From positions 1 to 64,000 of the forward strand of contig CAMZDG010000010.1 of NCBI GenBank assembly GCA_947305245.1: a stretch of 64,000 nt of DNA, in the 5' to 3' direction. Of this stretch, positions 1-64,000 are shown in pieces. The DNA comes from an uncultured Lachnospiraceae bacterium (GTDB taxonomy: Bacteria; Bacillota; Clostridia; Lachnospirales; Lachnospiraceae). Positions within the stretch are counted from its first letter, which is position 1, and every line of letters begins with the position of its first letter. The position numbers and the translations under genes were made by a program. The notes beneath the pieces were generated by a model, which ran no database searches, was not told where the DNA came from, and was given only the letters and a program-made list of their open reading frames with translations.

Positions 1-191
1 CAGCTTGCCGGCATTGACATGACCCAGCCCTGTTCAGTCCGTATCTCCATCGACTCTCCATATGTCTTCGTGACGGTTGCCTTCACCGTCATAAGAGTGT
101 CCCCGTCCGGTGCGTCCGCACTCGGAGATCCGCATCCCGCCATGCAAAGCAGCATAATAAAACATAATATCTGCATTATTCTTTTATTCAT
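1..191 (-). CDS. Lipoprotein, N-terminal part (cut by window edge)
   Basis: An open frame begins with ATG at 191 and runs off the left edge, giving 63 residues. It starts with a basic Met-Asn-Lys-Arg N-region, then a hydrophobic stretch, then a lipobox ending Met-Ala-Gly-Cys at residue 20. It should therefore be a lipid-anchored, exported protein. A GGGAGGTG ribosome site lies 8 bases before the start. The visible mature part (about 40 residues) is acidic with a beta-like pattern and I do not recognise a family. It lies outside the tRNA-Gly element array. Confidence 0.7.
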   Translation of the reverse strand, partial: MNKRIMQILCFIMLLCMAGCGSPSADAPDGDTLMTVKATVTKTYGESMEIRTEQGWVMSMPAS

Positions 192-378
192 GAGGCAACA
201 CCTCCCATCCCAAATATCTCCCATAACTAATATAACGCATTTTGTAGATAAAAGTTTTAAAAAACTAGCATTCCATATCCGTAGTGATCCGCCACGAGGC
301 GCCTTTGTCTCTCCGGAAGAAGCCTCAGCCTGCTTTTCAAAGGTTGACTGGAGCTTCCTGCCTTCCGTCCTCCTATGG

Positions 379-604
379 AAGGGACAATTTCCAGGTTCTA
401 TCCCCATTTTGTCCCTTTTATCCTTCCACCTCGCCCCTAGAAGGGACAATTCCTAAGTTCTATCCCCATTTTGTCCCTTTTATCCTTCCGCCTCGCCCCA
501 AGAAAGGACAATTCCTAAGTTCTATCCCCATTTTGTCCCTTTTATCCTTCCACCTCGCCCCTAGAAGGGACAATTTCTAAGTTCTATCCCCGTTTTGTCC
601 CTTT
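379..604. repeat. 62-bp tandem repeat with internal hairpins (4 copies)
   Basis: Four copies of a unit start at 379, 441, 503 and 565, exactly 62 bp apart; the last copy is partial. Each contains an inverted repeat AAGGGACAA...TTGTCCCTT around a loop of about 20 bases. Copies differ by only a few bases, so expansion looks recent. No convincing gene covers them. Confidence 0.85.
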
Positions 605-648
605 CAGCTTTCCAACCACGCAAAAGCATAAACACTGGAAACAAAAAA

Positions 649-674
649 ATGCCCACAAGCGTACCTGCGGGCAT
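649..674. terminator. Hairpin next to attachment core A
   Basis: The inverted repeat ATGCCCaCA...TGcGGGCAT is followed by a run of A on the plus strand, so it reads as a hairpin plus T-run on the minus strand. Hairpins sit in the same place beside the cores at 9550 and 26682. This suggests each is a terminator travelling with the tRNA 3' end. Confidence 0.55.
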
Positions 675-679
675 AAAAA

Positions 680-701
680 AGAGCGGGTGATGGGAATCGA
701 A
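680..701. other. Attachment site A, distal end of element 1
   Basis: This 22-bp stretch (key part GCGGGTGATGGGAATCGAA) is identical to the 3' end of the tRNA-Gly gene at 26684-26755 and to the core at 9550-9571. The sequence to the right is not tRNA. It is therefore a duplicated tRNA 3' end, as left by a tyrosine-recombinase element. It marks the outer end of the tandem array. Confidence 0.8.
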
Positions 702-778
702 GGTGGCAGTCAAATACCCAAAGTCCCAAGACCCCAGTAAAATCAACACTTTGAAAGGAGAAGGCAGCACTCTATTCT

Positions 779-804
779 TTAAGTCACGCAGAAAGTCACG
801 CAAT
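779..804. repeat. Putative integrase arm-type repeats, element 1 left end
   Basis: Two direct copies of AAGTCACGCA are spaced 12 bp apart, about 80 bp inside core A. The same motif recurs three times at 9478-9510, next to the integrase at the other end of element 1. Paired, end-specific repeats of this kind are typical arm-binding sites of tyrosine integrases; the binding itself is inferred. Confidence 0.6.
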
Positions 805-848
805 ACAAATCCTCTGGCAACAAAAACAACATAGCATTTGATTAATCT

Positions 849-1190
849 TTACTTCTCATTCATATACAGCGTCACCCTGTTCTGAATGACGTCAATTACC
901 TCATCGAGGCTCTTTTCTCCGGAGAAGTAGGTTCTTGCCTCCGCATAAGCAATTCTGTACAGCGGTAAATTGTCATCCGGAAGCGGCTCAAGGCCTTCCA
1001 GTAAAATCCTCAACGTCTTCAGATCCTCCTCCGTCATGTCAGGTTCTCCGCCATTAACGTTTTCCCGTCCCGCAAGGGCTATCCCAACCTTCTCCTCCAT
1101 CCTCTTTTGATCGGCGCATAGCTCAAGCTTGTCATATTCATCTTCTTTGTAAAGATACCATTCGATAATCAACTTAAGTCTACTCTTCAT
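849..1190 (-). pseudogene. C-terminal fragment of a solute-binding-type lipoprotein
   Basis: The 113 residues match only the tail of a large extracellular solute-binding protein. The last 20 or so residues (SLDEVIDVIQNRV) are nearly those ending the 645-residue protein at 12827-14764 (SLDDVIDVIQNRV). There is no signal peptide, no lipobox and no clear ribosome site before the ATG at 1190. It appears to be a 5'-deleted remnant lying just downstream of the anti-sigma gene. A small intact protein cannot be excluded. Confidence 0.6.
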
Positions 1191-1232
1191 CCGTTGGCTC
1201 TCTAGGCCATTCGCATTTCACATTATAACAAT

Positions 1233-2438
1233 CTAGTTTATTCGGCCGTCATAAATTGTCAGATTGGAAATACACTCATCCGGTATGGCCGGAACATAAT
1301 ACGCCCCATACATTTTCAGCCCTTCAGCCATCGTGTAATCGCTGGTATCAGGTAACTCTACGTAAAAACGATAGTACGGAAGGAAGGTTTCCGTCAAGGG
1401 ACCCGAAATATAAACCAGTTCAGTCTTTACAATATATTTCTTCCCTGGTACATTCTCTGAAACACTCGTCTGATACTGTCCATTAAGAAGTTTTTGCGTC
1501 GCTTCTTTCTCCGATATGATGGGGTAATCACCAATTTTCTCCGCATTCGTCAGCTCATCATAAACATCAATCATTGAAAGATTGCCGTCAAAATCTGGGG
1601 TAAACTTCGCATGACGGAAATGATAATTCAAAATCTTTTCTTCCTCTGCCGCCACGCAATCATACACCAAACATTCACGGAAGTATTCCCCGTCAGAATA
1701 ATACTCTCCGCCGAGGACGATCTGCGGATTGTCAAACGAAAGGAAAGAAGCAAATTCGCTGATAAGATACTTCATGGCATCTTCCGTTTCCTGATCCGTG
1801 GACTTTGTCCTGGTAAAATGATATTGTTCAGGGAGCTGACATCCCTTCAAAAAATGAATTCTGGTAAATCCGTTCGCTTCCACCGTCAGTCTCCACTCAT
1901 CCGTAGAAGCACAAATGCCATAAACGGCATCCTCCTCAGTGCCACTTTCAGCCACTTCCTCCTCATCGATGCGTTGCACTTCGATTTCAGCCTGTGTAAG
2001 ATCCAAGTCAAGCGACTTTGCCGCATCTTCAAGTCTCGTCTTTAAAGTGGCCTCATCAAAGCCAATCGGAATGCCTGCTCCGGAAGGATCATAACTGCCA
2101 TTCTTAAACACCGGCAGAGTCTTAAGTTTCATTTTCTTATTCCAGGGATTTCCGTTATCGAGTTCCTTGGCATCATAGCACATCTTTGCTTCAAATCCCA
2201 TGCCGCCCGTAATATATTCCGGCAGAGTTATTTTGGGAAGATCAGTCGCAGTAACGGGTGGCTCTGAAACTCTCTGTCGCAAGTTAACATATACCATGCC
2301 AATCAGCAGGCAAACGCATGCCGCAGCGGCAATCCATCCAAACCATGCATTTTTCTTTCTCGTAACTTTTTTTTCAGCATCCTGAATGTAAAAATCATTT
2401 ACTTCGCCGATGGCGTCCTGAAGTTTATCAGATTTCAT
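1233..2438 (-). CDS. Membrane-anchored putative anti-sigma factor
   Basis: 401 residues: a short cytoplasmic N-terminus (1-30), one membrane helix (about 31-53, Ala/Cys/Leu-rich) and a large extracytoplasmic domain of unknown fold. The gene overlaps the upstream ECF sigma gene by the four bases ATGA, so translation is coupled. Sigma and its one-pass membrane partner in this arrangement is the usual ECF sigma/anti-sigma layout. The sensor domain resembles no family I can name. It lies in element 1, so it is probably cargo. The function is inferred from layout, not from a recognised zinc-type anti-sigma motif. Confidence 0.65.
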   Translation of the reverse strand: MKSDKLQDAIGEVNDFYIQDAEKKVTRKKNAWFGWIAAAACVCLLIGMVYVNLRQRVSEPPVTATDLPKITLPEYITGGMGFEAKMCYDAKELDNGNPWNKKMKLKTLPVFKNGSYDPSGAGIPIGFDEATLKTRLEDAAKSLDLDLTQAEIEVQRIDEEEVAESGTEEDAVYGICASTDEWRLTVEANGFTRIHFLKGCQLPEQYHFTRTKSTDQETEDAMKYLISEFASFLSFDNPQIVLGGEYYSDGEYFRECLVYDCVAAEEEKILNYHFRHAKFTPDFDGNLSMIDVYDELTNAEKIGDYPIISEKEATQKLLNGQYQTSVSENVPGKKYIVKTELVYISGPLTETFLPYYRFYVELPDTSDYTMAEGLKMYGAYYVPAIPDECISNLTIYDGRIN

Positions 2439-2995
2439 ATAAAAACATCCTCCTTTTGAAGGCGCAGCAAAAGCTTGTCTCTCGTGCGCTTGAGCATCAT
2501 CTTTACTTTACTTTCACCAAAACCATATTTGGACGAGATCTCACTGATGCCGTCAAAGAACCAATATCGTCGCACAAAGACGCGCCGTTCATCCGTCGAT
2601 AATGTCTTTAGAAAATCATTTAGTATTTCTGTCAGTTCAGTTGCTTCTATCTTTTCATCAATGCTTTGTCCCGACGGTATGCAATCCTCTAACTCATCCA
2701 GAGAAAGCTGAGTGTTTCCTCCGCCCCTCTTATCCGCAGTTTTGCCTCGCCATTTTTTCAAAGACAGACGCCTGGTTATTTTTCCAAGAAACGTGGCCAG
2801 AATCTCAGGCTTGTGTGGTGGCATGGCATTCCACGCACCCAAAAACGTGTCATTCACGCATTCTTCGGAATCTTCATCATTTCGCAGGATGCCATTCGCT
2901 ATGGAAAAACAGTATCGTCCATATTTTCTTTCTGATTCGCTTATCGCCGACTCATCTCTTTGCCAGTATAGTTCCACTATCAGCTTATCTTCCAT
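2435..2995 (-). CDS. ECF-type RNA polymerase sigma factor
   Basis: 186 residues. Sigma region 2 covers about 8-75 with the hallmark Glu-Cys-Val-Asn-Asp-Thr-Phe and Trp-Asn-Ala-Met-Pro-Pro. Region 4 covers about 125-180 (DERRVFVRRYWF, then a helix-turn-helix ending LKRTRDKLLLRL). It directs RNA polymerase to a small regulon, probably released by the partner at 1233-2438. Two further sigma genes of the same type are at 12098 and 27944. A TGTGACCTTTT motif upstream may be its own promoter. Confidence 0.9.
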   Translation of the reverse strand: MEDKLIVELYWQRDESAISESERKYGRYCFSIANGILRNDEDSEECVNDTFLGAWNAMPPHKPEILATFLGKITRRLSLKKWRGKTADKRGGGNTQLSLDELEDCIPSGQSIDEKIEATELTEILNDFLKTLSTDERRVFVRRYWFFDGISEISSKYGFGESKVKMMLKRTRDKLLLRLQKEDVFI

Positions 2996-3043
2996 CAGTG
3001 CACCTCATTCTTAAGTATTCAAAGGCCTTTCATCCATCTACTA

Positions 3044-3066
3044 CCATTATAAATTAAAAAGGTCAC
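3044..3066 (-). promoter_or_regulatory. Possible ECF-type promoter upstream of sigma gene
   Basis: On the minus strand TGTGACCTTTTT is followed by TATAATGG. Similar TGTRAYYTTTT motifs precede the other two ECF sigma genes (12751-12758 and 28541-28550). The shared motif suggests autoregulation. The TATAAT could equally belong to a housekeeping promoter. Confidence 0.35.
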
Positions 3067-3317
3067 AAAAAAGTTAAAAATTTTAAATTTGCCCTTCTTG
3101 CGTTCTTCAATAGGCATGTTTTCTCCTTCTCAGGAGGATACCTATCCATTATACCATTGTCTGACTAACTTATGGATTTAACATTAAAACCATAAATTCG
3201 AATTTCAATTAAGTGCTTTTTAATAAATGTGTCCGTAGTTTTTGATTCTAAAAGGGACCCGCAATGGAGTCCCCCTCAAATGTTATCTTTCAACCCTGTT
3301 TCATAAATACCATGGCC

Positions 3318-3416
3318 ATCAACTTACCATCAACTTAAATTTCTCAAAAGAAGAGCGAATCTGCGGGTTTATTTCTTTTAGACAGGTCAATTTGTCAACT
3401 TACCGTCAACTTAAAT
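3318..3416. repeat. Two pairs of 12-bp-spaced direct repeats (arm-site-like)
   Basis: The blocks 3318-3340 and 3394-3416 each hold two copies of TCAACTTA about 12 bp apart. The two blocks match each other at nearly every base. The 12-bp spacing is that of the arm-like repeats at the element ends. The intergenic stretch 2996-3510 otherwise shows no gene. It may be an old element end buried in element 1. Confidence 0.5.
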
Positions 3417-3442
3417 CAAGCCCAATATGGTACATATTCCAA

Positions 3443-3509
3443 ATTGTTATCTTATCACAAGATCACGGTTTCTAGCAATAATCCCACAGCCGCATGGCAG
3501 ATTATTCCG
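3443..3509. repeat. Copy 1 of a dispersed 60-bp sequence (scar-like)
   Basis: The stretch contains TATCACAAGATCA and ATGGCAGATTATTCC and aligns along most of its length with 15493-15558. In this copy it lies directly after the stop of the sigma-70-like gene. The second copy has no such gene beside it. It probably marks the left backbone end of this element family. Confidence 0.5.
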
Positions 3510-3510
3510 G

Positions 3511-4173
3511 TCACACGATCTTCCCGTCGTTCATCATTTCCCGCAGCGTCCCCAGCGCTTCCTTTTCGATCTTTCTTAAGGTTCTCTCCGCGAGATGAAA
3601 GTACGCGGCAGTCTTGGAAATGGAGTTTGCCTTAAGCATTCCGAATCCGTAATGATACGCAAGAAGGCGCCTTTGTCTCTCCGGAAGGAGCCTTAGCCGG
3701 TTTTGCATTTTCTCCAGCATGACGTGAAGCACGGCCAGGTTTCCCGTCGGATCCTTCCACTGCACTTCGCCTCCCCGGCCGGAGTACGTCTTCTCCTCGG
3801 CATTCGGGTCACTTAGGAACACGCGCGTTAGTCCGTCTTCCTCCATCTGCCTCTCAAAGGTTGACTGCAACTTCCTGCAAAGCCTGTACATCGCCTTAAA
3901 GGCGGCCTTGTAAGCATAAGTGGAAAACTGCGCGCCCTTCTTTTTGTTGTATTTTTTTGCCGCAGTCAGCAGGGCGATCCGCCCCTCCTGCAGGAGGTCT
4001 TCCTCGTCGAATCCGTCCGAGGAATTCACCTTCTTCCATCTCTTCACCTTTTTGGCCAGTCCCGCGACCAGCCCCTCGTTTTCCATGAGGAGCAACGTCT
4101 CCGCCTCAAGGTCGTTTTCCTTCACCCTCCTGCACAGTTCCAGGTTTCTTTTGTATCTTTCTTCCTTCGTCAT
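3511..4173 (-). CDS. Sigma-70-family-like protein of element 1
   Basis: 220 residues counted from the ATG at 4173. Region-2-like helices cover about 55-105 (EEDLLQEGRIALLTAA and FSTYAYKAAFKAMYR). A region-4-like helix-turn-helix follows at about 160-215 (LPERQRRLLAYHYGF, then SKTAAYFHLAERTLRKI). It could switch element genes or act as a DNA-binding regulator. It lies directly after the XRE gene, so the two form one operon. An ATG 12 bases upstream (4185) overlaps the XRE gene but lacks a ribosome site, whereas GGAAG precedes the chosen start. Sigma activity is inferred. Confidence 0.7.
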   Translation of the reverse strand: MTKEERYKRNLELCRRVKENDLEAETLLLMENEGLVAGLAKKVKRWKKVNSSDGFDEEDLLQEGRIALLTAAKKYNKKKGAQFSTYAYKAAFKAMYRLCRKLQSTFERQMEEDGLTRVFLSDPNAEEKTYSGRGGEVQWKDPTGNLAVLHVMLEKMQNRLRLLPERQRRLLAYHYGFGMLKANSISKTAAYFHLAERTLRKIEKEALGTLREMMNDGKIV

Positions 4174-4175
4174 TT

Positions 4176-5015
4176 TCACTTCCATAAGTCAAACAGCGCC
4201 GGCATGATCACCTCAACTGCCTCGTCCAGCTTTTCCCCGTATTCGTCATACACGTCGGGATTTTCCCTCAGGCCAGCCTTAACCGATTCGATCACGTTGC
4301 GTTTTCTTTGCTCAAACGGCAGCGCCAGGGGATCCCCACGCCTTTCAATTTCAGCCCTGACCGCATTAAGAATTTCCGAGGTAAACTTTCCCTTGGCGTA
4401 TTCGCGAACCTCGCTTCCCGTCTCCTTCCTGATCTCGTCCACGGCGTCCATGAAATACTTCCGGATGTTGTTCAGTTCCATCGGTTCTGCCTTTGCCCTT
4501 TTCGCCTTAATCTGCGCGCGAAGTGCGTTCGTCTCACTGTTTTTGGGGATCCGTCCCCGGTTGATGAATTCCGTCGCGAGGTTGTACGAAAAATCGTAAA
4601 CGCTGTTGCCCGTGGCAAAGGCGATCACGGCGATCTCGCTGAAATACATTGCCATGAGTCTCGTCGCCTCGAGAAAGTTTTCGTTTCTTAGAAGCGCGTC
4701 CACCACTTCCTGATTTGCGTTTTTCGTCAGCAGGCTTGCCGCGGCCTCCACGGAAAGTCCCAGCGCCTTCAGGTCGTAATACGTCTTCTGCGGCACGTCC
4801 GAAATCCCGAGCAGGTAGTCCGACGAAACGTCGTAAAGGTTCGCCAGGCCCGTCAGCACGTCGCTGTTAACGGTTCTGGTCGTTCCGTTCTCCATCCTTC
4901 CGTAGGACGCCTTGTCTATTCCCAAAATCCCGGCAACCTTTGCCTGCGAATAATCCCTTGCCTCGCGCAGTTCCCTCATTCTCTGCTGAAGCGTTCCCTG
5001 CAAATATTCTCCCAT
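4176..5015 (-). CDS. XRE-family repressor of element 1
   Basis: 279 residues. An N-terminal Cro/C1 helix-turn-helix spans about 12-70 (YSQAKVAGILGIDKASYGRME, ending DYLLGISD) and a long helical C-terminal part follows. There is no peptidase domain, so it is not a LexA/CI-type self-cleaving repressor. It is transcribed divergently from the mobilization operon at 5394. The related gene in element 2 (21222-22034) has the same place and domain plan. It probably holds element transfer and excision genes silent. Confidence 0.8.
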   Translation of the reverse strand: MGEYLQGTLQQRMRELREARDYSQAKVAGILGIDKASYGRMENGTTRTVNSDVLTGLANLYDVSSDYLLGISDVPQKTYYDLKALGLSVEAAASLLTKNANQEVVDALLRNENFLEATRLMAMYFSEIAVIAFATGNSVYDFSYNLATEFINRGRIPKNSETNALRAQIKAKRAKAEPMELNNIRKYFMDAVDEIRKETGSEVREYAKGKFTSEILNAVRAEIERRGDPLALPFEQRKRNVIESVKAGLRENPDVYDEYGEKLDEAVEVIMPALFDLWK

Positions 5016-5046
5016 GCGTTTTCTTCATTTTCCTTTCTTTGTAACC

Positions 5047-5060
5047 CAAACATATGTTCT
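5047..5060. promoter_or_regulatory. LexA/SOS-box-like palindrome before the element 1 repressor
   Basis: On the minus strand this reads AGAACATATGTTTG, close to the Gram-positive SOS box CGAACATATGTTCG. It lies 9 bases downstream of the putative -10, between promoter and gene. Element 2 has a matching site (22059-22072) in the same position. It could instead be the operator of the XRE protein. Confidence 0.5.
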
Positions 5061-5069
5061 GTTATTACC

Positions 5070-5098
5070 ATATCACGTTCGTTGCGATTTTGCATCAA
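5070..5098 (-). promoter_or_regulatory. Putative promoter of the XRE/sigma-like operon
   Basis: On the minus strand TTGATG and TGATAT are separated by 17 bp. The -10 is a weak match. The placement parallels the stronger TTGACG-17-TATATT promoter of element 2, which is the main support. Confidence 0.4.
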
Positions 5099-5213
5099 AA
5101 ACTTTAAAAAAATTTTTTTGCGATACTCAAAAATGTGATTTCGCCTTTTTTCGGGCCATTTGGGATTCCCCGCCGTATCATTACTTTAGAAGCGTTTCGA
5201 ACAAGCTCTTTTT

Positions 5214-5245
5214 CCCTTGTTTGACAAGGGCGCACGTCTATACCC
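5214..5245. other. Candidate origin of transfer (oriT) of element 1
   Basis: A 7-bp inverted repeat (CCCTTGT ttg ACAAGGG) runs straight into GGGCGCACGT. Read on the minus strand this is ACGTGCGCCCTTG, close to the nick core AAGTGCGCCCT known for MobQ-type plasmids. A MobQ-type relaxase gene lies 470 bp away. The rest of the 5016-5393 gap holds the promoter, this site and a terminator. The hairpin is on the 3' side of the core, unlike RSF1010, so the call is tentative. Confidence 0.35.
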
Positions 5246-5325
5246 TCCCGGGCATTCCGCGCGTTTTTCCCGCCTGCCCCTCGCTGCGGGAAAGAAAAAA
5301 CTGCGTTCGCTTCGCTTCCGGACGA

Positions 5326-5357
5326 AAGGACCAGGGCACAGCCTCAGGTCCTTTTTT
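5326..5357 (+). terminator. Intrinsic terminator just before the mobilization operon
   Basis: The stem AAGGACC/GGTCCTT is followed by a T-run. It lies only about 40 bases before the start at 5394, so it may attenuate or insulate the operon rather than end a gene. A hairpin with a T-run also precedes the relaxase of element 2. Confidence 0.6.
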
Positions 5358-5393
5358 ATTTCCAAAATCTAAAGGAAAAAGGAGGAAAAACGA

Positions 5394-5711
5394 ATGAAGG
5401 ATTTGGAAAAAAACCTTGAAGAGGCGCGGGCCGACCTTGAGCGGGCCGTGCGGGAAAAGGAAGTCCTTGAGCGCAGGGTTACGCGCAAGGAAAACCGGCT
5501 TCGCAACGCGCTGAGGAAAAAGGATTCCGCCAGGACGCACAGGCTCATCGTCGAGGGAGCTGAGCTTGAGTACGTGTTTGACGGAATCGAAAACCTGCCC
5601 CAGGAAGTCTTCTGGGCGTTCATGAGAAGGCTCGTCCTCGTGCCGGGCGTGAGGGAACTTTTTGAGCTGGCAAGGACGGAAGGCCTTCCCGCGGAAGGGG
5701 GTGATGACTGA
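5394..5711 (+). CDS. DUF3847-type small mobilization accessory protein
   Basis: 105 residues. Residues 1-45 are a charged coiled coil (ERRVTRKENRLRNALRKKD), followed by the conserved Arg-Thr-His-Arg-Leu-Ile-Val-Glu-Gly-Ala-Glu-Leu segment of the DUF3847/MobC-like family. These small proteins sit directly before relaxase genes in Firmicute IMEs and are thought to help at oriT; that role is inferred. The stop codon overlaps the relaxase start by one base (TGATG). An AAAGGAGG ribosome site is present. Confidence 0.7.
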   Translation: MKDLEKNLEEARADLERAVREKEVLERRVTRKENRLRNALRKKDSARTHRLIVEGAELEYVFDGIENLPQEVFWAFMRRLVLVPGVRELFELARTEGLPAEGGDD

Positions 5712-7207
5712 TGGCCCTTTATCATTTCGAGGTGACGCAGATTTCCAGGGGCCGGGGACAAACCGCCGTGGCAAGCGCGGCGTACCGCGCGGGGGAAAGG
5801 CTTCACGACTCGTACTATGACGAGGATCCCGACTACCGAAGGAAAGGGGGCGTCCTGCATTCCGAGGTCATTCTCCCGGCGCACGCGCCGCGCAGGCTTT
5901 CGGACAGGGAGACGCTTTGGAACGAGGTCGAGTCCGCTGAAAAACACCCCAGGGCGCAACTGGCGTATTCCTTCGACGTCGCGTTTCAAAACGAACTGTC
6001 CTTTGAGGAAAACCTCGCGCTTGCAAGACGGTTCATTGCGGAAAACTTCACCGCGCGGGGGATGATCGCCGACCTTGCGTGTCACGATCCCCACAAGGAC
6101 GACGATATTAAAAATCCCCACTTTCACGTGCTCTGCCCGATCCGCCCCCTTAATCCGGACGGAACCTGGGGAATGAAGCAGCGCCGCGAATACGCGCTTG
6201 ACGAAAACGGCGAGCGCGTGCGGGACCGGAACGGGAAGCTTGTTTACAACGCGGTCGCAACGACCGACTGGGGCGCTCCCGAGACGCTTCTTGCCTGGAG
6301 GGAAAACTGGGCGCGCCTCGTCAACGAGGCCTTTGAGAAAAAGGGAATTGCGGAACGCGTGGATCACCGCTCCTACGAGAACCGGGGCATCGACCTCATC
6401 CCGACCGTTCACGAAGGACCCGCCGTCCGCGCCATGGAGTCGAGGGGAATCCGCACGGACGTCGGCGACTGGAACCGGCTGATCAAAAAGGCAAACGCCC
6501 TCCTTCATTCCCTAAAGGGCAGCGTGAAGGCACTGGCAGACTGGATCTCCGAACTGAGAAAACGCATCGCGGAGCTTAAGGAAGACGAACGGCTGGCTCG
6601 ACTGGAATCGCAGACGCTTGCCTCCGTCCTGTGCGGGTATTACGAAAGGAGAAACGCCGGGGCTTACTCCAACAAGGCCAGGGTAAACAACCTGAAGCAG
6701 CAGGCAAGGGCAATCGACTTCCTGCACGCAAACGGCATCTCATCCCTTGGCGACCTGGACAAAAAAGTGAAGGCAACGTATTCCGAAGTTTCCAGGGCCT
6801 GCGCCGAAGTCAGGGAACTGGACGACGAGGTTTCATTGATTAAAAAAACCTTGAGCCTCACGGAAAAGCTGGCAAAAGGGAAGCCGGTTTACGACGCGCT
6901 GCGAGGGATCAGGCGCAAGTCAGAATCGGACGCCTTTAAGGAACTGCACCGCGCCGAGCTGACCTCGTTTTACGCGGCAAGGCGCGAACTGGGGGAGATT
7001 TATCCAAACGGAATCCCGGACGAAACCGAGCTGCGGAAACGGCTGGCCTCCCTGAGTGAAAAACGGCAGCCCCTGTATTCCGCTTACAAAAAACTGAAGG
7101 AAGAAGCCGGCGCGGCATACGCCATAAAAAAGGCAATACAGGCTGATTACGAAAAGGCGATGCGCGAACGCGGCGAAGACAAACTTAGAAAAGGAGAAGA
7201 AAGATAA
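5711..7207 (+). CDS. MobA/MobL (MobQ-type) relaxase
   Basis: 498 residues. The N-terminal relaxase domain covers about 1-245: a likely catalytic Tyr25 in SAAYRAGERL and the metal-binding His137-x-His139 in NPHFHVLCPI, both typical of MobA/MobL. It would nick oriT and carry the strand during mobilization. The C-terminal part (about 260-498) is helical and highly charged. It is translationally coupled to the DUF3847 gene before it and abuts the replication gene after it. No type IV secretion or coupling protein is present, so transfer would need a helper. Confidence 0.88.
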   Translation: MALYHFEVTQISRGRGQTAVASAAYRAGERLHDSYYDEDPDYRRKGGVLHSEVILPAHAPRRLSDRETLWNEVESAEKHPRAQLAYSFDVAFQNELSFEENLALARRFIAENFTARGMIADLACHDPHKDDDIKNPHFHVLCPIRPLNPDGTWGMKQRREYALDENGERVRDRNGKLVYNAVATTDWGAPETLLAWRENWARLVNEAFEKKGIAERVDHRSYENRGIDLIPTVHEGPAVRAMESRGIRTDVGDWNRLIKKANALLHSLKGSVKALADWISELRKRIAELKEDERLARLESQTLASVLCGYYERRNAGAYSNKARVNNLKQQARAIDFLHANGISSLGDLDKKVKATYSEVSRACAEVRELDDEVSLIKKTLSLTEKLAKGKPVYDALRGIRRKSESDAFKELHRAELTSFYAARRELGEIYPNGIPDETELRKRLASLSEKRQPLYSAYKKLKEEAGAAYAIKKAIQADYEKAMRERGEDKLRKGEER

Positions 7208-8032
7208 ATGGCAAGAAGGAGAATGATCGCAAGGGAAGTCGTCAGCTCGGATGATTTCCTTGGCATGTCCATTAGGGCAAGGGAGCTTTACATGCATCTT
7301 AACCTGGCCGCGGACGACGACGGATTTGTTTCAAACGTGGACACGACGGTCCGCATGGTGGGCGCGTCAAAAAAGCACCTGCAGGAACTTTTGGACAAGG
7401 AATACCTGATCCGGTTTGACAGCGGGATCTGCCTCGTAACGCACTGGCGGGTTGCCAACACCATCCGCAAGGATCTCTACCACTCCTCGCTTCACCGAGA
7501 GGAAGCGGCACTTGTCACGGAAATCGGTGGCGTTTACCGACTTCTGACCGAAGAGGAGCTTGCACAAAGGGTAGCCAGGGAAGCGGAAGCCATTCCGGAA
7601 GGCGACGCCAGCGTAACGGAAACGGCACGCGAACGTAACGAAGACGTAACGGAAGCGTTACGGGAAAGTGACGAGACCGTTACGCAATTAGATGAGAACA
7701 AATTTAAATTAGACAAGGATAATCAGATAAGAGAGGGAAAAGACCAGCCCCCTCTCATCATTCCTTCCGAAGAGGAATTACTGGAATATGCCGAACAAAT
7801 CGGCTATCAGGACTTCAATCCCGAAAAGTTCCTTACCTACTACGGATCCCGAAACTGGAAGCTCTCCGGAGGAATGCCCGTAACTGACTGGCGAATGCAG
7901 GTGGACAGCTGGAAGGCGAGGGAGGGCGATTACAAGCCCGCAAACCCGTCTCCCAAGCAACCCGCATGGAAGCCTGCAAACCAGAATAATTACGACTTTG
8001 AAGAGCTGGAGAAAAAGCTCATTGCAAACTGA
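7208..8032 (+). CDS. Replication-initiator/replisome-organiser-like protein
   Basis: 274 residues. The N-terminal part (about 1-120; RARELYMHLNLAADDDGF, VGASKKHLQELLDKEYLI) is a winged-helix-like domain of phage/IME replisome organisers. A variable acidic linker follows, then a conserved C-terminal segment (about 190-274). The counterpart in element 2 (24190-25020) shares the N-terminal plan and is almost identical over the last 95 residues. It probably supports replication of the excised element; this is an inference from family and place. It starts immediately after the relaxase stop. Confidence 0.7.
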   Translation: MARRRMIAREVVSSDDFLGMSIRARELYMHLNLAADDDGFVSNVDTTVRMVGASKKHLQELLDKEYLIRFDSGICLVTHWRVANTIRKDLYHSSLHREEAALVTEIGGVYRLLTEEELAQRVAREAEAIPEGDASVTETARERNEDVTEALRESDETVTQLDENKFKLDKDNQIREGKDQPPLIIPSEEELLEYAEQIGYQDFNPEKFLTYYGSRNWKLSGGMPVTDWRMQVDSWKAREGDYKPANPSPKQPAWKPANQNNYDFEELEKKLIAN

Positions 8033-8054
8033 ACATGAATAACCCGTCACTCGT

Positions 8055-8084
8055 CCTTTGCCACGCCCGGCAAGGGATTTTTTT
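8055..8084 (+). terminator. Terminator 1 after the element 1 replication gene
   Basis: The hairpin CCTTTGCC/GGCAAGGG is followed by a T-run. It is the first of two consecutive terminators separating the mobilization/replication genes from the integrase. Both are copied almost base for base in element 2 (25043-25117). Confidence 0.7.
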
Positions 8085-8091
8085 ATGTCAA

Positions 8092-8127
8092 GGGGCAGTC
8101 CTGCGCATTGCAGGCTGCTCCTTTTTT
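8092..8127 (+). terminator. Terminator 2 before the element 1 integrase
   Basis: The hairpin GCAGTCCTGC/GCAGGCTGC is followed by CTTTTTT. It lies about 25 bases before the integrase start, so integrase expression may depend on read-through. Confidence 0.75.
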
Positions 8128-8150
8128 CGTTTAAAACAAAGGAGACTTAA

Positions 8151-9464
8151 ATGAATAAAGCAATGGAAAACCTCTTATCCACGGAAAATGCCAATACTGC
8201 ATTGCAACTGTGCACTGCAAATGCTACAATGGAAGAGCTTGAAGAAATGAGTGCCGCCATAGATGCAGCAAAAATGAAAAAAGAGAGAGAAAGGATTGTT
8301 ATTAAACGGTTCGGTGAACCCTATTTAACCACCAAAAAGCAAAATGGAAAGCTCTGTGAGTATTACCGAGTAGATTATCGAAATGAGTTCGGTCAACGCG
8401 TCCAGAAATCAGCCAAAAGCAGAAGTGAACTGTTAGAAAAGCTGTGGACCATCATGGAAGAAGAAAACCCTAATCAGCTAAAAGCAACCTCCACCATTCG
8501 GGACGCGTATGAAAAGCATCGCAAAAAGCGGAATGAACTGGTTGAAGCCGGGGCAATCTCCTCTCAGACGGCAGAATATGACGTTTACAACTGGAATCGC
8601 TTTTTTTCCGGCCGTGCTTTCGTAGACCTGCCAATTCAGAAGACCTCCACCTACCTGCTGGAGCAAGAGTTCCGGAAGATCTGCGGAGATGGCACAAAAT
8701 ATACGAAAAAGGCCTTTGATAAAGCCAAAAGCCTCATGAGTGGCATTTATCAGGAAGCACTTTCTGACGGAATCATCTCGATCAATTACGCAGCCAATGC
8801 ATCAACAGACCTTTGCAAGTTTATCGTTGAAGATCATTCCGAGGAGGCGGAGCAGGACAAATACTACACGCAGGAAGAAGTTCAAAAGCTAAGAGCATAT
8901 CTAAGGAGCCTTCCAAAGAATACTTACACTCTTGGCATTTTGCTTCACACTTATCTTGTAAGTCGCGTAGGGGAAACAAGGGCTCTTACCTGGGATGATT
9001 ATAATCCCGAAACCGGAGAAATGAAAATCTGGCACGAAATAATCCAGAAAAAGAACGGGGACAAAAAAAGAGCCGATTTTGATAAGCATTGCACCAAAAG
9101 TGGAAAAAGCCAAGGCAGGCGTACCATAGCCCTGCCAAAAGAAGCAATGGAAGTGGTTGAGGAACTACGAAAGATCAACGGCCATAAGAAATACATTTTG
9201 AACGGCCGCGGAGACGCCAAGTTTTCCATCCCCCCTAACAAGTTCAACGAACACCTTAGGGAATATTGTGAAGATTGTGGTATCACCTATCATTCTTCCC
9301 ATAAATTTCGCTTCTACGGCATTACCAGAATGTATGAGCTCGGCATCAGCGAGGACAGCATCCAATATACCGCCGGGCACACCACTTTGGAAATGACGAG
9401 GCATTATGACAAGTCCCGTTCCAAGAATAAGATGGTCTGCCGGGAGGTCATGGCTGCCATTTAA
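8151..9464 (+). CDS. Tyrosine recombinase (integrase) of element 1
   Basis: 437 residues. An N-terminal arm-binding region and a core-binding domain (about 110-225) precede the catalytic domain. Catalytic residues visible are Arg272 (SRVGETRALTW), His384-x-x-Arg387 (HKFR), His410 (AGH) and the nucleophile Tyr419 (TRHYD). It should integrate and excise the element at the tRNA-Gly 3' end. The stop is about 85 bp from core B (9550), the expected position. AAAGGAG precedes the start. No excisionase gene is obvious. Confidence 0.92.
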   Translation: MNKAMENLLSTENANTALQLCTANATMEELEEMSAAIDAAKMKKERERIVIKRFGEPYLTTKKQNGKLCEYYRVDYRNEFGQRVQKSAKSRSELLEKLWTIMEEENPNQLKATSTIRDAYEKHRKKRNELVEAGAISSQTAEYDVYNWNRFFSGRAFVDLPIQKTSTYLLEQEFRKICGDGTKYTKKAFDKAKSLMSGIYQEALSDGIISINYAANASTDLCKFIVEDHSEEAEQDKYYTQEEVQKLRAYLRSLPKNTYTLGILLHTYLVSRVGETRALTWDDYNPETGEMKIWHEIIQKKNGDKKRADFDKHCTKSGKSQGRRTIALPKEAMEVVEELRKINGHKKYILNGRGDAKFSIPPNKFNEHLREYCEDCGITYHSSHKFRFYGITRMYELGISEDSIQYTAGHTTLEMTRHYDKSRSKNKMVCREVMAAI

Positions 9465-9477
9465 TGGATTATTGAGT

Positions 9478-9510
9478 AAGTCACGCACATGTCACGCGAA
9501 GTCACGCAAC
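9478..9510. repeat. Putative integrase arm-type repeats, element 1 right end
   Basis: Three direct copies of GTCACGC are spaced about 11-12 bp apart, between the integrase stop and core B. The same motif occurs at 779-804 at the other end of element 1 and not at the ends of element 2. Confidence 0.6.
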
Positions 9511-9515
9511 TACAA

Positions 9516-9544
9516 ATGCCCGAAAACGCATTGTTTTCGGGCAT
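9516..9544. terminator. Hairpin next to attachment core B
   Basis: The strong inverted repeat ATGCCCGAAAAC...GTTTTCGGGCAT is followed by an A-run on the plus strand. It can terminate integrase transcription from the left or a transcript from the right. It has the same position relative to the core as the hairpins at 649 and 26640. Confidence 0.7.
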
Positions 9545-9549
9545 AAAAA

Positions 9550-9582
9550 AGAGCGGGTGATGGGAATCGAACTATCACCCGC
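9550..9582. other. Attachment site B, junction of elements 1 and 2
   Basis: 9550-9571 repeats the 3' end of tRNA-Gly. The bases to the right complete a perfect 9-bp inverted repeat (GCGGGTGAT at 9553-9561, ATCACCCGC at 9574-9582) with a 12-base loop. The minus strand therefore looks like a tRNA-Gly with only its 5' acceptor strand and its T-loop/3' end. It is the boundary of the two tandem elements. Confidence 0.8.
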
Positions 9583-9629
9583 ACCCTGAAAACCCTTATG
9601 GAACGGAGGATTGCGGCATCGGCAAATCA

Positions 9630-9654
9630 GGGGTCAACCCCTAGGTCAACCCCT
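9630..9654. repeat. Putative integrase arm-type repeats, element 2 left end
   Basis: Two direct copies of GGTCAACCCCT are spaced 12 bp apart, about 60 bp inside core B. Three copies of the same motif lie at 26575-26608 beside the element 2 integrase. The rest of the gap up to 9874 shows nothing recognisable. Confidence 0.6.
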
Positions 9655-9874
9655 GCGAAGTGAAAAATGCGCACAAATTTCTATCCGCTTCCATGTTTGA
9701 AGCACCGATTTTTCAAAGTTCACCTATTGGTCCACCTTTTGCCAAGTTTTCTTTTATGCATCTGCTGCCTTCTCATTGGAATATCAAAATAGACTTTTGA
9801 ATTCCAGTTTAACGCGCTGTTAACGATTCTGTCATAAATCAGCTTGTAGCTGCGGGTTCACATCTCGTCTACCA

Positions 9875-10750
9875 TTATTCACTGAGTTCCCAGCCATACA
9901 CATTCACTATGCTTGGCAGCTGGAGCTCAGATACGCTTTCTCCGTACTCCTTGCCAATTTCAATCAGTATGTGCCATTCAGCCATGTCATCCGTTCCACA
10001 CTCGGGAATGATCCTTCTAATCTCAGGTCGTACTTCGTATTGTGTTTCATTATTCTGCAATGGTGTTACGATCAGTCCCGTGACTTCATGTTCAATCGAA
10101 CCGCTTCCTTCCTCCAACATGACTACAATCAGATCATTATTCTCAAAATATGCGTCATCATATTGTTTTGTGGCATCCATAAAGCCATTTGATTCAAGGT
10201 AGTATTTATCCTTATTGATTTCACAATAGTCTTTCAGCTCTTTTGTCGAAGTAATCCAAAATGCCTTGGGATACTGTTCACCGTCAACATATCCGTCTGT
10301 CCTTATGTATTGAACATTCTGAAGAATGCTTTTGGATTCCTCACTTATTCCCATAATCTCATTCTTGGAATATGGTTTAGCAGTAATTACAACGTCTTGA
10401 TCTGGCATGACAAAAGAGTATCCCCAATAATCACTGTCTCTGTGAGTTTTTTCAAGTTCTTGTGCATCAAGGAAAAGATGTATGTCTGCATCATACAATA
10501 TGCTTGTACGTATCTCTACGCATTCTCCTACTTTCGCGTTTTCTGGCGTATTAGTAAAAACAGATGCCAAATCACCAAGTTCATATCGAATGCAATGGCT
10601 GGATTCCGCATTTTCAACAGTAACAACCAATAAAGGGATGACGGATGCTTCGGCATTTGTTCCGTCATCCGATTTTTGTGGCTCTCCTGGCACACAACTT
10701 GCCAAAAGAATCAACGAAGCAATCACAATTAACAGAAAACTGTTTTTCAT
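9875..10750 (-). CDS. Lipoprotein of unknown function, element 2 cargo
   Basis: 291 residues from the ATG at 10750, chosen because AAGGAG lies just upstream and a signal peptide starts there. The lipobox ends Leu-Leu-Ala-Ser-Cys at residue 19. The mature part has an acidic linker, then a repeat-like segment (VMPDQDVVITAKPY) of the type seen in cell-surface proteins, then a C-terminal domain of unknown fold. It is probably extracytoplasmic. It follows the ECF sigma/anti-sigma pair on the same strand, so it may belong to that regulon. I do not recognise a named family. Confidence 0.7.
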   Translation of the reverse strand: MKNSFLLIVIASLILLASCVPGEPQKSDDGTNAEASVIPLLVVTVENAESSHCIRYELGDLASVFTNTPENAKVGECVEIRTSILYDADIHLFLDAQELEKTHRDSDYWGYSFVMPDQDVVITAKPYSKNEIMGISEESKSILQNVQYIRTDGYVDGEQYPKAFWITSTKELKDYCEINKDKYYLESNGFMDATKQYDDAYFENNDLIVVMLEEGSGSIEHEVTGLIVTPLQNNETQYEVRPEIRRIIPECGTDDMAEWHILIEIGKEYGESVSELQLPSIVNVYGWELSE

Positions 10751-11075
10751 GGGAATCTCCTTTCGAATTACGGTTTGTTCTGGTTTTACGTCATGGCATA
10801 TGCCTTCAAGTATATAGACGATTTCCATGCCAAAATGTTTTAAGCATTGATTCTTTTAACTCCCAAGTTTTACCAGAAGTTAGTTTGCAAAATTAACTGT
10901 ATGCAGAGCAAATTAAACTTTAATCCTTAAGCAGATTTCTCTTGCATGTAAGAAGAGAGTATTTGTTGGATGTCAAAGGGTTGATAAACAGCGCCGGGAT
11001 TCGCAGGGCTGCGCCCTTGCTCATCTCATTATAATGCGGAAGATGGGCGCACTGCTCCAACTGAATAATAGAAAG
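10751..11075. other. Intergenic stretch, no feature recognised
   Basis: About 325 bp between the lipoprotein and the anti-sigma gene. Apart from the lipoprotein ribosome site at its left edge I see no gene, repeat or clear hairpin. It may hold the lipoprotein promoter. Confidence 0.4.
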
Positions 11076-12101
11076 TTACTCACTGATTCCTAATAGTTGA
11101 TTCAACATTTGTATTTCTTCCTCGGAAAGCTCATAATACCAGTCTGCGCTTACAACATTGCCCACGACAGGACGATAATCGATTGCAATTTCCAATCCGT
11201 TACTGCAAAGAATGTTAAGAACACGCTCGTCCTTATCCCACAACTCACGTGACTTATTATATAATTCCGTATCTTCCTCCGCAGATCCCTTCTGCTTATA
11301 TACGACAGTATTCCCGTTGAAAGTCACGTCATCATTGCAATATACCTCCTGCCATTTCTTCGCAAAAAGCTGCTCATCCGCAAGAAGGCCAATGTTTTCT
11401 TTTTCCAGGAGGATCTCAAGTATTGTCTCAATTTCTCCCATGTCATTAATTTCCGCCACGCGGACGTCACCAGCCGCAAAAATCTCCATGCTCACGGGCT
11501 CGCCTATGCCAAGTTGCTTTATCACGGACTCAAGGCTCGTTCCGATCGGTACGTCACCAATGAAACGGTAACCGCCCGTATAAAAGGCATACCCGTCAGG
11601 CGTGTCCACAATGCAAATGCTGACATATTCAGGGTATTTTGCGAAATGGTAAACCTTGCAGCCATTGAGGTTTTCATTCCCGCATTCTGCAACAGTACCC
11701 ATCAGGCTCCCAAGATCTGCCTCCGTGATGACATACTCATTTTCCTGGTTAAGTCCCGTGGCGTCATCGGAAATCAGTCCGTAGTGCTGTCGATCACTCG
11801 CCATAACTGGAAAATATCGCCTCTTCTGTTCGCCACCCATATCGCAAAGCGTAAACCCGTATGCAATGTCATCCTTCATCTCGTCCAGCGTCTGAGTATC
11901 CTCATCCGCACCTTTCGGTTTGGAATGCCTAGTCAGGAACTCCCCGTATTTTGCCGCCCCAAGTATCACGACGCAAAGGCAGGCAGCTGCCACGACCCAT
12001 TTAACCCATGCGTTATTCTTTTTGTTATATGCATTCTCTGCCGCTTCAACATAAGCAGGATCAACTAATTCCATTTTGTCTAATAGATTATTTCCTCTCA
12101 T
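11076..12101 (-). CDS. Membrane-anchored putative anti-sigma factor
   Basis: 341 residues from the ATG at 12101, which overlaps the sigma gene stop as ATGA and has GGAGG upstream. A longer in-frame start is inside the sigma gene and is unlikely. A short cytoplasmic N-terminus (AYVEAAENAYNKKNNAW) is followed by one membrane helix (WVVAAACLCVVILGAA), then a long extracytoplasmic sensor part. The plan equals that of 1233-2438, with low sequence similarity. It presumably holds the co-encoded sigma factor until a cell-envelope signal arrives. Confidence 0.65.
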   Translation of the reverse strand: MRGNNLLDKMELVDPAYVEAAENAYNKKNNAWVKWVVAAACLCVVILGAAKYGEFLTRHSKPKGADEDTQTLDEMKDDIAYGFTLCDMGGEQKRRYFPVMASDRQHYGLISDDATGLNQENEYVITEADLGSLMGTVAECGNENLNGCKVYHFAKYPEYVSICIVDTPDGYAFYTGGYRFIGDVPIGTSLESVIKQLGIGEPVSMEIFAAGDVRVAEINDMGEIETILEILLEKENIGLLADEQLFAKKWQEVYCNDDVTFNGNTVVYKQKGSAEEDTELYNKSRELWDKDERVLNILCSNGLEIAIDYRPVVGNVVSADWYYELSEEEIQMLNQLLGISE

Positions 12102-12655
12102 AGAGTGTAGCCCTCCTTTTCCAAGTGTTCCCGAAACCTTTCGCGGCATCGAAAAAGCATGGTTTTTACTTTGCTTTCGGAAATCGCAAATCGTTTGGAA
12201 ATGTCGGCGATGGAATCCATGTACCAATAACGGCGAATAAAAACATTTCTCTTTTCTGCGGTAAGTTCCGCAAGAAATCCATTGATTGCCTTGCCAAGTT
12301 CTTCGTCACTGATATTTTGCTCGTCACTCGGTGCTGGAATGCACTGTTCCATTTCCTCGGTAAACTCGCATAGAAATGCACTTCGCTTAAGGCGCTTATT
12401 GTCCCTGCAGCGATTCAGCGCAATGTGTCTTGCGATTCGGGCAAGAAAGGCATAGAAATATTTCCTCGGCTCGTGCGGCGGGATGTTTCGCCACGCCTCC
12501 AGGTAGGTATCGTTCTCACATTCCTCGGCTGTTTGTGAATCTTCCACGATGCCGTATGCCAACGAGCGCAGGTGCGATCCGTATTTCTCCGCCGTCTCCT
12601 TGACTGCCTTTTCATCCCGCGACAGATACAGTTCAACAATCAGTTCATCTTCCAT
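12098..12655 (-). CDS. ECF-type RNA polymerase sigma factor
   Basis: 185 residues. Region 2 covers about 8-75 (ECENDTYLEAWRNIPPHEP) and region 4 about 125-182 (KRNVFIRRYWYMDSIADISK, then KVKTMLFRCRERFREHL). It is a close relative of the sigma factors at 2435 and 27944. It is the first gene of a likely operon with the anti-sigma gene. A TGTAACCTTTT motif upstream may be its own target promoter. Confidence 0.9.
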   Translation of the reverse strand: MEDELIVELYLSRDEKAVKETAEKYGSHLRSLAYGIVEDSQTAEECENDTYLEAWRNIPPHEPRKYFYAFLARIARHIALNRCRDNKRLKRSAFLCEFTEEMEQCIPAPSDEQNISDEELGKAINGFLAELTAEKRNVFIRRYWYMDSIADISKRFAISESKVKTMLFRCRERFREHLEKEGYTL

Positions 12656-12724
12656 GCTTTGTCTCCTTTCCCCCGGGAACGCCTCCCGCGAGTCAATAGC
12701 GACAATTCATAATAAAGGCCTTCA

Positions 12725-12758
12725 CCCTAATAAGCACTTTTTTTCTGAAAAGGTTACA
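12725..12758 (-). promoter_or_regulatory. Possible ECF-type promoter upstream of sigma gene
   Basis: The minus strand has TGTAACCTTTTC followed about 20 bases later by TTATTAGGG. It aligns with the TGTRAYYTTTT motifs before the other two ECF sigma genes. Function is inferred from recurrence only. Confidence 0.35.
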
Positions 12759-12826
12759 TTACCAGAATTATAAAAATGCAAAAAGTCTTTTAACTCCCAC
12801 CAGAGCAACCAAAAGCAGACCGTAAC

Positions 12827-14764
12827 TCACTTTGATTCGGTAAGCATCAAATTCACCCTGTTCTGAATGACGTCTATCACGTCATCCAGGCTCTTTTGTC
12901 CCTCATAATATGCGTGGATCTCTTCATAGACGATCTTCCTTACGTCATTAACGCTCTTAGGTTTCTTTTGATAATCCGACAGGATTTGACGGAATGCATC
13001 CACGCCATTCTGATTGATTCGATGCTCTGTGTAATCCTTCCCAATTACGTTACCCTCCGAATCCCTGATCTCTACTTCATTCTTCCCATAGAGGGCAAGC
13101 TCGTCATCTATTATTTTTTCCATCACGTCCACGTTTGACCAAAGCCTGGCCGCGGCAAACTCGCCCGGATAGGCAGAAAGATAGCTTTCAATAAATCTCC
13201 ATGCCCCGTCCGCGTCCTTACAGGAATGCAGGATGGCGACCTCGGCAAAGCCGTAAATGCTGGATTTTGGTTTTCCTTCGCGCGTAGGATACCCGATCAT
13301 GAGCCATTCATTCATTGGGTTTACCTCTTCAAGGCCGGAAAAATCAAAGTACTTGATGACGTTTTTCCGTTCTTCGGCGTTTCCCTGATCCTCACGATCC
13401 TTACATTCCTTTACGTATTCCAAAAGTGCCCTGAAATCAGGGGAATCAAAATAAGCCTCGCCCTTTCCCTCATCATAAAAGCATTCCACGTTTTGCGACA
13501 AGAGCCATGCACTCGTAAACACGTAATCTCCAAACGGCCTGTATTCATCCCGTCCGCGCAGATAGTCCACCAACTCCAAATACGTCCAGCCTCTTTCTTT
13601 TTCCCAAAGGACTTCGGGCACGGCGAGCGTCTGTAGATCAAAAAACTGCGGTATAAAATAAAGGACTCCTTCGCTGGAACCGTATTCAAGCACCTCCGGA
13701 TAAAAGCTTTTCTCTGACAGTCGTTCACTCTTTTCAAGGAAAGGCCTTAAGTCGATCAAATATCCTTGCGTTGCCATTTCTTCCCAGTTATACATGTTCT
13801 GAAGGCAGATCATGTCTGGGGCGTGATCCGTAAGAAGGGATGCCTGCAGCCTTGTCATGGCAGTCTCTGCGTCCTCCTCTTCCCCGTCCTTGATGAGCTC
13901 ATCAATTTTCAAAAGATATTCCGTCTGCGAATTGTTAAAATCCGTGACAAGCTGCTGCAGGTATCCGTCCGCACGAAGTGAGGTGATTACCAGCTCCTTG
14001 CGCTGCGGCTTTTCCCCCTGTGCCACCTCTTTGATCCTGTAATATACTATCCCTTTTTCGTCGGAATCCCATGACGCCGCATAAAAATCCTTATCCGATT
14101 TCCAAACCTTGTCAACGCTGCCGCCCATGATCCCAAGGTCTGACCACCGGAAAAGCTCCCGGCTGGTCCCATCGGCAACGGAATAGCTGCTTAAGCTCTC
14201 CGAGGTATATATGTAGATTGTCTTATCGTCACATCCATACTTGACGATCCCTTTGCAGTCCCGCGGCAGATTTCCCATCTCCTCTCCAAGCGCAAGGCGC
14301 TTTGTGTCAATGCGGTTGATCACGGGATGCCCGCCGCTTTCTCCGGTCATTCGAAGCACGTAGGTTCCGTCTGCAATGCATGACACCATGTCTCCGTTGC
14401 AATTGATCTGCCCCTTGGAAATGCCTTTTTCATCATACACCTGTATGACGTCCATGCGATCATAGTCCACCACAAAAATGGTTTCCTGACTGATCAAAAG
14501 ATCCGTAGCGTTATTAAGTGCAATGCCTTCAGGGAAATCACTGATGCCCCAAAGACTGCCTTTTTCGTCCACGCCAAAAACGCTGCCTTCCGGTGACAAA
14601 TATCGCTGATAACCCGCCTCCTTTGGGATGCCAAGATCCACTTTTTCTGACACGTACGTGACCGTCTGGTCGCCGTCACTCGTCGCGGCATCTTTTTTGG
14701 GCTGACATCCACAGAGGCAAATGCTCAAGATTATGAAACTCAACCATTGCAAAACTTTTTTCAT
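12827..14764 (-). CDS. Extracellular solute-binding lipoprotein
   Basis: 645 residues, longer than the usual 430-550 of family 1 solute-binding proteins. The signal peptide ends in lipobox Leu-Cys-Gly-Cys20. Residues about 35-250 look like a beta-propeller-type extension. From about 255 the typical fold follows (SLRADGYLQQLVTDFNNS, DHAPDMICLQ), with the family tail SLDDVIDVIQNRV. It should bind a carbohydrate or peptide outside the cell. No permease or ATPase gene is adjacent, so it may act as a sensor partner or use a distant transporter. It lies upstream of the ECF sigma gene on the same strand. Confidence 0.8.
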   Translation of the reverse strand: MKKVLQWLSFIILSICLCGCQPKKDAATSDGDQTVTYVSEKVDLGIPKEAGYQRYLSPEGSVFGVDEKGSLWGISDFPEGIALNNATDLLISQETIFVVDYDRMDVIQVYDEKGISKGQINCNGDMVSCIADGTYVLRMTGESGGHPVINRIDTKRLALGEEMGNLPRDCKGIVKYGCDDKTIYIYTSESLSSYSVADGTSRELFRWSDLGIMGGSVDKVWKSDKDFYAASWDSDEKGIVYYRIKEVAQGEKPQRKELVITSLRADGYLQQLVTDFNNSQTEYLLKIDELIKDGEEEDAETAMTRLQASLLTDHAPDMICLQNMYNWEEMATQGYLIDLRPFLEKSERLSEKSFYPEVLEYGSSEGVLYFIPQFFDLQTLAVPEVLWEKERGWTYLELVDYLRGRDEYRPFGDYVFTSAWLLSQNVECFYDEGKGEAYFDSPDFRALLEYVKECKDREDQGNAEERKNVIKYFDFSGLEEVNPMNEWLMIGYPTREGKPKSSIYGFAEVAILHSCKDADGAWRFIESYLSAYPGEFAAARLWSNVDVMEKIIDDELALYGKNEVEIRDSEGNVIGKDYTEHRINQNGVDAFRQILSDYQKKPKSVNDVRKIVYEEIHAYYEGQKSLDDVIDVIQNRVNLMLTESK

Positions 14765-14768
14765 GCAT

Positions 14769-14975
14769 CTAATTCCTCCATTCTTTTTTCAGCATCACAT
14801 ATTGCATCGTATTCTCATAAATCGGAACACCGTCTTCATCATTCACAAACGATACAAATTCCTTAAACAAGCCTTCCCTGCGCATTCCAAGCTTTTCGCA
14901 AAGCCGCTGGCTTGAGAGGTTGTAATCTTCCACGTATGCATATATGCGCCTGATCCATAAATTGTCCCTCCTCAT
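14769..14975 (-). pseudogene. C-terminal remnant of a RimJ/RimL-type GNAT acetyltransferase
   Basis: 68 residues with the GNAT C-terminal motif (DYNLSSQRLCEKLGMRREG) and the tail of the RimJ/RimL group. About 110 N-terminal residues, including the acetyl-CoA loop, are missing. It is probably a remnant of a deletion. It lies four bases before the solute-binding gene. Confidence 0.65.
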
Positions 14976-15088
14976 GTTTTTTACCGCAAAATGTCTTTAT
15001 ATACATAAATAATCTACATCCAAAGCTGCGAGCAGCAATCCAATGTTTGTAACGAAAAGTCCCGATTTATGCAAGCGGAATTGCACAA

Positions 15089-15370
15089 TTATCTCCGCAT
15101 GTATTCATCCCTTAATGCCGTCAAGTGATCTATGATGTTAGCATTCCATGAAATCATTGCCGGAAGCTTCTCGCATGGAAACTCCCTGCAAAGCCCACAG
15201 AATTGTACGCCATGTTCCCTTGCACATGCATGTACTTTGCACCTGCCTGATTCAGCCCATTCCGGAACCCGTCCATCTACCTCAATGCAACCAGGGCATG
15301 AACCCTCAATCTTTTTTGAGCAACCTACGCAACATTCACCGCATGCAGTAATCGTTGTAAAATCAGTCAT
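15089..15370 (-). CDS. DUF3795 cysteine-rich protein
   Basis: 93 residues with nine or more cysteines in paired arrangement (ACGECCVGC, SCPGC, CGLCREFPCEKL), the signature of the DUF3795 family. The spacing suggests zinc or iron-sulfur binding. It is small, soluble and of unknown function. It stands alone between remnants of element ends. Confidence 0.75.
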   Translation of the reverse strand: MTDFTTITACGECCVGCSKKIEGSCPGCIEVDGRVPEWAESGRCKVHACAREHGVQFCGLCREFPCEKLPAMISWNANIIDHLTALRDEYMRR

Positions 15371-15492
15371 ATCATTCCCCTAATCCATACATTCCAAAAT
15401 ATAATCGCTCATGTTCATTGCAACCTATAATCCTTGACCATCTGCAAAATTGCGGCAATGCCATTGACATAAGTCGACTTTTTCTGACCTCT

Positions 15493-15558
15493 CTTGAATA
15501 ATTTTATCACAAAATCAAAGTTTCTGGCAACACTCCCACATGGCAGATTATTCCCGTC
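15493..15558. repeat. Copy 2 of the dispersed 60-bp sequence (scar-like)
   Basis: It aligns with 3443-3509 (TATCACAAAATCA, ATGGCAGATTATTCC) with a short gap. It lies immediately left of a hairpin and a tRNA 3'-end-like core. The adjoining sigma-like gene of copy 1 is missing. This looks like the junction left when most of a related element was lost. Confidence 0.5.
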
Positions 15559-15573
15559 AATGTCAATAGAAAA

Positions 15574-15601
15574 AGCCCTGAAACGCATTCGTTTCAAGGC
15601 T
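15574..15601. terminator. Hairpin beside the family 3 core (copy 1)
   Basis: The inverted repeat AGCCcTGAAACG...CGTTTCAaGGCT is repeated almost exactly at 19502-19530. The position beside the core is the same as in the tRNA-Gly att sites. Confidence 0.65.
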
Positions 15602-15621
15602 CTTCACAATAAATTCGTAAC

Positions 15622-15643
15622 TGCTGGCAGCCGGACTTGAAGG
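15622..15643. other. tRNA 3'-end-like core, copy 1 (degenerate att)
   Basis: The stretch around GCTGGCAGCCGGACTTGAA reads on the minus strand as a T-loop (TTCAAGT) followed by an acceptor 3' strand ending TGCCAGCA, as at the end of a tRNA gene. The rest of a tRNA is absent. An identical copy lies at 19550-19571. I cannot name the parent tRNA with confidence. Confidence 0.6.
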
Positions 15644-15661
15644 CTGAAGTCAAATGGAAAA

Positions 15662-15720
15662 ACCAATAAAATAAGGAGGTTAGAGGTACCGACACACCTT
15701 TGACTACCTGTTGGAATACC
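15662..15720. repeat. Arm-like repeats right of family 3 core (copy 1)
   Basis: AACAATAAAATAAGGAGGTT-like sequence is shared with 19590-19608. It is followed by TACCTGTTGGAATACCT, in which TACCT recurs at 12 bp. This geometry (core, then arm-like repeats 60-80 bp to the right) matches ends A and B of the tRNA-Gly elements. Confidence 0.5.
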
Positions 15721-15764
15721 TTTTCGAGATAATCTGAAACTTCCTGCTTCTTGCCATTACGGCT

Positions 15765-16673
15765 TCATCTTTTTTCTATTGGCAACCAAATCTGTATAAA
15801 ACGCTCTGCCCTAGGCATCCAATGCATTACCACGATCTCCGGTGCATCTTTGAGCTCAAAACCCATTTCCGGCATCCATTCCGTAATGATCTGCACCCTT
15901 TGTTTTAACAACTCCTGATAATCATGAACCGTGTTCTTTTCACTTTTTGCTTCCAGGATCAGATAAGTAGATTTAGGCACGACAATGTTTTCCAACGCCA
16001 GACCTTCCACAAAATCCACTCCCGTGACCGCATGGTCAAAAAGATGCTCCCTGTCCCATTTTTCCAGTTCATGGCAGTAATAAAAGTTATATCCTTCGCC
16101 GTCAACATTCGTTACAAGCTGGTAAATGTCACCGCCTGCTGCAACTCCCCGCAGGAACCATTGGACTCCGCGCGTTGTTATGTACCAATTCTCTTCCTGC
16201 CGCGCTCGCTCTTCTCCCCAAGGTTCTCCGTGAAACCTCACCTTTGTGCCCGTCAGGATCATTTCCGGTTTTTCTTCAATTCTGTAATTCATAGACGCAC
16301 CGCCTTCCATCGATAGTTTTAGTACGATCTTGGAAAAGGATTTTAAGGTCGCGTCTCCCGCTTTTACCTGAGATGGCAAAACCCCGTGAAATCGCTGAAA
16401 AGCCCTTGCAAAACTGTCTGGATTGTCATAACCGTATTTCATGGCAACGTCGATCACCTTAACATCTCCCCGTGCCAGGTCTGCTCCCGCCAGGGAGAGC
16501 CTTCGGTTTCGAATATACTCTCCTATGGTCATGTCGCATACAATGCTAAAGACCCTTTGAAAATGATAGCTGGAGGAAAAGCTCTGTGCGGCGATGTTCT
16601 CCAAATCTAAGTCCTCAAGGATGTGTTCTTCCACGTAATCGATTGCTCTTTGTAATCCGGTCATCCAATTCAT
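15765..16673 (-). CDS. AraC-type regulator with GyrI-like ligand domain
   Basis: 302 residues from the ATG at 16673, preceded by AAGGAG. A longer in-frame start at 16808 has no support. Two AraC helix-turn-helix motifs cover about 8-105 (LENIAAQSFSSSYHFQRVF and VIDVAMKYGYDNPDSFARAFQRF). A GyrI/Rob-type effector-binding domain follows at about 140-300. Such proteins respond to small hydrophobic or cationic molecules and often control drug efflux. No pump gene is adjacent, so the target is unknown. The start lies about 90 bp downstream of the XRE-TPR gene, so they may be co-transcribed. Confidence 0.85.
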   Translation of the reverse strand: MNWMTGLQRAIDYVEEHILEDLDLENIAAQSFSSSYHFQRVFSIVCDMTIGEYIRNRRLSLAGADLARGDVKVIDVAMKYGYDNPDSFARAFQRFHGVLPSQVKAGDATLKSFSKIVLKLSMEGGASMNYRIEEKPEMILTGTKVRFHGEPWGEERARQEENWYITTRGVQWFLRGVAAGGDIYQLVTNVDGEGYNFYYCHELEKWDREHLFDHAVTGVDFVEGLALENIVVPKSTYLILEAKSEKNTVHDYQELLKQRVQIITEWMPEMGFELKDAPEIVVMHWMPRAERFIQIWLPIEKR

Positions 16674-16765
16674 TGTTTTGCTCCTTTTTCCGATCGTCTG
16701 ACTGAATTGTAGCTCATCATGGCAGTAGCTTCCCGACATAAAATGCGCTTCGGTGCAGGGTAGCC

Positions 16766-17689
16766 TCAGCTTTTCGCCTTTGCTTCGTTCATCATCTGGC
16801 GAGGCCATTCCACTTCATAGGTGAAGCCTCTGGCGATCAATTCGTCCACGATTTTCTTCCATGCGTCTGCTGCCTTCGCGTACTCACCCATCTCGCTTAG
16901 GCAGCACGCAATGGAAAACATCGGGTCCATGGGCCAGGCATCGGCCTCGAGCGCCTTCTCCCAATACGCAAACGCCTCGTCATACTTCTTAAGCCCCCTG
17001 CACATGTCTCCCGCAGTACTGTGCAGTACGCGAAGCTCTTCCTTCTCCAGATTCGGGAACCGCGTTAGAATTTCCTTGCAGCATTCCAAACCCTTTTCAT
17101 ATTTCTTCGTCCAAAAGCAGGCGCGCATCAGCAAACGGTAATTTGCCAAACTTGGATCATTCCCTATCTCGCTTTCAAAGTACTTCACGTAATCTTCTCC
17201 CTGACCGATCGCCGCCATCAGCGCACCTTTATTAGACCATGCTGCCTCATAGCTTTCAGCCTTGTTTTTCGCCAGAACGGAATCATACAACTCGAACGCC
17301 TTTTGCTTACAATAGTCCGCATGAAAACGATAAAGAGTCCCATAGGCGATCATGTCTTCGTCACTGTAATCTCCTGACTCGAGGAGCCTTCGAAACTCCA
17401 CGTCAGCCCTAAAAAAATCATCCTGGTTATGGGAGGCCGTGTATTTACTCAGCCATTTCTCCGCCTCATTCTTGTAAACATCGGCCGCGGGCTTGTATAA
17501 TTCGTCGATGGTGATCCCGAATACCTGCGCGATCTGCGGCATCATCATGACATCAGGCATGGTCACGCCGTTCTCCCACTTACTCACCGCCTGAAAGGTA
17601 ACTCCCAGTTCATTTGCCAGCTGCTCTTGCGTCATGCGCCTTGCTTCCCGAAGCCGTTTGACGTTATCTGCAATATTATTATGATTCAT
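16766..17689 (-). CDS. XRE-family regulator with TPR-like domain
   Basis: 307 residues. The N-terminal Cro/C1 helix-turn-helix (about 8-65; MTQEQLANELGVTFQAVSKWE) is followed by helical tetratricopeptide-like repeats (about 90-300). This plan resembles Rgg/PlcR-like regulators, in which the repeat domain binds a peptide or partner. No signal peptide gene is visible beside it. It has its own putative promoter at 17732-17759. Confidence 0.8.
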   Translation of the reverse strand: MNHNNIADNVKRLREARRMTQEQLANELGVTFQAVSKWENGVTMPDVMMMPQIAQVFGITIDELYKPAADVYKNEAEKWLSKYTASHNQDDFFRADVEFRRLLESGDYSDEDMIAYGTLYRFHADYCKQKAFELYDSVLAKNKAESYEAAWSNKGALMAAIGQGEDYVKYFESEIGNDPSLANYRLLMRACFWTKKYEKGLECCKEILTRFPNLEKEELRVLHSTAGDMCRGLKKYDEAFAYWEKALEADAWPMDPMFSIACCLSEMGEYAKAADAWKKIVDELIARGFTYEVEWPRQMMNEAKAKS

Positions 17690-17731
17690 CTTCTTATCCT
17701 CTCAAAATCAAATTTCAAGCTTGATAAGTTC

Positions 17732-17759
17732 ATTATACTTTCCCTGTGTTTGAATACAA
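17732..17759 (-). promoter_or_regulatory. Putative promoter of the XRE-TPR gene
   Basis: The minus strand shows TTGTAT, 16 bp, TATAAT, about 45 bases before the start codon. The -10 is perfect and the -35 partial. Confidence 0.5.
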
Positions 17760-17883
17760 TAACTCCTCCGTCGAGCCAGGTTCACCTGATGGTTGAATCT
17801 TACCTTGACTTTCTTTTCCGATGTGTTCTCCTTCTTAACTGAACGAATAATATCATGACAATTACACAATATGGTATGTATGG

Positions 17884-17920
17884 TACGCTATATTCATGAT
17901 TTTTTATGAGATTTAGCGTA
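17884..17920. repeat. 37-bp repeat, copy downstream of the ATPase gene
   Basis: On the minus strand it starts TACGCTAAA and ends TATAGCGTA, so the ends form an inverted repeat. It begins two bases after the ATPase stop codon. An imperfect direct copy with the same ends lies just upstream of the gene (19354-19390). Confidence 0.6.
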
Positions 17921-17922
17921 CT

Positions 17923-19344
17923 TTATTCTTTATGAAATAAGTCATCCATTTTTATTACAGCTTGTATTCTTCCTGAATACATTCCCTCTTTCAACCCATA
18001 AGTTGTTACCATTACCGGATGAAAAGAGTATCGTGTTTTACACGCTGTTTTCAAGGCCGCTATTTTATTCCGAAGGGATTCATCATCCTTTCCCGTATAT
18101 GCGTACTCACTTATGGAATACTTCATCTCGCAAAGATTTATTATCCGATCATTTCGCACAATAACCATATCTATCTGGGCCCCTTTAGTGCCAGATCCCT
18201 TATCAGCCTTGGCAGCCCACGAATGCACTTCCGTCAGCACACCCGAAATCCCCAATCCAGCCTTAATCTCATTAACATGCTCAAAACATACCCTTTCAAA
18301 TGCAAGACCACACCATGTATTTCTGACAGAAGTATCCGTCTGTATTGTCCAATAATGCTCATCTCTCTTCTTCTGCAAAAACTGGTAATAAAACAATGTG
18401 TAGAAATCTATAAGCTGATATAGCGCATCTTTTGTCTTCTTCCCTAAAACAGTGTATTTTCTTATGAAACCACAACTGATCAGTTCATCAAGCATCTTGG
18501 TTAAGTATCCCGAATTCGGAATTCCAGTCTCTTCCGCAATCTCATTTCGTAACAAACCTGTTTTTTTCTTTGCCAGTGTTGAAACTATATCTATATAATT
18601 CTGCGGATTTTTAAATAATGATGCATATAAATACTTAAACTCATCTCTTAGCGGTGCATCATCCGCAAAAAACATAGCATCGATGTTTTGAGCAACGCTA
18701 AGTCCTTTTTTCATAAGAGACCAATAATATGGAATTCCCCCAACAGCCATATACATTTCAAGAATGTCATATCTGCTGATGCTTATGCCCTTGGACTTAA
18801 GGTATTCCTCACACTCGCATAGTTTGAATGGCTTGAGATGAATCTGACAGCTTAGCCGATTGTATAGCCCACCCTTGTTATGAATAATTTTATCAAGCAT
18901 CCATGACGTAGCGGAGGCACACACCACAAGAACCACGTCATTACGTGCGCTTGCCCATCCATTCCAAAAATTTTCGAGTGCAACCAAAAGTCCACTCTTT
19001 TGCGTATCCATCCAGGATAATTCGTCAATAAACAATACCTTCTTATTTTCTTCGGATTTTTCCACAAGGTCCTTTAATAATTCAAAGGCATCAAGCCAAT
19101 TCGTCGGCATAACAGTGGCTTCAAGACCAGCTCTTTTGATAGAGGCAGTAAAAGCTTGTATCTGCTCTTTTCTTCCAGCATTTGCCAATCCGGAGTGCTC
19201 AAATGTCAGTTTCTTATCATAAGTCTGTCGTATCAAATATGTTTTTCCTACTCGACGTCTACCATACACCGCTATAAATTGAGAGTCTTCCGCCTGTAAT
19301 GCATCGAGAAGCTTTTTCTTTTCTTTGTCACGTGATATCAGCAT
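17923..19344 (-). CDS. AAA ATPase with C-terminal DUF234 (archaeal-type ATPase family)
   Basis: 473 residues. The P-loop GRRRVGKT is at 28-35 and Walker B VLFIDELSWMD at about 103-113, followed by a winged helix (about 255-330). The C-terminal DUF234 contains IDMVIV...CEMKYS, with Asp and Glu-x-Lys spaced as in PD-(D/E)XK nucleases. The family is widespread, often in genomic islands, and its function is not established. It stands alone between two copies of a 37-bp repeat, one of which overlaps its ribosome site. A defence or genome-maintenance role is possible but speculative. Confidence 0.85.
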   Translation of the reverse strand: MLISRDKEKKKLLDALQAEDSQFIAVYGRRRVGKTYLIRQTYDKKLTFEHSGLANAGRKEQIQAFTASIKRAGLEATVMPTNWLDAFELLKDLVEKSEENKKVLFIDELSWMDTQKSGLLVALENFWNGWASARNDVVLVVCASATSWMLDKIIHNKGGLYNRLSCQIHLKPFKLCECEEYLKSKGISISRYDILEMYMAVGGIPYYWSLMKKGLSVAQNIDAMFFADDAPLRDEFKYLYASLFKNPQNYIDIVSTLAKKKTGLLRNEIAEETGIPNSGYLTKMLDELISCGFIRKYTVLGKKTKDALYQLIDFYTLFYYQFLQKKRDEHYWTIQTDTSVRNTWCGLAFERVCFEHVNEIKAGLGISGVLTEVHSWAAKADKGSGTKGAQIDMVIVRNDRIINLCEMKYSISEYAYTGKDDESLRNKIAALKTACKTRYSFHPVMVTTYGLKEGMYSGRIQAVIKMDDLFHKE

Positions 19345-19353
19345 GCATTATAC

Positions 19354-19390
19354 CTCGCTATATCAAATATTTTTAATGCGTTTTAGCGTA
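19354..19390. repeat. 37-bp repeat, copy upstream of the ATPase gene
   Basis: On the minus strand it reads TACGCTAAAACGCATTAAAA through TATAGCGAG. It aligns without gaps to the downstream copy (about three quarters identical). It ends within ten bases of the ATPase start, overlapping the GAGG ribosome site, so a bound regulator could block expression. Confidence 0.6.
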
Positions 19391-19501
19391 GTATAACACA
19401 CATGCGCCACTTTTTCAAACAAATAAGTTAAAGATTTATTCAATCTCCAAATTCATAGCACTAACTCCACCACGAAACGGAAGTCCCAGGGCAAAAAGAA
19501 A

Positions 19502-19530
19502 AAGCCCTGAAACGCATTCGTTTCAAGGCT
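19502..19530. terminator. Hairpin beside the family 3 core (copy 2)
   Basis: It is almost the same hairpin as 15574-15601 (AAGCCCTGAAACG...CGTTTCAAGGCTT). It is part of a repeated block of about 150 bp. Confidence 0.65.
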
Positions 19531-19549
19531 TTTCTCATGAATATAACAG

Positions 19550-19571
19550 TGCTGGCAGCCGGACTTGAAGG
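19550..19571. other. tRNA 3'-end-like core, copy 2 (degenerate att)
   Basis: It matches 15622-15643 exactly over 22 bp. No tRNA body follows on the right. Together the two copies delimit a 3.9-kb block holding the AraC, XRE-TPR and ATPase genes. The gap 19345-19865 otherwise holds only these repeats. Confidence 0.6.
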
Positions 19572-19589
19572 AAAAACTTGCTTAAAAAA

Positions 19590-19650
19590 ACAATAAAATA
19601 AGGAGGTTTGAGGAACCGACATTCCTTGGAATACCTATTTGCATACCTTT
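19590..19650. repeat. Arm-like repeats right of family 3 core (copy 2)
   Basis: It shares AACAATAAAATAAGGAGGTT with 15661-15680. TACCTATTTGCATACCT, with TACCT recurring at 12 bp, lies at about 19633-19649. The spacing equals that of the other element ends. Confidence 0.5.
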
Positions 19651-19865
19651 TTACTCTCTATATTTCTGCTATCCTGGTTATTTCTTTATACCTTTTCGAT
19701 TCACCCATATGCCTATATGATTTTACTGTTAAAAACTAAGTGTCGCCATATTATGACATCACACCGACAGTATTCCAACTGGCCCGGGTTAGGCATGCAT
19801 TTTCATAAATGGTCCATAAACGGGCATGGACCCCTTGTGATGGGAACCCCAATAACCCACTGATA

Positions 19866-20522
19866 TCATTCTGCCCCGTCAGTATTTCCATGTTTCAGTA
19901 AGGCACTTATCACGAAACATACTAGTGCAATGACAAAAACTGCCACCAATGACATTATGAGGGATACCGGCTCAAACGTCAGCCAAGTGGTATTCCTGGG
20001 TACGGGATCTCCCACCTTCGTCATGGGATACACACGATTCAAAAGAAGACCAAATCCGCTTTTTCCACTGTAATCTCCGCCCCACTGCGTAATTCCCAAT
20101 GGTATGTCCTTGCTTATAAGATAACCAAGAAGGTTTATAAGAAAGCCAGTGCCGCTTACAATACAGGAGACAATGGCTGCCTTTCTTAGAATCCTTTTTC
20201 GATCAGAGATCTTGAGAATGGCTGCGGTCAAAAGCATGGATGCCGCGGACAAGATAAGGTAAATGACAGTCAAAACGGCAATTGATTCAAAGTCCAAGAA
20301 CCGTTTCATACCAAGGATGAATACATCGCCCACAAAAAACAGGGCAAGGGAAACAACCGGCAAATACCAGTGTTTCCTTAGACTTTTTCCGACGGATATT
20401 CCCAAAATCACGAAGAATACCGGAATGATCACGACCAGCAGAATGTTACGGGCATTATGAGAATGTCTAATGCCCGAACTGATGATCAGTGGAAGGATCA
20501 ATAACACCATCGTTGCCGTCAT
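19866..20522 (-). CDS. Multi-pass membrane protein of unknown function
   Basis: 218 residues with about six hydrophobic helices (near 5-20, 28-45, 55-72, 80-105, 118-138, 185-210) and a hydrophilic loop of about 40 residues before the last. I do not recognise a family. It lies downstream of a lipoprotein gene on the same strand, 64 bp apart, so both may form an envelope-related operon. Confidence 0.6.
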   Translation of the reverse strand: MTATMVLLILPLIISSGIRHSHNARNILLVVIIPVFFVILGISVGKSLRKHWYLPVVSLALFFVGDVFILGMKRFLDFESIAVLTVIYLILSAASMLLTAAILKISDRKRILRKAAIVSCIVSGTGFLINLLGYLISKDIPLGITQWGGDYSGKSGFGLLLNRVYPMTKVGDPVPRNTTWLTFEPVSLIMSLVAVFVIALVCFVISALLKHGNTDGAE

Positions 20523-20586
20523 GAGCCAGAAAACCGTTTATTTCATTGTCGCGCCCTCCCTTATCACATAAAACGCAAATCATCGA

Positions 20587-21018
20587 TCAAGACTGATAGG
20601 AAATTACCATCTCCACGCCTGCATCCATGGAAAGCGTGTTCAGATTGAGTGTTTCGCCGCAGCGTATTTTAATTGTTTTAGGCGGATCCTGCAACAGACT
20701 GATGTTTCCATCCTTGTCCGGCACGCCAAACCCCGTGTTTTCCAGCACGAGTTCCTTATCAGTAATCGATGCTATGCTAAGCTTCCCCATGGTTCCATCA
20801 TACAGAATGTCACCCACCTTGGGTTCACTCATTTCTTTCGTATCCGCATTTCTGTACATGCCTCCCGTTCCGTCTTCCCGGACACCGACACTCCAGATTG
20901 TGGTGACCACCTGAATCTTACCCTTTTCTTCCTGCCGTGCTTCAATCCTTTTTCCGCAACCGCAGAAGGCAGCACATGAAATAATGATTGCCATGATTAT
21001 CGTTAATGCTTTTCTCAT
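20587..21018 (-). CDS. Small lipoprotein of unknown function
   Basis: 143 residues from the ATG at 21018, which has AAGGAG 8 bases upstream; a start nine codons earlier lacks one. The signal peptide ends in lipobox Phe-Cys-Gly-Cys21. The mature part is short and beta-rich. It probably works with the membrane protein encoded next. No family recognised. Confidence 0.65.
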   Translation of the reverse strand: MRKALTIIMAIIISCAAFCGCGKRIEARQEEKGKIQVVTTIWSVGVREDGTGGMYRNADTKEMSEPKVGDILYDGTMGKLSIASITDKELVLENTGFGVPDKDGNISLLQDPPKTIKIRCGETLNLNTLSMDAGVEMVISYQS

Positions 21019-21164
21019 CCTTTTCGCTCCTTTTTTCTGAATCAATCGTTATACAGGTTTGCCTGTCGTTCTAAACATAAGGACGCTTTTCGTCGGATAA
21101 AGTTTCAATGTGGCATTATATTTTCTTATAATCCAATCGTAACCGTATCATTACAAATCAGTAT

Positions 21165-21200
21165 CTGAAACTTCGCAGTTATAAAACTGCGAAGTTTCAG
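21165..21200. terminator. Strong hairpin after the element 2 repressor gene
   Basis: A perfect 16-bp inverted repeat (CTGAAACTTCGCAGTT and its complement) with a 4-base loop, 20 bp after the repressor stop. It lacks a good T-run on the minus strand, so it may act as a bidirectional barrier between backbone and cargo. Confidence 0.6.
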
Positions 21201-21221
21201 TAAATAATAATATTTCTATGG

Positions 21222-22034
21222 TTACCGCTTTCCTCTTCCCTTTTTCGGCAGCATACCTTTATATACATTGGAATACTTCTCGACAATTCCGGTAAAGAAC
21301 TGGATCTCCGCAGGATCCATTTTGTTAAAGTTCATTCCCAGCTGTCTGCTCAAGGTGGACAACGTTGCCTTCATCGGATCAGTCGCGGTTGCATACTCCT
21401 GCACAATGTCAATGACCTCGGTGAGCGGATTATTGTCTTCGCCGGTCTCTTTGTCTTTTTTATGGTTTTCCCGGATGTCTTTTGCGATGTTTGTGATGTC
21501 AGTTCCGATCAGTCTGCTGAAATAATCGTCCTCTTCTATCTCGGATGCCTTGAGCGTCCGAACGTAATGTTCGGTCTCCGGGGCCTCATTTTTGAGTTGG
21601 ATTTTAGTCCGCATCATGGCAACGTAACCGTTCAGGTTATTGATCTGCATTGAGGCCAGACTGTCGATATATATTTCCGTGTCACTCATGAATTTCCAGA
21701 AATCCGGATGCTTAATGATCTCACAAAGAAGTCTGTTATTTATCTTTCCGCTTTTCAGGATCTCTACGGTTTCATCATCCAGTTTCAGTTCCCTTACCGA
21801 AGTTTTTGCTTGCGTTTTGTTGTCCGTCACTCCCATGAGGTACTCCACGCTGACGCCATAATAATTTGCCAGTTCGATGATTACCCGGTAGGGAATGTCT
21901 TTGTAATCGTTGCTCTCGTAACTGCCAAGCGCCGACTTGGAAAGACCCGTTTCCCGTGCCAGCTCTTCTAACCTTAAGCCTCTTTCATTTCGCAAATCTT
22001 TCAGTTTTTCCTGTAACGTCAATTCACATTTCAT
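21222..22034 (-). CDS. XRE-family repressor of element 2
   Basis: 270 residues. The Cro/C1 helix-turn-helix covers about 8-68 (LRLEELARETGLSKSALGSYE, ending EYLMGVTDNK), followed by a helical C-terminal part without a peptidase domain. It is the positional counterpart of the element 1 repressor, with distant similarity. It has a good promoter (22080-22108) with an SOS-box-like palindrome at the start site. It probably represses the divergent mobilization genes. Unlike element 1, no sigma-like gene follows. Confidence 0.8.
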   Translation of the reverse strand: MKCELTLQEKLKDLRNERGLRLEELARETGLSKSALGSYESNDYKDIPYRVIIELANYYGVSVEYLMGVTDNKTQAKTSVRELKLDDETVEILKSGKINNRLLCEIIKHPDFWKFMSDTEIYIDSLASMQINNLNGYVAMMRTKIQLKNEAPETEHYVRTLKASEIEEDDYFSRLIGTDITNIAKDIRENHKKDKETGEDNNPLTEVIDIVQEYATATDPMKATLSTLSRQLGMNFNKMDPAEIQFFTGIVEKYSNVYKGMLPKKGRGKR

Positions 22035-22058
22035 TGTTTTTCACCCCTGAAACAGTTT

Positions 22059-22072
22059 CGAACATTTGTTCT
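22059..22072. promoter_or_regulatory. LexA/SOS-box-like palindrome before the element 2 repressor
   Basis: CGAACATTTGTTCT resembles the Gram-positive SOS box CGAACATATGTTCG. It lies 7 bases downstream of the -10 element of the repressor promoter. The site before the element 1 repressor has the same layout. It could alternatively be the operator of the XRE protein. Confidence 0.5.
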
Positions 22073-22079
22073 TTTTATA

Positions 22080-22108
22080 AATATACCGCCTTACAGGTTC
22101 CGCGTCAA
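22080..22108 (-). promoter_or_regulatory. Promoter of the element 2 repressor gene
   Basis: The minus strand shows TTGACG, 17 bp, TATATT, both close to consensus at ideal spacing, about 45 bases before the ATG. Confidence 0.65.
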
Positions 22109-22302
22109 GGAAGGAATTCCGAAAGCGCGGATTTTTTTTATTTTCGTTAAAAAATCCTGCCTTTCGGACATACGGGACGAGGTCCTTCCAAACGATAAAC
22201 TTGACTTGGAACAAAAGATAATCGGTTCGAAGGAGCCCGGAGTTTCCCGCAAGCGCGGACGTCGCCGTAACAAAAAAAAGTTAATTTAACGTGGAGGAAA
22301 AA

Positions 22303-22449
22303 ATGAAGAACAGGGAAAGGCAAAGACAAAACAGAAAGCGAAAGGAGGAGATGCTAAACGTCAGGAACGAATACGGTAACTGCGATCCCACTCCGTATGA
22401 AGCAGTCAAAAACATCATTCTGGAAAACAAAAGAAAGAGAAGGAGGTGA
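22303..22449 (+). CDS. Small basic protein of the element 2 mobilization region
   Basis: 48 residues. An Arg/Lys-rich N-terminus (NRERQRQNRKRKEE) is followed by EYGNCDPTPYEAVKNIIL and an Arg-rich tail. A GTGGAGG ribosome site lies 5 bases before the ATG. The DPTPYEAVKNI segment looks conserved rather than random. Basic charge and place before the relaxase suggest a DNA-binding accessory or an excisionase-like protein; this is inference. It occupies the place of the DUF3847 gene of element 1. Confidence 0.6.
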   Translation: MKNRERQRQNRKRKEEMLNVRNEYGNCDPTPYEAVKNIILENKRKRRR

Positions 22450-22472
22450 ACAAAATGACCAAAGGAAAAGAT

Positions 22473-22499
22473 CATCCCCCGGGAGGGGATGCTTTTTTC
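22473..22499 (+). terminator. Terminator between the small ORF and the relaxase
   Basis: The hairpin CATCCCC/GGGGATG with a five-base loop is followed within two bases by six T. It starts 24 bases after the small gene. A tiny ORF (ATG at 22455, good ribosome site) reads through it, so it may act as an attenuator. Confidence 0.7.
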
Positions 22500-22745
22500 T
22501 TTTGGCGGGGCGAAGTGCAGGGGGCGCAACTCCCTGCCGGATCGTGAAGGCGGCGCCTTACGCAAGGTGCAGGAGCAAGGCTCCGCCAGGGTGCAGGGAG
22601 GGTCCCGCTCAGGTCCAGGGTGAAACCTTGGGCGGGTCCGGGGAGGCATCCCGGTCTGGTCAAGGACGAAGTGCCTTGTGGGGTGCAGGGGCAACGCCAC
22701 GCTCGGGTCCGGGTCGAAATCCCGGGCAGGTCCAGGGCGCGGCCA
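22500..22745. repeat. GC-rich region of imperfect short repeats
   Basis: About 245 bp, much richer in G than its surroundings, with four copies of GTGCAGG and four of GGTCC(A/G)GG at irregular spacing. Frames exist on both strands, but their composition is repetitive and no ribosome site fits. It may be a structured leader RNA or part of the oriT region. It fills most of the gap between 22450 and 22872. Confidence 0.5.
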
Positions 22746-22748
22746 TGG

Positions 22749-22784
22749 CCCAATGAAGTGTTGCCCGCGACACTTTGTATTGGG
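22749..22784. other. Inverted repeat before the relaxase, possible oriT of element 2
   Basis: CCCAATgaAGTGT...ACACTttgtATTGGG forms an interrupted stem around a GC-rich loop. Hairpins of this size near a relaxase gene are typical of oriT regions. I see no known MobV nick sequence, so this stays tentative. Confidence 0.3.
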
Positions 22785-22872
22785 TTATCATCCGTCGCGC
22801 TTCGCTTAAGACGGAACGGCTTCGCCGCAAATTCGGAAAAACAAATTTTCAGAAAAGGGAGAAAAAAAAGAA

Positions 22873-24183
22873 ATGAGCAAAAGAAGGGCAACAAGACACA
22901 ACGGCAGAAAGGGGAAGAACGGAATCTTTAAGGCCGGGCACAACGACAGAAGCTTTAACGTTGAAAACGCGGAACACGTGGACGAAAACAGGTGCTTCAT
23001 GAACGTTTACTGGGACTGTTACCAGGGACTTAACGTTGCGGACGCGGACGGCGTCCGACCGAAGCGAAAACACAATTTTGACGAAATCGAGCGGGCTTAT
23101 TATTTTGAAAAATTTTCAGATTCCGTTGACGCGCAAAACGAGCGACACGAAAAATCCAGGCACAGGGAACGGATTCGAAAACTTGACGACGTGCTGACGG
23201 ACCCAAGGACCTGTCCGGAGGAATCCGTCTATCAGCTTGGCACTAAGGACGGCTATGAAGACCCCGCCCTGTTTGTTCAGGTGGTGACGGAACTGTTCGA
23301 AGAAATGGAAAAACGCTACGGTTCAAATTTTAAAATTCTCGACTGGGCCCTGCACATGGACGAGGCCACGCCGCACGTTCACGAACGGCACGTCTTTTTC
23401 GCCGACGACGGTTACGGCTCGTTTTTTCCCAAGCAGGAAAAGGCATGTGAAGCGTTAGGATTCTCACTGCCTGATCCGGAGAAAAAGCCGGGAATGAAGA
23501 ACAGCCGCAAGATGAGTTTTGACGCCGAGGTAAGAAACGTTTTTATCTCCATTGCGGAAAAGCACGGCGTGACCGTTGAAAGGATTCCCCTTGACGGAAA
23601 GGTCCATTTGGAGAAAAACGATTTCATTTTGGCCAGACAGGAAGAAGAGATCCGGCAAAAACGGGGCGTGCTTTCCGAGATGGACGAGTTCCTGTCGTCC
23701 AAACGCAATGAGAGTGAAAAACTGCGGAAGGAACTCGACGAACTCACCCTGAAGACTTCCGACCTTGACGGCCTGGTAAACGAAGTGACGGACGCGGCTT
23801 ACGAAAAAGCCGTCGAACTCGTTACCGACGCGGTCAAAACCGAAACCGTAAGGGCAAACGTTGCCCTCATCGAAAAGTATGACGGCGAAATCCAAAAAAA
23901 CGAAACCGACTGCACGCAGGACCAAAGGCGTTTTGCGTCCCGCCTTCTCTCAGGCCTTACGGATTACCTGAAGGAAAAGACCTGCGACCTTACCGCACTG
24001 CTTAAAAAAGTCCTGCATGATCCCGACGTCAAAAAAAGGCATCAGAACGAAATCGCCAAGGCAGCCAGGGCGTCAATCCTGGAGCGGCTTGCCCGGGGAC
24101 GAAGGGAAGCCGCCCGGAGAAATGCCGAACGGCAACAGGAGAATCGCCAGCGTCACAACAAAAAAGAAAACGAAAGGAGCTAA
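22873..24183 (+). CDS. MobV-type (Pre/Mob-like) relaxase
   Basis: 436 residues. The diagnostic motif HMDEATPHVH at 161-170 matches the HxDExxPHxH metal-binding motif of the Pre/Mob relaxases. The N-terminus is basic (SKRRATRHNGRKGKNG) and the C-terminal half (about 245-436) is a long charged coiled coil. It should nick the element for mobilization with a helper conjugation system. This is a different relaxase class from the one in element 1, although the downstream genes correspond. It lies 6 bp before the replication gene. Confidence 0.82.
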   Translation: MSKRRATRHNGRKGKNGIFKAGHNDRSFNVENAEHVDENRCFMNVYWDCYQGLNVADADGVRPKRKHNFDEIERAYYFEKFSDSVDAQNERHEKSRHRERIRKLDDVLTDPRTCPEESVYQLGTKDGYEDPALFVQVVTELFEEMEKRYGSNFKILDWALHMDEATPHVHERHVFFADDGYGSFFPKQEKACEALGFSLPDPEKKPGMKNSRKMSFDAEVRNVFISIAEKHGVTVERIPLDGKVHLEKNDFILARQEEEIRQKRGVLSEMDEFLSSKRNESEKLRKELDELTLKTSDLDGLVNEVTDAAYEKAVELVTDAVKTETVRANVALIEKYDGEIQKNETDCTQDQRRFASRLLSGLTDYLKEKTCDLTALLKKVLHDPDVKKRHQNEIAKAARASILERLARGRREAARRNAERQQENRQRHNKKENERS

Positions 24184-24189
24184 TTACAC

Positions 24190-25020
24190 ATGGCAAAAAG
24201 AAGAATGATCTCAACGGACGTGGTAAGCACGGATGCCTTTTTGGGCATGTCGCTGCGAGCCAGGGAATTATACCTGCACATCAACTTAGAGGCTGACGAT
24301 GACGGCTTCATCCCGTCGGCACTAAAAGTAACCCGAATGGTCGGAGCGTCAAAGAAGCACCTTAGCGAACTCGTGGACAAGGGATACCTGATCGCGTTTG
24401 AAGGCGGGCTTCACCTCGTGACGCACTGGCTTTTGAACAACCAGATCAGAAAGGCCCGTTACGTTCCCACCATTTACCAAAAGGAAAAGGCCCTCGTCAC
24501 GACGAAAGGCAAGGTTTACCGGCTTCTCACGGAAGAGGAACTGGCCAAAAAAGCCGCCGAAGAAGAACAACAAAATGGCGTCCATTTGGACGCCAACACG
24601 GACGCCGTTTCGGATCCAAACGGCGCCCAGACGGATGACGCTTTGGACGCCCAGGTAAGTAAAGGTAAGGACAGTACAGAAAAGGAAAGATTAGACAAAA
24701 ACAGACAAGATGAGGGAGATACTAAGAAAACCCCTCCCCCTCTCATCATTCCTTCCGTAAAGGAATTAACTGAATATGCCGAACAAATCGGCTATCAGGA
24801 CTTCAATCCCGAAAAGTTCCTTACCTACTACGGATCCCGAAACTGGACGCTCTCCGGAGGGATGCCCGTAACGGACTGGAGAATGCAGGTGGACAGTTGG
24901 AAGGCGAGGGAGGGCGATTTTAAGCCTGCGGCTTTGTCTCCAAAGCAACCCGCCTGGAAGCCCGCGAACCAAAACGATTACGACTTTGAAGAGCTGGAGA
25001 AAAAGCTCATTGCAAACTGA
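24190..25020 (+). CDS. Replication-initiator/replisome-organiser-like protein
   Basis: 276 residues. The N-terminal winged-helix-like domain (RARELYLHINLEADDDGF, VGASKKHLSEL) matches the element 1 protein at moderate identity. Residues about 120-185 differ, and the last 95 (EYAEQIGYQDFNPEKFLTYY onward) are almost identical. The near identity continues into the terminators downstream. A recent exchange between the two elements, or strong constraint, is implied. It probably supports replication of the excised element. Confidence 0.7.
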   Translation: MAKRRMISTDVVSTDAFLGMSLRARELYLHINLEADDDGFIPSALKVTRMVGASKKHLSELVDKGYLIAFEGGLHLVTHWLLNNQIRKARYVPTIYQKEKALVTTKGKVYRLLTEEELAKKAAEEEQQNGVHLDANTDAVSDPNGAQTDDALDAQVSKGKDSTEKERLDKNRQDEGDTKKTPPPLIIPSVKELTEYAEQIGYQDFNPEKFLTYYGSRNWTLSGGMPVTDWRMQVDSWKAREGDFKPAALSPKQPAWKPANQNDYDFEELEKKLIAN

Positions 25021-25042
25021 ACATGAATAACCCGTCACTCGT

Positions 25043-25073
25043 CCTTTTGCCACGCCCGGCAGGGGATTTTTTT
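25043..25073 (+). terminator. Terminator 1 after the element 2 replication gene
   Basis: The hairpin CCTTTTGCC/GGCAGGGG with a T-run is nearly identical to 8055-8084. Confidence 0.65.
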
Positions 25074-25081
25074 ATGTCAAG

Positions 25082-25117
25082 GGGCAGTCCTGCGCATTGC
25101 AGGCTGCTCTTTTTTTA
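25082..25117 (+). terminator. Terminator 2 before the element 2 integrase
   Basis: The hairpin GCAGTCCTGC/GCAGGCTGC with seven T is nearly identical to 8092-8127, and lies 22 bases before the integrase start. Confidence 0.75.
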
Positions 25118-25138
25118 TTCACAGCGGAGGAACATTTA

Positions 25139-26554
25139 ATGAATTCAGAAATATCCATGTTACAGAGAATTCGCATGACGGACGCGGCAATCCGGGACTT
25201 GCATAACGGAAACAGTGATGTTATGCTTAGAATTGCCGATGCTGCATTAGAAACAAAAATGCAGAAAAGAAAAATAAAAGAATTTGAACTAAAGGAGGAC
25301 GCAGTAAAAAAGGTTCACGTAACCGGTACGGGAATGCCGCGAAGCATCAGCGAAAAACAGGATGAAAGCGGAAAAACCTACTACTTGACCAAAGTAAAGG
25401 GCAAAAAGCAGATTTGCTCCTATTCTTACGAGAGTTTGATTGAAAAGCTTTATGAATACTATAAAGCCGAGATCCTGCCTCCCGAAGAATGCGGACGCAC
25501 CCTGGCAGCTGTTTTCCCCAGGGCACTTAATGCCTACAAGGTATCCAAAAACCCGTCATACAACACGCTCTACAAGTATGAAAAGGATTTTAAGAGATTT
25601 TTGGCGGAATCAAGCCTGGCCAAAAAAGAAGTTTGCGACGTTACGGCTTTTGACATTCAGGTCTTCACGCAGGAAATGGTTCGCAGGCAAAGTCCAAAAA
25701 TCAAGGCATTCCGCGGGTACATCAGCCTGCTCAACCTGATCTTTAAGCACGCCCGTGATCCCGAAAAGCTCATCACAAACAATCCCGTGGATCTGATTGA
25801 CTTCAGTCCATACTTAAAGTCCTGTGATCAGTCAAGGCCAAAATCCAAGGATAAAATCCTTTCGCCTGAGGAGATTGACCAAATTCGGAATGTCTGTTTT
25901 AAGCGTATTACCAGCAAGCCTTACTACGTGCGTGGCTACATGATGCTTCTGGCCATTGAGTCGGGCATGCGCGCCGGAGAGCTCTGCTCACTGAAGTGGA
26001 ATGACGTAAAGTGGGAAAACCGTCCTACGGATCCGTTTGACAGGCCGTGTCTTCACATCCACTCCCAGCAGCTGAGCAACTACGGGACAGACGGGCGGCT
26101 GTATTACACCTATGTCGGATGGACTAAGGATGAAAAGGGCATCAGCAAGGGCGGCCGATATTTTCCGCTAACGCAAAAAATCCATTCCATTCTTACCGCC
26201 CTGCGGAAAAAACAGGAAGAGCTTGGAATTTATGATCCTAACGGGTACATATTTCTCGAGGACGGGAAATGGGTAACGACGGTCTCGTACGAAAAATGCC
26301 TTAAACGGGTTTGTGATTCCCTGGGTTTCGAAATCAGCAACAACCACGCATTTCGAATGAGCCTTAACTCAAACGTGTTTATTCCCCTTGGAATACCGGT
26401 AACCACCAGGGCTCTCTGGCTTGGACATTCCGTGGAAGTAAACCTGAAACATTACAGTTACGCGGAAAAAAAGACAATGGGAGAATACGGACAGAGATTG
26501 GATGCGGCCGAAATAAGCCAAAAAGACAGGTTTGCCGAAAGGCTTTACGCTTAG
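25139..26554 (+). CDS. Tyrosine recombinase (integrase) of element 2
   Basis: 471 residues from the ATG at 25139, preceded by GGAGG; an upstream in-frame start lies inside the terminator. Catalytic residues are Arg278 (ESGMRAGEL), His403-x-x-Arg406 (HAFR), His430 (LGH) and nucleophile Tyr439 (KHYSY). It is clearly diverged from the element 1 integrase, although both use the same tRNA-Gly site, and it has different arm-like repeats. The stop is about 130 bp from the tRNA core, the usual position for an element inserted at a tRNA 3' end. Confidence 0.92.
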   Translation: MNSEISMLQRIRMTDAAIRDLHNGNSDVMLRIADAALETKMQKRKIKEFELKEDAVKKVHVTGTGMPRSISEKQDESGKTYYLTKVKGKKQICSYSYESLIEKLYEYYKAEILPPEECGRTLAAVFPRALNAYKVSKNPSYNTLYKYEKDFKRFLAESSLAKKEVCDVTAFDIQVFTQEMVRRQSPKIKAFRGYISLLNLIFKHARDPEKLITNNPVDLIDFSPYLKSCDQSRPKSKDKILSPEEIDQIRNVCFKRITSKPYYVRGYMMLLAIESGMRAGELCSLKWNDVKWENRPTDPFDRPCLHIHSQQLSNYGTDGRLYYTYVGWTKDEKGISKGGRYFPLTQKIHSILTALRKKQEELGIYDPNGYIFLEDGKWVTTVSYEKCLKRVCDSLGFEISNNHAFRMSLNSNVFIPLGIPVTTRALWLGHSVEVNLKHYSYAEKKTMGEYGQRLDAAEISQKDRFAERLYA

Positions 26555-26574
26555 GTTTTTGCCCAAAAACATCG

Positions 26575-26608
26575 AGGTCAACCCCTGGGTCAACCCCAGG
26601 TCAACCCC
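26575..26608. repeat. Putative integrase arm-type repeats, element 2 right end
   Basis: Three tandem copies of GGTCAACCCC at 12-bp and 11-bp steps lie between the integrase stop and the tRNA hairpin. They match 9630-9654 at the other end of element 2. Confidence 0.65.
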
Positions 26609-26639
26609 AAAAAGCCGTCTAAAAAATGAACAAAAAAAA

Positions 26640-26669
26640 GCGAGAACCCTTTATTTACAAGGGTTCTCG
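26640..26669 (-). terminator. Terminator of the tRNA-Gly gene
   Basis: The hairpin CGAGAACCCT...AGGGTTCTCG lies 14 bases beyond the tRNA 3' end. It can also end integrase transcription from the other side. It corresponds to the hairpins beside cores A and B. Confidence 0.7.
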
Positions 26670-26683
26670 AAGCAAAAAAATAG

Positions 26684-26755
26684 AGCGGGTGATGGGAATC
26701 GAACCCACGTGTCCAGCTTGGAAGGCTGGCGTACTAACCATTGTACTACACCCGC
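26684..26755 (-). tRNA. tRNA-Gly (anticodon TCC)
   Basis: 72 nt. The acceptor stem GCGGGTG pairs with CACCCGC, the anticodon arm CCAGC-CTTCCAA-GCTGG gives anticodon TCC, and the T-arm contains GGTTCGATTCC. The discriminator is T and CCA is not encoded. It is intact and has a consensus promoter, so it should be functional. Its 3' end is the integration target of both upstream elements. Confidence 0.96.
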
Positions 26756-26783
26756 ATGTCACATATTGTGTCACAACAAAGGT

Positions 26784-26812
26784 ATTGTACCCTTCCTCGC
26801 CGAACTTGTCAA
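26784..26812 (-). promoter_or_regulatory. Promoter of tRNA-Gly
   Basis: The minus strand shows TTGACA, 17 bp, TACAAT, about 28 bases before the tRNA 5' end. The -35 is perfect and the -10 has one mismatch. Confidence 0.75.
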
Positions 26813-26843
26813 GTCCTATCTCACAAATTTTTCTTCCTGTTCC

Positions 26844-27947
26844 TTACTCCTCGCTTTGCTCCTGTTCCTCCGCATCCTCCATGTTCACGATGGGGAAGGT
26901 GATCTTCCAATTTCCTTCGTAGAGCTTAGCTCCCGTGGAGAAATAACCGATTACCTGGTACCCCGGCAGCTCCTCAGCCGAGACATTGAATTCGTATTCC
27001 TCATATCGGCCAACGCGGTCTTTATCCCTGAAATATGCCACTTCTGAGCGAAGCTGGTACGTACCGCTCGCATCCACCAGCTGAATGTCACCGTGGTCAT
27101 CCCTGCCACTGACGTCTTCATAGTACACCTGCACGTGGAGCTTTCCGTCCACCATGCCGTAGGCAGTGATCTTCGCGCCAGTTTCAACGGGCGCAAAGGT
27201 CTGCGCTTCATTCGGCACGAGCAGCATGGGCAGTCCCGTGCCGCTCCCGGAATATTCATGCTCAATGGGGCTTTCGATCAGCTCCTGCACTTCTCTTTCC
27301 GGCCTGTAATCGGCCTTCTGCGTGACCACTTCACTTAAATTGATCTGCGGCATTTCCACCCATCTTTCCTGCTTTCCGGAAAGGAATCTCGACACGCTGA
27401 AGGTCATTTTCTTCCCATCGATCTTCTGATCATGTAATCCGGCCTTGATCAGGAAGGTGGCAGTGCAGGTTTCCTCGTCAAAGTCCACCAGGGTACATCC
27501 GCCCCACTGGTCACAATTCGTGTGTATGCTGTAGCTGTCGAACAGGTCCGCCGTGCCGTCAAGCCTGCTGCCCGTAAGATCCTGCATGGTGACATAGACG
27601 TCGACAATGTTCCCGTGCACATAGATGCCGGCTACCCGCATCTCAATGTCCTGATCCACGCAGGACTGCGCCACGGGGCTCATCTTTTCTGCAAGCGCGG
27701 GATCGAGCTTATATAAATATTCATACGCCTTCAGGCTCCCTGCTGCCGTCGCGGCGGACAGGGAGGACACGCCAAGCACCGCCACGAGTGCGATGCACGC
27801 CGCCGTCTTCAGTGCCATCTTCCAATATCTGCCCTGCTTTTTCCTCGCCGAAAATTGGATCGTCTCCTGCAGATATTTTTCATCGATCTCTCCAAGGAAC
27901 GCTTCCGCCATCCCCTTCCGATCCATCGTCACTTTTTGTTCCATCAA
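26844..27947 (-). CDS. DUF4179 membrane protein, putative anti-sigma factor
   Basis: 367 residues. A cytoplasmic N-terminus (1-42) precedes one membrane helix (about 43-65, ALKTAACIALVAVLGVSSL) and an extracytoplasmic DUF4179-type region with beta-rich domains (about 75-350). It overlaps the ECF sigma gene by ATGA. DUF4179 proteins are regularly paired with ECF sigma factors in Clostridia. The C-terminal end is acidic. It lies outside the element array. Confidence 0.75.
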   Translation of the reverse strand: MMEQKVTMDRKGMAEAFLGEIDEKYLQETIQFSARKKQGRYWKMALKTAACIALVAVLGVSSLSAATAAGSLKAYEYLYKLDPALAEKMSPVAQSCVDQDIEMRVAGIYVHGNIVDVYVTMQDLTGSRLDGTADLFDSYSIHTNCDQWGGCTLVDFDEETCTATFLIKAGLHDQKIDGKKMTFSVSRFLSGKQERWVEMPQINLSEVVTQKADYRPEREVQELIESPIEHEYSGSGTGLPMLLVPNEAQTFAPVETGAKITAYGMVDGKLHVQVYYEDVSGRDDHGDIQLVDASGTYQLRSEVAYFRDKDRVGRYEEYEFNVSAEELPGYQVIGYFSTGAKLYEGNWKITFPIVNMEDAEEQEQSEE

Positions 27948-28498
27948 ATCAATTCCTCCGCCATTAAAAACTTTTTTAGTTTCGTCTTCACCCGGTGCAG
28001 GCGCACGTTCACGTAATTCGTGCTCTGCCCAAGTTCTCTGGCAATTTCAGCAGATTCCTTACAAAACCAGTAGCGTTCCACGAACAGGACCCGATCCTGC
28101 TTCCTAAGCTGCTCCAGGAATCGGTTGATGGCGCCCTTTAGCTCGCCGGAGAGGATCTCCTCCTCCACCGTCTCCTTACTCTGAAGGATTTCCTCCAGTT
28201 CCTCAAGGCACGCGTCATATTTTGCGTTTCGCTTCTGCGCCGCATTCTTATGATACCTGTCGAGCGCAAGGTTTCTCGTGATCTTCGCGACATAGGCCCC
28301 GAGGGCGTCCGGGCGCATTGGCGGGATCTGATTCCATGTTGCAAGATATGCGTCATTGACGCATTCCTTCGCGTCCTCCTCATTCCCCAAAATCCCCAGC
28401 GCTAAGGCCTTACAACGCTTTCCATATTTATTTGTGAGCTCTGAAATTGCTTCTTCTGAGCGTTCGAAGAACAATTCGATGATCATCCGGTCTTCCAA
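27944..28498 (-). CDS. ECF-type RNA polymerase sigma factor
   Basis: 184 residues. Region 2 (about 8-75; ECVNDAYLATWNQIPPMRP) and region 4 (about 125-180; QDRVLFVERYWFCKESAEIA, then TNYVNVRLHRVKTKLKKFL) are clear. Third factor of this type in the window. It forms an operon with the DUF4179 gene. A TGTAATTTTCTT motif upstream may be its own promoter, directly after a terminator that isolates it from the M56 operon. Confidence 0.9.
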   Translation of the reverse strand: MEDRMIIELFFERSEEAISELTNKYGKRCKALALGILGNEEDAKECVNDAYLATWNQIPPMRPDALGAYVAKITRNLALDRYHKNAAQKRNAKYDACLEELEEILQSKETVEEEILSGELKGAINRFLEQLRKQDRVLFVERYWFCKESAEIARELGQSTNYVNVRLHRVKTKLKKFLMAEELI

Positions 28499-28520
28499 CT
28501 CCTCACCTCCGTTACAAACA

Positions 28521-28550
28521 TATAGTAGCGTTTTTGCGAAGAAAATTACA
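28521..28550 (-). promoter_or_regulatory. Possible ECF-type promoter upstream of sigma gene
   Basis: The minus strand has TGTAATTTTCTTCGC followed by CTACTATATG. It lines up with the motifs at 12725-12758 and 3044-3066. Confidence 0.35.
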
Positions 28551-28565
28551 GTAGTAAAGCAAAAA

Positions 28566-28597
28566 AATTACGGGAAGCGTTTTTGCCTCCCGTAATT
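28566..28597 (-). terminator. Intrinsic terminator of the BlaI-M56 operon
   Basis: The inverted repeat AATTACGGGA...TCCCGTAATT is followed on the minus strand by a run of T. It lies about 115 bp after the M56 gene stop. Confidence 0.8.
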
Positions 28598-28662
28598 GCT
28601 CTTGTTTATAATCGTATCAGCGAGCTTCCCCGCCATTTGCGTGTCACCAGTTCGACAGCTTT

Positions 28663-28757
28663 TCCGTCATTCCTATGTCACCTGTTCGCCTGCTTTTCCG
28701 TCAATGACAATTCACCGTCCCGCAGACGTCTCCGTCAATGACAATTCACCGTCCCAG
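28663..28757. repeat. Short repeats at the 3' end of the M56 gene
   Basis: Two 34-bp copies of a unit containing CCGTCAATGACAATTCACCG stand in tandem, preceded by two looser units with GTCACC and CTTTTCCGTCA. The last copy and a half code for the C-terminus and stop of the M56 protein. The words GGGACGG and TTGAC are shared with hairpin repeats near 56.4, 57.4 and 63.9 kb. Confidence 0.65.
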
Positions 28758-31700
28758 GTGCTGGCCAAGAAGTACGAGCTTGCAAGATATGCTTTGATCG
28801 CCTCCTCAAAGTCTGCCGCTTCCTTCTCATAATCCTTTGCCGTATCAGAATTCAAAGTTCTCTCTTCCAGAATCTGTTCCTCGCCATATTGATTTAGCCA
28901 AAAGACCTCGTAACCTCCGATCATTGTCCCCTGCGTATCCTCCAGAGGATGGTATCTCAAAAGATAGACGAGCCCTTGCCATTCGCACAGATAATATTTT
29001 CCCCATCCCTGATGAGGCAACGCGAGGAAATCCTCCCAGAGAAACAGCCCGGCTTCGTCCCTGGCATCTATGATAAGAAATGCCTGACGGTCTTTTTCAA
29101 TAGCCGCGTAGTCCACAATCAGGGTATCTGGCATACCATTGTGGGTAATATCGCAGGCGATCACTTTCTTCCCGTCCTGAAGCTCCACGGAAAAGTCGGT
29201 CTCCTCAACTGGCCCCGTCCATGCCTTATTTAGCTGAATGTTCCCGATGCCAAAGCTCCCATCTTCAGAATACTGAAGCTGACAATTTATATCAATCCCG
29301 CCATATTCGGGATCTCCCTTGTTTGTAAGTTGGATTTCGCCGCTCGCGTCATAGAAAAGGGAATCGTCCTTCACGTAAAAGCTCTCTGACTGACTATACC
29401 CGAGCCATAAGAACTGTGCCTCTTCGGATGCCAGCAGCTCGATATCCTCCAGGGAAGCGAAGGCCACGTCACCGTCTGTCGTCTCCACTCGGAGCATCAG
29501 GTTTTTCTCATTATATTGATACCGAACCTTCTGCTCCAGCTGGCCATACATTCCTTGACTCTTGGGTTCATGAATCTCAAGCCCGTCCTTTGTGATCTCG
29601 AGAATGCGAAGCCAATTTCCATAGGTCCCGGTGCCAGTTTTCCCCTCGGTGATCAGCGCATATTCTTTCTGCCCGTCATTATCATAATCTCCGCAATAAA
29701 GCTGGGGCATGATGCAATGAATGTTGATCCAGTAGCCATGCAGGGGATATGCCTGATTTCCGACCCGCAGCATCATGGCGTATCCGTCATAAAGTCCATA
29801 AAGACACGCATCTTCTTCCGGAATCTCCTGTAGGATGCAATACTCTCCATAAAGCACTGGATCCCAGCATGCCAATCGCAGGGAATCCTCCCTGGAAGCC
29901 AAACGGATCCCCTCCTCCTGGCCATTCTCCTCATCTGCTTCCACCTCGTCTACGCGGACGCTATTTCTCCCATAGTCCACGACCTTATCCTCTGCCCGAA
30001 GCGTCACCTTACGAAGCTCGGCCGCCGTCGTTTGAGAAAGCTTCTTATTTCTCCACCGGATGCGATCGCACCTGTATATAAGAGAGTCCGTCGCTTCTTT
30101 TGAAGAAGTCGTGATGATCTTCCCATTGTGAAGCATATAGGGATACCAGATCTGTCCTCTTTTCGCCATGAAGTACTGCGCCGTTTCGCCATTTTCGAAG
30201 GTATAATTCACTAACGCGCTGGAAAACCCATCCTGCCAGGTTGCGGTGGTGCTGCCGCCCTTTAAGGGAACGAGCGTCGTAAGAGCCGTCGCAGGGTCTA
30301 AGAGCGCCTGATACTTCTCCGGGGCCTCCGTCTTCCATGCGTTCGCAAGCTCGTCAATATAAAATACGGTATACCAATCTTCATCATATCCAAAGTATGG
30401 TACGCCGGCCGGCGCCGTGCGCATCTCGCGAATGTCTCGGAAGGGCAGGTGTGCCGCAATGGCCTCCTCTAAGTTAGTAATCTCCAAGATGACGTCCGAT
30501 TTCGTCTTTTTCTCCTCGCCGGGAACCTCCCCCGACTGTGAAACAGATCCTTCCTCCGTCCCGTCTTCCTTTCCGCCGGCGGGCTTTGTCGCAAGGCATC
30601 CCGCAAGAAGGACCACAAGGCAAAGCATCAATATGGAAAGGCCTGCGGGTCTTTTCTGATATCGAAGCGCCTCCTTGATCCTGCTCTCCGCATCGCTTTC
30701 TCCGAACGCCGCGGAAAGGGAAAGCCCGCTCTGCCTCTTGGCGAAATGTAGGAGGGCATTGGCATATTCTCCTCTTTTTTCCTGCCCGAGCCTTTCCAGA
30801 ACGCCCTCGTCGCATGCCATCTCGAGATCCTTATGGAATGCACGGATGCATAGCCATACCAGCGGATTCCACCAATGCACGCAAAGCGCCAGGAAGGAGA
30901 TCAGCTTCCAAAGCGGATCCCTGCGGCGCAGGTGCATGGCCTCATGATGAAGGATCATGTCTTTTTCCTGCTCGCTCATATTTTTCGAATCGTCTTTCCT
31001 CTCACCGAAATAAACAGGAACATAGATCCCCCTGCGGAGCACGCCAAACGACATGGGAACGCCTGATACGTCGCTGCTCCTTACGGGATATTTTTCCCAT
31101 TTGCCCACTGGGATCGCTTCCTCAAGCTTTTTAGACAGCCTGACATAGGTCCAAACGCCAAATAGCAGGAAGCCAATCGCACCGAACGCCCAGATCACGC
31201 CCAAAACATTTATCAGGCTCTTCCCTCCGTCCTTTTCCGCCGAGGCCGGTTGGTCACTGATTCCTTGCGCGGATTGATCCACCTCCATGCCTTGTGCGCC
31301 CTGCGTGGTCTTGTCCACCTTTATGTCTTGCGTAGCCGAATCAACCTTCGGGCCTTGTGTGATCGGATCCACTTCTGCGCCTTTTATGGTCTGAGCAGCC
31401 GTATCAACCTTCGAACCTTGCGCGTCCTGGTCCACCTTCGCACCCTGCACAGCCTGCGAGCTCCCTATGTCCTGCGCGGCCCGAAGCAGTTCTTCGTTGT
31501 CCTTTACGCTCTGCCCCGCTTCACTCTTCTCATATCTTTCGCTCTCTTCCGAAGTCACTTTTTCCTGGCTCCCCGCGGCCCAGCCTTCCCAGAAAGCAGG
31601 GATGGGCCCCTCAATGGTAATGGGACAGAGCAAGCGGAAAAAGACTGCGACCCAAAGAAGGCTCGCAATGCGCTTGGAATACCGCCGAAAGAGCGGTCTG

Positions 31701-31774
31701 ACGGCCAAGGCAATGCAAACTATGATCGTCGCTTCCAGCGCAAACTGAAAATAGTTTTGAAAAAATTGCGTCAT
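28712..31774 (-). CDS. M56 (BlaR1-like) membrane metallopeptidase with large C-terminal sensor
   Basis: 1020 residues, well above the 580-600 of BlaR1. N-terminal helices (about 15-50), a low-complexity segment (about 105-172) with six units built on Lys/Glu-Val-Asp...Gln, more helices, then the zinc motif HEAMH at 277-281 and the second ligand Glu323 in CDEGVL. A helix near 378-393 is followed by over 600 residues of extracytoplasmic sequence without the Ser-x-x-Lys penicillin-binding motif. It should sense an envelope signal and inactivate the BlaI-type repressor, with which it overlaps by ATGA. The ligand is unknown and beta-lactam sensing is not supported. Confidence 0.85.
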   Translation of the reverse strand: MTQFFQNYFQFALEATIIVCIALAVRPLFRRYSKRIASLLWVAVFFRLLCPITIEGPIPAFWEGWAAGSQEKVTSEESERYEKSEAGQSVKDNEELLRAAQDIGSSQAVQGAKVDQDAQGSKVDTAAQTIKGAEVDPITQGPKVDSATQDIKVDKTTQGAQGMEVDQSAQGISDQPASAEKDGGKSLINVLGVIWAFGAIGFLLFGVWTYVRLSKKLEEAIPVGKWEKYPVRSSDVSGVPMSFGVLRRGIYVPVYFGERKDDSKNMSEQEKDMILHHEAMHLRRRDPLWKLISFLALCVHWWNPLVWLCIRAFHKDLEMACDEGVLERLGQEKRGEYANALLHFAKRQSGLSLSAAFGESDAESRIKEALRYQKRPAGLSILMLCLVVLLAGCLATKPAGGKEDGTEEGSVSQSGEVPGEEKKTKSDVILEITNLEEAIAAHLPFRDIREMRTAPAGVPYFGYDEDWYTVFYIDELANAWKTEAPEKYQALLDPATALTTLVPLKGGSTTATWQDGFSSALVNYTFENGETAQYFMAKRGQIWYPYMLHNGKIITTSSKEATDSLIYRCDRIRWRNKKLSQTTAAELRKVTLRAEDKVVDYGRNSVRVDEVEADEENGQEEGIRLASREDSLRLACWDPVLYGEYCILQEIPEEDACLYGLYDGYAMMLRVGNQAYPLHGYWINIHCIMPQLYCGDYDNDGQKEYALITEGKTGTGTYGNWLRILEITKDGLEIHEPKSQGMYGQLEQKVRYQYNEKNLMLRVETTDGDVAFASLEDIELLASEEAQFLWLGYSQSESFYVKDDSLFYDASGEIQLTNKGDPEYGGIDINCQLQYSEDGSFGIGNIQLNKAWTGPVEETDFSVELQDGKKVIACDITHNGMPDTLIVDYAAIEKDRQAFLIIDARDEAGLFLWEDFLALPHQGWGKYYLCEWQGLVYLLRYHPLEDTQGTMIGGYEVFWLNQYGEEQILEERTLNSDTAKDYEKEAADFEEAIKAYLASSYFLASTWDGELSLTETSAGR

Positions 31775-32130
31775 TCCATCGCCTCCTCGATCATCTTCTG
31801 AAGCCGCTCCGCCTCTTCCTTCGAGAGCTTCCGATCCTGCAAAAATGCGGCAAAGAAATCCGAAAGCGACCCGCCATATGCCTTGTGAAGGAGCGATTCA
31901 CCCTCCGATTTCCCCACCTGTTCCTTTTCTACCAAGGCTTCCACCATCTTATTTTCGAATAGAAGCAGTCCCTTGTCTCCCATGCGCTTTAACATGGTAT
32001 AGACCGTGGACTTTTTCCAGTCATATTTTTCCAGACAGATCCTGGCGAGCTCCGTTGCCGAGATCGGCTCCTTCTCCCAGATCACGTCCATCAACCGATA
32101 TTCACTCTCGCTCAACTTCACGTCCGTCAT
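31771..32130 (-). CDS. BlaI/MecI-family repressor
   Basis: 119 residues. The N-terminal winged helix (about 5-70; ESEYRLMDVIWEKEPISATEL, KKSTVYTMLKRM) is that of BlaI/MecI, followed by a short dimerisation part. It should bind two palindromes in its own promoter (32194-32232). Release would follow cleavage triggered by the M56 protein encoded next. First gene of the operon. Confidence 0.92.
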   Translation of the reverse strand: MTDVKLSESEYRLMDVIWEKEPISATELARICLEKYDWKKSTVYTMLKRMGDKGLLLFENKMVEALVEKEQVGKSEGESLLHKAYGGSLSDFFAAFLQDRKLSKEEAERLQKMIEEAME

Positions 32131-32193
32131 GTTCTCTCACTGCTCCTTGCCATTTTATAAAAATATAGTTCTTTTTCATTCGATCATTTCCAG

Positions 32194-32207
32194 TCTACAA
32201 TTGTAGA
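32194..32207. promoter_or_regulatory. BlaI-type operator 2
   Basis: TCTACAATTGTAGA is a perfect 14-bp palindrome with the TACA-N2-TGTA core of BlaI/MecI operators. It lies 25 bp (centre to centre) from the second site, downstream of the -10. Confidence 0.8.
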
Positions 32208-32216
32208 ACTAACTTC

Positions 32217-32245
32217 ATTCTACATATGTAGACCGCTCACGTCAA
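32217..32245 (-). promoter_or_regulatory. Promoter of the blaI-M56 operon with operator 1
   Basis: The minus strand shows TTGACG, 17 bp, TAGAAT. The palindrome TCTACATATGTAGA (32219-32232) covers the -10 and half of the spacer, so a bound BlaI dimer would block RNA polymerase. Confidence 0.8.
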
Positions 32246-32374
32246 GTCTTTTTATTCTTTTCTTTTTTCCTGCAGCGTATTATACTGTTTCTTAGGAAAA
32301 ATCTTTCGATCGGTCGCGCGCCAGGCGAAAAAATCCTTATTTTACAGGGATTTCGTCATAATTGCAACCGTCGG

Positions 32375-32403
32375 TTGACAAATTGAAAAGGCGGATTTAT
32401 GGC
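32375..32403 (+). promoter_or_regulatory. Possible promoter of the XRE-membrane protein gene
   Basis: TTGACA, 17 bp, TATGGC. The -35 is perfect and the -10 weak, and the leader would be about 135 bases. The rest of the gap 32246-32543 shows nothing else. Confidence 0.35.
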
Positions 32404-32543
32404 GTGCAACTCCCCCTCATGATACGATGAACTTGCTTAAGCAAAGTCTCGAGGCATGGGCATGGCAGATCTTTCGCATCAACATTTGACCGGAAAGACC
32501 CTACCCTTCTCTCAAAGGAAAAAGATTAGAAAGGGGAAACAAA

Positions 32544-33548
32544 ATGATATTAGCAGATAAGATTATGAATGAAAGAAAAAAGAATGGATGGTCTCAGGAG
32601 GAGCTTGCGGAACAGCTCTCCGTCTCCAGACAATCCATTTCGAAATGGGAAAGCGCACAGGCCATTCCCGACATCCAAAAGATCATTAAGATGGCAGAGC
32701 TCTTCGGCGTGACCACGGACTACCTTCTGAAAGATGAAATCGAGCCGGAAGTCGTAAGCGCTGCCCCGTCCGCAGTCTCAGCAGATCCCTCCACGGATAA
32801 CTGCATCCGCGTCTCCATGGAGGAGGCAAATGAATTCCTAAACATGGAAGAAAAGGTCATTCCAAGGCTGGCAAACATGGTAAGCCTTTGCATCTTCGCT
32901 CCGGCGCTGCTTTTGTTTTTCATCGCCGTTTCGATCATCCCAGGATTTCCCGTTGGCACGACCATTATGACTGGTATCGGCGTGATCAGCATGATCCTTC
33001 TCATCGCCGTGGCCGTCTTCGTATTTGTGATCGACGGCGCGAAGATGAAGCGCTTTGAATACTTGGAAAAGAGTCCTATCGAGACGCTCTACGGCGTCAC
33101 TGGCATGGTAAAGGAACGGAAGAAAGCATCCGAGCAGACGCTCGTTACCTTGACCGCCCTCGGCGTGATCATATGCATTCTCAGCGTGGTTCCCCTGCTC
33201 ACCGCAGCCTTCCTGGAAGCACCCGGATACGTAACACTCCTGATGGTGTCCCTATTACTGATCTTCATATGTGCCGGCGTAAACCTTCTGGTTCGAGCAG
33301 GCTCCGAAAACGGCGCTTATGACAAGCTCCTGCAGGAGGGCGGCTACTCGATCAGCGAAAAGCAAAAGGCTCCCCTCGTCGGCGCAGTCGCTCCCATCTA
33401 CTGGATCCTTATCGTAGGGATCTACCTTGCCTGGAGCTTTTGGGCAGATGCATGGGACCGCTCCTGGATCATCTGGCCCGTAGCCGGCGTTCTGTTTACG
33501 ATTGTCATGGCAGTCGTCAGCATCGTCGCGCAAAACAAGAATCAATAA
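32544..33548 (+). CDS. XRE-type regulator fused to a membrane domain
   Basis: 334 residues. The N-terminal Cro/C1 helix-turn-helix covers about 6-65 (WSQEELAEQLSVSRQSISKWE, ending DYLLKDE). A linker and about six hydrophobic helices follow (near 115-140, 145-165, 205-225, 230-250, 280-300, 305-328). Such proteins are common in Clostridia and probably link a membrane state to transcription; the target is unknown. AAAGGGG precedes the ATG. It is transcribed divergently from the blaI operon. Confidence 0.82.
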   Translation: MILADKIMNERKKNGWSQEELAEQLSVSRQSISKWESAQAIPDIQKIIKMAELFGVTTDYLLKDEIEPEVVSAAPSAVSADPSTDNCIRVSMEEANEFLNMEEKVIPRLANMVSLCIFAPALLLFFIAVSIIPGFPVGTTIMTGIGVISMILLIAVAVFVFVIDGAKMKRFEYLEKSPIETLYGVTGMVKERKKASEQTLVTLTALGVIICILSVVPLLTAAFLEAPGYVTLLMVSLLLIFICAGVNLLVRAGSENGAYDKLLQEGGYSISEKQKAPLVGAVAPIYWILIVGIYLAWSFWADAWDRSWIIWPVAGVLFTIVMAVVSIVAQNKNQ

Positions 33549-33594
33549 GAACACCATCCTCACCCCATAAGACAACGATCATTATGTTCACAAA

Positions 33595-33623
33595 AAGAGG
33601 GCGCCCGCCAGGGACGTCCTCTT
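33595..33623. terminator. Bidirectional terminator between convergent genes
   Basis: AAGAGGgCG...CGtCCTCTT forms a hairpin with T-rich flank on the plus strand (CCTTTTTC) and A-run on the other side, between the XRE-membrane gene and the DUF4846 gene. Confidence 0.7.
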
Positions 33624-33641
33624 CCTTTTTCTTAGGTTTCA

Positions 33642-34664
33642 TTAATACTTCAGGCTCCGCATGCTGCCCTCCTGAAAGGTATACTCCGGCGTGCTGAAGG
33701 GGAATTTAATCTCCTCTTCATAATACCAAGGGTCATCCGGATGCTGGTTATTCTTTAGAAGGTGAAATTCCTGTGCGGGCATATACCCCTGCGCCAGAAG
33801 GAATGCCTTCTTCCCCTCCGCATTTACGCATTCATCCACCACCATCACGACGTGCCCCGGACTGCCTCCGTATAGAAATACGTCGCCCGCCTTCAATAAT
33901 GACAGTAGTGTCGGTTCCGATTCTTTCTCCATGGAAAGGGTTCCGGCATAGCAAAAGATGGTTTTTAGGTACCTGACAAAGCAGTCATAAGACGTATCCT
34001 TGGATTTCGACTTGATCCAGGAGACGTTATTCCCGTTGACGGTGACGCGGTAGCCGTCCCGCCACTTGGAATACTCCGCAAGGAACCCGCTGGTGAAGTG
34101 GAACTGGATCCTGTCATACTGCTCCGTCGCCCAAAAATACTCCGCGTACATTCGCATCACGGAATCCGCGCACTGCTGCAGGTCATATTCTTCCATAGGC
34201 AGGGCAAACACGGCAGCGTGGTCGGTTTGGATCCCCTTCTCGCTCCCGTCATATAAGTGCACCTTCGACCCCGCGGGCTTCATCGGATACTGCCGGAGGA
34301 ACTCCTCAAAACTTCCTTCCTCCACACTGGCCCTCTCATAGCCCGCCGGCGTAAGAACTCTCGTCTCCAGCGTCTCCCCCGCATCCTCTATGATCTGATA
34401 GCTGCTTCCCGCAGCTCCCGCACTTTCATAAGCATCCTCTGATCCGTCTAAAGCTTCGTTCTCCGAAAGACTTGCGCTTTTTCCTTCCTGCTCTTTTTCT
34501 TGGGAAGATGCCTTAGACGCCTCGCTCTCCTTCGAGACGATCGGCTGCACCTCCAGGATCGGATCCTTCTCCTTCCCGCAGGCCGTCATGCCAAGGCATA
34601 CCAACGTCAGGGCAACCAACGTCAAGCAACCTTTTGCTCTATACTTCTTTCTCTGATTTTTCAT
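33642..34664 (-). CDS. DUF4846 lipoprotein
   Basis: 340 residues. The signal peptide ends in lipobox Met-Thr-Ala-Cys29, followed by a Ser/Glu-rich linker (about 40-85) and the DUF4846 domain (about 100-330; YGGSPGHVVMVVDECVNAEG, FLLAQGYMPAQEFHLLKN). The Gly-His-x-Val-Met-Val motif recalls NlpC/P60- or amidase-like folds, so a cell-wall hydrolase activity is possible. This is a guess for the family. It is convergent with the gene on the left and divergent from the lipoprotein on the right. Confidence 0.8.
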   Translation of the reverse strand: MKNQRKKYRAKGCLTLVALTLVCLGMTACGKEKDPILEVQPIVSKESEASKASSQEKEQEGKSASLSENEALDGSEDAYESAGAAGSSYQIIEDAGETLETRVLTPAGYERASVEEGSFEEFLRQYPMKPAGSKVHLYDGSEKGIQTDHAAVFALPMEEYDLQQCADSVMRMYAEYFWATEQYDRIQFHFTSGFLAEYSKWRDGYRVTVNGNNVSWIKSKSKDTSYDCFVRYLKTIFCYAGTLSMEKESEPTLLSLLKAGDVFLYGGSPGHVVMVVDECVNAEGKKAFLLAQGYMPAQEFHLLKNNQHPDDPWYYEEEIKFPFSTPEYTFQEGSMRSLKY

Positions 34665-34759
34665 ATATCAACCCTAATCGTTCTGTCATCTGATCATTTT
34701 ATGAAACATCCAAATAAAGCATACCACGTTTGCTTTCATGATACAATCTTATCCCCAGG

Positions 34760-34789
34760 TTGACATTCTCTCTTTTATTATATTAAAAT
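34760..34789 (+). promoter_or_regulatory. Promoter of the duplicated-domain lipoprotein
   Basis: TTGACA, 18 bp, TAAAAT, about 55 bases before the GTG start. The region is AT-rich, as expected. Confidence 0.6.
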
Positions 34790-34843
34790 AGTTTTAAATG
34801 GCGTAAAACTTTTTGTTCATGAGTTCATATGGGAGGTGTTTAG

Positions 34844-36280
34844 GTGAAAAGTTCGTTCTGGCTTATAATCATTCTTCTGTGTTTTTCCGTGACTGGTTGC
34901 GCGAAGGCAGAAAAGGGAAGCGAAAACAGTTCCACAAACACTGCATTATCATCCGAAAGCTCCCCCATGCAAACGCAAGACTCTAGCGAATCATCGATTG
35001 CTTCCTCCGCCGAAACAGATCCTTCCAATAGGGAAGTCGTTGAAGCATGGGAGCCCGACAGCGACCGCATTCCTTCCCAAGATGAGCTCATTCAGTATTG
35101 GTATGATCACAGGGATTATCCCTTAAAGGCACGCTCCGCAGCTTGGCAAAGATACTTTTCCATGGGCCTTCTCTATGAAATGCAAGGCCCTCCGGAGGAC
35201 CTGCTTAAGGAAATGGATTCTGACGAACTGGCAACGCTTTTGTTCCGATATCCTGGGGGAATCATGAACGAATTCGCCGGAGATACCGATAAGAAGGGAA
35301 TTGAGATCTTTAGGGAAAAATGCAATATCTTCAATGAGCTTACTCTTCGCGAGGATGGTGCCCATGCCATCCTGAAGGCTTTTTCGGAAATCCCTCTTGA
35401 CATAGCGCAAGCCACAGGCGTAACTGCCTATCAAGATATCGGCTATAACGCAGAGCGATTTATATATGTTTATGTTACTTGTTATCAGGATCAATTTACG
35501 GAGGAAGACATTGCTTTTTATGAAGAGATTTATCAAGACCGATACGAAAAATACTATTCAGATTATTTAAGGAGATCTTCATCTAATAGTGGTCTCTTTC
35601 GTAAAGTGGTTTTCTCCGTTGGGGATACAAATCGCGCGGAGAAATCCTATATGTATACCTTAGATGCTTTTAAGGAACTAAAAAATATATGGTATCAAAG
35701 AAAAGATTATCCCAATCTGTTTTGGGATGCGCCGTCTGGTTACAATGGATATTACACTTATCCGGAAAGGGAAATCACGGAAGCAGACATTATCGACGTA
35801 TTAAATCCTCCGAGTGATCTGCTGGTAAGTCTTTCCACGGCGGAAATCGCCAGTTTGACCGTGCGATATTACAGTCAGATTGCTCCTAGCAACCGTGAAT
35901 TGAGCACACATTTGGGGAAAACCATATTAGAGGATGGCACTTCTGACATTTTCTTCCAATATATGGAAAAGAACTGTGATCTGTTAAAAGAATTGCTACG
36001 GCGTGAAGACGGCATCTCATGTTATATTGATGCCTATTGCGACCATGGAATATCCAGCTTAGATTATGCTTCCCTGTCCAAGGACAATATGTTGTTTTAT
36101 GACACTATAGAGGAATACCTTGCCTGCCGTTTTATGGACAGATATTTGAATCGCTTCACGGAAGAAGACATTCAACATTACTATGAAGTCTATGATCAGA
36201 AAAAACCTCTTTATGATCAAATAAAAGACGCTGCCACGCGGGAGCTCTTTGAAACGGAGCTCTCGAGGCAGCGCCAGTAG
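34844..36280 (+). CDS. Lipoprotein with an internally duplicated domain
   Basis: 478 residues with a GTG start chosen for the GGGAGGTG ribosome site 5 bases away. The lipobox ends Thr-Gly-Cys19 and a Ser-rich linker follows. Two related halves are visible: about 75-240 (PPEDLLKEMDSDELATLLFRY...LREDGAHAILKAF...EEDIAFYEEIY) and about 265-470 (PPSDLLVSLSTAEIASLTVRY...RREDGISCYIDAY...EEDIQHYYEVY). The protein should be extracytoplasmic. Family not recognised. It stands alone. Confidence 0.75.
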   Translation: MKSSFWLIIILLCFSVTGCAKAEKGSENSSTNTALSSESSPMQTQDSSESSIASSAETDPSNREVVEAWEPDSDRIPSQDELIQYWYDHRDYPLKARSAAWQRYFSMGLLYEMQGPPEDLLKEMDSDELATLLFRYPGGIMNEFAGDTDKKGIEIFREKCNIFNELTLREDGAHAILKAFSEIPLDIAQATGVTAYQDIGYNAERFIYVYVTCYQDQFTEEDIAFYEEIYQDRYEKYYSDYLRRSSSNSGLFRKVVFSVGDTNRAEKSYMYTLDAFKELKNIWYQRKDYPNLFWDAPSGYNGYYTYPEREITEADIIDVLNPPSDLLVSLSTAEIASLTVRYYSQIAPSNRELSTHLGKTILEDGTSDIFFQYMEKNCDLLKELLRREDGISCYIDAYCDHGISSLDYASLSKDNMLFYDTIEEYLACRFMDRYLNRFTEEDIQHYYEVYDQKKPLYDQIKDAATRELFETELSRQRQ

Positions 36281-36325
36281 GCAGATAGATGCCTGACAGT
36301 TATTCATTTAAAGAGCAACGCCTGA

Positions 36326-37339
36326 TCATGCATCGCAAAACAGTTCCAGTTTTGCGATGAGATCCTCCAGAATATATCTGGAGTCCACGTCCGTATACAT
36401 TTTTACTATGGGGCGTGCGCCAGGATTCCCATCCTGCGCCGCCCCCTCTTTTTCTATTGGCATTTCCTTTTGTCCATTGGTATCTCCAGCTGACATCCAT
36501 GCAACGGAGGAAGTATCTTCTGCCACGACGGGCGCGGAAACATAATGAAAGTGTCCGCAGTCCGGATTCAGCGCCAGCGCGATGGCAGGAGAATCGCCGA
36601 GGGACCAGCTCTCCCCCTTCGTCCAGCCTGCATATTCGGAATTGTTATAATTCACCAAATTCCAGAAAAGATGCTCACCGATCTTGCCGCAGGGCAGAAC
36701 TCTTCTTTGAAGCTCTGCGATGCCAATGTTGATCGTCGTATAAACTGTGGACGGAACGATCCAGACGTCGCCGCCGCAGGACAGTACCTGGTTCGCTGCC
36801 ATAATATCATTGCCCGCGTTAAACTCGCGGAAGGGCGCGGGGTGCGGCGCTTCCCCGTGAGTTCCGATCCAGATAACGGTCATGCGCCCTATAATGTCGG
36901 GGCAGGCCTGTATGGCAACTGCCACATTCGTGATGGCGCCCTGGCAGAGCACGAACAAGGGCTTTTCGTCCTCTCGAAGTGCCTCCTCGATCAGGAAACG
37001 CACGCCCTCAGAGAGTGCTACGTCTTCTAAGCCCGTCTGCATGTTGCTCCCTTCATTGTTTGCTTCATTGCACTGTGCGGCACCGATGGGCCCTTCCTGT
37101 CCGCGGAATGCCGGCACGTCATGAATGTCCATGCAATCCAGGATCGTCAGGATCTCCTGATAGCTCCTCTCCATGGAACCCTCTTCCCGAAAATGCTCCG
37201 CGAGAATCCCCTTAACGATCAGCTTCGGGCTGAGGAGCGCCTGTACGATCGCGTAGGGATCATCCGCCTCGCAGGCAGCATCCGTATCAATGATCACTCG
37301 AATCTTCTTATATTCCGGCACGTCATATAAAAATCCCAT
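36326..37339 (-). CDS. Nucleoside hydrolase family protein
   Basis: 337 residues. The N-terminal motif IIDTDAACEADDPYAI replaces the classic DTDPGxDD of inosine-uridine hydrolases but keeps the calcium-binding aspartates. FNAGNDIMAA (about residue 188) matches the substrate motif FN(x)xxD. It should cleave the N-glycosidic bond of a ribonucleoside or a related glycoside. The motif variation suggests a different substrate from IunH. The last 40 residues are linker-like. Transcribed convergently with the lipoprotein before it. Confidence 0.8.
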   Translation of the reverse strand: MGFLYDVPEYKKIRVIIDTDAACEADDPYAIVQALLSPKLIVKGILAEHFREEGSMERSYQEILTILDCMDIHDVPAFRGQEGPIGAAQCNEANNEGSNMQTGLEDVALSEGVRFLIEEALREDEKPLFVLCQGAITNVAVAIQACPDIIGRMTVIWIGTHGEAPHPAPFREFNAGNDIMAANQVLSCGGDVWIVPSTVYTTINIGIAELQRRVLPCGKIGEHLFWNLVNYNNSEYAGWTKGESWSLGDSPAIALALNPDCGHFHYVSAPVVAEDTSSVAWMSAGDTNGQKEMPIEKEGAAQDGNPGARPIVKMYTDVDSRYILEDLIAKLELFCDA

Positions 37340-37612
37340 GATTCCTCCTAGCCTTCCCCTTTTGTAATCTCCCCTAAAACGATGTCCTCTTCGTCTATCA
37401 ATGCTTCTCTTCTTAGTGTACTACCCAGACGCCTCCTTGTCCATCCGTAATCTTTTTCCTAAGGTTCCTTCCGAGGTGCAAGCTTCCGCTCCTTTCCAAG
37501 CATTGTCTTTTCTCCGGGCTTTTGATACAATATATTTGCAGTGCGTGCTAGTTTTCACGCAGGACCAGCGCTCACACAGGATCCCACATATCGTCAAAAG
37601 AATGGAGAAACC

Positions 37613-38314
37613 ATGAGAATCGCAGTTTGTGATGATGAAGAAAGATTTCAGGTACAGATCCGTGACCTGATTGAAAAGATCTATAGCAGCCTCGACGTGA
37701 TCGTTGACGTGTACTCCGACGGGAAAAAGCTCCTGGAACGGTACGATGCCAACCCTTATGACGTGCTCTTTCTGGACATTGAAATGCCCGCCATGGACGG
37801 CATCACCTTGGCAAAAAAGCTTCGGGAGCGGAGCGAGAACGTCTTCCTCGTGTTTCTCACCGGTCACGTGGAATATGCCCTGGAAGGCTATGAAGTGAAT
37901 GCCCTGCGCTATCTGACCAAGCCCATCCGCGAGGACAAGCTGCGCGAGGTGTTAAAGTATGTTATGGAGAAAAACACCGGGAAGCGCCAGCTCATGATCA
38001 AGTCTGAGGGCGAGGAGCTTCGCCTGAACGTGTCCGACATTCTGTATTTCGAGGCGCAGAATCAATATGTCATGATTTATGAGAAGAAGGGAGACCACCT
38101 GGTTCGCGCGAATATGGCGGATTTTGAAGAGGAACTAAAGGGCGACGGGTTCTTCCGCATCCACAGAGGGTACCTCATCTCGCTTTCCAAGGTACGAAAG
38201 ATCGTGAAATCTGACGTGATCATGGAAAACGGCATCTCTCTCCCCGTCAGTCGAAGCAACTTAAAGCCCCTGAAGGAGGCCCTGTATTCCTTCGTGGAGG
38301 AAGAAGCCTTCTAG
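37613..38314 (+). CDS. LytR/AgrA-type response regulator
   Basis: 233 residues from the ATG at 37613 (GGAG upstream); the longer frame before it has no support. The receiver domain (1-118) has the acidic pair at Asp8-Asp9 and phospho-acceptor Asp in LFLDIEMPAMDG. The LytTR DNA-binding domain (about 132-230) has DILYFEAQNQYVMIY and FFRIHRGYLISL. No sensor kinase is adjacent, so it is an orphan or pairs with a distant kinase. The CPBP protease gene follows 168 bp later on the same strand and may be its target. Confidence 0.9.
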   Translation: MRIAVCDDEERFQVQIRDLIEKIYSSLDVIVDVYSDGKKLLERYDANPYDVLFLDIEMPAMDGITLAKKLRERSENVFLVFLTGHVEYALEGYEVNALRYLTKPIREDKLREVLKYVMEKNTGKRQLMIKSEGEELRLNVSDILYFEAQNQYVMIYEKKGDHLVRANMADFEEELKGDGFFRIHRGYLISLSKVRKIVKSDVIMENGISLPVSRSNLKPLKEALYSFVEEEAF

Positions 38315-38481
38315 GCGGCTATTGAGCACCAAATTTACCTTTCGCGACAAGTTTTTTACCGTTTACAACAGTTTTTCCCTGGAAACTTATCGTTTGCGCT
38401 ATGGTGAGTTCAACAAGAAAACAACGCAGGGCGACCGAAAACCAATCGCCCCGCCATCAAAAAAAGAGAGGGAAAAACATT

Positions 38482-39342
38482 ATGAAACAAATCGCAAAAG
38501 CACTCGGTTACTTCTTGCTCTACTATGTGGGCGGCCAGATCATTTTCGCCTTTATCATTCAGTACTGCATGGGACTCTATGCCGGCGGCATTGCCCGCAG
38601 CGAAGGTACTGTCTTTTCATCGATCGAGGAAGCGCAGGCCTACGGCATTAATTTCTACCAGAACAACATGGGGATCGACCTTGCCGGCCGCGCCATCGTT
38701 CTCCTGCTTCTTCTCCTTGTCATCTTCCTGATCAGAAAAAAGAATTTCGCAAAGGAAACTTGCATGCAAACGACCACCGGAAAGAAATGGCTCGCAGCCG
38801 TTCTCGGCGCCGTGTTTGTGATCTTCTTTGTCAATGGCATGGTGGGACTTCTCACTCCCAGCAATCAGTTGGAATCCTTTGAGCAGGCGTCCAGCGTACT
38901 GTATGCATATCCCCTTTGGCAGGCCATTCTCGCGAATGCCCTTCTGGTTCCCATCGTGGAGGAAGTGTTCTTCCGCGGACTGATCTTCTCCAGACTTCAG
39001 AAGGTACTGCCCAACGTTGCAACGGCGCTGATCACCTCCGCAATCTTTGGTCTGGTACATGGTCAGCTCCTTTGGATGCTTTTCGCCTTTATCGTAGGTC
39101 TGGTTCTGAGCTTTGTCAGGATCAAGAGCGGCTCCATTCTGCCCACCATTCTCATGCACGTGATGATCAATACTTACGCCACCGTAGTATCCTATGGCAT
39201 CTTGAACATCACTTCTAAAGTTGTCATGATCGCCCTGATGGTACTTGGCCTGGCAAGCATTGTCGGCTGCGTATTCCTGATGAACAAGGCTTGTAAGGAA
39301 GAGACCGACGCAAAGGTCGAGGTTTCAACCGTTGTTCTGTAA
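38482..39342 (+). CDS. CPBP-family intramembrane metalloprotease
   Basis: 286 residues from the ATG at 38482. About seven or eight membrane helices. CPBP/Abi motifs are visible: VEEVFFRGLIFSRL (Glu-Glu and Arg of motif 1), FGLVHGQ (His, motif 2) and LMHVMINTYA (motif 3). In Firmicutes such proteins often process peptides or give bacteriocin immunity. It follows a LytTR regulator, an arrangement seen in bacteriocin loci, but no precursor peptide is visible. Confidence 0.88.
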   Translation: MKQIAKALGYFLLYYVGGQIIFAFIIQYCMGLYAGGIARSEGTVFSSIEEAQAYGINFYQNNMGIDLAGRAIVLLLLLLVIFLIRKKNFAKETCMQTTTGKKWLAAVLGAVFVIFFVNGMVGLLTPSNQLESFEQASSVLYAYPLWQAILANALLVPIVEEVFFRGLIFSRLQKVLPNVATALITSAIFGLVHGQLLWMLFAFIVGLVLSFVRIKSGSILPTILMHVMINTYATVVSYGILNITSKVVMIALMVLGLASIVGCVFLMNKACKEETDAKVEVSTVVL

Positions 39343-39383
39343 GCTTAGCAGATCTATCATAACATCTCTGTCATAACAAATGA

Positions 39384-39408
39384 GGCGCGCAGAAAAACTC
39401 TGTGCGCC
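39384..39408. terminator. Bidirectional terminator
   Basis: GGCGCGCAG...CTGTGCGCC forms a hairpin followed by CTTTGTCTTTT, between the convergent CPBP and kinase-like genes. Confidence 0.7.
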
Positions 39409-39433
39409 CTTTGTCTTTTAACTTGCCATTCTC

Positions 39434-40387
39434 CTACGCTTCTTTTCGCGACATGGCGAAATACCGTTTCGCCTTCTCTCGCAAATATCCCGGATACTTC
39501 TCCCGAAATGACTTCTGCTTAGCGATCGAATCCGTATAATATCGAAGTCCCAGTTCAAAGCAGATCTTACGGATCACCTTGGGAAGAAGCTCCAGCTCAT
39601 TCTCATGAAGCAGCTCTCCTGCCACGCTCTGATAGCCTTGCAGAAGCACCTTCGTTGCCTCCGGATCCGTCCTTCCGTCCTTGGCACAGCAGGACCTGAT
39701 GCAATCCGCAATGTCATCCAAGAGCGACCCCTGCATCACCGTATCCAGGTCGATCAGCGTCTTCACCCGTCCATCCTGGAACAAAATGTTTGCAAGCTTC
39801 GGGTCACCATGGATCATCCTCGTTTTATCCACCTTCAGGGAAAGCATCTCGCCTATTCCAAGCTTGATCTCTTCCTCCAGCGCGCCGTCCCTTTGCTCCT
39901 CATAAAACGCGCCGCTCTCTAATATCCCTTGATATCGGTCGGCATAGTGCTTCAAATCATGCAGCATGGGGTAGACTGCCGTGGGCGTTCCCAGAAGGTT
40001 TTGCAAGGCCTGATGCGTCCTTGCAAGTCCCTGCCCGCAGGCGAAAAGCGCATCCTCCGAAAGCGGCAGCTCCAGCACTTCCCCTTCGATCAGGGGATAC
40101 ATTCTCCAATGATCCCCCTCCGGATCCGTATGGAAGTACTTTCCTTCCCGCGTCCGAAGCCAGATCGGATACGGCATGCCGGCTCCTTCGAAGGCACTGG
40201 CATATAATAAATAGTTATGCTCCAGCGCCGTGAGGTCCATGGCCTTTCGGATCCGCTGACAGATAAAGGTCCCTTCATCATCCGTCACAACGCGGAAGGT
40301 GTCATTGATGTGCCCGTCGCCAAAAGGCGTCACGGACAGGATCTTACTTTGTGTGAATTCCCTGCAAATCTCTTCCACGCCGTGCAT
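39434..40387 (-). CDS. APH-family sugar kinase-like protein (N-acetylhexosamine 1-kinase type)
   Basis: 317 residues with an aminoglycoside-phosphotransferase fold. FGDGHINDTF (about 22-31) is the glycine loop, MIHGDPKLANILF (about 208-220) the catalytic loop with Asp, and LIDLDTVMQGSLLDDIADCIR the metal-binding segment. The HGD.K..N and IDLDTVM.G motifs are those of NahK, which phosphorylates GlcNAc/GalNAc at C1. The exact substrate is not certain. Single gene, minus strand, ending at a shared terminator. Confidence 0.8.
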   Translation of the reverse strand: MHGVEEICREFTQSKILSVTPFGDGHINDTFRVVTDDEGTFICQRIRKAMDLTALEHNYLLYASAFEGAGMPYPIWLRTREGKYFHTDPEGDHWRMYPLIEGEVLELPLSEDALFACGQGLARTHQALQNLLGTPTAVYPMLHDLKHYADRYQGILESGAFYEEQRDGALEEEIKLGIGEMLSLKVDKTRMIHGDPKLANILFQDGRVKTLIDLDTVMQGSLLDDIADCIRSCCAKDGRTDPEATKVLLQGYQSVAGELLHENELELLPKVIRKICFELGLRYYTDSIAKQKSFREKYPGYLREKAKRYFAMSRKEA

Positions 40388-40452
40388 ATTCTTCCTCCCG
40401 GATTTCTCCTTCAGACATAAGTCATTTTTCTTGCTCTGGCCCTTATTTCAGA

Positions 40453-41358
40453 TCATGCTTTCGGGAACCGGATCACAATCCCAAACAGTCCATCCTTCAG
40501 CTCTGCCTTGATCTCTCCGCCCATGTGCGTTACGATCTTCTTTGCAATGGCAAGGCCAAGTCCCGTCGTCTTTTTCGAGCGCGATTTGTCCGTCGTAAAG
40601 AATCGGTCAAACAGCCTGCCTAAATCCTCCGGCGCAATGTCGCCCGCATCATTTCGGAAACAAAAGGCATAAGCCTCCGGCTCTTGCCAGGAGGCTATGG
40701 AATAATTCGTTTTTCCATGCACCAATGCATTGAAGATAATGTTGGAGAAGACTCTCGTCACGGCATCCGGATCGGCAATGCACTTGAATTCTTCCTCTGC
40801 GATCCTGATCTCGGGTTCCTCTCCCTTCGCTTCAAAATTCGAATAGAACGAAACCGCCGTCTTTCGAAGGATCGCGTTCAGATCTACGGGAACCTCACGA
40901 TATTCAAACGAATCCGACTCGAGTCTCGCGAAGTCGAACAGTTGGTTTAGAAGGCGCTTTAGCGTGTCCGCGCGCTCTAAGATGGTGCCTACTGCCTCCA
41001 GGTCCTTTTCAGAAAGACTTCCGGAGTCCTTCAGGATCTTCGCGTAGCCCTCGATCGAAGTCAGGGGCGTCCGCACGTCATGCGCAAGGTTCGTGATGGT
41101 CTCCTTGATCGTCTCATCCTTATGCTGCAGCTCAGCCAGGCTCCTTCGGTATTTCTCGACAAGAAGATTGATCTCGCCGACCAGTCTTCCAACCTCCGGC
41201 GTCATAAAATCCACCGGAACCATGATCTGCGTATCACCCTCCTGCAAGGTCTCCACAAATTTCCGAAGCCTTACGATCTGCCGACGGAGCAAGAAAATGG
41301 CGCAAAAAAGCAGAAGGCAAAGAATTCCTAAAATTATGGCAGCGATCTGATATCCCAT
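40453..41358 (-). CDS. Sensor histidine kinase
   Basis: 301 residues. One N-terminal membrane helix (about 4-25), a HAMP-like/linker segment, the phospho-acceptor His in NLAHDVRTPLTSIEGY (about 93), the N-box FSNIIFNALVHGK and the G-box GLGLAIAKKI. With one helix and no extracellular loop it belongs to intramembrane-sensing kinases. It is the last gene of a response regulator, permease, ATPase, permease, kinase series, so it probably monitors or controls that transporter. Confidence 0.9.
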   Translation of the reverse strand: MGYQIAAIILGILCLLLFCAIFLLRRQIVRLRKFVETLQEGDTQIMVPVDFMTPEVGRLVGEINLLVEKYRRSLAELQHKDETIKETITNLAHDVRTPLTSIEGYAKILKDSGSLSEKDLEAVGTILERADTLKRLLNQLFDFARLESDSFEYREVPVDLNAILRKTAVSFYSNFEAKGEEPEIRIAEEEFKCIADPDAVTRVFSNIIFNALVHGKTNYSIASWQEPEAYAFCFRNDAGDIAPEDLGRLFDRFFTTDKSRSKKTTGLGLAIAKKIVTHMGGEIKAELKDGLFGIVIRFPKA

Positions 41359-41458
41359 GTTATCCTTACCTTTCTTTCCTACGGGTCAATGTGTCAAACC
41401 CAGGCAACCCTATCTGCAATCCGTCAGGCGACGTCTCTTTGCAGAACCGGCGCATCCG

Positions 41459-42208
41459 TCAGGCGAGGTCCCTTCGCGCCGAACTCACGCATACGACAAG
41501 GCCGCACACCACCAGATAGGCCAAAAATATGATCCCGACATAGATCCATTCGGTCGGACCGCCGAAAACCACGAATTGATACTGCTCAAACGCCCAAATG
41601 CCTGTAAGTGCATTGCCGATCCCAAACGCTCCTCCCAGCTTCCTGAGCAACAAGCTGCCGAAAAAGAGAAGCAAAATGTTGAAGGTGGAGGCCACCTCAG
41701 GGTTTCGAAACAGGAAGACTACGGTATAAGCAAGCACCGTCATGGGCGCATGTGCAATGCACTGTCCCACAAAATACAGGAAGATCGTCCACAGCATCGC
41801 GCCGCTCATCGGCATGTTCATACTGCCCCAACCAACCAGCGTTGCAGTCAGGGTTGCGGCGAAACAAACCTGAACCTCCAACCAAAGACAGCACAGAAGC
41901 TTTACGAAATAATATTCTGCCTGTGAAACACCCTTCGCGATCACCAGCTTCCAAGACTGGTCCTTAAATTCTGCCGAAAATAAAACGGTCATGCCAGTCA
42001 GAAGCGGAATGCTCACGCTTTGCATGGAGAACACCTCTCTCCAATACTTCGCGAGATGCTCTGGGACCATAAGATTCAATCCATCTTCTGGTGCCCAGTT
42101 GATAAACACGATGACAAGGAGCGTCCACAAAGCCGTACCAACAAGGCAAAGTGCGCTTGCCCTGTCCTGATACATCTTATAAAACGAGGCTCTGATCATC
42201 TTTGTCAT
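41459..42208 (-). CDS. ABC-2-type permease (bacteriocin-immunity type)
   Basis: 249 residues, about six membrane helices. It starts MTKMIRASFYKMYQDRASAL and is related to the permease at 43190 (LKVTKASLYKMFHDRALWL), so the two arose by duplication. Start overlaps the ATPase gene by four bases. Together they resemble lantibiotic-protection or bacitracin-type exporters. Substrate unknown. Confidence 0.8.
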   Translation of the reverse strand: MTKMIRASFYKMYQDRASALCLVGTALWTLLVIVFINWAPEDGLNLMVPEHLAKYWREVFSMQSVSIPLLTGMTVLFSAEFKDQSWKLVIAKGVSQAEYYFVKLLCCLWLEVQVCFAATLTATLVGWGSMNMPMSGAMLWTIFLYFVGQCIAHAPMTVLAYTVVFLFRNPEVASTFNILLLFFGSLLLRKLGGAFGIGNALTGIWAFEQYQFVVFGGPTEWIYVGIIFLAYLVVCGLVVCVSSARRDLA

Positions 42209-43116
42209 TTTTCAGCGCCCCCAGTCATCAGATCATTGAAGAACTCCTCCAGGCTCTCGCCGACATGCACCATTTCCTCCAGTGCCACGCCGCCCTGCAC
42301 CATTGCGGTCACGACCTTAGAAGAATCCTCGACGAAGTCGAACAGGCGGATCGTCTGTGCGTCAACCACTTCGAAGTTTTGCGTGCCAAGTTCCTTTTCG
42401 CAGACCATGGCAGCCTTCGCAGCATCAGAAACCTTCAGCTTTAGGCAGGTCCTGCTCTTTTCCGCAAGCTCCTCCTCGGAAAGCTCGCAGATCAGCTTGC
42501 CCTCCTTCAGGAAACCATATCGGGTCGCCACCTTTGCCACCTCATCCAGAAGATGGCTGGAGATCAGGATCGTCGTTTTCTTTTCTGCATTCAGCTTCAA
42601 AAGGAGCTGACGGATCTCCTGGATCCCCATGGGATCCAGCCCGTTCATGGGCTCATCCAGGATCAGAAAGTCCGGCGAGCCAAGCAGTGCAATGCCGATC
42701 GCAGTTCTTTGCTTCATGCCAAGGGAAGTCTTTTTGATGGCTTTGTACTGATGCTTTTTCATGCCGACGAGCTCTAAGATCTCATCGACCTCGCCTTCGC
42801 GGTCGCATCCAAACGCCCTGGCAAACATCTCCAGATTGTCGCGCACGTTCAGTCTCGTATCCAGCGCAGGGGAATCGATAAGGCACCCCATGCGATACCT
42901 TGCAACCTCCGGATGCTTATTCTCAAAAAGTACGATGTCACCGCTCGTCGGCTTTGCCATGCCGCTCAGCATCTTCATCAAAGTGGACTTACCAGCGCCG
43001 TTTTCACCGATCAGCGCGTAGATGTCACCCTTTTCAATGCTCATGTTTACGTCACAAACCGCAGTCAAGTTGCGGTATTTCTTCGTTAGTCCGTTCGTCT
43101 TTACAATGTTGCTCAT
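42205..43116 (-). CDS. ABC transporter ATP-binding protein
   Basis: 303 residues. Walker A GENGAGKST (about 37-45), signature SLGMKQRTAIGIALL and Walker B DFLILDEPMNGLDP are complete. The C-terminal 80 residues are an extension typical of the BcrA/lantibiotic-immunity group. It powers the two flanking permeases. Confidence 0.93.
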   Translation of the reverse strand: MSNIVKTNGLTKKYRNLTAVCDVNMSIEKGDIYALIGENGAGKSTLMKMLSGMAKPTSGDIVLFENKHPEVARYRMGCLIDSPALDTRLNVRDNLEMFARAFGCDREGEVDEILELVGMKKHQYKAIKKTSLGMKQRTAIGIALLGSPDFLILDEPMNGLDPMGIQEIRQLLLKLNAEKKTTILISSHLLDEVAKVATRYGFLKEGKLICELSEEELAEKSRTCLKLKVSDAAKAAMVCEKELGTQNFEVVDAQTIRLFDFVEDSSKVVTAMVQGGVALEEMVHVGESLEEFFNDLMTGGAEK

Positions 43117-43189
43117 TATTTTTCTCCCTTTAAATTATTATAACCACTTTTTCCCGAAAGCGTATAAGGAAAGCTTCATCGCAAAAACT

Positions 43190-43936
43190 CTATTCGATAT
43201 CCCTGCACTTCAAAAAACAGGTGACAAGCAGGCTACAAACCACCAGATAACATACAAACGTCACGCAAAGCCTTAGCCAGTCTACATATCCTCCGAACTC
43301 CACGTATGCCGTTTGTGAATACGCCCAGGCGTCCGTGAGGATGGCATCTATTCCGAATGCTTCTTCCAGGCCGAACAGGATCACATATCCATACATCATA
43401 AAAAACAAGGAGATCATCACCGCGATCTCACCGCGCCTTACGAGGAAGATCACCGTCAGCACAAATACCGCGATAGTAAGATGCGCAAGGCACTCTGCCA
43501 CGAAAAACCGGAGCACTTCGCCGACATAGGCCATGCTAAACGGTGCGTGAAGGATCACCACGTTGGCGATCGCCGTCGTCATGATCGACGTAAAGCTTAT
43601 GATCACCGTGAGCAGCAGCATGCAGATCAGCTTGGAAACATAAAAGTTCGTCGTCGAAATGCCTCTTGCGATCAGAAGCCTCCAGGACTTGTCACGATAC
43701 TCACTCGAAAACAAAAGCACCGCGCAGAGGATCAGCGGGACCTCGATCGAGTGCAGACCGATAAAGCCATACCAGCGGTTCGCAAGCTGTGACACGTCGC
43801 TGATGCCGCGCGCCGAAGCCGTCATAACCTGTGCGGTGATCACGATCATTGCCCAGGCAACCGTTCCGACCAGGCAAAGCCACAGCGCCCTGTCATGAAA
43901 CATTTTGTAAAGTGAAGCTTTTGTTACTTTTAACAT
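43190..43936 (-). CDS. ABC-2-type permease (bacteriocin-immunity type)
   Basis: 248 residues with about six membrane helices, paralogous to 41459-42208 over its whole length (same N-terminal pattern, same YLVVCSLLV-like last helix). It is the first transporter gene, 74 bp before the ATPase. GGAGGG lies before the start. The operon probably exports or excludes a peptide antibiotic; this is inferred from family. Confidence 0.8.
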   Translation of the reverse strand: MLKVTKASLYKMFHDRALWLCLVGTVAWAMIVITAQVMTASARGISDVSQLANRWYGFIGLHSIEVPLILCAVLLFSSEYRDKSWRLLIARGISTTNFYVSKLICMLLLTVIISFTSIMTTAIANVVILHAPFSMAYVGEVLRFFVAECLAHLTIAVFVLTVIFLVRRGEIAVMISLFFMMYGYVILFGLEEAFGIDAILTDAWAYSQTAYVEFGGYVDWLRLCVTFVCYLVVCSLLVTCFLKCRDIE

Positions 43937-44037
43937 TTTTCCCTCCTTAAACCTTCCTTCTCTTTCGGGTTGTTTTCCTTACGTGTTCTACGATACGGGA
44001 AGAGTTTAAGAAAATCATTTACAAAAGTTTAAGGAAT

Positions 44038-44715
44038 TCATAAAGATTCCATCTTAAAGCCAATGCCCCAGACCGTCTTGACGTACGAACGATCCGGCTC
44101 GAGCACCGCGAGCTTCTTTCGGATGTTGCTCACGTGCACGCTGATCGTGTTATCGCTCGCATCCGGCTGCTCATTCCATAGCTTTTCATAGATCATTTCT
44201 TTGGTATATACGACCGAAGGCCGCTCCATCATCATCTCGAGGATGGCGAATTCATTCTTCGTCAGTGCGACGGGTTGCCCCAGCTGCATCAGCGTCTTGG
44301 CCTCCGGATCCAGCTCGAGATTGCCATAGGACAGCACCCGATTCGCGGGCGCCGTTCCGCCGCGGCGGAGCACAATCTCAATCCTCGCAAGAAGCTCCTC
44401 CGGATCAAAGGGCTTCGTCACGTAATCCTCCGCACCGCCCTTAAGGAGCACCAGCTTGCTCGCCACGTCATCCTTTGCAGACAGCGCGATCACGGGCGTC
44501 GGGCAGTTCTTTACAATATACTCCAGAACCTCCTCTCCCGTCATCCCGGGAAGCATCAGGTCCAAAACCACAAGCTCATACCGATTTCTCTCGAGCAGCA
44601 TCACCGCTTCCGTCCCGGAATATGCGCCGTCCGTGCGATATCCCTTCCCTAAAAGATATTCGCGCACCATCTTATTGATCGCCTGATCATCATCCACTAC
44701 TAGAATATTTCTCAT
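44038..44715 (-). CDS. OmpR-type response regulator
   Basis: 225 residues from the ATG at 44715. The receiver domain (1-115) has Asp-Asp-Asp near residues 8-10, phospho-Asp in ELVVLDLMLPGMTG and Lys in YVTKPFDPEEL. The winged-helix output domain covers about 128-222 (VALTKNEFAILEMM, DASDNTISVHVSNIRKKL). It probably pairs with the kinase at 40453, separated by the transporter genes. A gap of 100 bp before the permease may hold the regulated promoter. Confidence 0.9.
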   Translation of the reverse strand: MRNILVVDDDQAINKMVREYLLGKGYRTDGAYSGTEAVMLLERNRYELVVLDLMLPGMTGEEVLEYIVKNCPTPVIALSAKDDVASKLVLLKGGAEDYVTKPFDPEELLARIEIVLRRGGTAPANRVLSYGNLELDPEAKTLMQLGQPVALTKNEFAILEMMMERPSVVYTKEMIYEKLWNEQPDASDNTISVHVSNIRKKLAVLEPDRSYVKTVWGIGFKMESL

Positions 44716-44723
44716 CTTTCCCC

Positions 44724-45269
44724 CTAGTCCTCCCCAACAAGGTGAACTGTCTGATAAACATGTCCCGTCGCGGGCAAATATTTCTCGATGACGTCCTGCG
44801 TTTTCAGTTTCAGGCTGGAGGTGCAAACGCACGGGTGGCAGCCGACATATGCCCCCGTCAGGACATCCTCGTCGATCAGGAGCTGCACTGCATGCTCATG
44901 ATCATTCATAAGACCCATAATACTGACGGCGCCAGGCTCAATGTCCAGGTATTTGAGCATGTCCTCCGGCTCCGCAAAGGATAGTCTCGCGGAATTGATC
45001 TGGCTGGAGAGCTCCTTCGTCTTGAATTTCTTGTCTCCCGGCATCATCAGAAGGTAAAACTTCGTCTTCTGCCGGTTGCACAAAAACAGGTTCTTGCAGA
45101 TGATCACGCCAAGCACGGCATCGATCACGTCGCATGCTTCCATGTTATTTGCGGGCTCATGATCCGTTCGCTCGTACTCAATTCCCAATTGGTCCAAAAA
45201 ATCATAAGTCCTGATCTCTCTTGGAAGTCGTCCCTGCTCATCCTCTGGCCGTCCGTGAAGTAACTCCAT
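44724..45269 (-). CDS. Prolyl-tRNA editing protein of the YbaK/ProX family
   Basis: 181 residues. Features of ProX/ProXp-ala are visible: YERTDHEPANNMEA, CKNLFLCNRQKTKFYLLMMP with the conserved Lys, and GAVSIMGLMNDHEHAVQLLID. These free-standing domains hydrolyse mischarged Ala-tRNA(Pro) in the cytoplasm. Length is typical (160-180). It ends 9 bp before the response regulator start, so it may share the transcript by chance. Confidence 0.88.
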   Translation of the reverse strand: MELLHGRPEDEQGRLPREIRTYDFLDQLGIEYERTDHEPANNMEACDVIDAVLGVIICKNLFLCNRQKTKFYLLMMPGDKKFKTKELSSQINSARLSFAEPEDMLKYLDIEPGAVSIMGLMNDHEHAVQLLIDEDVLTGAYVGCHPCVCTSSLKLKTQDVIEKYLPATGHVYQTVHLVGED

Positions 45270-45303
45270 TGCCCTGCGCTCCTCTCATTCTAAGCAAACG
45301 AAA

Positions 45304-45338
45304 ATAGTTCGGAAATCTCTTTGTGATTTCCGAACTAT
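45304..45338. terminator. Strong terminator hairpin
   Basis: A perfect 14-bp inverted repeat (ATAGTTCGGAAATC and its complement) with a 7-base loop, flanked by T-rich sequence on the minus strand. It ends transcription of the alcohol dehydrogenase gene. Confidence 0.8.
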
Positions 45339-45404
45339 TATATCATATACATATATTGATCCACAAGGCTTATATGCTCCGGCGCCTGACACGCCATCCG
45401 CAAT

Positions 45405-46580
45405 TTACACCATCATCTGGTAGATCTTCGTGCAGTCTTCCTCATTCAGCGTCACGAAGCCGGAGATGGAACCCGTTCTGCCGTCGCCCCTGCAAAGCAC
45501 CTCGACAAGCTTCGGAATGTCCTCTTCCTTCGCGCCAAGCTCCTCGAAATTCTTCGGCATGCCGATCGAGATCAAGAAGTTCTGGAATGCCTGGATCCCG
45601 GCGAGCGCCGTCACCTCGGGATGCTCGAAGTCCATCTGGCAGCCCCATACGCGAACCGCCACCTGTGCGAACCGCATCACGTTATGATCCATCACGTACC
45701 TAAACACTGCAGGCATTGTCACCGCAAGCCCTGCGCCGTGCGCACAGTCATATAATGCGGACAGTTCATGCTCAATGTTATGACTGTTCCAATCCTGACT
45801 TCTTCCAACGCCGCAGGAATTGTTATGTGCCATCATGCCGGCCCACATAATATTCGCGCGCGCGTCATAATTGTTCGGATCCGCGATCACTCTCGGCGTC
45901 TCATGCACCATGGTCAGAAGCAGTGCCTCGATCAGTCTGTCCGTCACTTCCACTTCCTTCGAATTCGTCAAATAGCGCTCATACAGGTGCGCCATGATGT
46001 CCGTCGCGCCTGCCGCCGTCTGATAAGCCGGAAGCGTCTGCGTCAGCGCAGGATTTAGAATGCTGAACTTCGGGCGAATGGCATTGCCGCTCGCACCGCG
46101 CTTGAACATGCCCTCTTCCTTCGTGATCACTGAGTCAGGGCTTCCCTCGCTACCTGCTGCAGCGATCGTGAGCACCGTGCCCACGGGAAGAGCCTTCGTA
46201 ATGGGCTTTCCGCTGTAGAAATCCCAGAAGTCACCGTCATAAACCACGCCGGCCGCAATCGCCTTCGCGGAGTCGATCGTACTTCCGCCGCCCACCGCAA
46301 GGATAAAGTCCACGCCTTCCTTCCTGCAAAGGTCAATGCCCTCATAAACGAGGCCGCTCCTGGGATTCGGCTTTACGCCGCCAAGCTCCGCAAAAGGAAT
46401 GCCTGCCTCCTCCAAAGATTTCTTCACCCGATCCAAGAGACCGGAGCGCACAACGCTTCCACCGCCGAAATGGATCAGCACCTTACTTCCCCCAAACTGC
46501 TTTACAAGCTTTCCAGCCTGCATCTCCGCGTCCTTGCCAAACGCAAAATAAGTCGGTGAATAGAAACTAAAATTCTCCAT
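45405..46580 (-). CDS. Iron-containing alcohol dehydrogenase
   Basis: 391 residues from the ATG at 46580 (AGGAG upstream). Typical of the butanol dehydrogenase/YqhD group: NFSFYSPTYFAFGKD at the N-terminus, HFGGGSVVRSG and AVGGGSTIDSAKAIA for NAD(P) binding, and metal ligands in GATDIMAHLYERY and HNIEHELSALYDCAHGAGLA. It reduces aldehydes to alcohols in fermentation. Single gene with its own terminator. Confidence 0.93.
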   Translation of the reverse strand: MENFSFYSPTYFAFGKDAEMQAGKLVKQFGGSKVLIHFGGGSVVRSGLLDRVKKSLEEAGIPFAELGGVKPNPRSGLVYEGIDLCRKEGVDFILAVGGGSTIDSAKAIAAGVVYDGDFWDFYSGKPITKALPVGTVLTIAAAGSEGSPDSVITKEEGMFKRGASGNAIRPKFSILNPALTQTLPAYQTAAGATDIMAHLYERYLTNSKEVEVTDRLIEALLLTMVHETPRVIADPNNYDARANIMWAGMMAHNNSCGVGRSQDWNSHNIEHELSALYDCAHGAGLAVTMPAVFRYVMDHNVMRFAQVAVRVWGCQMDFEHPEVTALAGIQAFQNFLISIGMPKNFEELGAKEEDIPKLVEVLCRGDGRTGSISGFVTLNEEDCTKIYQMMV

Positions 46581-46714
46581 ATCCTTCTCCTTTCGCAAAA
46601 AATGCACAAAATGTTCAAGAAACAACCCACTAAACTTATCTTACACTTTTTCTCAGAAAGGGAAAAGCAAATAATTGAGAACTTCTGCTTAATTTTTGTC
46701 ATATAAAAGGCAAG

Positions 46715-46945
46715 TTAATACTCCGTCTTCACCTCTTCCAGGCCATAAATCTCCTGAAACTGCTTTAATTCCCCGGGTGTTCGGATCAGCATGACCTCCG
46801 TAAAGTGCCCGTCCGTCTTATTCTTAAAGCCTGCGACCTTCTCGCCCGTACAGATCGAGCTTCTGACCACGGGAACCTGCGTCTCCGGATCGAAGGGCGC
46901 CGTCTCCCTCAGGTTCTTTTTATCATTTTTTCTCAATTTCCACAT
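46715..46945 (-). CDS. Small conserved protein of unknown function
   Basis: 76 residues from the ATG at 46945, with GAGG 6 bases upstream. Pattern: basic N-terminus, then VPVVRSSICTGEKVAGFKNK, then HFTEVMLIRTPGELKQF. Such short proteins are common in Lachnospiraceae (sometimes labelled aspartate dehydrogenase, without support I can see). It lies 30 bp downstream of the AEC transporter gene and may share its transcript. Confidence 0.65.
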   Translation of the reverse strand: MWKLRKNDKKNLRETAPFDPETQVPVVRSSICTGEKVAGFKNKTDGHFTEVMLIRTPGELKQFQEIYGLEEVKTEY

Positions 46946-46975
46946 CACGAACCTCGCTTCCCCACAAGTTATGGA

Positions 46976-48013
46976 TCAGATCACTCCAAGACTTCTTAAA
47001 ACGAACAGCCACAAGGTTAACGAAAACGAACATCCAAAGGTCGTCAGCATGATCACGTTGCTGCTCAGCGTCCCCTCATGCCCCATGCTCTTTGCCATGA
47101 TATAGCAGCTCACCGTCGTCGCGCTGCCAAGCATCACAAGGATCGCCACGATCTGTTCCCCGGCAAAGCCCAGCGCCACCGCGATCGGAAGAAAGATCGC
47201 TGCCAGTGCAAAGAGCTTGATGAATGCCGCGACTAGCGCAGGCTTTAAGTCACCAATTGCTTTCTTAAATTCAAAGGTCGCACCCATGGACATCAGACCA
47301 AGGGGCGTCGCCAGTGCGGAAACATTTGTAACGATGGTCTGGAAGATCTTTGGCTGCGGAATGCGGATCAGCGACCACACAAGGCCGATCGCAATGCCGA
47401 GGATGATCGGATTGGTGATAATGCCACGCAGCGTCTTGACAAGAAGTGCGCGACGATCTTGCGCCGCAGCTGCGCCTGCTGCCTGCGTTGAAGCCTGGCC
47501 CAACGATGCGCCACCTGCCACCTGCCCTGTCTGATCCGTTGTTTCTCCTGCCGTCTGCGCCGTCAGCATCAGCACGATCACGGCGAAAATGTTATAAAGC
47601 GGCACGCTCCCGAGGATCATAAGCGGTCCCATGCCGCTGGCCGCATCGCCATAAATGTTATGAATGAACGCAATCCCAAGAAGCGCCGCGCTGCTGCGAT
47701 AAGAGGCCTGAATGAACTCACCGCGCTTGCCCAGATCTTTGACGATCAGCTTTGAAAACAACGCGATCACCGCGATGCTCACCGAAGTCACGACAAAGCA
47801 GAAAAGCACAAATTTCCCGTTCCAGGTCCCCGCGAAGTCCTGACTCGCCAGATCCTTGAAAACCAATACCGGCAGCGCAACCTTGAACACAAACTTGTTC
47901 ATCCAGCTTGCCGCTTTCTCGTCGATCAAACCAATCTTTCGAAACAGGTATCCCAGCACCATCAGCGCGAAGATCGGCGCCGTTGCATTTAAACTAAAAA
48001 TCAGATTCTCCAT
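46976..48013 (-). CDS. AEC-family (auxin efflux carrier-type) transporter
   Basis: 345 residues with about ten hydrophobic helices. The N-terminal half (ATAPIFALMVLGYLFRKIGL) and C-terminal half (VTNVSALATPLGLMSMGATF) follow the two-part AEC plan. A central cytoplasmic loop (about 155-195) is rich in Ala, Gly and Gln. Bacterial members export or exchange carboxylates such as malate. Located downstream of the Gfo/Idh gene. Confidence 0.88.
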   Translation of the reverse strand: MENLIFSLNATAPIFALMVLGYLFRKIGLIDEKAASWMNKFVFKVALPVLVFKDLASQDFAGTWNGKFVLFCFVVTSVSIAVIALFSKLIVKDLGKRGEFIQASYRSSAALLGIAFIHNIYGDAASGMGPLMILGSVPLYNIFAVIVLMLTAQTAGETTDQTGQVAGGASLGQASTQAAGAAAAQDRRALLVKTLRGIITNPIILGIAIGLVWSLIRIPQPKIFQTIVTNVSALATPLGLMSMGATFEFKKAIGDLKPALVAAFIKLFALAAIFLPIAVALGFAGEQIVAILVMLGSATTVSCYIMAKSMGHEGTLSSNVIMLTTFGCSFSLTLWLFVLRSLGVI

Positions 48014-48067
48014 ACGTCATTCCTTACCGTCAAGCAACAAAGCTTTCTGCTTTGTTGGTATGTCTGA

Positions 48068-49081
48068 TCAGTACCCCATCTCCGCAAGAAGCTTGTCGAT
48101 CAGTTCTGCGTTCAAAATGGAAAATTCCGGTGTTACGTGAGGTGTTTTACTGTCAAGAATGCATCTTCCAAGCTGCTCGACTTCCATGCAATAATTGTGC
48201 GGAACGAAAACGCTCCTCTCGATGACTCCATCCCGCGTAAAAATCTTGTAGGAAACATTGCCCTCCTGATTATACTCTACCTCTGAGCGAATGGATCCCT
48301 TCGTGCCGTGAATGAAAAGCCGGTCATATCTGGAATTGGAATTCTCTCCCAAGTTCATGCCCACGTTAAAGGATGCCCTGACGCCATTTCGAAGCTTGAT
48401 CAGCCCTGCCGTCATAAAGTCCACGCCAAGATCCGTGAATTCCGCGCTTGCCTTGACCAGCTCAGGCTCTAGGCCATCCATGCCATCAGCTCCCTTACCC
48501 TCTTCCATGGCCTTTGCAAGCGTGAGGATCATAGTCGTGCAATAGCATCCAAGATCATACATGGCACCGCCGCCAAGCTCCTTGTGGAGTCTGAAATCTT
48601 CCTTGTAACCCTGCGTCACGAAGGCAGTATCGATATAGTTCACGTCGCCGATGATGCCGCTCTTTATATCCTCGCAAAGCGCCGCCACATAAGGGCTGTG
48701 CAGGTACGCATAGGCCTCCATGAGGTACCTGCCGCATTCCTTTGCAGTCTGATACATCTCCTTCACCTCGTCCGCATTCATGGCCAGCGGCTTTTCGCAC
48801 AGTACGTGCTTTCCCGCCTGCAGCGCCGCCTTCACCCACTTGATATGAATGTCGTTGGGCAGCGGAATATAAACCGCCTGCACTTCCTTGTCAGCAAGGA
48901 GCTCGTCATAGCTGCCATAGGCCTTCTCGAACCCATACTGCTCCAAAAAAGCCTTCGCCTTCTCCGTGCTCCTGCCGGCGATGGCATACAGCTCACAGTT
49001 TGAGGCCTTTTTCATGCCTGGGATCATGCCCCATCTCGCCACGTTTGCAGTTCCCAGGATCCCCCACTTTACCTTGTCCAT
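48068..49081 (-). CDS. Gfo/Idh/MocA-family oxidoreductase
   Basis: 337 residues. The Rossmann nucleotide-binding site is GILGTANVA (about 7-15) and the family motif Glu-Lys-Pro is in VLCEKPLAMNADE (about 94-104). The C-terminal alpha/beta domain (about 125-330) has GGAMYDLGCY. It uses NAD(P) to oxidise or reduce a sugar, cyclitol or related compound. Substrate not identifiable. It starts 48 bp after the small gene at 49129. Confidence 0.9.
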   Translation of the reverse strand: MDKVKWGILGTANVARWGMIPGMKKASNCELYAIAGRSTEKAKAFLEQYGFEKAYGSYDELLADKEVQAVYIPLPNDIHIKWVKAALQAGKHVLCEKPLAMNADEVKEMYQTAKECGRYLMEAYAYLHSPYVAALCEDIKSGIIGDVNYIDTAFVTQGYKEDFRLHKELGGGAMYDLGCYCTTMILTLAKAMEEGKGADGMDGLEPELVKASAEFTDLGVDFMTAGLIKLRNGVRASFNVGMNLGENSNSRYDRLFIHGTKGSIRSEVEYNQEGNVSYKIFTRDGVIERSVFVPHNYCMEVEQLGRCILDSKTPHVTPEFSILNAELIDKLLAEMGY

Positions 49082-49128
49082 GCCTTCTCCTTTCTGAAAG
49101 ACGCTTCCTTGCGCCTACCGTAACAGCT

Positions 49129-49497
49129 TTAATCAACGACGGCGATCTGGAAATCATCCTCGTAGATCACTCTTCCCGGCACTTCCTCGCATCTTGTCGT
49201 ATAGAGCTTTACGCCATATTTCTCGCACATGTCGCGATAGAAGGTCATCTGCGCATAAATGTCATTACCCTTTTCATTGTCCTTAAACCAAGTGATCGCG
49301 CCCTCCGGATTCCCCTGCGCATAAAAGGGCGGCACGGGGAGAACCTTCTCAAAATACTCCCTGTTTCTCCAATACTCCTTCTCCTCTTCCTCGGTAAGGA
49401 GCTTTGCGTCCACCAGCTTGCCAACTGTCGTAAAAATACCCCTTGGCTTCTTTGTCGCCCAGGCAATGTCTGCCGTGTGTACTCTGTAATATCCCAT
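49129..49497 (-). CDS. Small protein of unknown function
   Basis: 122 residues, soluble, rich in aromatic residues (GYYRVHTADIAWATKKPRG, EKEYWRNREYFEKVLPVPPF). No known motif recognised. It starts one base after the stop of the GNAT-PHP gene, so it is translated from the same operon and may act with it. Confidence 0.65.
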   Translation of the reverse strand: MGYYRVHTADIAWATKKPRGIFTTVGKLVDAKLLTEEEEKEYWRNREYFEKVLPVPPFYAQGNPEGAITWFKDNEKGNDIYAQMTFYRDMCEKYGVKLYTTRCEEVPGRVIYEDDFQIAVVD

Positions 49498-49498
49498 C

Positions 49499-50899
49499 CT
49501 AATCCTCCTTAGGATCTAATGCCTTAAGCTTTGTCACGATCTCACGCACAATTCCTTCCGGCTGCGCCTCTGCATCGCCAATGGTCGCGCCTGCCTCCAG
49601 GAACCATTCGTTTACCTCATCCAGCGAAAGCTCCTCCCACGTCCCGTTCCGATGGATCTCCATAGGAAGCTTCACCTTAATGCCGCCCATGCCTTCAAAG
49701 AGCTCCTCTGGATAAAAGATGATGGGCCTCTCATGGCGAAGAAGTCTCTCCGCAAAATCCTTCTCGGACACGATCGGCTCCTTGTAAAAAATGCCACCGT
49801 TGCCATCCCCGATGCCCCCCTTGAAATGGGTATCCGACCCCGCCTGGATCATGAATCCGTGATGCAATGCATAGCAAAGCGCCGCCAGATTATCATTCGC
49901 CGTATTGGCCGTGTTAATGCCTTCAATCCCCTCGATTTCATCTGCATAGAGATGAATCTTCTTGATATAATTTCGATCGCGGAACGGATGCGCCTGCATC
50001 ACGGCGCCGCCGGCCTCATGAACGGCCCCTATCATCTCTTCCCTGGTCCAGTGAGGGATCTCAGGATGGGCGAGAAGGAACTCCCTGCCCACGCCGTAGA
50101 TCATGAATTCGTCCCCTTCAAAGTTCTCCTCGATGCCGAAGAACACCTTGAAGCCGATCTCATCGCCGGCCTTCTTCGCTTCCTCATAGCCCTTCATGTA
50201 GGCATCCACGTACTCCGGCCACGGCAAATCCCTGGAAGGGCGCGTATTCCCGTGGAAAAAGTGATCCGTGATGAAGATCGCATCATACCCCAGCTCCTTG
50301 AAAATGGCCGGATATTCCTTTCCTGGCGTCACGCCGCAGGCGCTCCCCTCCACCGTGTGCAAATGGGTCTCATATTTATAAAGCCCCGTCGCCTTCGAAT
50401 CCCATCTTTGGGGCTCCACAAGCTTTTTCATCATAAAGCCGCAGGTAAACGGAAAGAAATCGAACTTATGCGTGCCTACGTGCTCCACGCCATATTTCTC
50501 ATACCATTTGCGAAGCGGCTGGTTCTCTTCGACAATGCCGATCCGCATCGTCGTGAAGCCTAGCTCCTTCGCCTTCTCAAACGCATGATTCAAAAGCTCC
50601 GCGCCAAATCTGCGGTACCGATACTCCGGCAACACGCAAAGGTTATTCAGCTCACAGGTCTTTGCATCCATGACCTGCAAGGAATAATACCCGATCATCT
50701 TCCCGTCAAGAAAATATCCATACATGGGACGATGCTCTTCATTCATATGTTGCCTGATCCTGTCCTCGTTCGTCGCAAATGCCGTAAAGCGCGGCGCATT
50801 CTCCGGCGTAAAGCCAAACTTGTCCGCAACCGTCATAAAGCTCTTCCGAATGACTTCCACGCATTCTTGAATTTCTGTTTCTTTGATTTCCCTGATCAT
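49499..50899 (-). CDS. Fusion: GNAT acetyltransferase + PHP phosphoesterase domain
   Basis: 466 residues. The GNAT domain covers about 1-160 with the acetyl-CoA segment CVLPEYRYRRFGAELLNHAF. The PHP domain covers about 175-440: first metal motif THLHTVEGSACG, DAIFITDHFF, and later GGAVMQAHPFRDR and SDTHFKGG, which supply His/Asp ligands. PHP domains hydrolyse phosphate esters. The combination suggests a pathway in which a phosphorylated compound is acetylated and dephosphorylated; substrate unknown. The reading frame is continuous, so the fusion looks real. Confidence 0.82.
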   Translation of the reverse strand: MIREIKETEIQECVEVIRKSFMTVADKFGFTPENAPRFTAFATNEDRIRQHMNEEHRPMYGYFLDGKMIGYYSLQVMDAKTCELNNLCVLPEYRYRRFGAELLNHAFEKAKELGFTTMRIGIVEENQPLRKWYEKYGVEHVGTHKFDFFPFTCGFMMKKLVEPQRWDSKATGLYKYETHLHTVEGSACGVTPGKEYPAIFKELGYDAIFITDHFFHGNTRPSRDLPWPEYVDAYMKGYEEAKKAGDEIGFKVFFGIEENFEGDEFMIYGVGREFLLAHPEIPHWTREEMIGAVHEAGGAVMQAHPFRDRNYIKKIHLYADEIEGIEGINTANTANDNLAALCYALHHGFMIQAGSDTHFKGGIGDGNGGIFYKEPIVSEKDFAERLLRHERPIIFYPEELFEGMGGIKVKLPMEIHRNGTWEELSLDEVNEWFLEAGATIGDAEAQPEGIVREIVTKLKALDPKED

Positions 50900-50953
50900 G
50901 TCAAATTCCTCCGCAGTAATCTATTGTCGAACTACTTCCTTTCTCACTTTTTC

Positions 50954-51652
50954 TCATCCATAAACATGCATCATGTAAAATGCGATGAGGGACATTATCA
51001 TAAATGTTCCTCCGATCACATAAAGAATGGCCGCGCCGGTTTTGTCCATTTTTTCTTCATAAAACTCCGTCGGGTTATCCGGATTGATATGGATCTCCCT
51101 TGTTTCCCCGGGTGCCACCTTATTCATATTCGAGTAGTTTTCATTGCAAAGCTGCAACATTTCTCCCCGAAAATAGATCTCGTAAACCGGGCACTCAAGC
51201 AAGGTTCCGTCGTCCACGTGGGATTTCACGTCCACGCAGGTCGCCATAATGGTATAGGAACAGAGATTTCGCTTTTTTAGAGAACTGAGATAAGTCCCGA
51301 CAACCACTGCCGCCCCTATGATAAAAAAGGCCGACAACGCCAGCTCCGGCAGGATCTTTTCCACATAAGCGATGATGCTTTCACTCCCAACGTAATAGAT
51401 CAGCCCTCCTGCGATCGCAAGGATCCCTACGAGCGGAAAGATCACCGTGATCGGCTGGAAAGAGTGATTCTTGATTCCACCTGCAACGATGATAATGCCA
51501 AAGATCAAAAAGAGCTGACCAAACAAAACTACGGTAAGCGGTGTCTGATCATGATTGGAAAAATAGATCATTCCGACGATAGATCCGAAAAACCATATGA
51601 TAAAAGCGAAGCTGAGCAGATAAGCTCCCAGACCATATTCTCTGTTTCCCAT
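50954..51652 (-). CDS. Membrane protein, DUF3592-like
   Basis: 232 residues. Four N-terminal hydrophobic helices (about 8-30, 38-58, 65-85, 98-118), a beta-rich segment (about 125-195; CPVYEIYFRGEML, REIHINPDNPTEFYEEK) and a final helix (205-228). The beta segment between helices resembles DUF3592. Function unknown. Confidence 0.6.
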   Translation of the reverse strand: MGNREYGLGAYLLSFAFIIWFFGSIVGMIYFSNHDQTPLTVVLFGQLFLIFGIIIVAGGIKNHSFQPITVIFPLVGILAIAGGLIYYVGSESIIAYVEKILPELALSAFFIIGAAVVVGTYLSSLKKRNLCSYTIMATCVDVKSHVDDGTLLECPVYEIYFRGEMLQLCNENYSNMNKVAPGETREIHINPDNPTEFYEEKMDKTGAAILYVIGGTFMIMSLIAFYMMHVYG

Positions 51653-51679
51653 AGGAATCCTCCCAAGTTTCCGAGGCGA

Positions 51680-53314
51680 TCACTTCTTTGTGATCTCCAT
51701 CTCAATGACCTTCCACTCTTCGTCCTTATATTTCAGCGTACGGGGCTTTTCCTGCTCCACCTCCTGAAATCCCAGAGACTTATAGCAGGCACGGGCAGGC
51801 GGATTATTCTCATACACACCGATCGTGACCTTCTTGGCCTTGAGGATGTCGAAGGCATATTTCAGGCCCATCTCCAGCATACGCTTGCCATAGCCCTTGC
51901 CGCGCCTTGTGTCATCCACGATGACCCAGCCAAGGCGGATCGTCTCATGATCGCCAATGTAACGCAGGATGAAATGCCCGACCACGCCCGTCTCATCAAA
52001 GGCAACCATGGGATAGAAGTTGTCCTCGTCCTTGCAAAGGCCGTTTTGTTTGCTGTAAATGTCATCGAACTTCTCCGTGGTGAGCGGGAATTCGCCAAAC
52101 ATGCCAGCGCTCCATTTGTAGTAGATCACTTCGTCCTTATTTGCCCAGCTGACAATGCTCTTGGCGTCCATGCTCTTGTACGGGCGAAGTCTCAGAATAG
52201 AGGCATTGCCGTCCTCCTGGCCCGCAAAAACGCAGGTTTTTAACGCATCAACCTGCACGTCCGTATCCATCCAATAGTACATGGAATTGAAATACGAGAT
52301 GAACTTCTCGGCGTCCTCTTCAAGCACGGCATGTCCCACCTTATGGAAATTCAGGACAAGATGCTCGCCAAGGTCCTCTTCTTCATAGACTTCATTCGCT
52401 CTTTTATAGCATTCCCACATGGCGGGCGCATTCACCCAATCCTCACCCGTGCAGGCCGCGATGATGAAATAATAACGATCCGGATCCAGCGCGAGGATCG
52501 GCAGGTTCTCCTGATCCAGCGGGATGTCGGCCGGGGACTTGTACTCCAGGAACTTGTCATTAAACCAGCCGCGCTCCGCCTCAGACTGCAGGCAGTCCAG
52601 AGGTTCATTCTTGCCATAGGTATATTCCGCCGAAGCGCCAACCCCTCGAAGATCGTAGGTTTTGCCTTCGGAGACAAAGTTATATAACGCAAGACCGCCT
52701 GCGCCGGAGCAAGCCGGGATCGTCATGCGAAACCGCTTGTCAAAGGCGCCGCAGACCGCAGTCGCCTTGCCGCAGCGCGATACCCCAGTCACCATCGAAG
52801 CATCCGCATCGAGATGAAATTCCTTGTCAAGCCCTGCGTACACCGCATCCAATACCTTCGAAGCGCTCCAGGCCCATGCCATCAGGACGCCAGTCTGCTC
52901 CGCGGGATCAGCTCCGTAAGGATACAGATCATAAAAAGCACCCTTGTGTGCCATGTCATCCGACGCGATCTGACGCCCCTCTAAGAAGAACAGCGCATAG
53001 CCCTGTGATAAAATATAATCCTTGGGCTGGATCGGATGCATGCAAATGATGAAGGGAGAGCCCTTAGGGTACTTCCTTCGGTCCTCTTCCTTTGGCAGAT
53101 ATGCATGCACGGTAAATTCCGCCTTGCGACCATTCTTCTCAAGCCGGAGCTTCACCAGCTCCCCGCCGACGACGGCAAAGGGATTAAACATCGCAACCAT
53201 TGGATCCAATACCTTTGGATCCTCTCCCAACAGCTCATAAGTCACCTGTTCACCTTCCCTCCAGGTGCCGTACATATTCTTTTCATAAAATTCGCGGATC
53301 TCTTCCCTGTTCAT
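51680..53314 (-). CDS. Fusion: CE15-like esterase domain + GNAT acetyltransferase
   Basis: 544 residues. Residues about 1-370 form an alpha/beta-hydrolase domain with nucleophile Ser179 in VTGVSRCGKATAV, the motif of glucuronoyl esterases (CE15), and a candidate catalytic His in HKVGHAVLEED. There is no signal peptide, so it acts inside the cell, unlike plant-cell-wall CE15 enzymes. Residues about 375-544 are a GNAT domain (GWVIVDDTRRGKGYGKRMLEM, ENNPPARACYKSLGF). Fusion of a deacylase-like with an acyl-transfer domain is unusual. Substrate unknown. Confidence 0.78.
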   Translation of the reverse strand: MNREEIREFYEKNMYGTWREGEQVTYELLGEDPKVLDPMVAMFNPFAVVGGELVKLRLEKNGRKAEFTVHAYLPKEEDRRKYPKGSPFIICMHPIQPKDYILSQGYALFFLEGRQIASDDMAHKGAFYDLYPYGADPAEQTGVLMAWAWSASKVLDAVYAGLDKEFHLDADASMVTGVSRCGKATAVCGAFDKRFRMTIPACSGAGGLALYNFVSEGKTYDLRGVGASAEYTYGKNEPLDCLQSEAERGWFNDKFLEYKSPADIPLDQENLPILALDPDRYYFIIAACTGEDWVNAPAMWECYKRANEVYEEEDLGEHLVLNFHKVGHAVLEEDAEKFISYFNSMYYWMDTDVQVDALKTCVFAGQEDGNASILRLRPYKSMDAKSIVSWANKDEVIYYKWSAGMFGEFPLTTEKFDDIYSKQNGLCKDEDNFYPMVAFDETGVVGHFILRYIGDHETIRLGWVIVDDTRRGKGYGKRMLEMGLKYAFDILKAKKVTIGVYENNPPARACYKSLGFQEVEQEKPRTLKYKDEEWKVIEMEITKK

Positions 53315-53371
53315 TTATGCTACCCCTTTTCATCATGCCTTTACGAATCAGCCTTCAATATATTCACAATA

Positions 53372-54262
53372 TCACATATCCTTGTGAGCGTCCATCTTCT
53401 CTTCCCCTAGGATCCATTTCTCCATGCTCTCCCTCAGCGCATTGCTCGTATCTTCAATGTTGCAAAGCTGCGTGATCACAAGACCCCTTTTCGGAAGGAC
53501 ATAGCATTTTTGCCCTTGTCTTCCGTTGATGCTAAAGCCATCGAGATACTTCCAGATAAAGTATCCGTAGCCCCCTTCGCGGTTTTGCATCTGAACGCTG
53601 GTGGCCAGCTCATCATAGGTTTCCGACAGGAGGCGCCGCCCCTGATGCATGCCCTTGTTGTACAGCAAAAGCCCGATCTTACTGAAATCATGCACCGTCA
53701 GCTTCATGCCGGATGCGCCGTAAAAATACCCTTCCGGGCATCTTGTATATTCAAAACGCGTGATGCCAAGAGGCTGAAAAATCCTCTCTTCGATGAACTC
53801 GCCAAGGTCACGCCCTAAAATTTCCGTCAGCGCCACGCCGACCAAATAGGAATTGATATTCGAGTAATTGAAGGTTCGCTCCTCCGGATGGCTGATCTCG
53901 CAGGAAAGCGCGAAGTCGATCCAGCTCTCGCCCTCCGCGCGGAAAGGGATATCCCCCACCGACATGGTCAGAAGCCTTTTCACACTGATCTTCCGGAAGG
54001 TCTCCTCCTGCTTCGCCGACATCTTGGCGACCTTCTCCTTCGGCAGATATTCCAAAATGGACTGCTCCAGATCGATCAGCCCCATGTCGTACACCATCCC
54101 AACCGCAATGGAAAGCACCGTCTTCGTCGCCGAGTACAGTTCATGGAGATTTTCCTCCGTATCCCCGTAGCTGTGCGTCAGAACGCCGTTTTCATAGACC
54201 TCGACTCCGAATACGTTCCACTGATTTTCCTCAATGTCCTTTACAAATGCTTCAAAATTCAT
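53372..54262 (-). CDS. Serine beta-lactamase-like hydrolase (class C/esterase type)
   Basis: 296 residues from the ATG at 54262, with GAGGG 6 bases upstream. The catalytic Ser-Ala-Thr-Lys is at 44-47 and Tyr-Ser-Asn near 137. There is no signal peptide. Such cytoplasmic members are usually esterases or D-amino acid amidases rather than beta-lactamases. It directly follows a remnant of a HAD hydrolase gene (54264-54364). Confidence 0.85.
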   Translation of the reverse strand: MNFEAFVKDIEENQWNVFGVEVYENGVLTHSYGDTEENLHELYSATKTVLSIAVGMVYDMGLIDLEQSILEYLPKEKVAKMSAKQEETFRKISVKRLLTMSVGDIPFRAEGESWIDFALSCEISHPEERTFNYSNINSYLVGVALTEILGRDLGEFIEERIFQPLGITRFEYTRCPEGYFYGASGMKLTVHDFSKIGLLLYNKGMHQGRRLLSETYDELATSVQMQNREGGYGYFIWKYLDGFSINGRQGQKCYVLPKRGLVITQLCNIEDTSNALRESMEKWILGEEKMDAHKDM

Positions 54263-54263
54263 G

Positions 54264-54364
54264 CTAACCCTCTCTTTCATTTAGGCATTCCAGCGCCCTT
54301 TTCGTCTCAAACGTATCGCCGTGGAAATTCAGGAACATGGCCTGGAAATCCTTCCCTGCAGATC
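54264..54364 (-). pseudogene. Remnant of a HAD-family hydrolase gene
   Basis: An open stretch translates to KDFQAMFLNFHGDTFETKRA and matches KDFQTMFMNSHGETFETQRA of the intact HAD protein at 56393-57070. Only about 30 codons remain between two intact genes, and it ends in TAG. It shows that a copy of the HAD gene once stood here. Confidence 0.65.
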
Positions 54365-55264
54365 TTAAAACAGGTCCAAGGAACTGCTTAAATAGATTTC
54401 CTCGCGCACCTTGAGCTGATGTTCCGGCTTGGTCATATAATACAGCAGAAATTCCAAAATAATGGCACTTCCAAGGCTTCTGCCCTCGATCTTAAACTGT
54501 GAAAAGCCTTGCGGAACATAGGTATTCTCAATGTCCGAAAGCCCGATAAATCCCGGATTCTTCATAGCGTCGGAAAACCGATAGCCCCTTGCCGCGGTCG
54601 GTGAAACGCATGCGTGGTCCTCACAATCCTCACCGAGGCTCTTTCGGCTGACATTCTCATAGCAATTCTTTCGATCATAACAATCAAACCAGCAACACTC
54701 ATTGCACAAAAACTCAACCTTTTGCTTGCACGCCGGCGTCAGGGTATTCAACTCCGAAAATGCCTTGTTCAACCTGAAATCAGGCACGACATAGCGAAAT
54801 TCCGGACGCTCACTCTCCGCGCGAAAAGCCTCGAAATCCCTTAGGACCTTCGTCGTCGAAGACACAAAATAAAACGCAGGGTAGTTTCTTTGGAGATACG
54901 AAAGCAGCAAATCCGACGAAAGGATCACACCGTTTTCCGCCTTGCCGTTCCTTTCAAACAAAGCACACAGGTCATTACATCTTTTGTCCGAAAGATGCTT
55001 TTCCTCCAAGAGAGAATTGCTAAACGTAAGGCGCGAAGAAATATCATATTCCTTCATTAGGTCTGCGACGTCCTCGGGCGCCGCATCCCCAAAACCGACG
55101 CGTCCTCCGCCCCAGAGACAATCCGCAGGCGCTCCGTATATGGATCCGATCTCACACCAGTCGTAAAAGTATTCTCCGTGACTTCGAAATAGCGGAAGAA
55201 ACACCTTGTAAAATTCATAAAATTCAAATAACCCCGGGAGGTGAAAATATGCTTTCTTCTCCAC
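54365..55264 (-). CDS. Conserved protein, possibly related to U32-type peptidases
   Basis: 299 residues. Pattern: YFHLPGLFEFYEFY, EIGSIYGAP, SSRLTFSNSLLEEKHL, FYFVSSTTKVLRDFEAF, and a cysteine cluster FLCNECCWFDCYDRKNC (about 185-202). The order of motifs and the late cysteine group recall U32 peptidase-like barrels involved in RNA or cofactor modification, but the match is from general resemblance only. No signal peptide. It might bind a metal or iron-sulfur cluster. Confidence 0.6.
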   Translation of the reverse strand: MEKKAYFHLPGLFEFYEFYKVFLPLFRSHGEYFYDWCEIGSIYGAPADCLWGGGRVGFGDAAPEDVADLMKEYDISSRLTFSNSLLEEKHLSDKRCNDLCALFERNGKAENGVILSSDLLLSYLQRNYPAFYFVSSTTKVLRDFEAFRAESERPEFRYVVPDFRLNKAFSELNTLTPACKQKVEFLCNECCWFDCYDRKNCYENVSRKSLGEDCEDHACVSPTAARGYRFSDAMKNPGFIGLSDIENTYVPQGFSQFKIEGRSLGSAIILEFLLYYMTKPEHQLKVREEIYLSSSLDLF

Positions 55265-55278
55265 GTTCCGCCATCCTC

Positions 55279-55752
55279 CTAGAGTTTATATGCCATAAAA
55301 TTCCCGTTATGTACGAATCCATACGCCGTATAGAGCTTCACGCCCATGTTGGATGCGGTGATCCAGACGGCTCCGCAGCCGTAGCTTCTCGCTTCCTCCA
55401 CGACTCTGTGGAGCAGTTCCTTCGCGATCCCCATGCGCCTGTAATTCGGATCCGTAAACATGCTCGATAAAAGTCCCAGTCTCCCCGTCGGGCAGGAAAA
55501 ATAAGGCGGCTTTTCCACGAATGACATGCCGCTCGTGCCAATGATCTTGTCCCCATCCAGCGCAAGCCAGGAAACAAACGTGCCGTCCGCCATGTGTCTG
55601 TGGTAAAAATCCTCCAACGCCGTCTTAAGGTCCACGTCCTCCGGTGGCCTTTTTCCCTCTACTTCATATTCCTCCGTCAGCTGCGTGATCCGCATGTTGA
55701 TAAAGGTTTCCAAATCCGCTTCCGTCAGCTTCCTATATAGGATCTCACTCAT
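55279..55752 (-). CDS. GNAT-family N-acetyltransferase
   Basis: 157 residues. The GNAT core is complete: acetyl-CoA motif MFTDPNYRRMGIAKELLHRV (about 97-116) and ASNMGVKLYTAYGFVHNG at the C-terminus. Cytoplasmic. Substrate unknown. It starts 72 bp after the next GNAT gene. Confidence 0.88.
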   Translation of the reverse strand: MSEILYRKLTEADLETFINMRITQLTEEYEVEGKRPPEDVDLKTALEDFYHRHMADGTFVSWLALDGDKIIGTSGMSFVEKPPYFSCPTGRLGLLSSMFTDPNYRRMGIAKELLHRVVEEARSYGCGAVWITASNMGVKLYTAYGFVHNGNFMAYKL

Positions 55753-55824
55753 ATTGCTACCTCCCTTCGGACGGTACGTGCCTATTTCCCTTCCGGCACG
55801 CGCCCCTAGTCAAATGCATCTGGG

Positions 55825-56373
55825 TCACGGCCTTACCCGCACCATGAGAATGTCATCCGCATAGGTCCCGTCATCATATTTATTCGCGTTCGGGATCCTG
55901 CCACATTCCTTGAATCCAAGGCTTTCATAGAGATGATAAGCACGATCATTTCCGCCAACCACGGTGAGCTCCGACATCTCATATCCTGCTTCGTCGATCC
56001 TGGCAAGGAGCCGCTCCATGAGAAGTCTTCCGAGCCCAAACCCCGTATATTTCAGGAAAAGCGCGATCCCAACGCTGGCCCGGTGGTGGTTTCTTCTGCT
56101 CGAGGTCACCATTTCAAAGGCGCAGTTGCCCGCATATTCTCCGTCCACGAAAGCCATGATCATCATCTCATTCTCGGATTCATTATGGCTTTTTAAGAAT
56201 TCGAGTTCATTCTCAGCGGAATAAGTGACTTCATCCGACTCACACATTAAAAACCTGGTCTCACCGGTCACCGTCTTTAAGTATTCAAGTAGCATCTCTG
56301 CCTCTTCTTCCTTGGGGCTTCGAAGCAAAATCTCCCTGCCGCCAAGTTCCAATCTCTCTTCTTCAAAAATCAT
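55825..56373 (-). CDS. GNAT-family N-acetyltransferase
   Basis: 182 residues. The acetyl-CoA segment VGIALFLKYTGFGLGRLLME (about 101-120) and NDRAYHLYESLGFKECGR are typical of RimI/RimL-like GNATs. Substrate unknown. A hairpin repeat at 56390-56418 separates it from the HAD gene upstream. Confidence 0.88.
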   Translation of the reverse strand: MIFEEERLELGGREILLRSPKEEEAEMLLEYLKTVTGETRFLMCESDEVTYSAENELEFLKSHNESENEMMIMAFVDGEYAGNCAFEMVTSSRRNHHRASVGIALFLKYTGFGLGRLLMERLLARIDEAGYEMSELTVVGGNDRAYHLYESLGFKECGRIPNANKYDDGTYADDILMVRVRP

Positions 56374-56389
56374 TTCTCTTCACTCCTTT

Positions 56390-56418
56390 GTGTCAAAAAG
56401 AACCGTCCCCGTTGACAC
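56390..56418. repeat. REP-like hairpin repeat (copy 1)
   Basis: GTGTCAA...TTGACAC (7-bp stem) encloses AAAGAACCGTCCCCG. The stop codon and last residues (VNGDGSF) of the HAD gene lie inside it. Similar elements occur at 57405, 61574 and 63938. Confidence 0.7.
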
Positions 56419-57070
56419 ACAGTGCCTCCGTCAAAGTAGCGATACTGCGGGTGTCTTCGGGAACTGCTTTGCCAAAGCGGTTGAGCCATAGGGCCTTAAT
56501 TCCAAGTGTCCCGGCGCCTTTTACGTCGCTGCTAATGGAATCCCCGATATGGATGACCTCGTCCGGTTTAAGACCAGTCTCACGAAGTGCCAGTTCAAAC
56601 AATTCCTTACGAGGCTTGTAGCTCCTTGCGTCCTCCGAAGTAAAGACACCTGCGGGATGCAGGTCATGATATGCGATTGCTTCCAGAAGGTCGCTTCTGT
56701 CGATGTTCGAAACAACATAGATCGGCAAAGGACACTTTTCAAAAAACGCATGCGAATCCTCAAAGATCGGCGGTTTTACCCAGTGTGCAAACATCATCTC
56801 GCTAAGTTCTTTTGCGTTGGCATTCGACGAAAATTTCTCCAACGTATGCGCCAAGGATTTCTCTTCCAGTGCCCTCTGCGTCTCGAACGTTTCGCCATGG
56901 GAATTCATGAACATGGTCTGGAAATCCTTCCACCAAAACCCGTCTATGTCAGAAGGATCTTCTACCTTCCCCGTGTCGCAGATGATCTTCGTGATCTTCT
57001 TAATCACTTCTCCGTCTTCATGCACGATCGTCCCATAAAAATCTACAAAAAAAGCTTTGATCATAAACAC
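56393..57070 (-). CDS. HAD-family hydrolase
   Basis: 225 residues. The nucleophile motif FVDFYGTIV (Asp about 10), motif II VVSNID, and motif III/IV ARSYKPRKELFELAL and IHIGDSISSDVKGA are all present. It is probably a small phosphatase of the YjjG/REG-2 type. The last seven residues (VNGDGSF) are encoded by a hairpin repeat, so the natural C-terminus may have been replaced. Related broken copies lie at 54264 and 57061. Confidence 0.88.
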   Translation of the reverse strand: MFMIKAFFVDFYGTIVHEDGEVIKKITKIICDTGKVEDPSDIDGFWWKDFQTMFMNSHGETFETQRALEEKSLAHTLEKFSSNANAKELSEMMFAHWVKPPIFEDSHAFFEKCPLPIYVVSNIDRSDLLEAIAYHDLHPAGVFTSEDARSYKPRKELFELALRETGLKPDEVIHIGDSISSDVKGAGTLGIKALWLNRFGKAVPEDTRSIATLTEALCVNGDGSF

Positions 57071-57381
57071 TCCTTAAGATGCTCTTTCAGCTCCTGCCAA
57101 TTTTCAACCGTCAGCACGCTCTCTACAGGTTCGTACTTTAGGTCGATCGCGCCAACATACCACACGGGAAACATTCCGATACCCTGCGCACCCACGACGT
57201 CACATCTGTACTGATCCCCAATGTACCATACCTCCTCCGGCGTTTTATTATACTTGTTCTTCACGGCATGCTTCATCACCGCCGCCGTTCCCTTAATGCC
57301 ATTAAACCGCTCCTCCGCAACCAATGTTTGACCATAATCAAACAAGATCATCTTAGGGTAGTTTCCAATTTGCATTTTCAT
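57061..57381 (-). pseudogene. HAD-family hydrolase with internal deletion
   Basis: 106 residues. The N-terminal nucleophile motif MILFDYGQTLV and the C-terminal motif EEVWYIGDQYRCDVVGAQGIG are present, but about 100 residues between them (cap and motif II) are missing. Such a protein cannot fold as a normal HAD enzyme. It overlaps the intact HAD gene start by 10 bp. Confidence 0.65.
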
Positions 57382-57404
57382 CTAATTTGTTTCCTTTCCA
57401 AAAC

Positions 57405-57433
57405 GTGTCAAAAAGAACCGTCCCCATTGACAT
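57405..57433. repeat. REP-like hairpin repeat (copy 2)
   Basis: GTGTCAA...TTGACAT around AAAGAACCGTCCCCA differs from copy 1 by two bases. It supplies the stop codon and the last residues (VNGDGSF) of the NUDIX gene. Confidence 0.7.
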
Positions 57434-57998
57434 GCTTTCCGTTTATTTCGGTCATGCTTATGTTTCTTAACTGCTCAAAATAAGGCGCATATCTGTCATT
57501 GTGCGTTTTGATGGCGAGCTCGGAATCTACATATTCAAGTAAACCAGCGATATCAACCCATTTATACTCCGTGGTCTCGCCTTCCTGCAGCACGACGAAA
57601 TCCTTGGGACAATCCACGGTCACCAGATAGGAATAAAACATGCTGTGGCTCTTGTCCCGGAAAGTGTGGCTAATCAGCTGAAACTCCTCCGCCGTAATCC
57701 CCGTCTCTTCAAAGAGTTCGCGCTTTGCGCACGTAATGGGATCCTCTCCCGCAATTGCCGAACCGCCGGCACTTGCCTCCCAATAACCAGGATAGACATC
57801 CTTGCTCATGTCCCGTTTTGTCAACAAATAAGTGCCGTCAACATGTCGTACCAAAATATCACAAACCATGTGATACCTGCCCTCAGGAATCACCTGATAA
57901 TTTCCGTGTTTTCTCTCCCATGTCTCCCCAGTCCTTTTTCCGTCACGATCATACAAATCCCAAAGCTCCAATCTGCCGGTTCTCCTTTCCTTCGTCAT
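57408..57998 (-). CDS. NUDIX hydrolase
   Basis: 196 residues. The NUDIX box GGSAIAGEDPITCAKRELFE-ETG is complete (about 80-102). The N-terminal ELWDLYDRDGKRTGETWERK resembles the isopentenyl-diphosphate-isomerase-like group of NUDIX proteins. Its last residues lie in a hairpin repeat (VNGDGSF), exactly as in the HAD gene next to it. It overlaps the truncated glycosyltransferase fragment by 50 bp. Confidence 0.88.
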   Translation of the reverse strand: MTKERRTGRLELWDLYDRDGKRTGETWERKHGNYQVIPEGRYHMVCDILVRHVDGTYLLTKRDMSKDVYPGYWEASAGGSAIAGEDPITCAKRELFEETGITAEEFQLISHTFRDKSHSMFYSYLVTVDCPKDFVVLQEGETTEYKWVDIAGLLEYVDSELAIKTHNDRYAPYFEQLRNISMTEINGKHVNGDGSF

Positions 57999-58320
57999 GC
58001 CATTTCTTCATGCGCTTGTCCAAATTCCCCGTGAAAAAAAGCACCTGGTCAAAGCTTTTCACTGTTTTCCTGGCAGTGATTCCAAGCTTTTGCACCATAG
58101 GGAAAAACGCCTTTGCGAAAAAGCCGGGCATACCCATCGGCGTTGGAACTACCAGCGCATAATTTCTGACGCCTTCGATCTCTATGAAATTCACGTCCCT
58201 GGCCATGCAAGTACGGACTTCCATTCCTGCCCTTCGTAACCCTTCCGTCAGGATCCTGCACCTGCTGCCAGGTCCCACCGTCTCTGCCATGGCCGCCATG
58301 GGTATGATCAATACCTTCAC
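57949..58320 (-). pseudogene. N-terminal fragment of a glycosyltransferase-like gene
   Basis: 123 residues. The start MKVLIIPMAAMAETVGPGSR and RILTEGLRRAGMEVRTCMAR resemble the nucleotide-sugar glycosyltransferase N-terminal domain (usual length about 380). The frame then runs into the NUDIX gene and stops there. It is probably a 3'-deleted remnant. The start overlaps the upstream NUDIX gene by four bases. Confidence 0.55.
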
Positions 58321-58811
58321 TCTTGCTCCCCTTTATCCCCACTCGGATAACTGATCTCATCGCCCCAACTCTGAATCTCTTCAAAAAATCCTTTCACCAT
58401 CATGAGCCCATAGGCCCAAAGGAACGCCCTGTCCTTTTCACTGATCTCGTTAAGGCTCATCCATAAAACTTCCTTCAAGGGAGGATTCTCCGTGGACTCT
58501 TCGGGATCATAGCCCGTGATCGCTTCCTGATCTTCAGTAACTGAAACCTCGAAGGAATGCTCCTCGGCACCATCCTCCTTATGGATCGTGGCTAGCTTTC
58601 TCACAATCGTCCCGTCCAGACCGCACTCTTCCTTCAGCTCCCGAATCACGGCCTGTTCAGGCGTTTCTCCCTCTTCGATTCCGCCGCCGGGAACCGTGAA
58701 AAATTCACGTCCAAAGTAAAAGACTCTCTCCATCAGGATCTTTCCGTCACGGACAACGATCGCCACGGCTCTGCTTCTCCTGCGAACGTAATATTCCTGC
58801 TTCTCGTCCAT
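58317..58811 (-). CDS. NUDIX hydrolase
   Basis: 164 residues. The NUDIX box GGGIEEGETPEQAVIRELKE-ECG (about 43-65) is canonical. RSRAVAIVVRDGKILMERV is a typical first strand. It probably hydrolyses a nucleoside diphosphate derivative. It overlaps the following glycosyltransferase fragment by four bases. Confidence 0.9.
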   Translation of the reverse strand: MDEKQEYYVRRRSRAVAIVVRDGKILMERVFYFGREFFTVPGGGIEEGETPEQAVIRELKEECGLDGTIVRKLATIHKEDGAEEHSFEVSVTEDQEAITGYDPEESTENPPLKEVLWMSLNEISEKDRAFLWAYGLMMVKGFFEEIQSWGDEISYPSGDKGEQE

Positions 58812-58823
58812 TCCTCACCCTCC

Positions 58824-59303
58824 TCATTTAAAATCCTTTTCGAGACTTGGAACGGCCAGCGTGATTGCATCCTCTCCGTATAGCTTTCTTTGGATTTCCT
58901 TTGCTTCCTCCGAAAAGGTAATGGTATGCCAATAATCCTTCGCATTAATCTCTATGATCTTAATTGGCTTTACTTCCACCCTTGAAACCCATTCCCACTG
59001 ATCAACGAGTTCAAACGTATCCGATGGCAAAACATAAATATATCCTTTTCCATTTGGATCAATGGAACCATAGTGCAAAAAACTTTTAATTCCATCACTG
59101 TCAAATCTAAGCTTCCCTTCCGGCGAGTCCGGATACCAGCGAAACGGCATGGCAAACGGAATGACTTCGTCCATGGTCGCCGCGGCATAGATTCCCGTCT
59201 GCGCTTCCGCATCGCATTGTCCATGCGCCTGCATGGGCTTTACGACATCGAATAAATACTGGCTTCCGTGATAGACCACTTCGGGTTTCTTCTGCTGTTC
59301 CAT
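58824..59303 (-). CDS. Conserved protein with ADP-ribosyltransferase-like N-terminus
   Basis: 159 residues. VVYHGSQYLFDVVKPMQAHG and TGIYAAATMDEVIPFAMPFR recall the His and Tyr/Ala-rich segments of ADP-ribosyltransferase or KptA-like folds. A catalytic Glu is not clear. The match is by pattern only and the activity is unknown. It lies in the run of NUDIX genes, which often act on ADP-ribose compounds. Confidence 0.55.
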   Translation of the reverse strand: MEQQKKPEVVYHGSQYLFDVVKPMQAHGQCDAEAQTGIYAAATMDEVIPFAMPFRWYPDSPEGKLRFDSDGIKSFLHYGSIDPNGKGYIYVLPSDTFELVDQWEWVSRVEVKPIKIIEINAKDYWHTITFSEEAKEIQRKLYGEDAITLAVPSLEKDFK

Positions 59304-59333
59304 TTCGCCTTCCTCCTAGTTTTATAGATAAAT

Positions 59334-60902
59334 TCACAGATTTTCCTTCTGCTGTGCAATCCACCCCGTGACCCCCTTCGAAAGTCTTTCTTCCATAGGT
59401 GATCCATCGTCAAACATCAAATTGGCATGCATCGCATTCACCAAGCAGTGCTGTCCCATTTCCACGCCGGCACAGATGGATGCAATGCCGCCGTCTCCAT
59501 TTCTAACCCACTCCGGTGTATAGATAAAGCAACGCTTCATCTGCTGCAGTCTCGGAATTCGAGACTCCGCCTCCTTCGCGAAGGAATGAAATTCATCCCG
59601 CTTGCCCAAGGCGAAAAACAGGGTCTTTCCCTTTGCATCATAGAGATCCAGCACCGGATCATCAGGCAGAGCCGTGCTTCCCACCGGGATCACGATGTCG
59701 AAATCATCCATGTATTGATCCATCAGGCGAAGCACAAAGGTCGCTCCGGAAGAATTCCCGAGTAGTACCTTTAGTCCAACGCCCTGCGTTTTTGACGCAA
59801 TAAAATCAAGGATCATCGCATGCACGGGTTCCAGGTATTCCTTGGACCAATACCCTTGCGTACGCCCTGTTTCATCTCGCCATTCATTCGCTATGGGGAT
59901 CAAAAGAAATGCCCCGCCAAGCGATCTTTGATAGCTCTCTGACGCATAAAACTCAGCTCCGGTATAATTAATGCAAAGCTCACCCACCAATGCATTGCTG
60001 GTGCCATGCAGGAAAGAAATCATGGAAAGCTTTCCGTCGTCTGCCCATCCATGCTCCCTTGGATCATACCAGTAATATTTCATGGTCAGATCGCCATAGG
60101 TAAACTTCCCCTCATGGAACAGAGAAAAATACTTCCCCGCTTCATAGGTCGGCGCCGTCGAAACGAAATCTCCCTTAGGGACCTCGCCATACCAGGTCGC
60201 GTAATAAACATTATCCCCGTCCTCCGTAAGCCTTACCACGTCCATAGGTTTCTCTGCCTTTGTATATCCTGGCTTACGGTCAATATACCCTTCCGAGACG
60301 CCGTCCGCATACCAAGTGGCCTGCACGGGATGCATGCCGATCTCTCCCGCTGCCTCAAGCTCCCCCGAGCCGCCGTCTCCCACGTAAAGGCATTCCTTCG
60401 CCTCAAGGCCTAGCTCTTTAAGGCACCGCGCATAAATCTCCTTGTCCGGCTTGCAGACATGCTGTTCATAAGAGAGCATTGCCGCATCGAAATAGGGAAA
60501 AAGCGCGCTTTCCCTGATCTGCACCGCTTCCTCCGAGAAGCAATTGCTGATAAGTCCGATCTTGATCCCCTTTTCCTTTAACTCATCCAGCATCAGGAAA
60601 ATCTCGGGATAGATATATTCTTGCTGAAAGGCTCGGCTCTTTGAATCCACGCGCTTTTGATAGATTTTCTCTAAAAGTTCGTCCGAATAACGACCCAACT
60701 CTTTTAGCGTGTCAGTCAGGGCTTCCTTCGACGTGATCTCTCCCTTGGTCCTGGCATCTTCCGTTTTCCTCCAGACCTTCCGGAACTCTTCAGGCGTCAC
60801 TCCCGCATCCAAGGCCATGTCGCCGCTGAAATAATGCTCACAGCCCACTCCAAAAAGCGTTACTAATGTTGAATACATGTCGAAAATCACTGCCTTGATC
60901 AT
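59334..60902 (-). CDS. Fusion: HAD hydrolase + alpha/beta-hydrolase-like domain
   Basis: 522 residues. The HAD domain covers about 1-215 (VIFDMYSTLVTLF with Asp8, LISNCFSEEAV, CKPDKEIYARCL, LYVGDGGSGELEAA). From about 225 an alpha/beta-hydrolase-like domain follows with the nucleophile elbow LLGNSSGATFVLR (Ser about 378), FALGKRDEFHSF and a final His in EMGQHCLVNAMHAN. The frame is continuous. Partner reactions are unknown: phosphate removal and ester hydrolysis on one substrate is the simplest idea. Confidence 0.75.
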   Translation of the reverse strand: MIKAVIFDMYSTLVTLFGVGCEHYFSGDMALDAGVTPEEFRKVWRKTEDARTKGEITSKEALTDTLKELGRYSDELLEKIYQKRVDSKSRAFQQEYIYPEIFLMLDELKEKGIKIGLISNCFSEEAVQIRESALFPYFDAAMLSYEQHVCKPDKEIYARCLKELGLEAKECLYVGDGGSGELEAAGEIGMHPVQATWYADGVSEGYIDRKPGYTKAEKPMDVVRLTEDGDNVYYATWYGEVPKGDFVSTAPTYEAGKYFSLFHEGKFTYGDLTMKYYWYDPREHGWADDGKLSMISFLHGTSNALVGELCINYTGAEFYASESYQRSLGGAFLLIPIANEWRDETGRTQGYWSKEYLEPVHAMILDFIASKTQGVGLKVLLGNSSGATFVLRLMDQYMDDFDIVIPVGSTALPDDPVLDLYDAKGKTLFFALGKRDEFHSFAKEAESRIPRLQQMKRCFIYTPEWVRNGDGGIASICAGVEMGQHCLVNAMHANLMFDDGSPMEERLSKGVTGWIAQQKENL

Positions 60903-60969
60903 GCCGTCCTCCTCTTTTCGTCGTTATTCACTTCGCCGTTATCTTTTCGCCGTTATCTTTTTCATGAAG

Positions 60970-61554
60970 TCACAATTCCCGTGCCACCTGCTCCCGAAGC
61001 TCCGAAAATGGAATGAACTGCTTCGGCGGGCACTCATGCGCCGTGAGGAACTTCTCCATATCGATCAGGTCATACCATCTTCCAAACTTGTTTCCGCAGC
61101 CGTGATATCTTCCCACGGTCTGATAGCCGATCGCTTCATGAAAACGCTCGCTGTTCCTGTTTAGGTACTCGTCCTCTTCCTCCATCGGAACCGCAACGAC
61201 GGCGTACACGTTCGTCACGTTCTGCCTCCGAAGGATGTCCTCGAGCTTTTCATAAAACAGCCTTCCGAGTCCCTTCCCGTGATGCGCCTCGTCAATATAG
61301 ATCGACGCTTCCGCTGCCCACTGGAACGCAGCCCTGGGATGAAATCTTCCGGCGTAGACGAAGCCTACGATCCTGCCATCCTCCTCCGCCACCAGATAGG
61401 GATACTGGGGCAGGGTGTTTCGGATCCGCCCGCGAAACTCCTCCAACGAAGGCACCTCATACTCGAACGAGACCGCCGTATTTTTTACGTAATATGCATA
61501 GATGGAAAGGATCGCCTCCGCATCCTCTTCCCTGGCTATTCTAAGCTTGATCAT
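60970..61554 (-). CDS. GNAT-family acetyltransferase (phosphinothricin acetyltransferase type)
   Basis: 194 residues. LRIAREEDAEAILSIYAYYV and the acetyl-CoA segment YIDEAHHGKGLGRLFYEKL (about 90-108), followed by NSERFHEAIGYQTVGRYHGCG, match the PAT/YwnH group. These acetylate amino-acid-like compounds such as methionine sulfoximine. The natural substrate here is unknown. Confidence 0.88.
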   Translation of the reverse strand: MIKLRIAREEDAEAILSIYAYYVKNTAVSFEYEVPSLEEFRGRIRNTLPQYPYLVAEEDGRIVGFVYAGRFHPRAAFQWAAEASIYIDEAHHGKGLGRLFYEKLEDILRRQNVTNVYAVVAVPMEEEDEYLNRNSERFHEAIGYQTVGRYHGCGNKFGRWYDLIDMEKFLTAHECPPKQFIPFSELREQVAREL

Positions 61555-61573
61555 CTCTTCCTTCTTCCTTCCG

Positions 61574-61600
61574 CGTCAATGGAAATCGTCCTTGTTGACG
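61574..61600. repeat. REP-like hairpin repeat (copy 3, diverged)
   Basis: CGTCAA...TTGACG encloses TGGAAATCGTCCTTG. It is a diverged member of the family at 56390 and 57405, here entirely between genes. Confidence 0.5.
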
Positions 61601-61601
61601 T

Positions 61602-62492
61602 TTATTTTTCTAATAGGACGGATTGTTTCTCCTGCGCAGGTCCAAAAATCTGAGACGGCACATAACTCATGTTAAAGCGCTTTCCGTCCACGCGCGCATA
61701 TTCTCCCGGTTTTTTCGCTGCCGCATAGAATACGGGCGTCCCCATCATCCCGGTTCTCTCGCACTTATCATCCGTACCTGCAACGACCTTCGCCACCGAC
61801 TCGATCGCCTCGTCAATAATAGATGTTTCCATGACTTCGTGACCGCCATACATCATATCAAACTCAGATTGGCGTTCCTTTAGGTGCATGAGATTTTTCA
61901 AGTAAACGGCAACGGGAAGCGAATTGGGAAATTCCAACAGCGTGTTGCTGTTACAAGCATCGCCGCAGTAACAAAGCCTACTTTTGTGATCGATCAACAC
62001 AATGGAACCTGCCGTGTGTCCGCCACACCACAAAACCTCAATCTTCCTATCTCCCAGGTCAAACTCATCCCCGTCATACAGAGGAAATATCTTGATGGGA
62101 TCCCAGTCTGCAAAATTGTCATCCAAAACCATCTGCTCCCGAAAACCCTCCGGTGCCATCTGCTTCGCAAATTCAAAAACCTGCTCTTTCTTAAGCCCGA
62201 CGCACTCCTGGAAAAATCCAATGTCACGATGATGTAAAAAGCAGTGATCAAAATGGAAATTGCCGCCAATATGATCTGAATGGGCATGCGTGTTGACAAC
62301 CTTGATCGGCTTATTCGTCAGTGTCTCGCAAAAGGCCTTCAGATTACCAATCCCGATGATGGAATCAATGAGCAGCGCATAATCCGCCCCCTCAATGAGA
62401 TAACAGATCGCAGGCGTCGATCCCCCGATATTCTTGATCATCCAACTCTTTTCCGCAATTTCCTCTGCGTAAAAATACGTTAACCTCTCCAT
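61602..62492 (-). CDS. Metallo-beta-lactamase-fold hydrolase
   Basis: 296 residues. The zinc motif THAHSDHIGG (about 68-77), then IEVLWCGGHTAGSIVLIDH and YCGDACNS supply the His/Asp ligands. Cytoplasmic, so an unspecified thioester, ester or phosphodiester hydrolase. A small accessory tail (about 240-296) is unlike glyoxalase II. Confidence 0.88.
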   Translation of the reverse strand: MERLTYFYAEEIAEKSWMIKNIGGSTPAICYLIEGADYALLIDSIIGIGNLKAFCETLTNKPIKVVNTHAHSDHIGGNFHFDHCFLHHRDIGFFQECVGLKKEQVFEFAKQMAPEGFREQMVLDDNFADWDPIKIFPLYDGDEFDLGDRKIEVLWCGGHTAGSIVLIDHKSRLCYCGDACNSNTLLEFPNSLPVAVYLKNLMHLKERQSEFDMMYGGHEVMETSIIDEAIESVAKVVAGTDDKCERTGMMGTPVFYAAAKKPGEYARVDGKRFNMSYVPSQIFGPAQEKQSVLLEK

Positions 62493-62511
62493 GTCTTACC
62501 TCCAATTATTA

Positions 62512-63120
62512 TTATGACCTTTCCCACGCAATTGCCTTCCTGATGCCTTCCCAATCATACAGTCTTTCATAATTTTCGTTAGGAAATTCGGCTTCCCGGT
62601 TCCAGGGCCTGTCAAAAACCTTGACCTTAAGGTTCGGCAAATGGTCAAAAAACTTGAACGCGGAAGGCGAATCCTCAACAGCAAAGTCAAATTTCATCTG
62701 ATAGTAATCCTCAAGCTCCAGACTGAAACCACTGTCCTTCAAAAAATTTTCACGTCCATATTTATTCAGGCAAAACAGTTTCACGTCCTGTAACCCATGC
62801 CTGTCCAGCCATGCGCGGGATGGTTCATAAGAACCAAATGGGCGGCCCGTAATGATCGACACGTCATGACCCCTTTGGATCCACTCATTGATCACTGCGG
62901 ATGCCCCCGGCGTCTCCTCATAGGAAAGGAGCACCTCTGGCTCATGCCCCTTGAAAAGCAGCTGATCATATTGCTCCTCCGTCAGGTCAAAGGCCTTCTG
63001 GAGATTGAAATACCGCATCTTTTCATAAGGCACGTCCTTTCCGAACATCTCCAGAACCAGCTTGGAGAAAGCCCTTGCAGTCTCACACAGACAGTCATCA
63101 AAATCAACGTATATTTTCAT
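62512..63120 (-). CDS. HAD-type 5' nucleotidase-like protein
   Basis: 202 residues. The nucleophile motif YVDFDDCLCETA (Asp7 and Asp9), motif II VSIITGRPF and motif IV FAVEDSPSAFKFF match the 5'(3')-deoxyribonucleotidase-like NT5C/YqfW group. Substrate probably a small phosphate ester. It starts 60 bp after the peptidase gene. Confidence 0.8.
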   Translation of the reverse strand: MKIYVDFDDCLCETARAFSKLVLEMFGKDVPYEKMRYFNLQKAFDLTEEQYDQLLFKGHEPEVLLSYEETPGASAVINEWIQRGHDVSIITGRPFGSYEPSRAWLDRHGLQDVKLFCLNKYGRENFLKDSGFSLELEDYYQMKFDFAVEDSPSAFKFFDHLPNLKVKVFDRPWNREAEFPNENYERLYDWEGIRKAIAWERS

Positions 63121-63180
63121 TTCGCTTCTCCCTTGCCGTCCGTATCATATAAAACCATCCTACCGCTTTTCATCCGAAAG

Positions 63181-63921
63181 TCAGTCTAAAACAATCGACT
63201 CCCCATTCTGACAGATCTGCTCCATCTTTCCATCCTTGATGCGATAAGCCTCTCCAAATAAGGTGTGTTTCCCATTCTCATCAACTATAATAAAGGTCCC
63301 ATTATTCATGGCGATAATTTCATGAACCTTGCTGTCCTCAAAGGCAATGTCCTCCACCACGCGCATGCCGTCCAGCCAATCCTCCCTAAGGACCTCAAAA
63401 TGCGGGAAAATATTGACATTTGTAAGTGCCAGTCCCGGGATCCAGCGCTTGTAATTCGGATCCAGTGCTTCCCCGTCTAGTTCCGGGCTGGCATAAACCA
63501 TTCCCGCACAGTTCATGGAACCCGCACTGTAGGCGATCACAATGCCCTGAAAGCCCGCCAGCTTTTCCTTTAATCCGATCTTTTGAAAGAACGCATTTTG
63601 CGTCGGAACATGCCCGCCTGAGAGTAATACGACATCCATCTCACCCATACGATCAGCCAGATTCTCTTTCCTGTCATCACATATATCCACAAAAGAAACG
63701 CTCAGTCCGCTCATGGGAAATGCTTCTCGCAGGCACCGAAGGATCGAATCATTTCTTTCATACTCTGCCGGCGAGGCTGAAATGATCAAAACCTTCGCAT
63801 TCTCCACCCAATCCTGTTTCAAAAAATAAGTAAATCCGTTGAACGGAAGTAGGGGTGCAGGCTTACGTATTCCGTCTACCTTGACGTCACCGCCGATAGC
63901 ACTCGTTAAATATAGTTTCAT
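63181..63921 (-). CDS. Peptidase S51 (dipeptidase E-like)
   Basis: 246 residues from the ATG at 63921; an in-frame start 24 bases upstream is less likely because TCC/AGGA-type ribosome sequence precedes the inner ATG. MKLYLTSAIGG, VVLLSGGHVPTQNAFF and the nucleophile motif IAYSAGSMNCAG with Ser match family S51. It probably cleaves Asp-X dipeptides or a related amide in the cytoplasm. Confidence 0.85.
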   Translation of the reverse strand: MKLYLTSAIGGDVKVDGIRKPAPLLPFNGFTYFLKQDWVENAKVLIISASPAEYERNDSILRCLREAFPMSGLSVSFVDICDDRKENLADRMGEMDVVLLSGGHVPTQNAFFQKIGLKEKLAGFQGIVIAYSAGSMNCAGMVYASPELDGEALDPNYKRWIPGLALTNVNIFPHFEVLREDWLDGMRVVEDIAFEDSKVHEIIAMNNGTFIIVDENGKHTLFGEAYRIKDGKMEQICQNGESIVLD

Positions 63922-63937
63922 GATTTTCCTCCTTACA

Positions 63938-63968
63938 CGTGCCAAAGGGGACGGTTCTTTCTGACACG
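63938..63968. repeat. REP-like hairpin repeat (copy 4, inverted)
   Basis: CGTGCCA...TGACACG encloses AAGGGGACGGTTCTTTC, the reverse complement of the loop in copies 1 and 2. It lies just upstream of the peptidase gene. The last 32 bases of the window show nothing else. Confidence 0.65.
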
Positions 63969-64000
63969 TTTTAATGATTTTCTGAGATTGTATTGTCAGA

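Follow-up and report, generated by a model that had tools for sequence, protein, structure and literature searches.

Tandem predicted mobilizable elements at a tRNA-Gly(UCC) gene in a Lachnospiraceae genome, one of them a likely retargeted tRNA-Leu(UAA) element

In a 64,000-nt stretch of DNA from an uncultured Lachnospiraceae bacterium (contig CAMZDG010000010.1, positions 1 to 64,000; the window), we found predicted integrative mobilizable elements (IMEs) arranged in tandem at one tRNA-Gly gene and having a common core. Element 1 (702-9550, plus strand) carries a MobQ relaxase and the tyrosine integrase Int1; it was delimited by Pfam/NCBIfam domains and terminal repeats. Element 2 (9572-26682, plus strand) lies next to the tRNA gene and is a chimeric IME with a MobV-like relaxase and the integrase Int2, as judged from domains, repeats, island matches and a comparison of left ends. 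Sequence comparison suggests that the tRNA-proximal element began as a tRNA-Leu(UAA) element and likely acquired its new target when its integration block (integrase and attachment ends) was exchanged; we put the probability of the whole reading, tandem arrangement included, at about three in four.

The only tRNA gene that ARAGORN found in the window encodes a complete tRNA-Gly(TCC), at 26683-26755 on the minus strand. The 3' end of this gene, 26683-26703, coincides with the last of three exact plus-strand copies of the 21-nt tRNA-Gly(UCC) core GAGCGGGTGATGGGAATCGAA. The outer copy lies at 681-701 and the middle copy, at the junction of elements 1 and 2, at 9551-9571. This core occurred in a mean of 0.00 copies in 100 shuffles, and no copy beyond the three was found in the 3.34-Mb assembly when one mismatch was allowed. 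An earlier note on this DNA had described three 22-nt cores in the same orientation (680-701, 9550-9571 and 26682-26703), each interval being closed by a tyrosine integrase gene and then a core. Both descriptions are borne out: an A precedes each 21-nt copy, and the plus-strand integrase genes at 8151-9464 (Int1, 437 aa, PF00589 E 4.7e-17) and 25097-26554 (Int2, 485 aa, PF00589 E 2.5e-10) are oriented towards the core and finish 86 bp and 128 bp short of it, respectively, stop codons included. Terminator-like plus-strand hairpins can be read before the core at the right end of element 1 (9516-9544) and before the tRNA end inside element 2 (26641-26669).

Elements 1 and 2 look like IMEs by their predicted gene content. 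Each is flanked by direct repeats that copy the end of the target gene, and each encodes its own site-specific recombinase (Phage_integrase domain, PF00589). A Pfam scan of 30 ORFs (27 in the elements and three in the right flank) detected no domain of a type IV transfer apparatus. Two genes for T4SS coupling proteins lie at other places in the genome, at C3 and C20. The element 1 relaxase (5711-7207, plus strand) is above both the Pfam and the NCBIfam cut-offs (MobA_MobL E 5.6e-84; MobQ 252.5 bits, cut-off 200). It is followed on the same strand by a gene for a DnaD-like helicase loader (7208-8032; PHROG 8489, E 2.8e-40). A single search for the dnaD-int region of element 1 on a plasmid gave no match. 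In element 2, the relaxase gene (22873-24183) and a DnaD-like gene (24190-25020; PHROG 8489, E 1.8e-43) are also on the plus strand. This relaxase is called MobV-like only, because it scores below the cut-offs of the MobV family (Pfam Mob_Pre 25.4 vs 25.5 bits; NCBIfam MobV 16.4 vs 100 bits). MobV relaxases have a motif of the HxDExxPHxH type, and the stretch HMDEATPHVH in the element 2 protein fits it. Four matches were obtained against solved structures (best E 0.28), with no relaxase among them.

The stacking of separate elements is supported by direct repeats that are private to each interval and present at both of its ends. The repeat AGTCACGC starts at 782 and 794 at the left end of element 1 (782-801) and at 9479 and 9500 at its right end (9479-9507). 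The repeat GGTCAACCCC starts at 9632 and 9644 at the left end of element 2, and at 26576, 26588 and 26599 at its right end (26576-26608). All copies found in the repeat search are on the plus strand, and no further exact copy of either repeat exists in the 64 kb (totals of four and five). No copy is more than 110 bp away from a core, and each sits on that side of the core where its own element lies. AGTCACGC by itself is not rare, since four copies were reached in 6 of 100 shuffles; its weight as evidence comes from its placement. The matched terminal repeats, the internal tRNA-Leu cores and the decayed outer layer described below were all absent from the earlier note.

The two integrases are only distantly alike, with 22% identity over 261 aa. 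In a tree of 26 rows, Int1 grouped with a tRNA-Pro integrase (support 97/94) and was flagged as a long branch, and Int2 fell into a separate clade of 13 rows (96/98). The 3' end of the dnaD-like gene and the following intergenic stretch form a joint that is common to both elements (7739-8127 and 24727-25116, plus strand). The two copies are 90% identical over 300 nt and 97% identical over 71 nt, and past 8155 the sliding identity between the regions drops to 13-28%. Similarity at the joint could come from functional constraint. Segmental duplication of one element was considered and rejected because the intervals have in common only the core, the dnaD-like gene with the joint and short fragments, and because the relaxases show no real similarity.

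Element 2 contains two exact plus-strand copies of the tRNA-Leu(UAA) 3' core, at 15622-15641 and 19550-19569; no exact copy was found elsewhere in this assembly. The flank of the first copy (14953-15692) is 96.5% identical to a tRNA-Leu island of G155, and the sequence ending in the second copy (19462-19569) is 90.7% identical to the right end of a G018 element at tRNA-Leu. The segment between them (15642-19549) carries AraC-type, HTH-TPR and ATPase genes, and no integrase was seen in it by domain and integrase searches. At 75% identity or more, tRNA-Leu islands cover 2223 of its 3908 nt and Gly arrays 108 of 3908 nt. With att cores at both ends and neither integrase nor relaxase, 15622-19569 has the make-up of a CIME (cis-mobilizable element). 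A fusion can be seen at the left end of element 2. The first part of this end (9572-9694, plus strand), which includes the two GGTCAACCCC copies, is 97.6% identical over 124 nt to the Gly left end of G171. At 9695 the sequence switches to a Leu-type left end (9695-9803, plus strand), joined from its position 38 on, with 98.2% identity over 109 nt to a tRNA-Leu left end of G018 and 100% over 46 nt to one of G178. Gly and Leu left ends have a common layout (of the 11 other Gly left ends, two also match the left-end motif, at offset 37 and with up to three mismatches), and for this reason the case for a fusion rests on the long matches. Over the whole of element 2, at the same identity threshold, Leu islands cover 4742 of 17111 nt and Gly arrays 3560 nt; the nearest match of 21201-23628 is a Gly island of G155. 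The presence of two tRNA-Leu cores within the element suggests that a swapped integration module likely changed its target from one tRNA gene to the other.

Two unrelated IMEs might instead have inserted in succession at tRNA-Gly, the Leu cores marking a Leu-type element nested in element 2 like a matryoshka. The tandem structure requires nothing further than this, nested elements are known (reported in PMC7563491), and the integrase search found no Leu-type integrase remnant upstream of the Leu cores in the window. We consider this account unlikely, however, since both Leu cores have Leu-island-like sequence on either side, the window holds no tRNA-Leu gene, and the Gly/Leu fusion, 5.9 kb away from the first Leu core, affects the very left terminus of element 2.

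We propose the following course of events. The repeats would serve as arm-type binding sites, each family for its own integrase, Int1 or Int2, with cleavage inside the common core. Element 1 would have entered first. The tRNA-proximal att would then have taken up element 2, which would have restored the tRNA 3' end and supplied a terminator hairpin of its own. If element 2 forms a circle, its Gly-derived part would be contiguous (about 25120-26682, core, 9572-9694; about 1.7 kb), so that a single block exchange would switch the target and leave the internal Leu cores as scars. Transfer would need a helper conjugation system acting in trans.

That element 1 came first is inferred from the tRNA-proximal position of element 2 and from a decayed layer that is outermost. 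This layer (268-680), the remnant of an older element, has homologs next to orphan Gly cores in G150:C17 and G155:C66 and holds a sigma-gene fragment (267-361), 62-bp repeats (about 316-613) and a hairpin (649-674). Neither the AGTCACGC nor the GGTCAACCCC family was found upstream of the core at 681. The homology to orphan-core sequence led us to reject plain chromosome as the identity of 268-680. Positions 1-267 are still likely chromosomal: they contain the start of a lipoprotein gene (minus strand) and match G150:C9 at 94% over 267 nt. The matching sequence lies partly within a PrcB_C-domain gene and partly just ahead of it, in a neighborhood with ABC-transporter and two-component genes. 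Base 1 of the window is also the start of the contig. The stacking of two elements with different integrases on one tRNA-Gly gene, as the earlier note had it, is the best reading, each interval being delimited by the common core and private repeats, but the count of two is too low because an older layer exists and element 2 is itself composite. The reverse order, with element 2 first and element 1 entering later through the distal core of element 2, would give an identical final sequence, and insertion into attL or attR of a resident element has been described (PMC5357655). It seems improbable to us, as the distal core lacks the remainder of the tRNA side of the site and the outermost layer is the most decayed, as in the streptococcal stacks reported in PMC7563491.

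The entire 26 kb (681-26703) could also have been acquired, and could move, as one composite unit. The outer cores are intact, transfer of a whole composite has been reported (PMC5704250), and PMC7563491 reports whole excision of a tRNA-Lys composite whose integrases are less than 30% identical. We give this possibility little credence: the outer left end carries type 1 repeats and the outer right end type 2 repeats, and parts of each element occur separately in sister genomes. In the genus, 12 of 138 genomes have at least two cores on one contig, with contents that vary among sister species, which argues against one fixed 26-kb unit. Related genomes always holding the 26 kb as one block, the finding that the earlier note had set against its own proposal, were not seen; the same site carries other array contents in the genus. 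Mis-joining of the contig at the core repeats is scarcely credible, even with 77 contigs in the assembly and a window that begins at a contig end, given that the element 1/core/element 2 junction at 9551 (9262-9695) recurs at 96% in the independent assembly G171, the stretch spanning the core at 681 (645-1120) has a 92% match in G018, and the repeats match end to end.

The right flank (26844-31774, minus strand) encodes a DUF4179 protein, an ECF sigma factor and an M56 peptidase and is a conserved chromosomal flank; at least one of the three has a homolog beside tRNA-Gly in G011, G150, G171, G178 and G046. The M56 neighbor, at E 1e-150 or better, identified the same flank in 8 of the 138 genomes, including this one, and is linked to an occupied site in G000, G011, G150, G171 and G178. 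No empty site with this flank was found among the eight; the contigs of G018, G080 and G155 end before the tRNA.

Tandem IMEs and exchange of integration modules are already known; the interleaved scars of two tRNA genes are unusual. Streptococcal IME1-IME2 tandems are described at rpsI, rpmG and rplL (PMC5357655), and further tandems in S. salivarius (PMC7563491). By these accounts they resemble the present array in having two tyrosine-integrase IMEs per site (21-69% identity there), decayed elements farthest from the target gene, and integration modules exchanged between IMEs. Unlike them, the array described here occupies a tRNA-Gly(UCC) site in a Lachnospiraceae genus and has the cores of a second tRNA inside one element. 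The tandem of IME_Sag2603_tRNALys and a decayed ICE in S. agalactiae (PMC7563491; mentioned in PMC5704250) is similar in its use of a tRNA 3' end, with integrases less than 30% identical and very different att sites. That composite is reported in PMC7563491 to excise whole, whereas here the outer ends differ in repeat family. CIMEs and microCIMEs are comparable to 15622-19569 and to 10 segments between cores that were inspected in the arrays of sister species, being integrase-less and bounded by att cores, but the segment in the window is bounded by Leu cores and yet lies within a Gly element.

A change of target gene by an element is usually inferred from comparison of whole modules. In this array the joins are legible to single bases: the Gly/Leu fusion lies 124 nt into the left end, the body contains foreign cores, and the integrase boundary falls at the common joint. 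Sister species provide mirror cases; target-site switching of mobilizable elements thus becomes directly testable. The array also suggests how one core could serve two integrases, which would distinguish their own ends by arm repeats.

More broadly, the tRNA-Gly(UCC) and tRNA-Leu(UAA) islands of the genus may form one linked exchange system, in which backbones pass between targets by swaps of a contiguous int-attP block; we hold this at even odds. The block would be whole only in the circular form, and the dnaD-int joint would be one crossover point. Int1 and Int2 would have kept the core and differ in arm repeats, and members of the Int2 clade could keep similar arm repeats and change the core. 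After each swap, the element would still contain cores of the tRNA that it had left, so that interleaved Gly and Leu cores would be a readable record of retargeting. The main reading, of stacked elements and a retargeted element 2, draws support from the sister genomes. Gly cores adjoin Int1-type 3' ends in G018, G171 and G147, with more remnants in G150 and G155, and Int2-type integrases adjoin tRNA-Gly in G046 and G155. Remnants of Int3-type integrases precede Leu cores within the Gly arrays of G011 and G171. Two pairs have a common backbone and different integrases. The Gly element G046:C3 and the Leu element G046:C2 are 85% identical up to near the integrase. Positions 3510-8164 of element 1 are 92% identical to G150:C17, at tRNA-Leu, and the divergence starts at the integrase start.

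Two core-bounded elements lie in tandem at one tRNA-Gly gene, element 1 at 702-9550 and element 2 at 9572-26682. The tRNA-Gly 3'-end core GAGCGGGTGATGGGAATCGAA, which the earlier note had counted three times, is indeed found as exact copies at 681-701, 9551-9571 and 26683-26703 (mean of 0.00 in 100 shuffles), and no fourth copy with up to one mismatch is found in the whole assembly. The window's only tRNA gene, tRNA-Gly(TCC) (26683-26755, minus strand), has the third copy as its 3' end. The contig is 95.9 kb long and the window is its first 64 kb. The right-flank genes (DUF4179, ECF sigma and M56) are partly conserved beside tRNA-Gly in five other genomes of the genus (G011, G150, G171, G178 and G046).

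Element 1 carries a MobQ relaxase, a DnaD-like helicase-loader gene, the tyrosine integrase Int1, and regulator and ECF sigma genes. Element 2 carries a MobV-like relaxase (0.1 bit under the Pfam cut-off), a DnaD-like gene, the integrase Int2, and ECF sigma, AraC-type, HTH-TPR and ATPase genes. Int1 and Int2 share 22% identity over 261 aa. The true start codon of Int2 is uncertain because the frame stays open upstream of the TTG start, into the joint (25031-25119). A 113-aa ORF at 849-1190 resembles a solute-binding-type lipoprotein gene that has lost all but its 3' end, and longer relatives are found in array segments of G018 (locus L060) and G171 (L159). No type IV secretion domain was detected among 30 ORFs scanned, 27 of them within the elements. 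A helper is possible since two coupling-protein genes sit elsewhere in the source genome. The region G000:C20:26716-48685 of that genome, possibly a resident conjugative helper, has a gene for a T4SS coupling protein and, some 17 kb further along the contig, a run of three tyrosine recombinase genes.

AGTCACGC occurs four times in the 64 kb, all on the plus strand (782, 794, 9479 and 9500), and thus marks both ends of element 1. GGTCAACCCC occurs five times on the plus strand (9632, 9644, 26576, 26588 and 26599) and thus marks both ends of element 2. The GGTCAACCCC count is far above chance (shuffle mean 0.09). The AGTCACGC count is unremarkable (mean 1.40, with at least four copies in 6 of 100 shuffles) and only its placement stands out. 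Both repeats are predicted to be arm-type integrase sites, and each integrase would recognise its own repeats plus the common core. GGTCGACCC is found at the matching place in the Int2-type right ends of G046 and G155.

The arrangement suggests that element 1 was already in place when element 2 entered at the tRNA-proximal site, an insertion that would have restored the tRNA end. Outside element 1, positions 1-267 are 94% identical to a part of G150 that looks chromosomal. Positions 268-680 comprise a fragment of a sigma gene, 62-bp repeats and a hairpin. These have counterparts next to orphan Gly cores of G150 and G155, and the stretch is read as what is left of an older element. This decayed layer is outermost, as is the most decayed layer of the streptococcal stacks described in PMC7563491. 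The tandem 62-bp repeats (316-613) have short inverted arms, AGAAGGGACAA and TTGTCCCTTTT; others lie beside a Gly core in L078. We would expect each of the two elements to excise by itself and the composite to do so rarely. The prediction is not firm because one tRNA-Lys composite, whose att sites differ greatly, is reported to excise whole (PMC7563491).

Element 2 also contains parts of a second tRNA system. The 20-nt 3' end of tRNA-Leu(TAA) is present as two exact copies, at 15622 and 19550 (chance mean 0.01 with up to three mismatches), each preceded by a hairpin. The assembly has no third exact copy, and the source genome's own tRNA-Leu(TAA) gene was therefore not located. In sister genomes elements and stacks are found at this gene, with five exact Leu cores on contig G150:C17, five on G018:C56 and three on G178:C10. 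Positions 14953-15692 are 96.5% identical to a Leu island of G155, 15750-16761 are 93.6% identical to one of G018, and the right end (19462-19569) is 90.7% identical to the end of the G018 element adjoining tRNA-Leu. Of the 3908 nt between the Leu cores, 2223 align to Leu islands at 75% or more, compared with 108 that align to Gly arrays; the two comparison sets are of similar size (216 and 249 kb). Element 2 in its entirety has 4742 of its 17111 nt matched in Leu islands and 3560 in Gly arrays, so most of its body is without a match and the remainder is mixed. The nearest relative of 21201-23628 is a Gly island in G155.

The left end of element 2 is fused. Past the core, its first 124 nt resemble a G171 Gly left end (97.6% identity); from 9695 it continues as a Leu left end from position 38 of the latter (G018, 98.2% over 109 nt; G178, 100% over 46 nt). 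A 13-nt motif (up to three mismatches) lies at offset 37-38 in each of the 11 Leu left ends compared, which include two from the window, and at offset 124 in the left end of element 2. It is also at offset 37 in 2 of 11 other Gly left ends, which indicates a layout common to both kinds of end; the fusion therefore rests on the long matches and not on the motif. Towards the right, the DnaD-like gene together with the joint (the 3' end of that gene plus the intergenic stretch ahead of the integrase) spans 24190-25119 and has 90% identity to an element at tRNA-Leu in G150; the similarity drops near the integrase start. If element 2 were circular, the Gly-type stretch from joint through Int2 and core to left end would form one block of about 1.7 kb. 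Element 2 most likely descends from a tRNA-Leu element whose integration block was replaced by one of Gly type. The stack's two joints are 90-97% alike and co-oriented, which makes homologous exchange there plausible; functional constraint on the joint may also account for this similarity.

Mirror cases were found in other genomes. The element 1 backbone (3510-8164) is 92% identical to a segment of G150:C17 that has a different integrase at tRNA-Leu. In G046 one backbone is present twice (85%): one copy has a tRNA-Leu integrase, the other sits at tRNA-Gly and has an integrase of Int2 type. The integrase blocks of G046:C3 and G155:C136 are 90.5% identical and their relaxases are unlike (MobQ versus MobV-like). 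The Gly arrays of G011 and G171 enclose tRNA-Leu cores with integrase remnants, and the G150 tRNA-Leu island contains a Gly-type core with one mismatch. Both cores also share a contig in G147 and G085, which makes these possible further cases. In a 26-row integrase tree, built without fragments, duplicates and two other hits (L011 and L055), tRNA-Gly(TCC) targeting takes six changes, at least four of them forced by well-supported branches; four rows, Int1 included, carry a long-branch flag. We give a probability of roughly 0.5 to the reading that tRNA-Gly and tRNA-Leu islands form one linked exchange system, in which backbones are retargeted by swapping of an int-attP block. GGTCGACC is present in the tRNA-Leu integrase end of G150. 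Four right ends at tRNA-Leu(TAA) have a full-length integrase, and GGTC[AG]AC[CT], searched as an exact pattern, is present in two of them (G150 and G046) and absent from two (G011 and G018), which argues against a higher probability.

The Gly core (up to one mismatch) is present in 87 of 138 genus genomes, the source genome counted in, and 12 have at least two on one contig. After merging of identical contexts and omission of two listed places (in G052 and G009), 126 distinct core contexts remained, 100 within a tRNA-Gly gene and 26 outside (one a tRNA copy cut by the locus end). Distal sequence of 1300 bp or more was available for 86 tRNA copies; 12 of these have an integrase-like ORF within 600 bp, and in 11 the ORF is 1 kb or longer. 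None of ten core-bounded segments of sister arrays (one each in G147 and G150, two each in G018, G011, G171 and G178) has an intact tyrosine integrase gene, and a pattern search found a matching repeat family at both ends of one. Both window segments have an integrase and matched ends. A full-length integrase adjoins the tRNA in other stacks (G037, G175 and G183).

Two streptococcal reports (PMC5357655; PMC5704250) describe tandem integrative mobilizable elements (IMEs) at one site, with integrases of 21-69% identity, and integration modules exchanged, probably through accretion. Literature searches, with most subscription journals outside their reach, found nothing on rumen Lachnospiraceae IMEs at tRNA genes or on integrase swap with islands, and no title on Butyrivibrio ICE tandems that bears on this case. 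The stack itself is of a known type; the interleaved scars of two tRNAs set it apart as a variant.

In sister arrays the core is interrupted behind GATGGG by a small, GC-rich, hairpin-bearing unit (L047, 17769-17908, repeat distance 139 bp; L050, 18773-18916, 143 bp; the L158/L046 boundary in G150:C9). These units are like the gene-free microCIMEs (CIME, cis-mobilizable element) of 130-220 bp in S. salivarius, as described in PMC7563491. ECF sigma factors occur in the cargo of both elements and in the chromosomal flank (2435-4185, 12098-12655 and 27944-28498), and M56- or sigma-like genes are a repeated feature of the sister arrays; sigma/sensor pairs have perhaps been captured repeatedly at the tRNA-Gly site.
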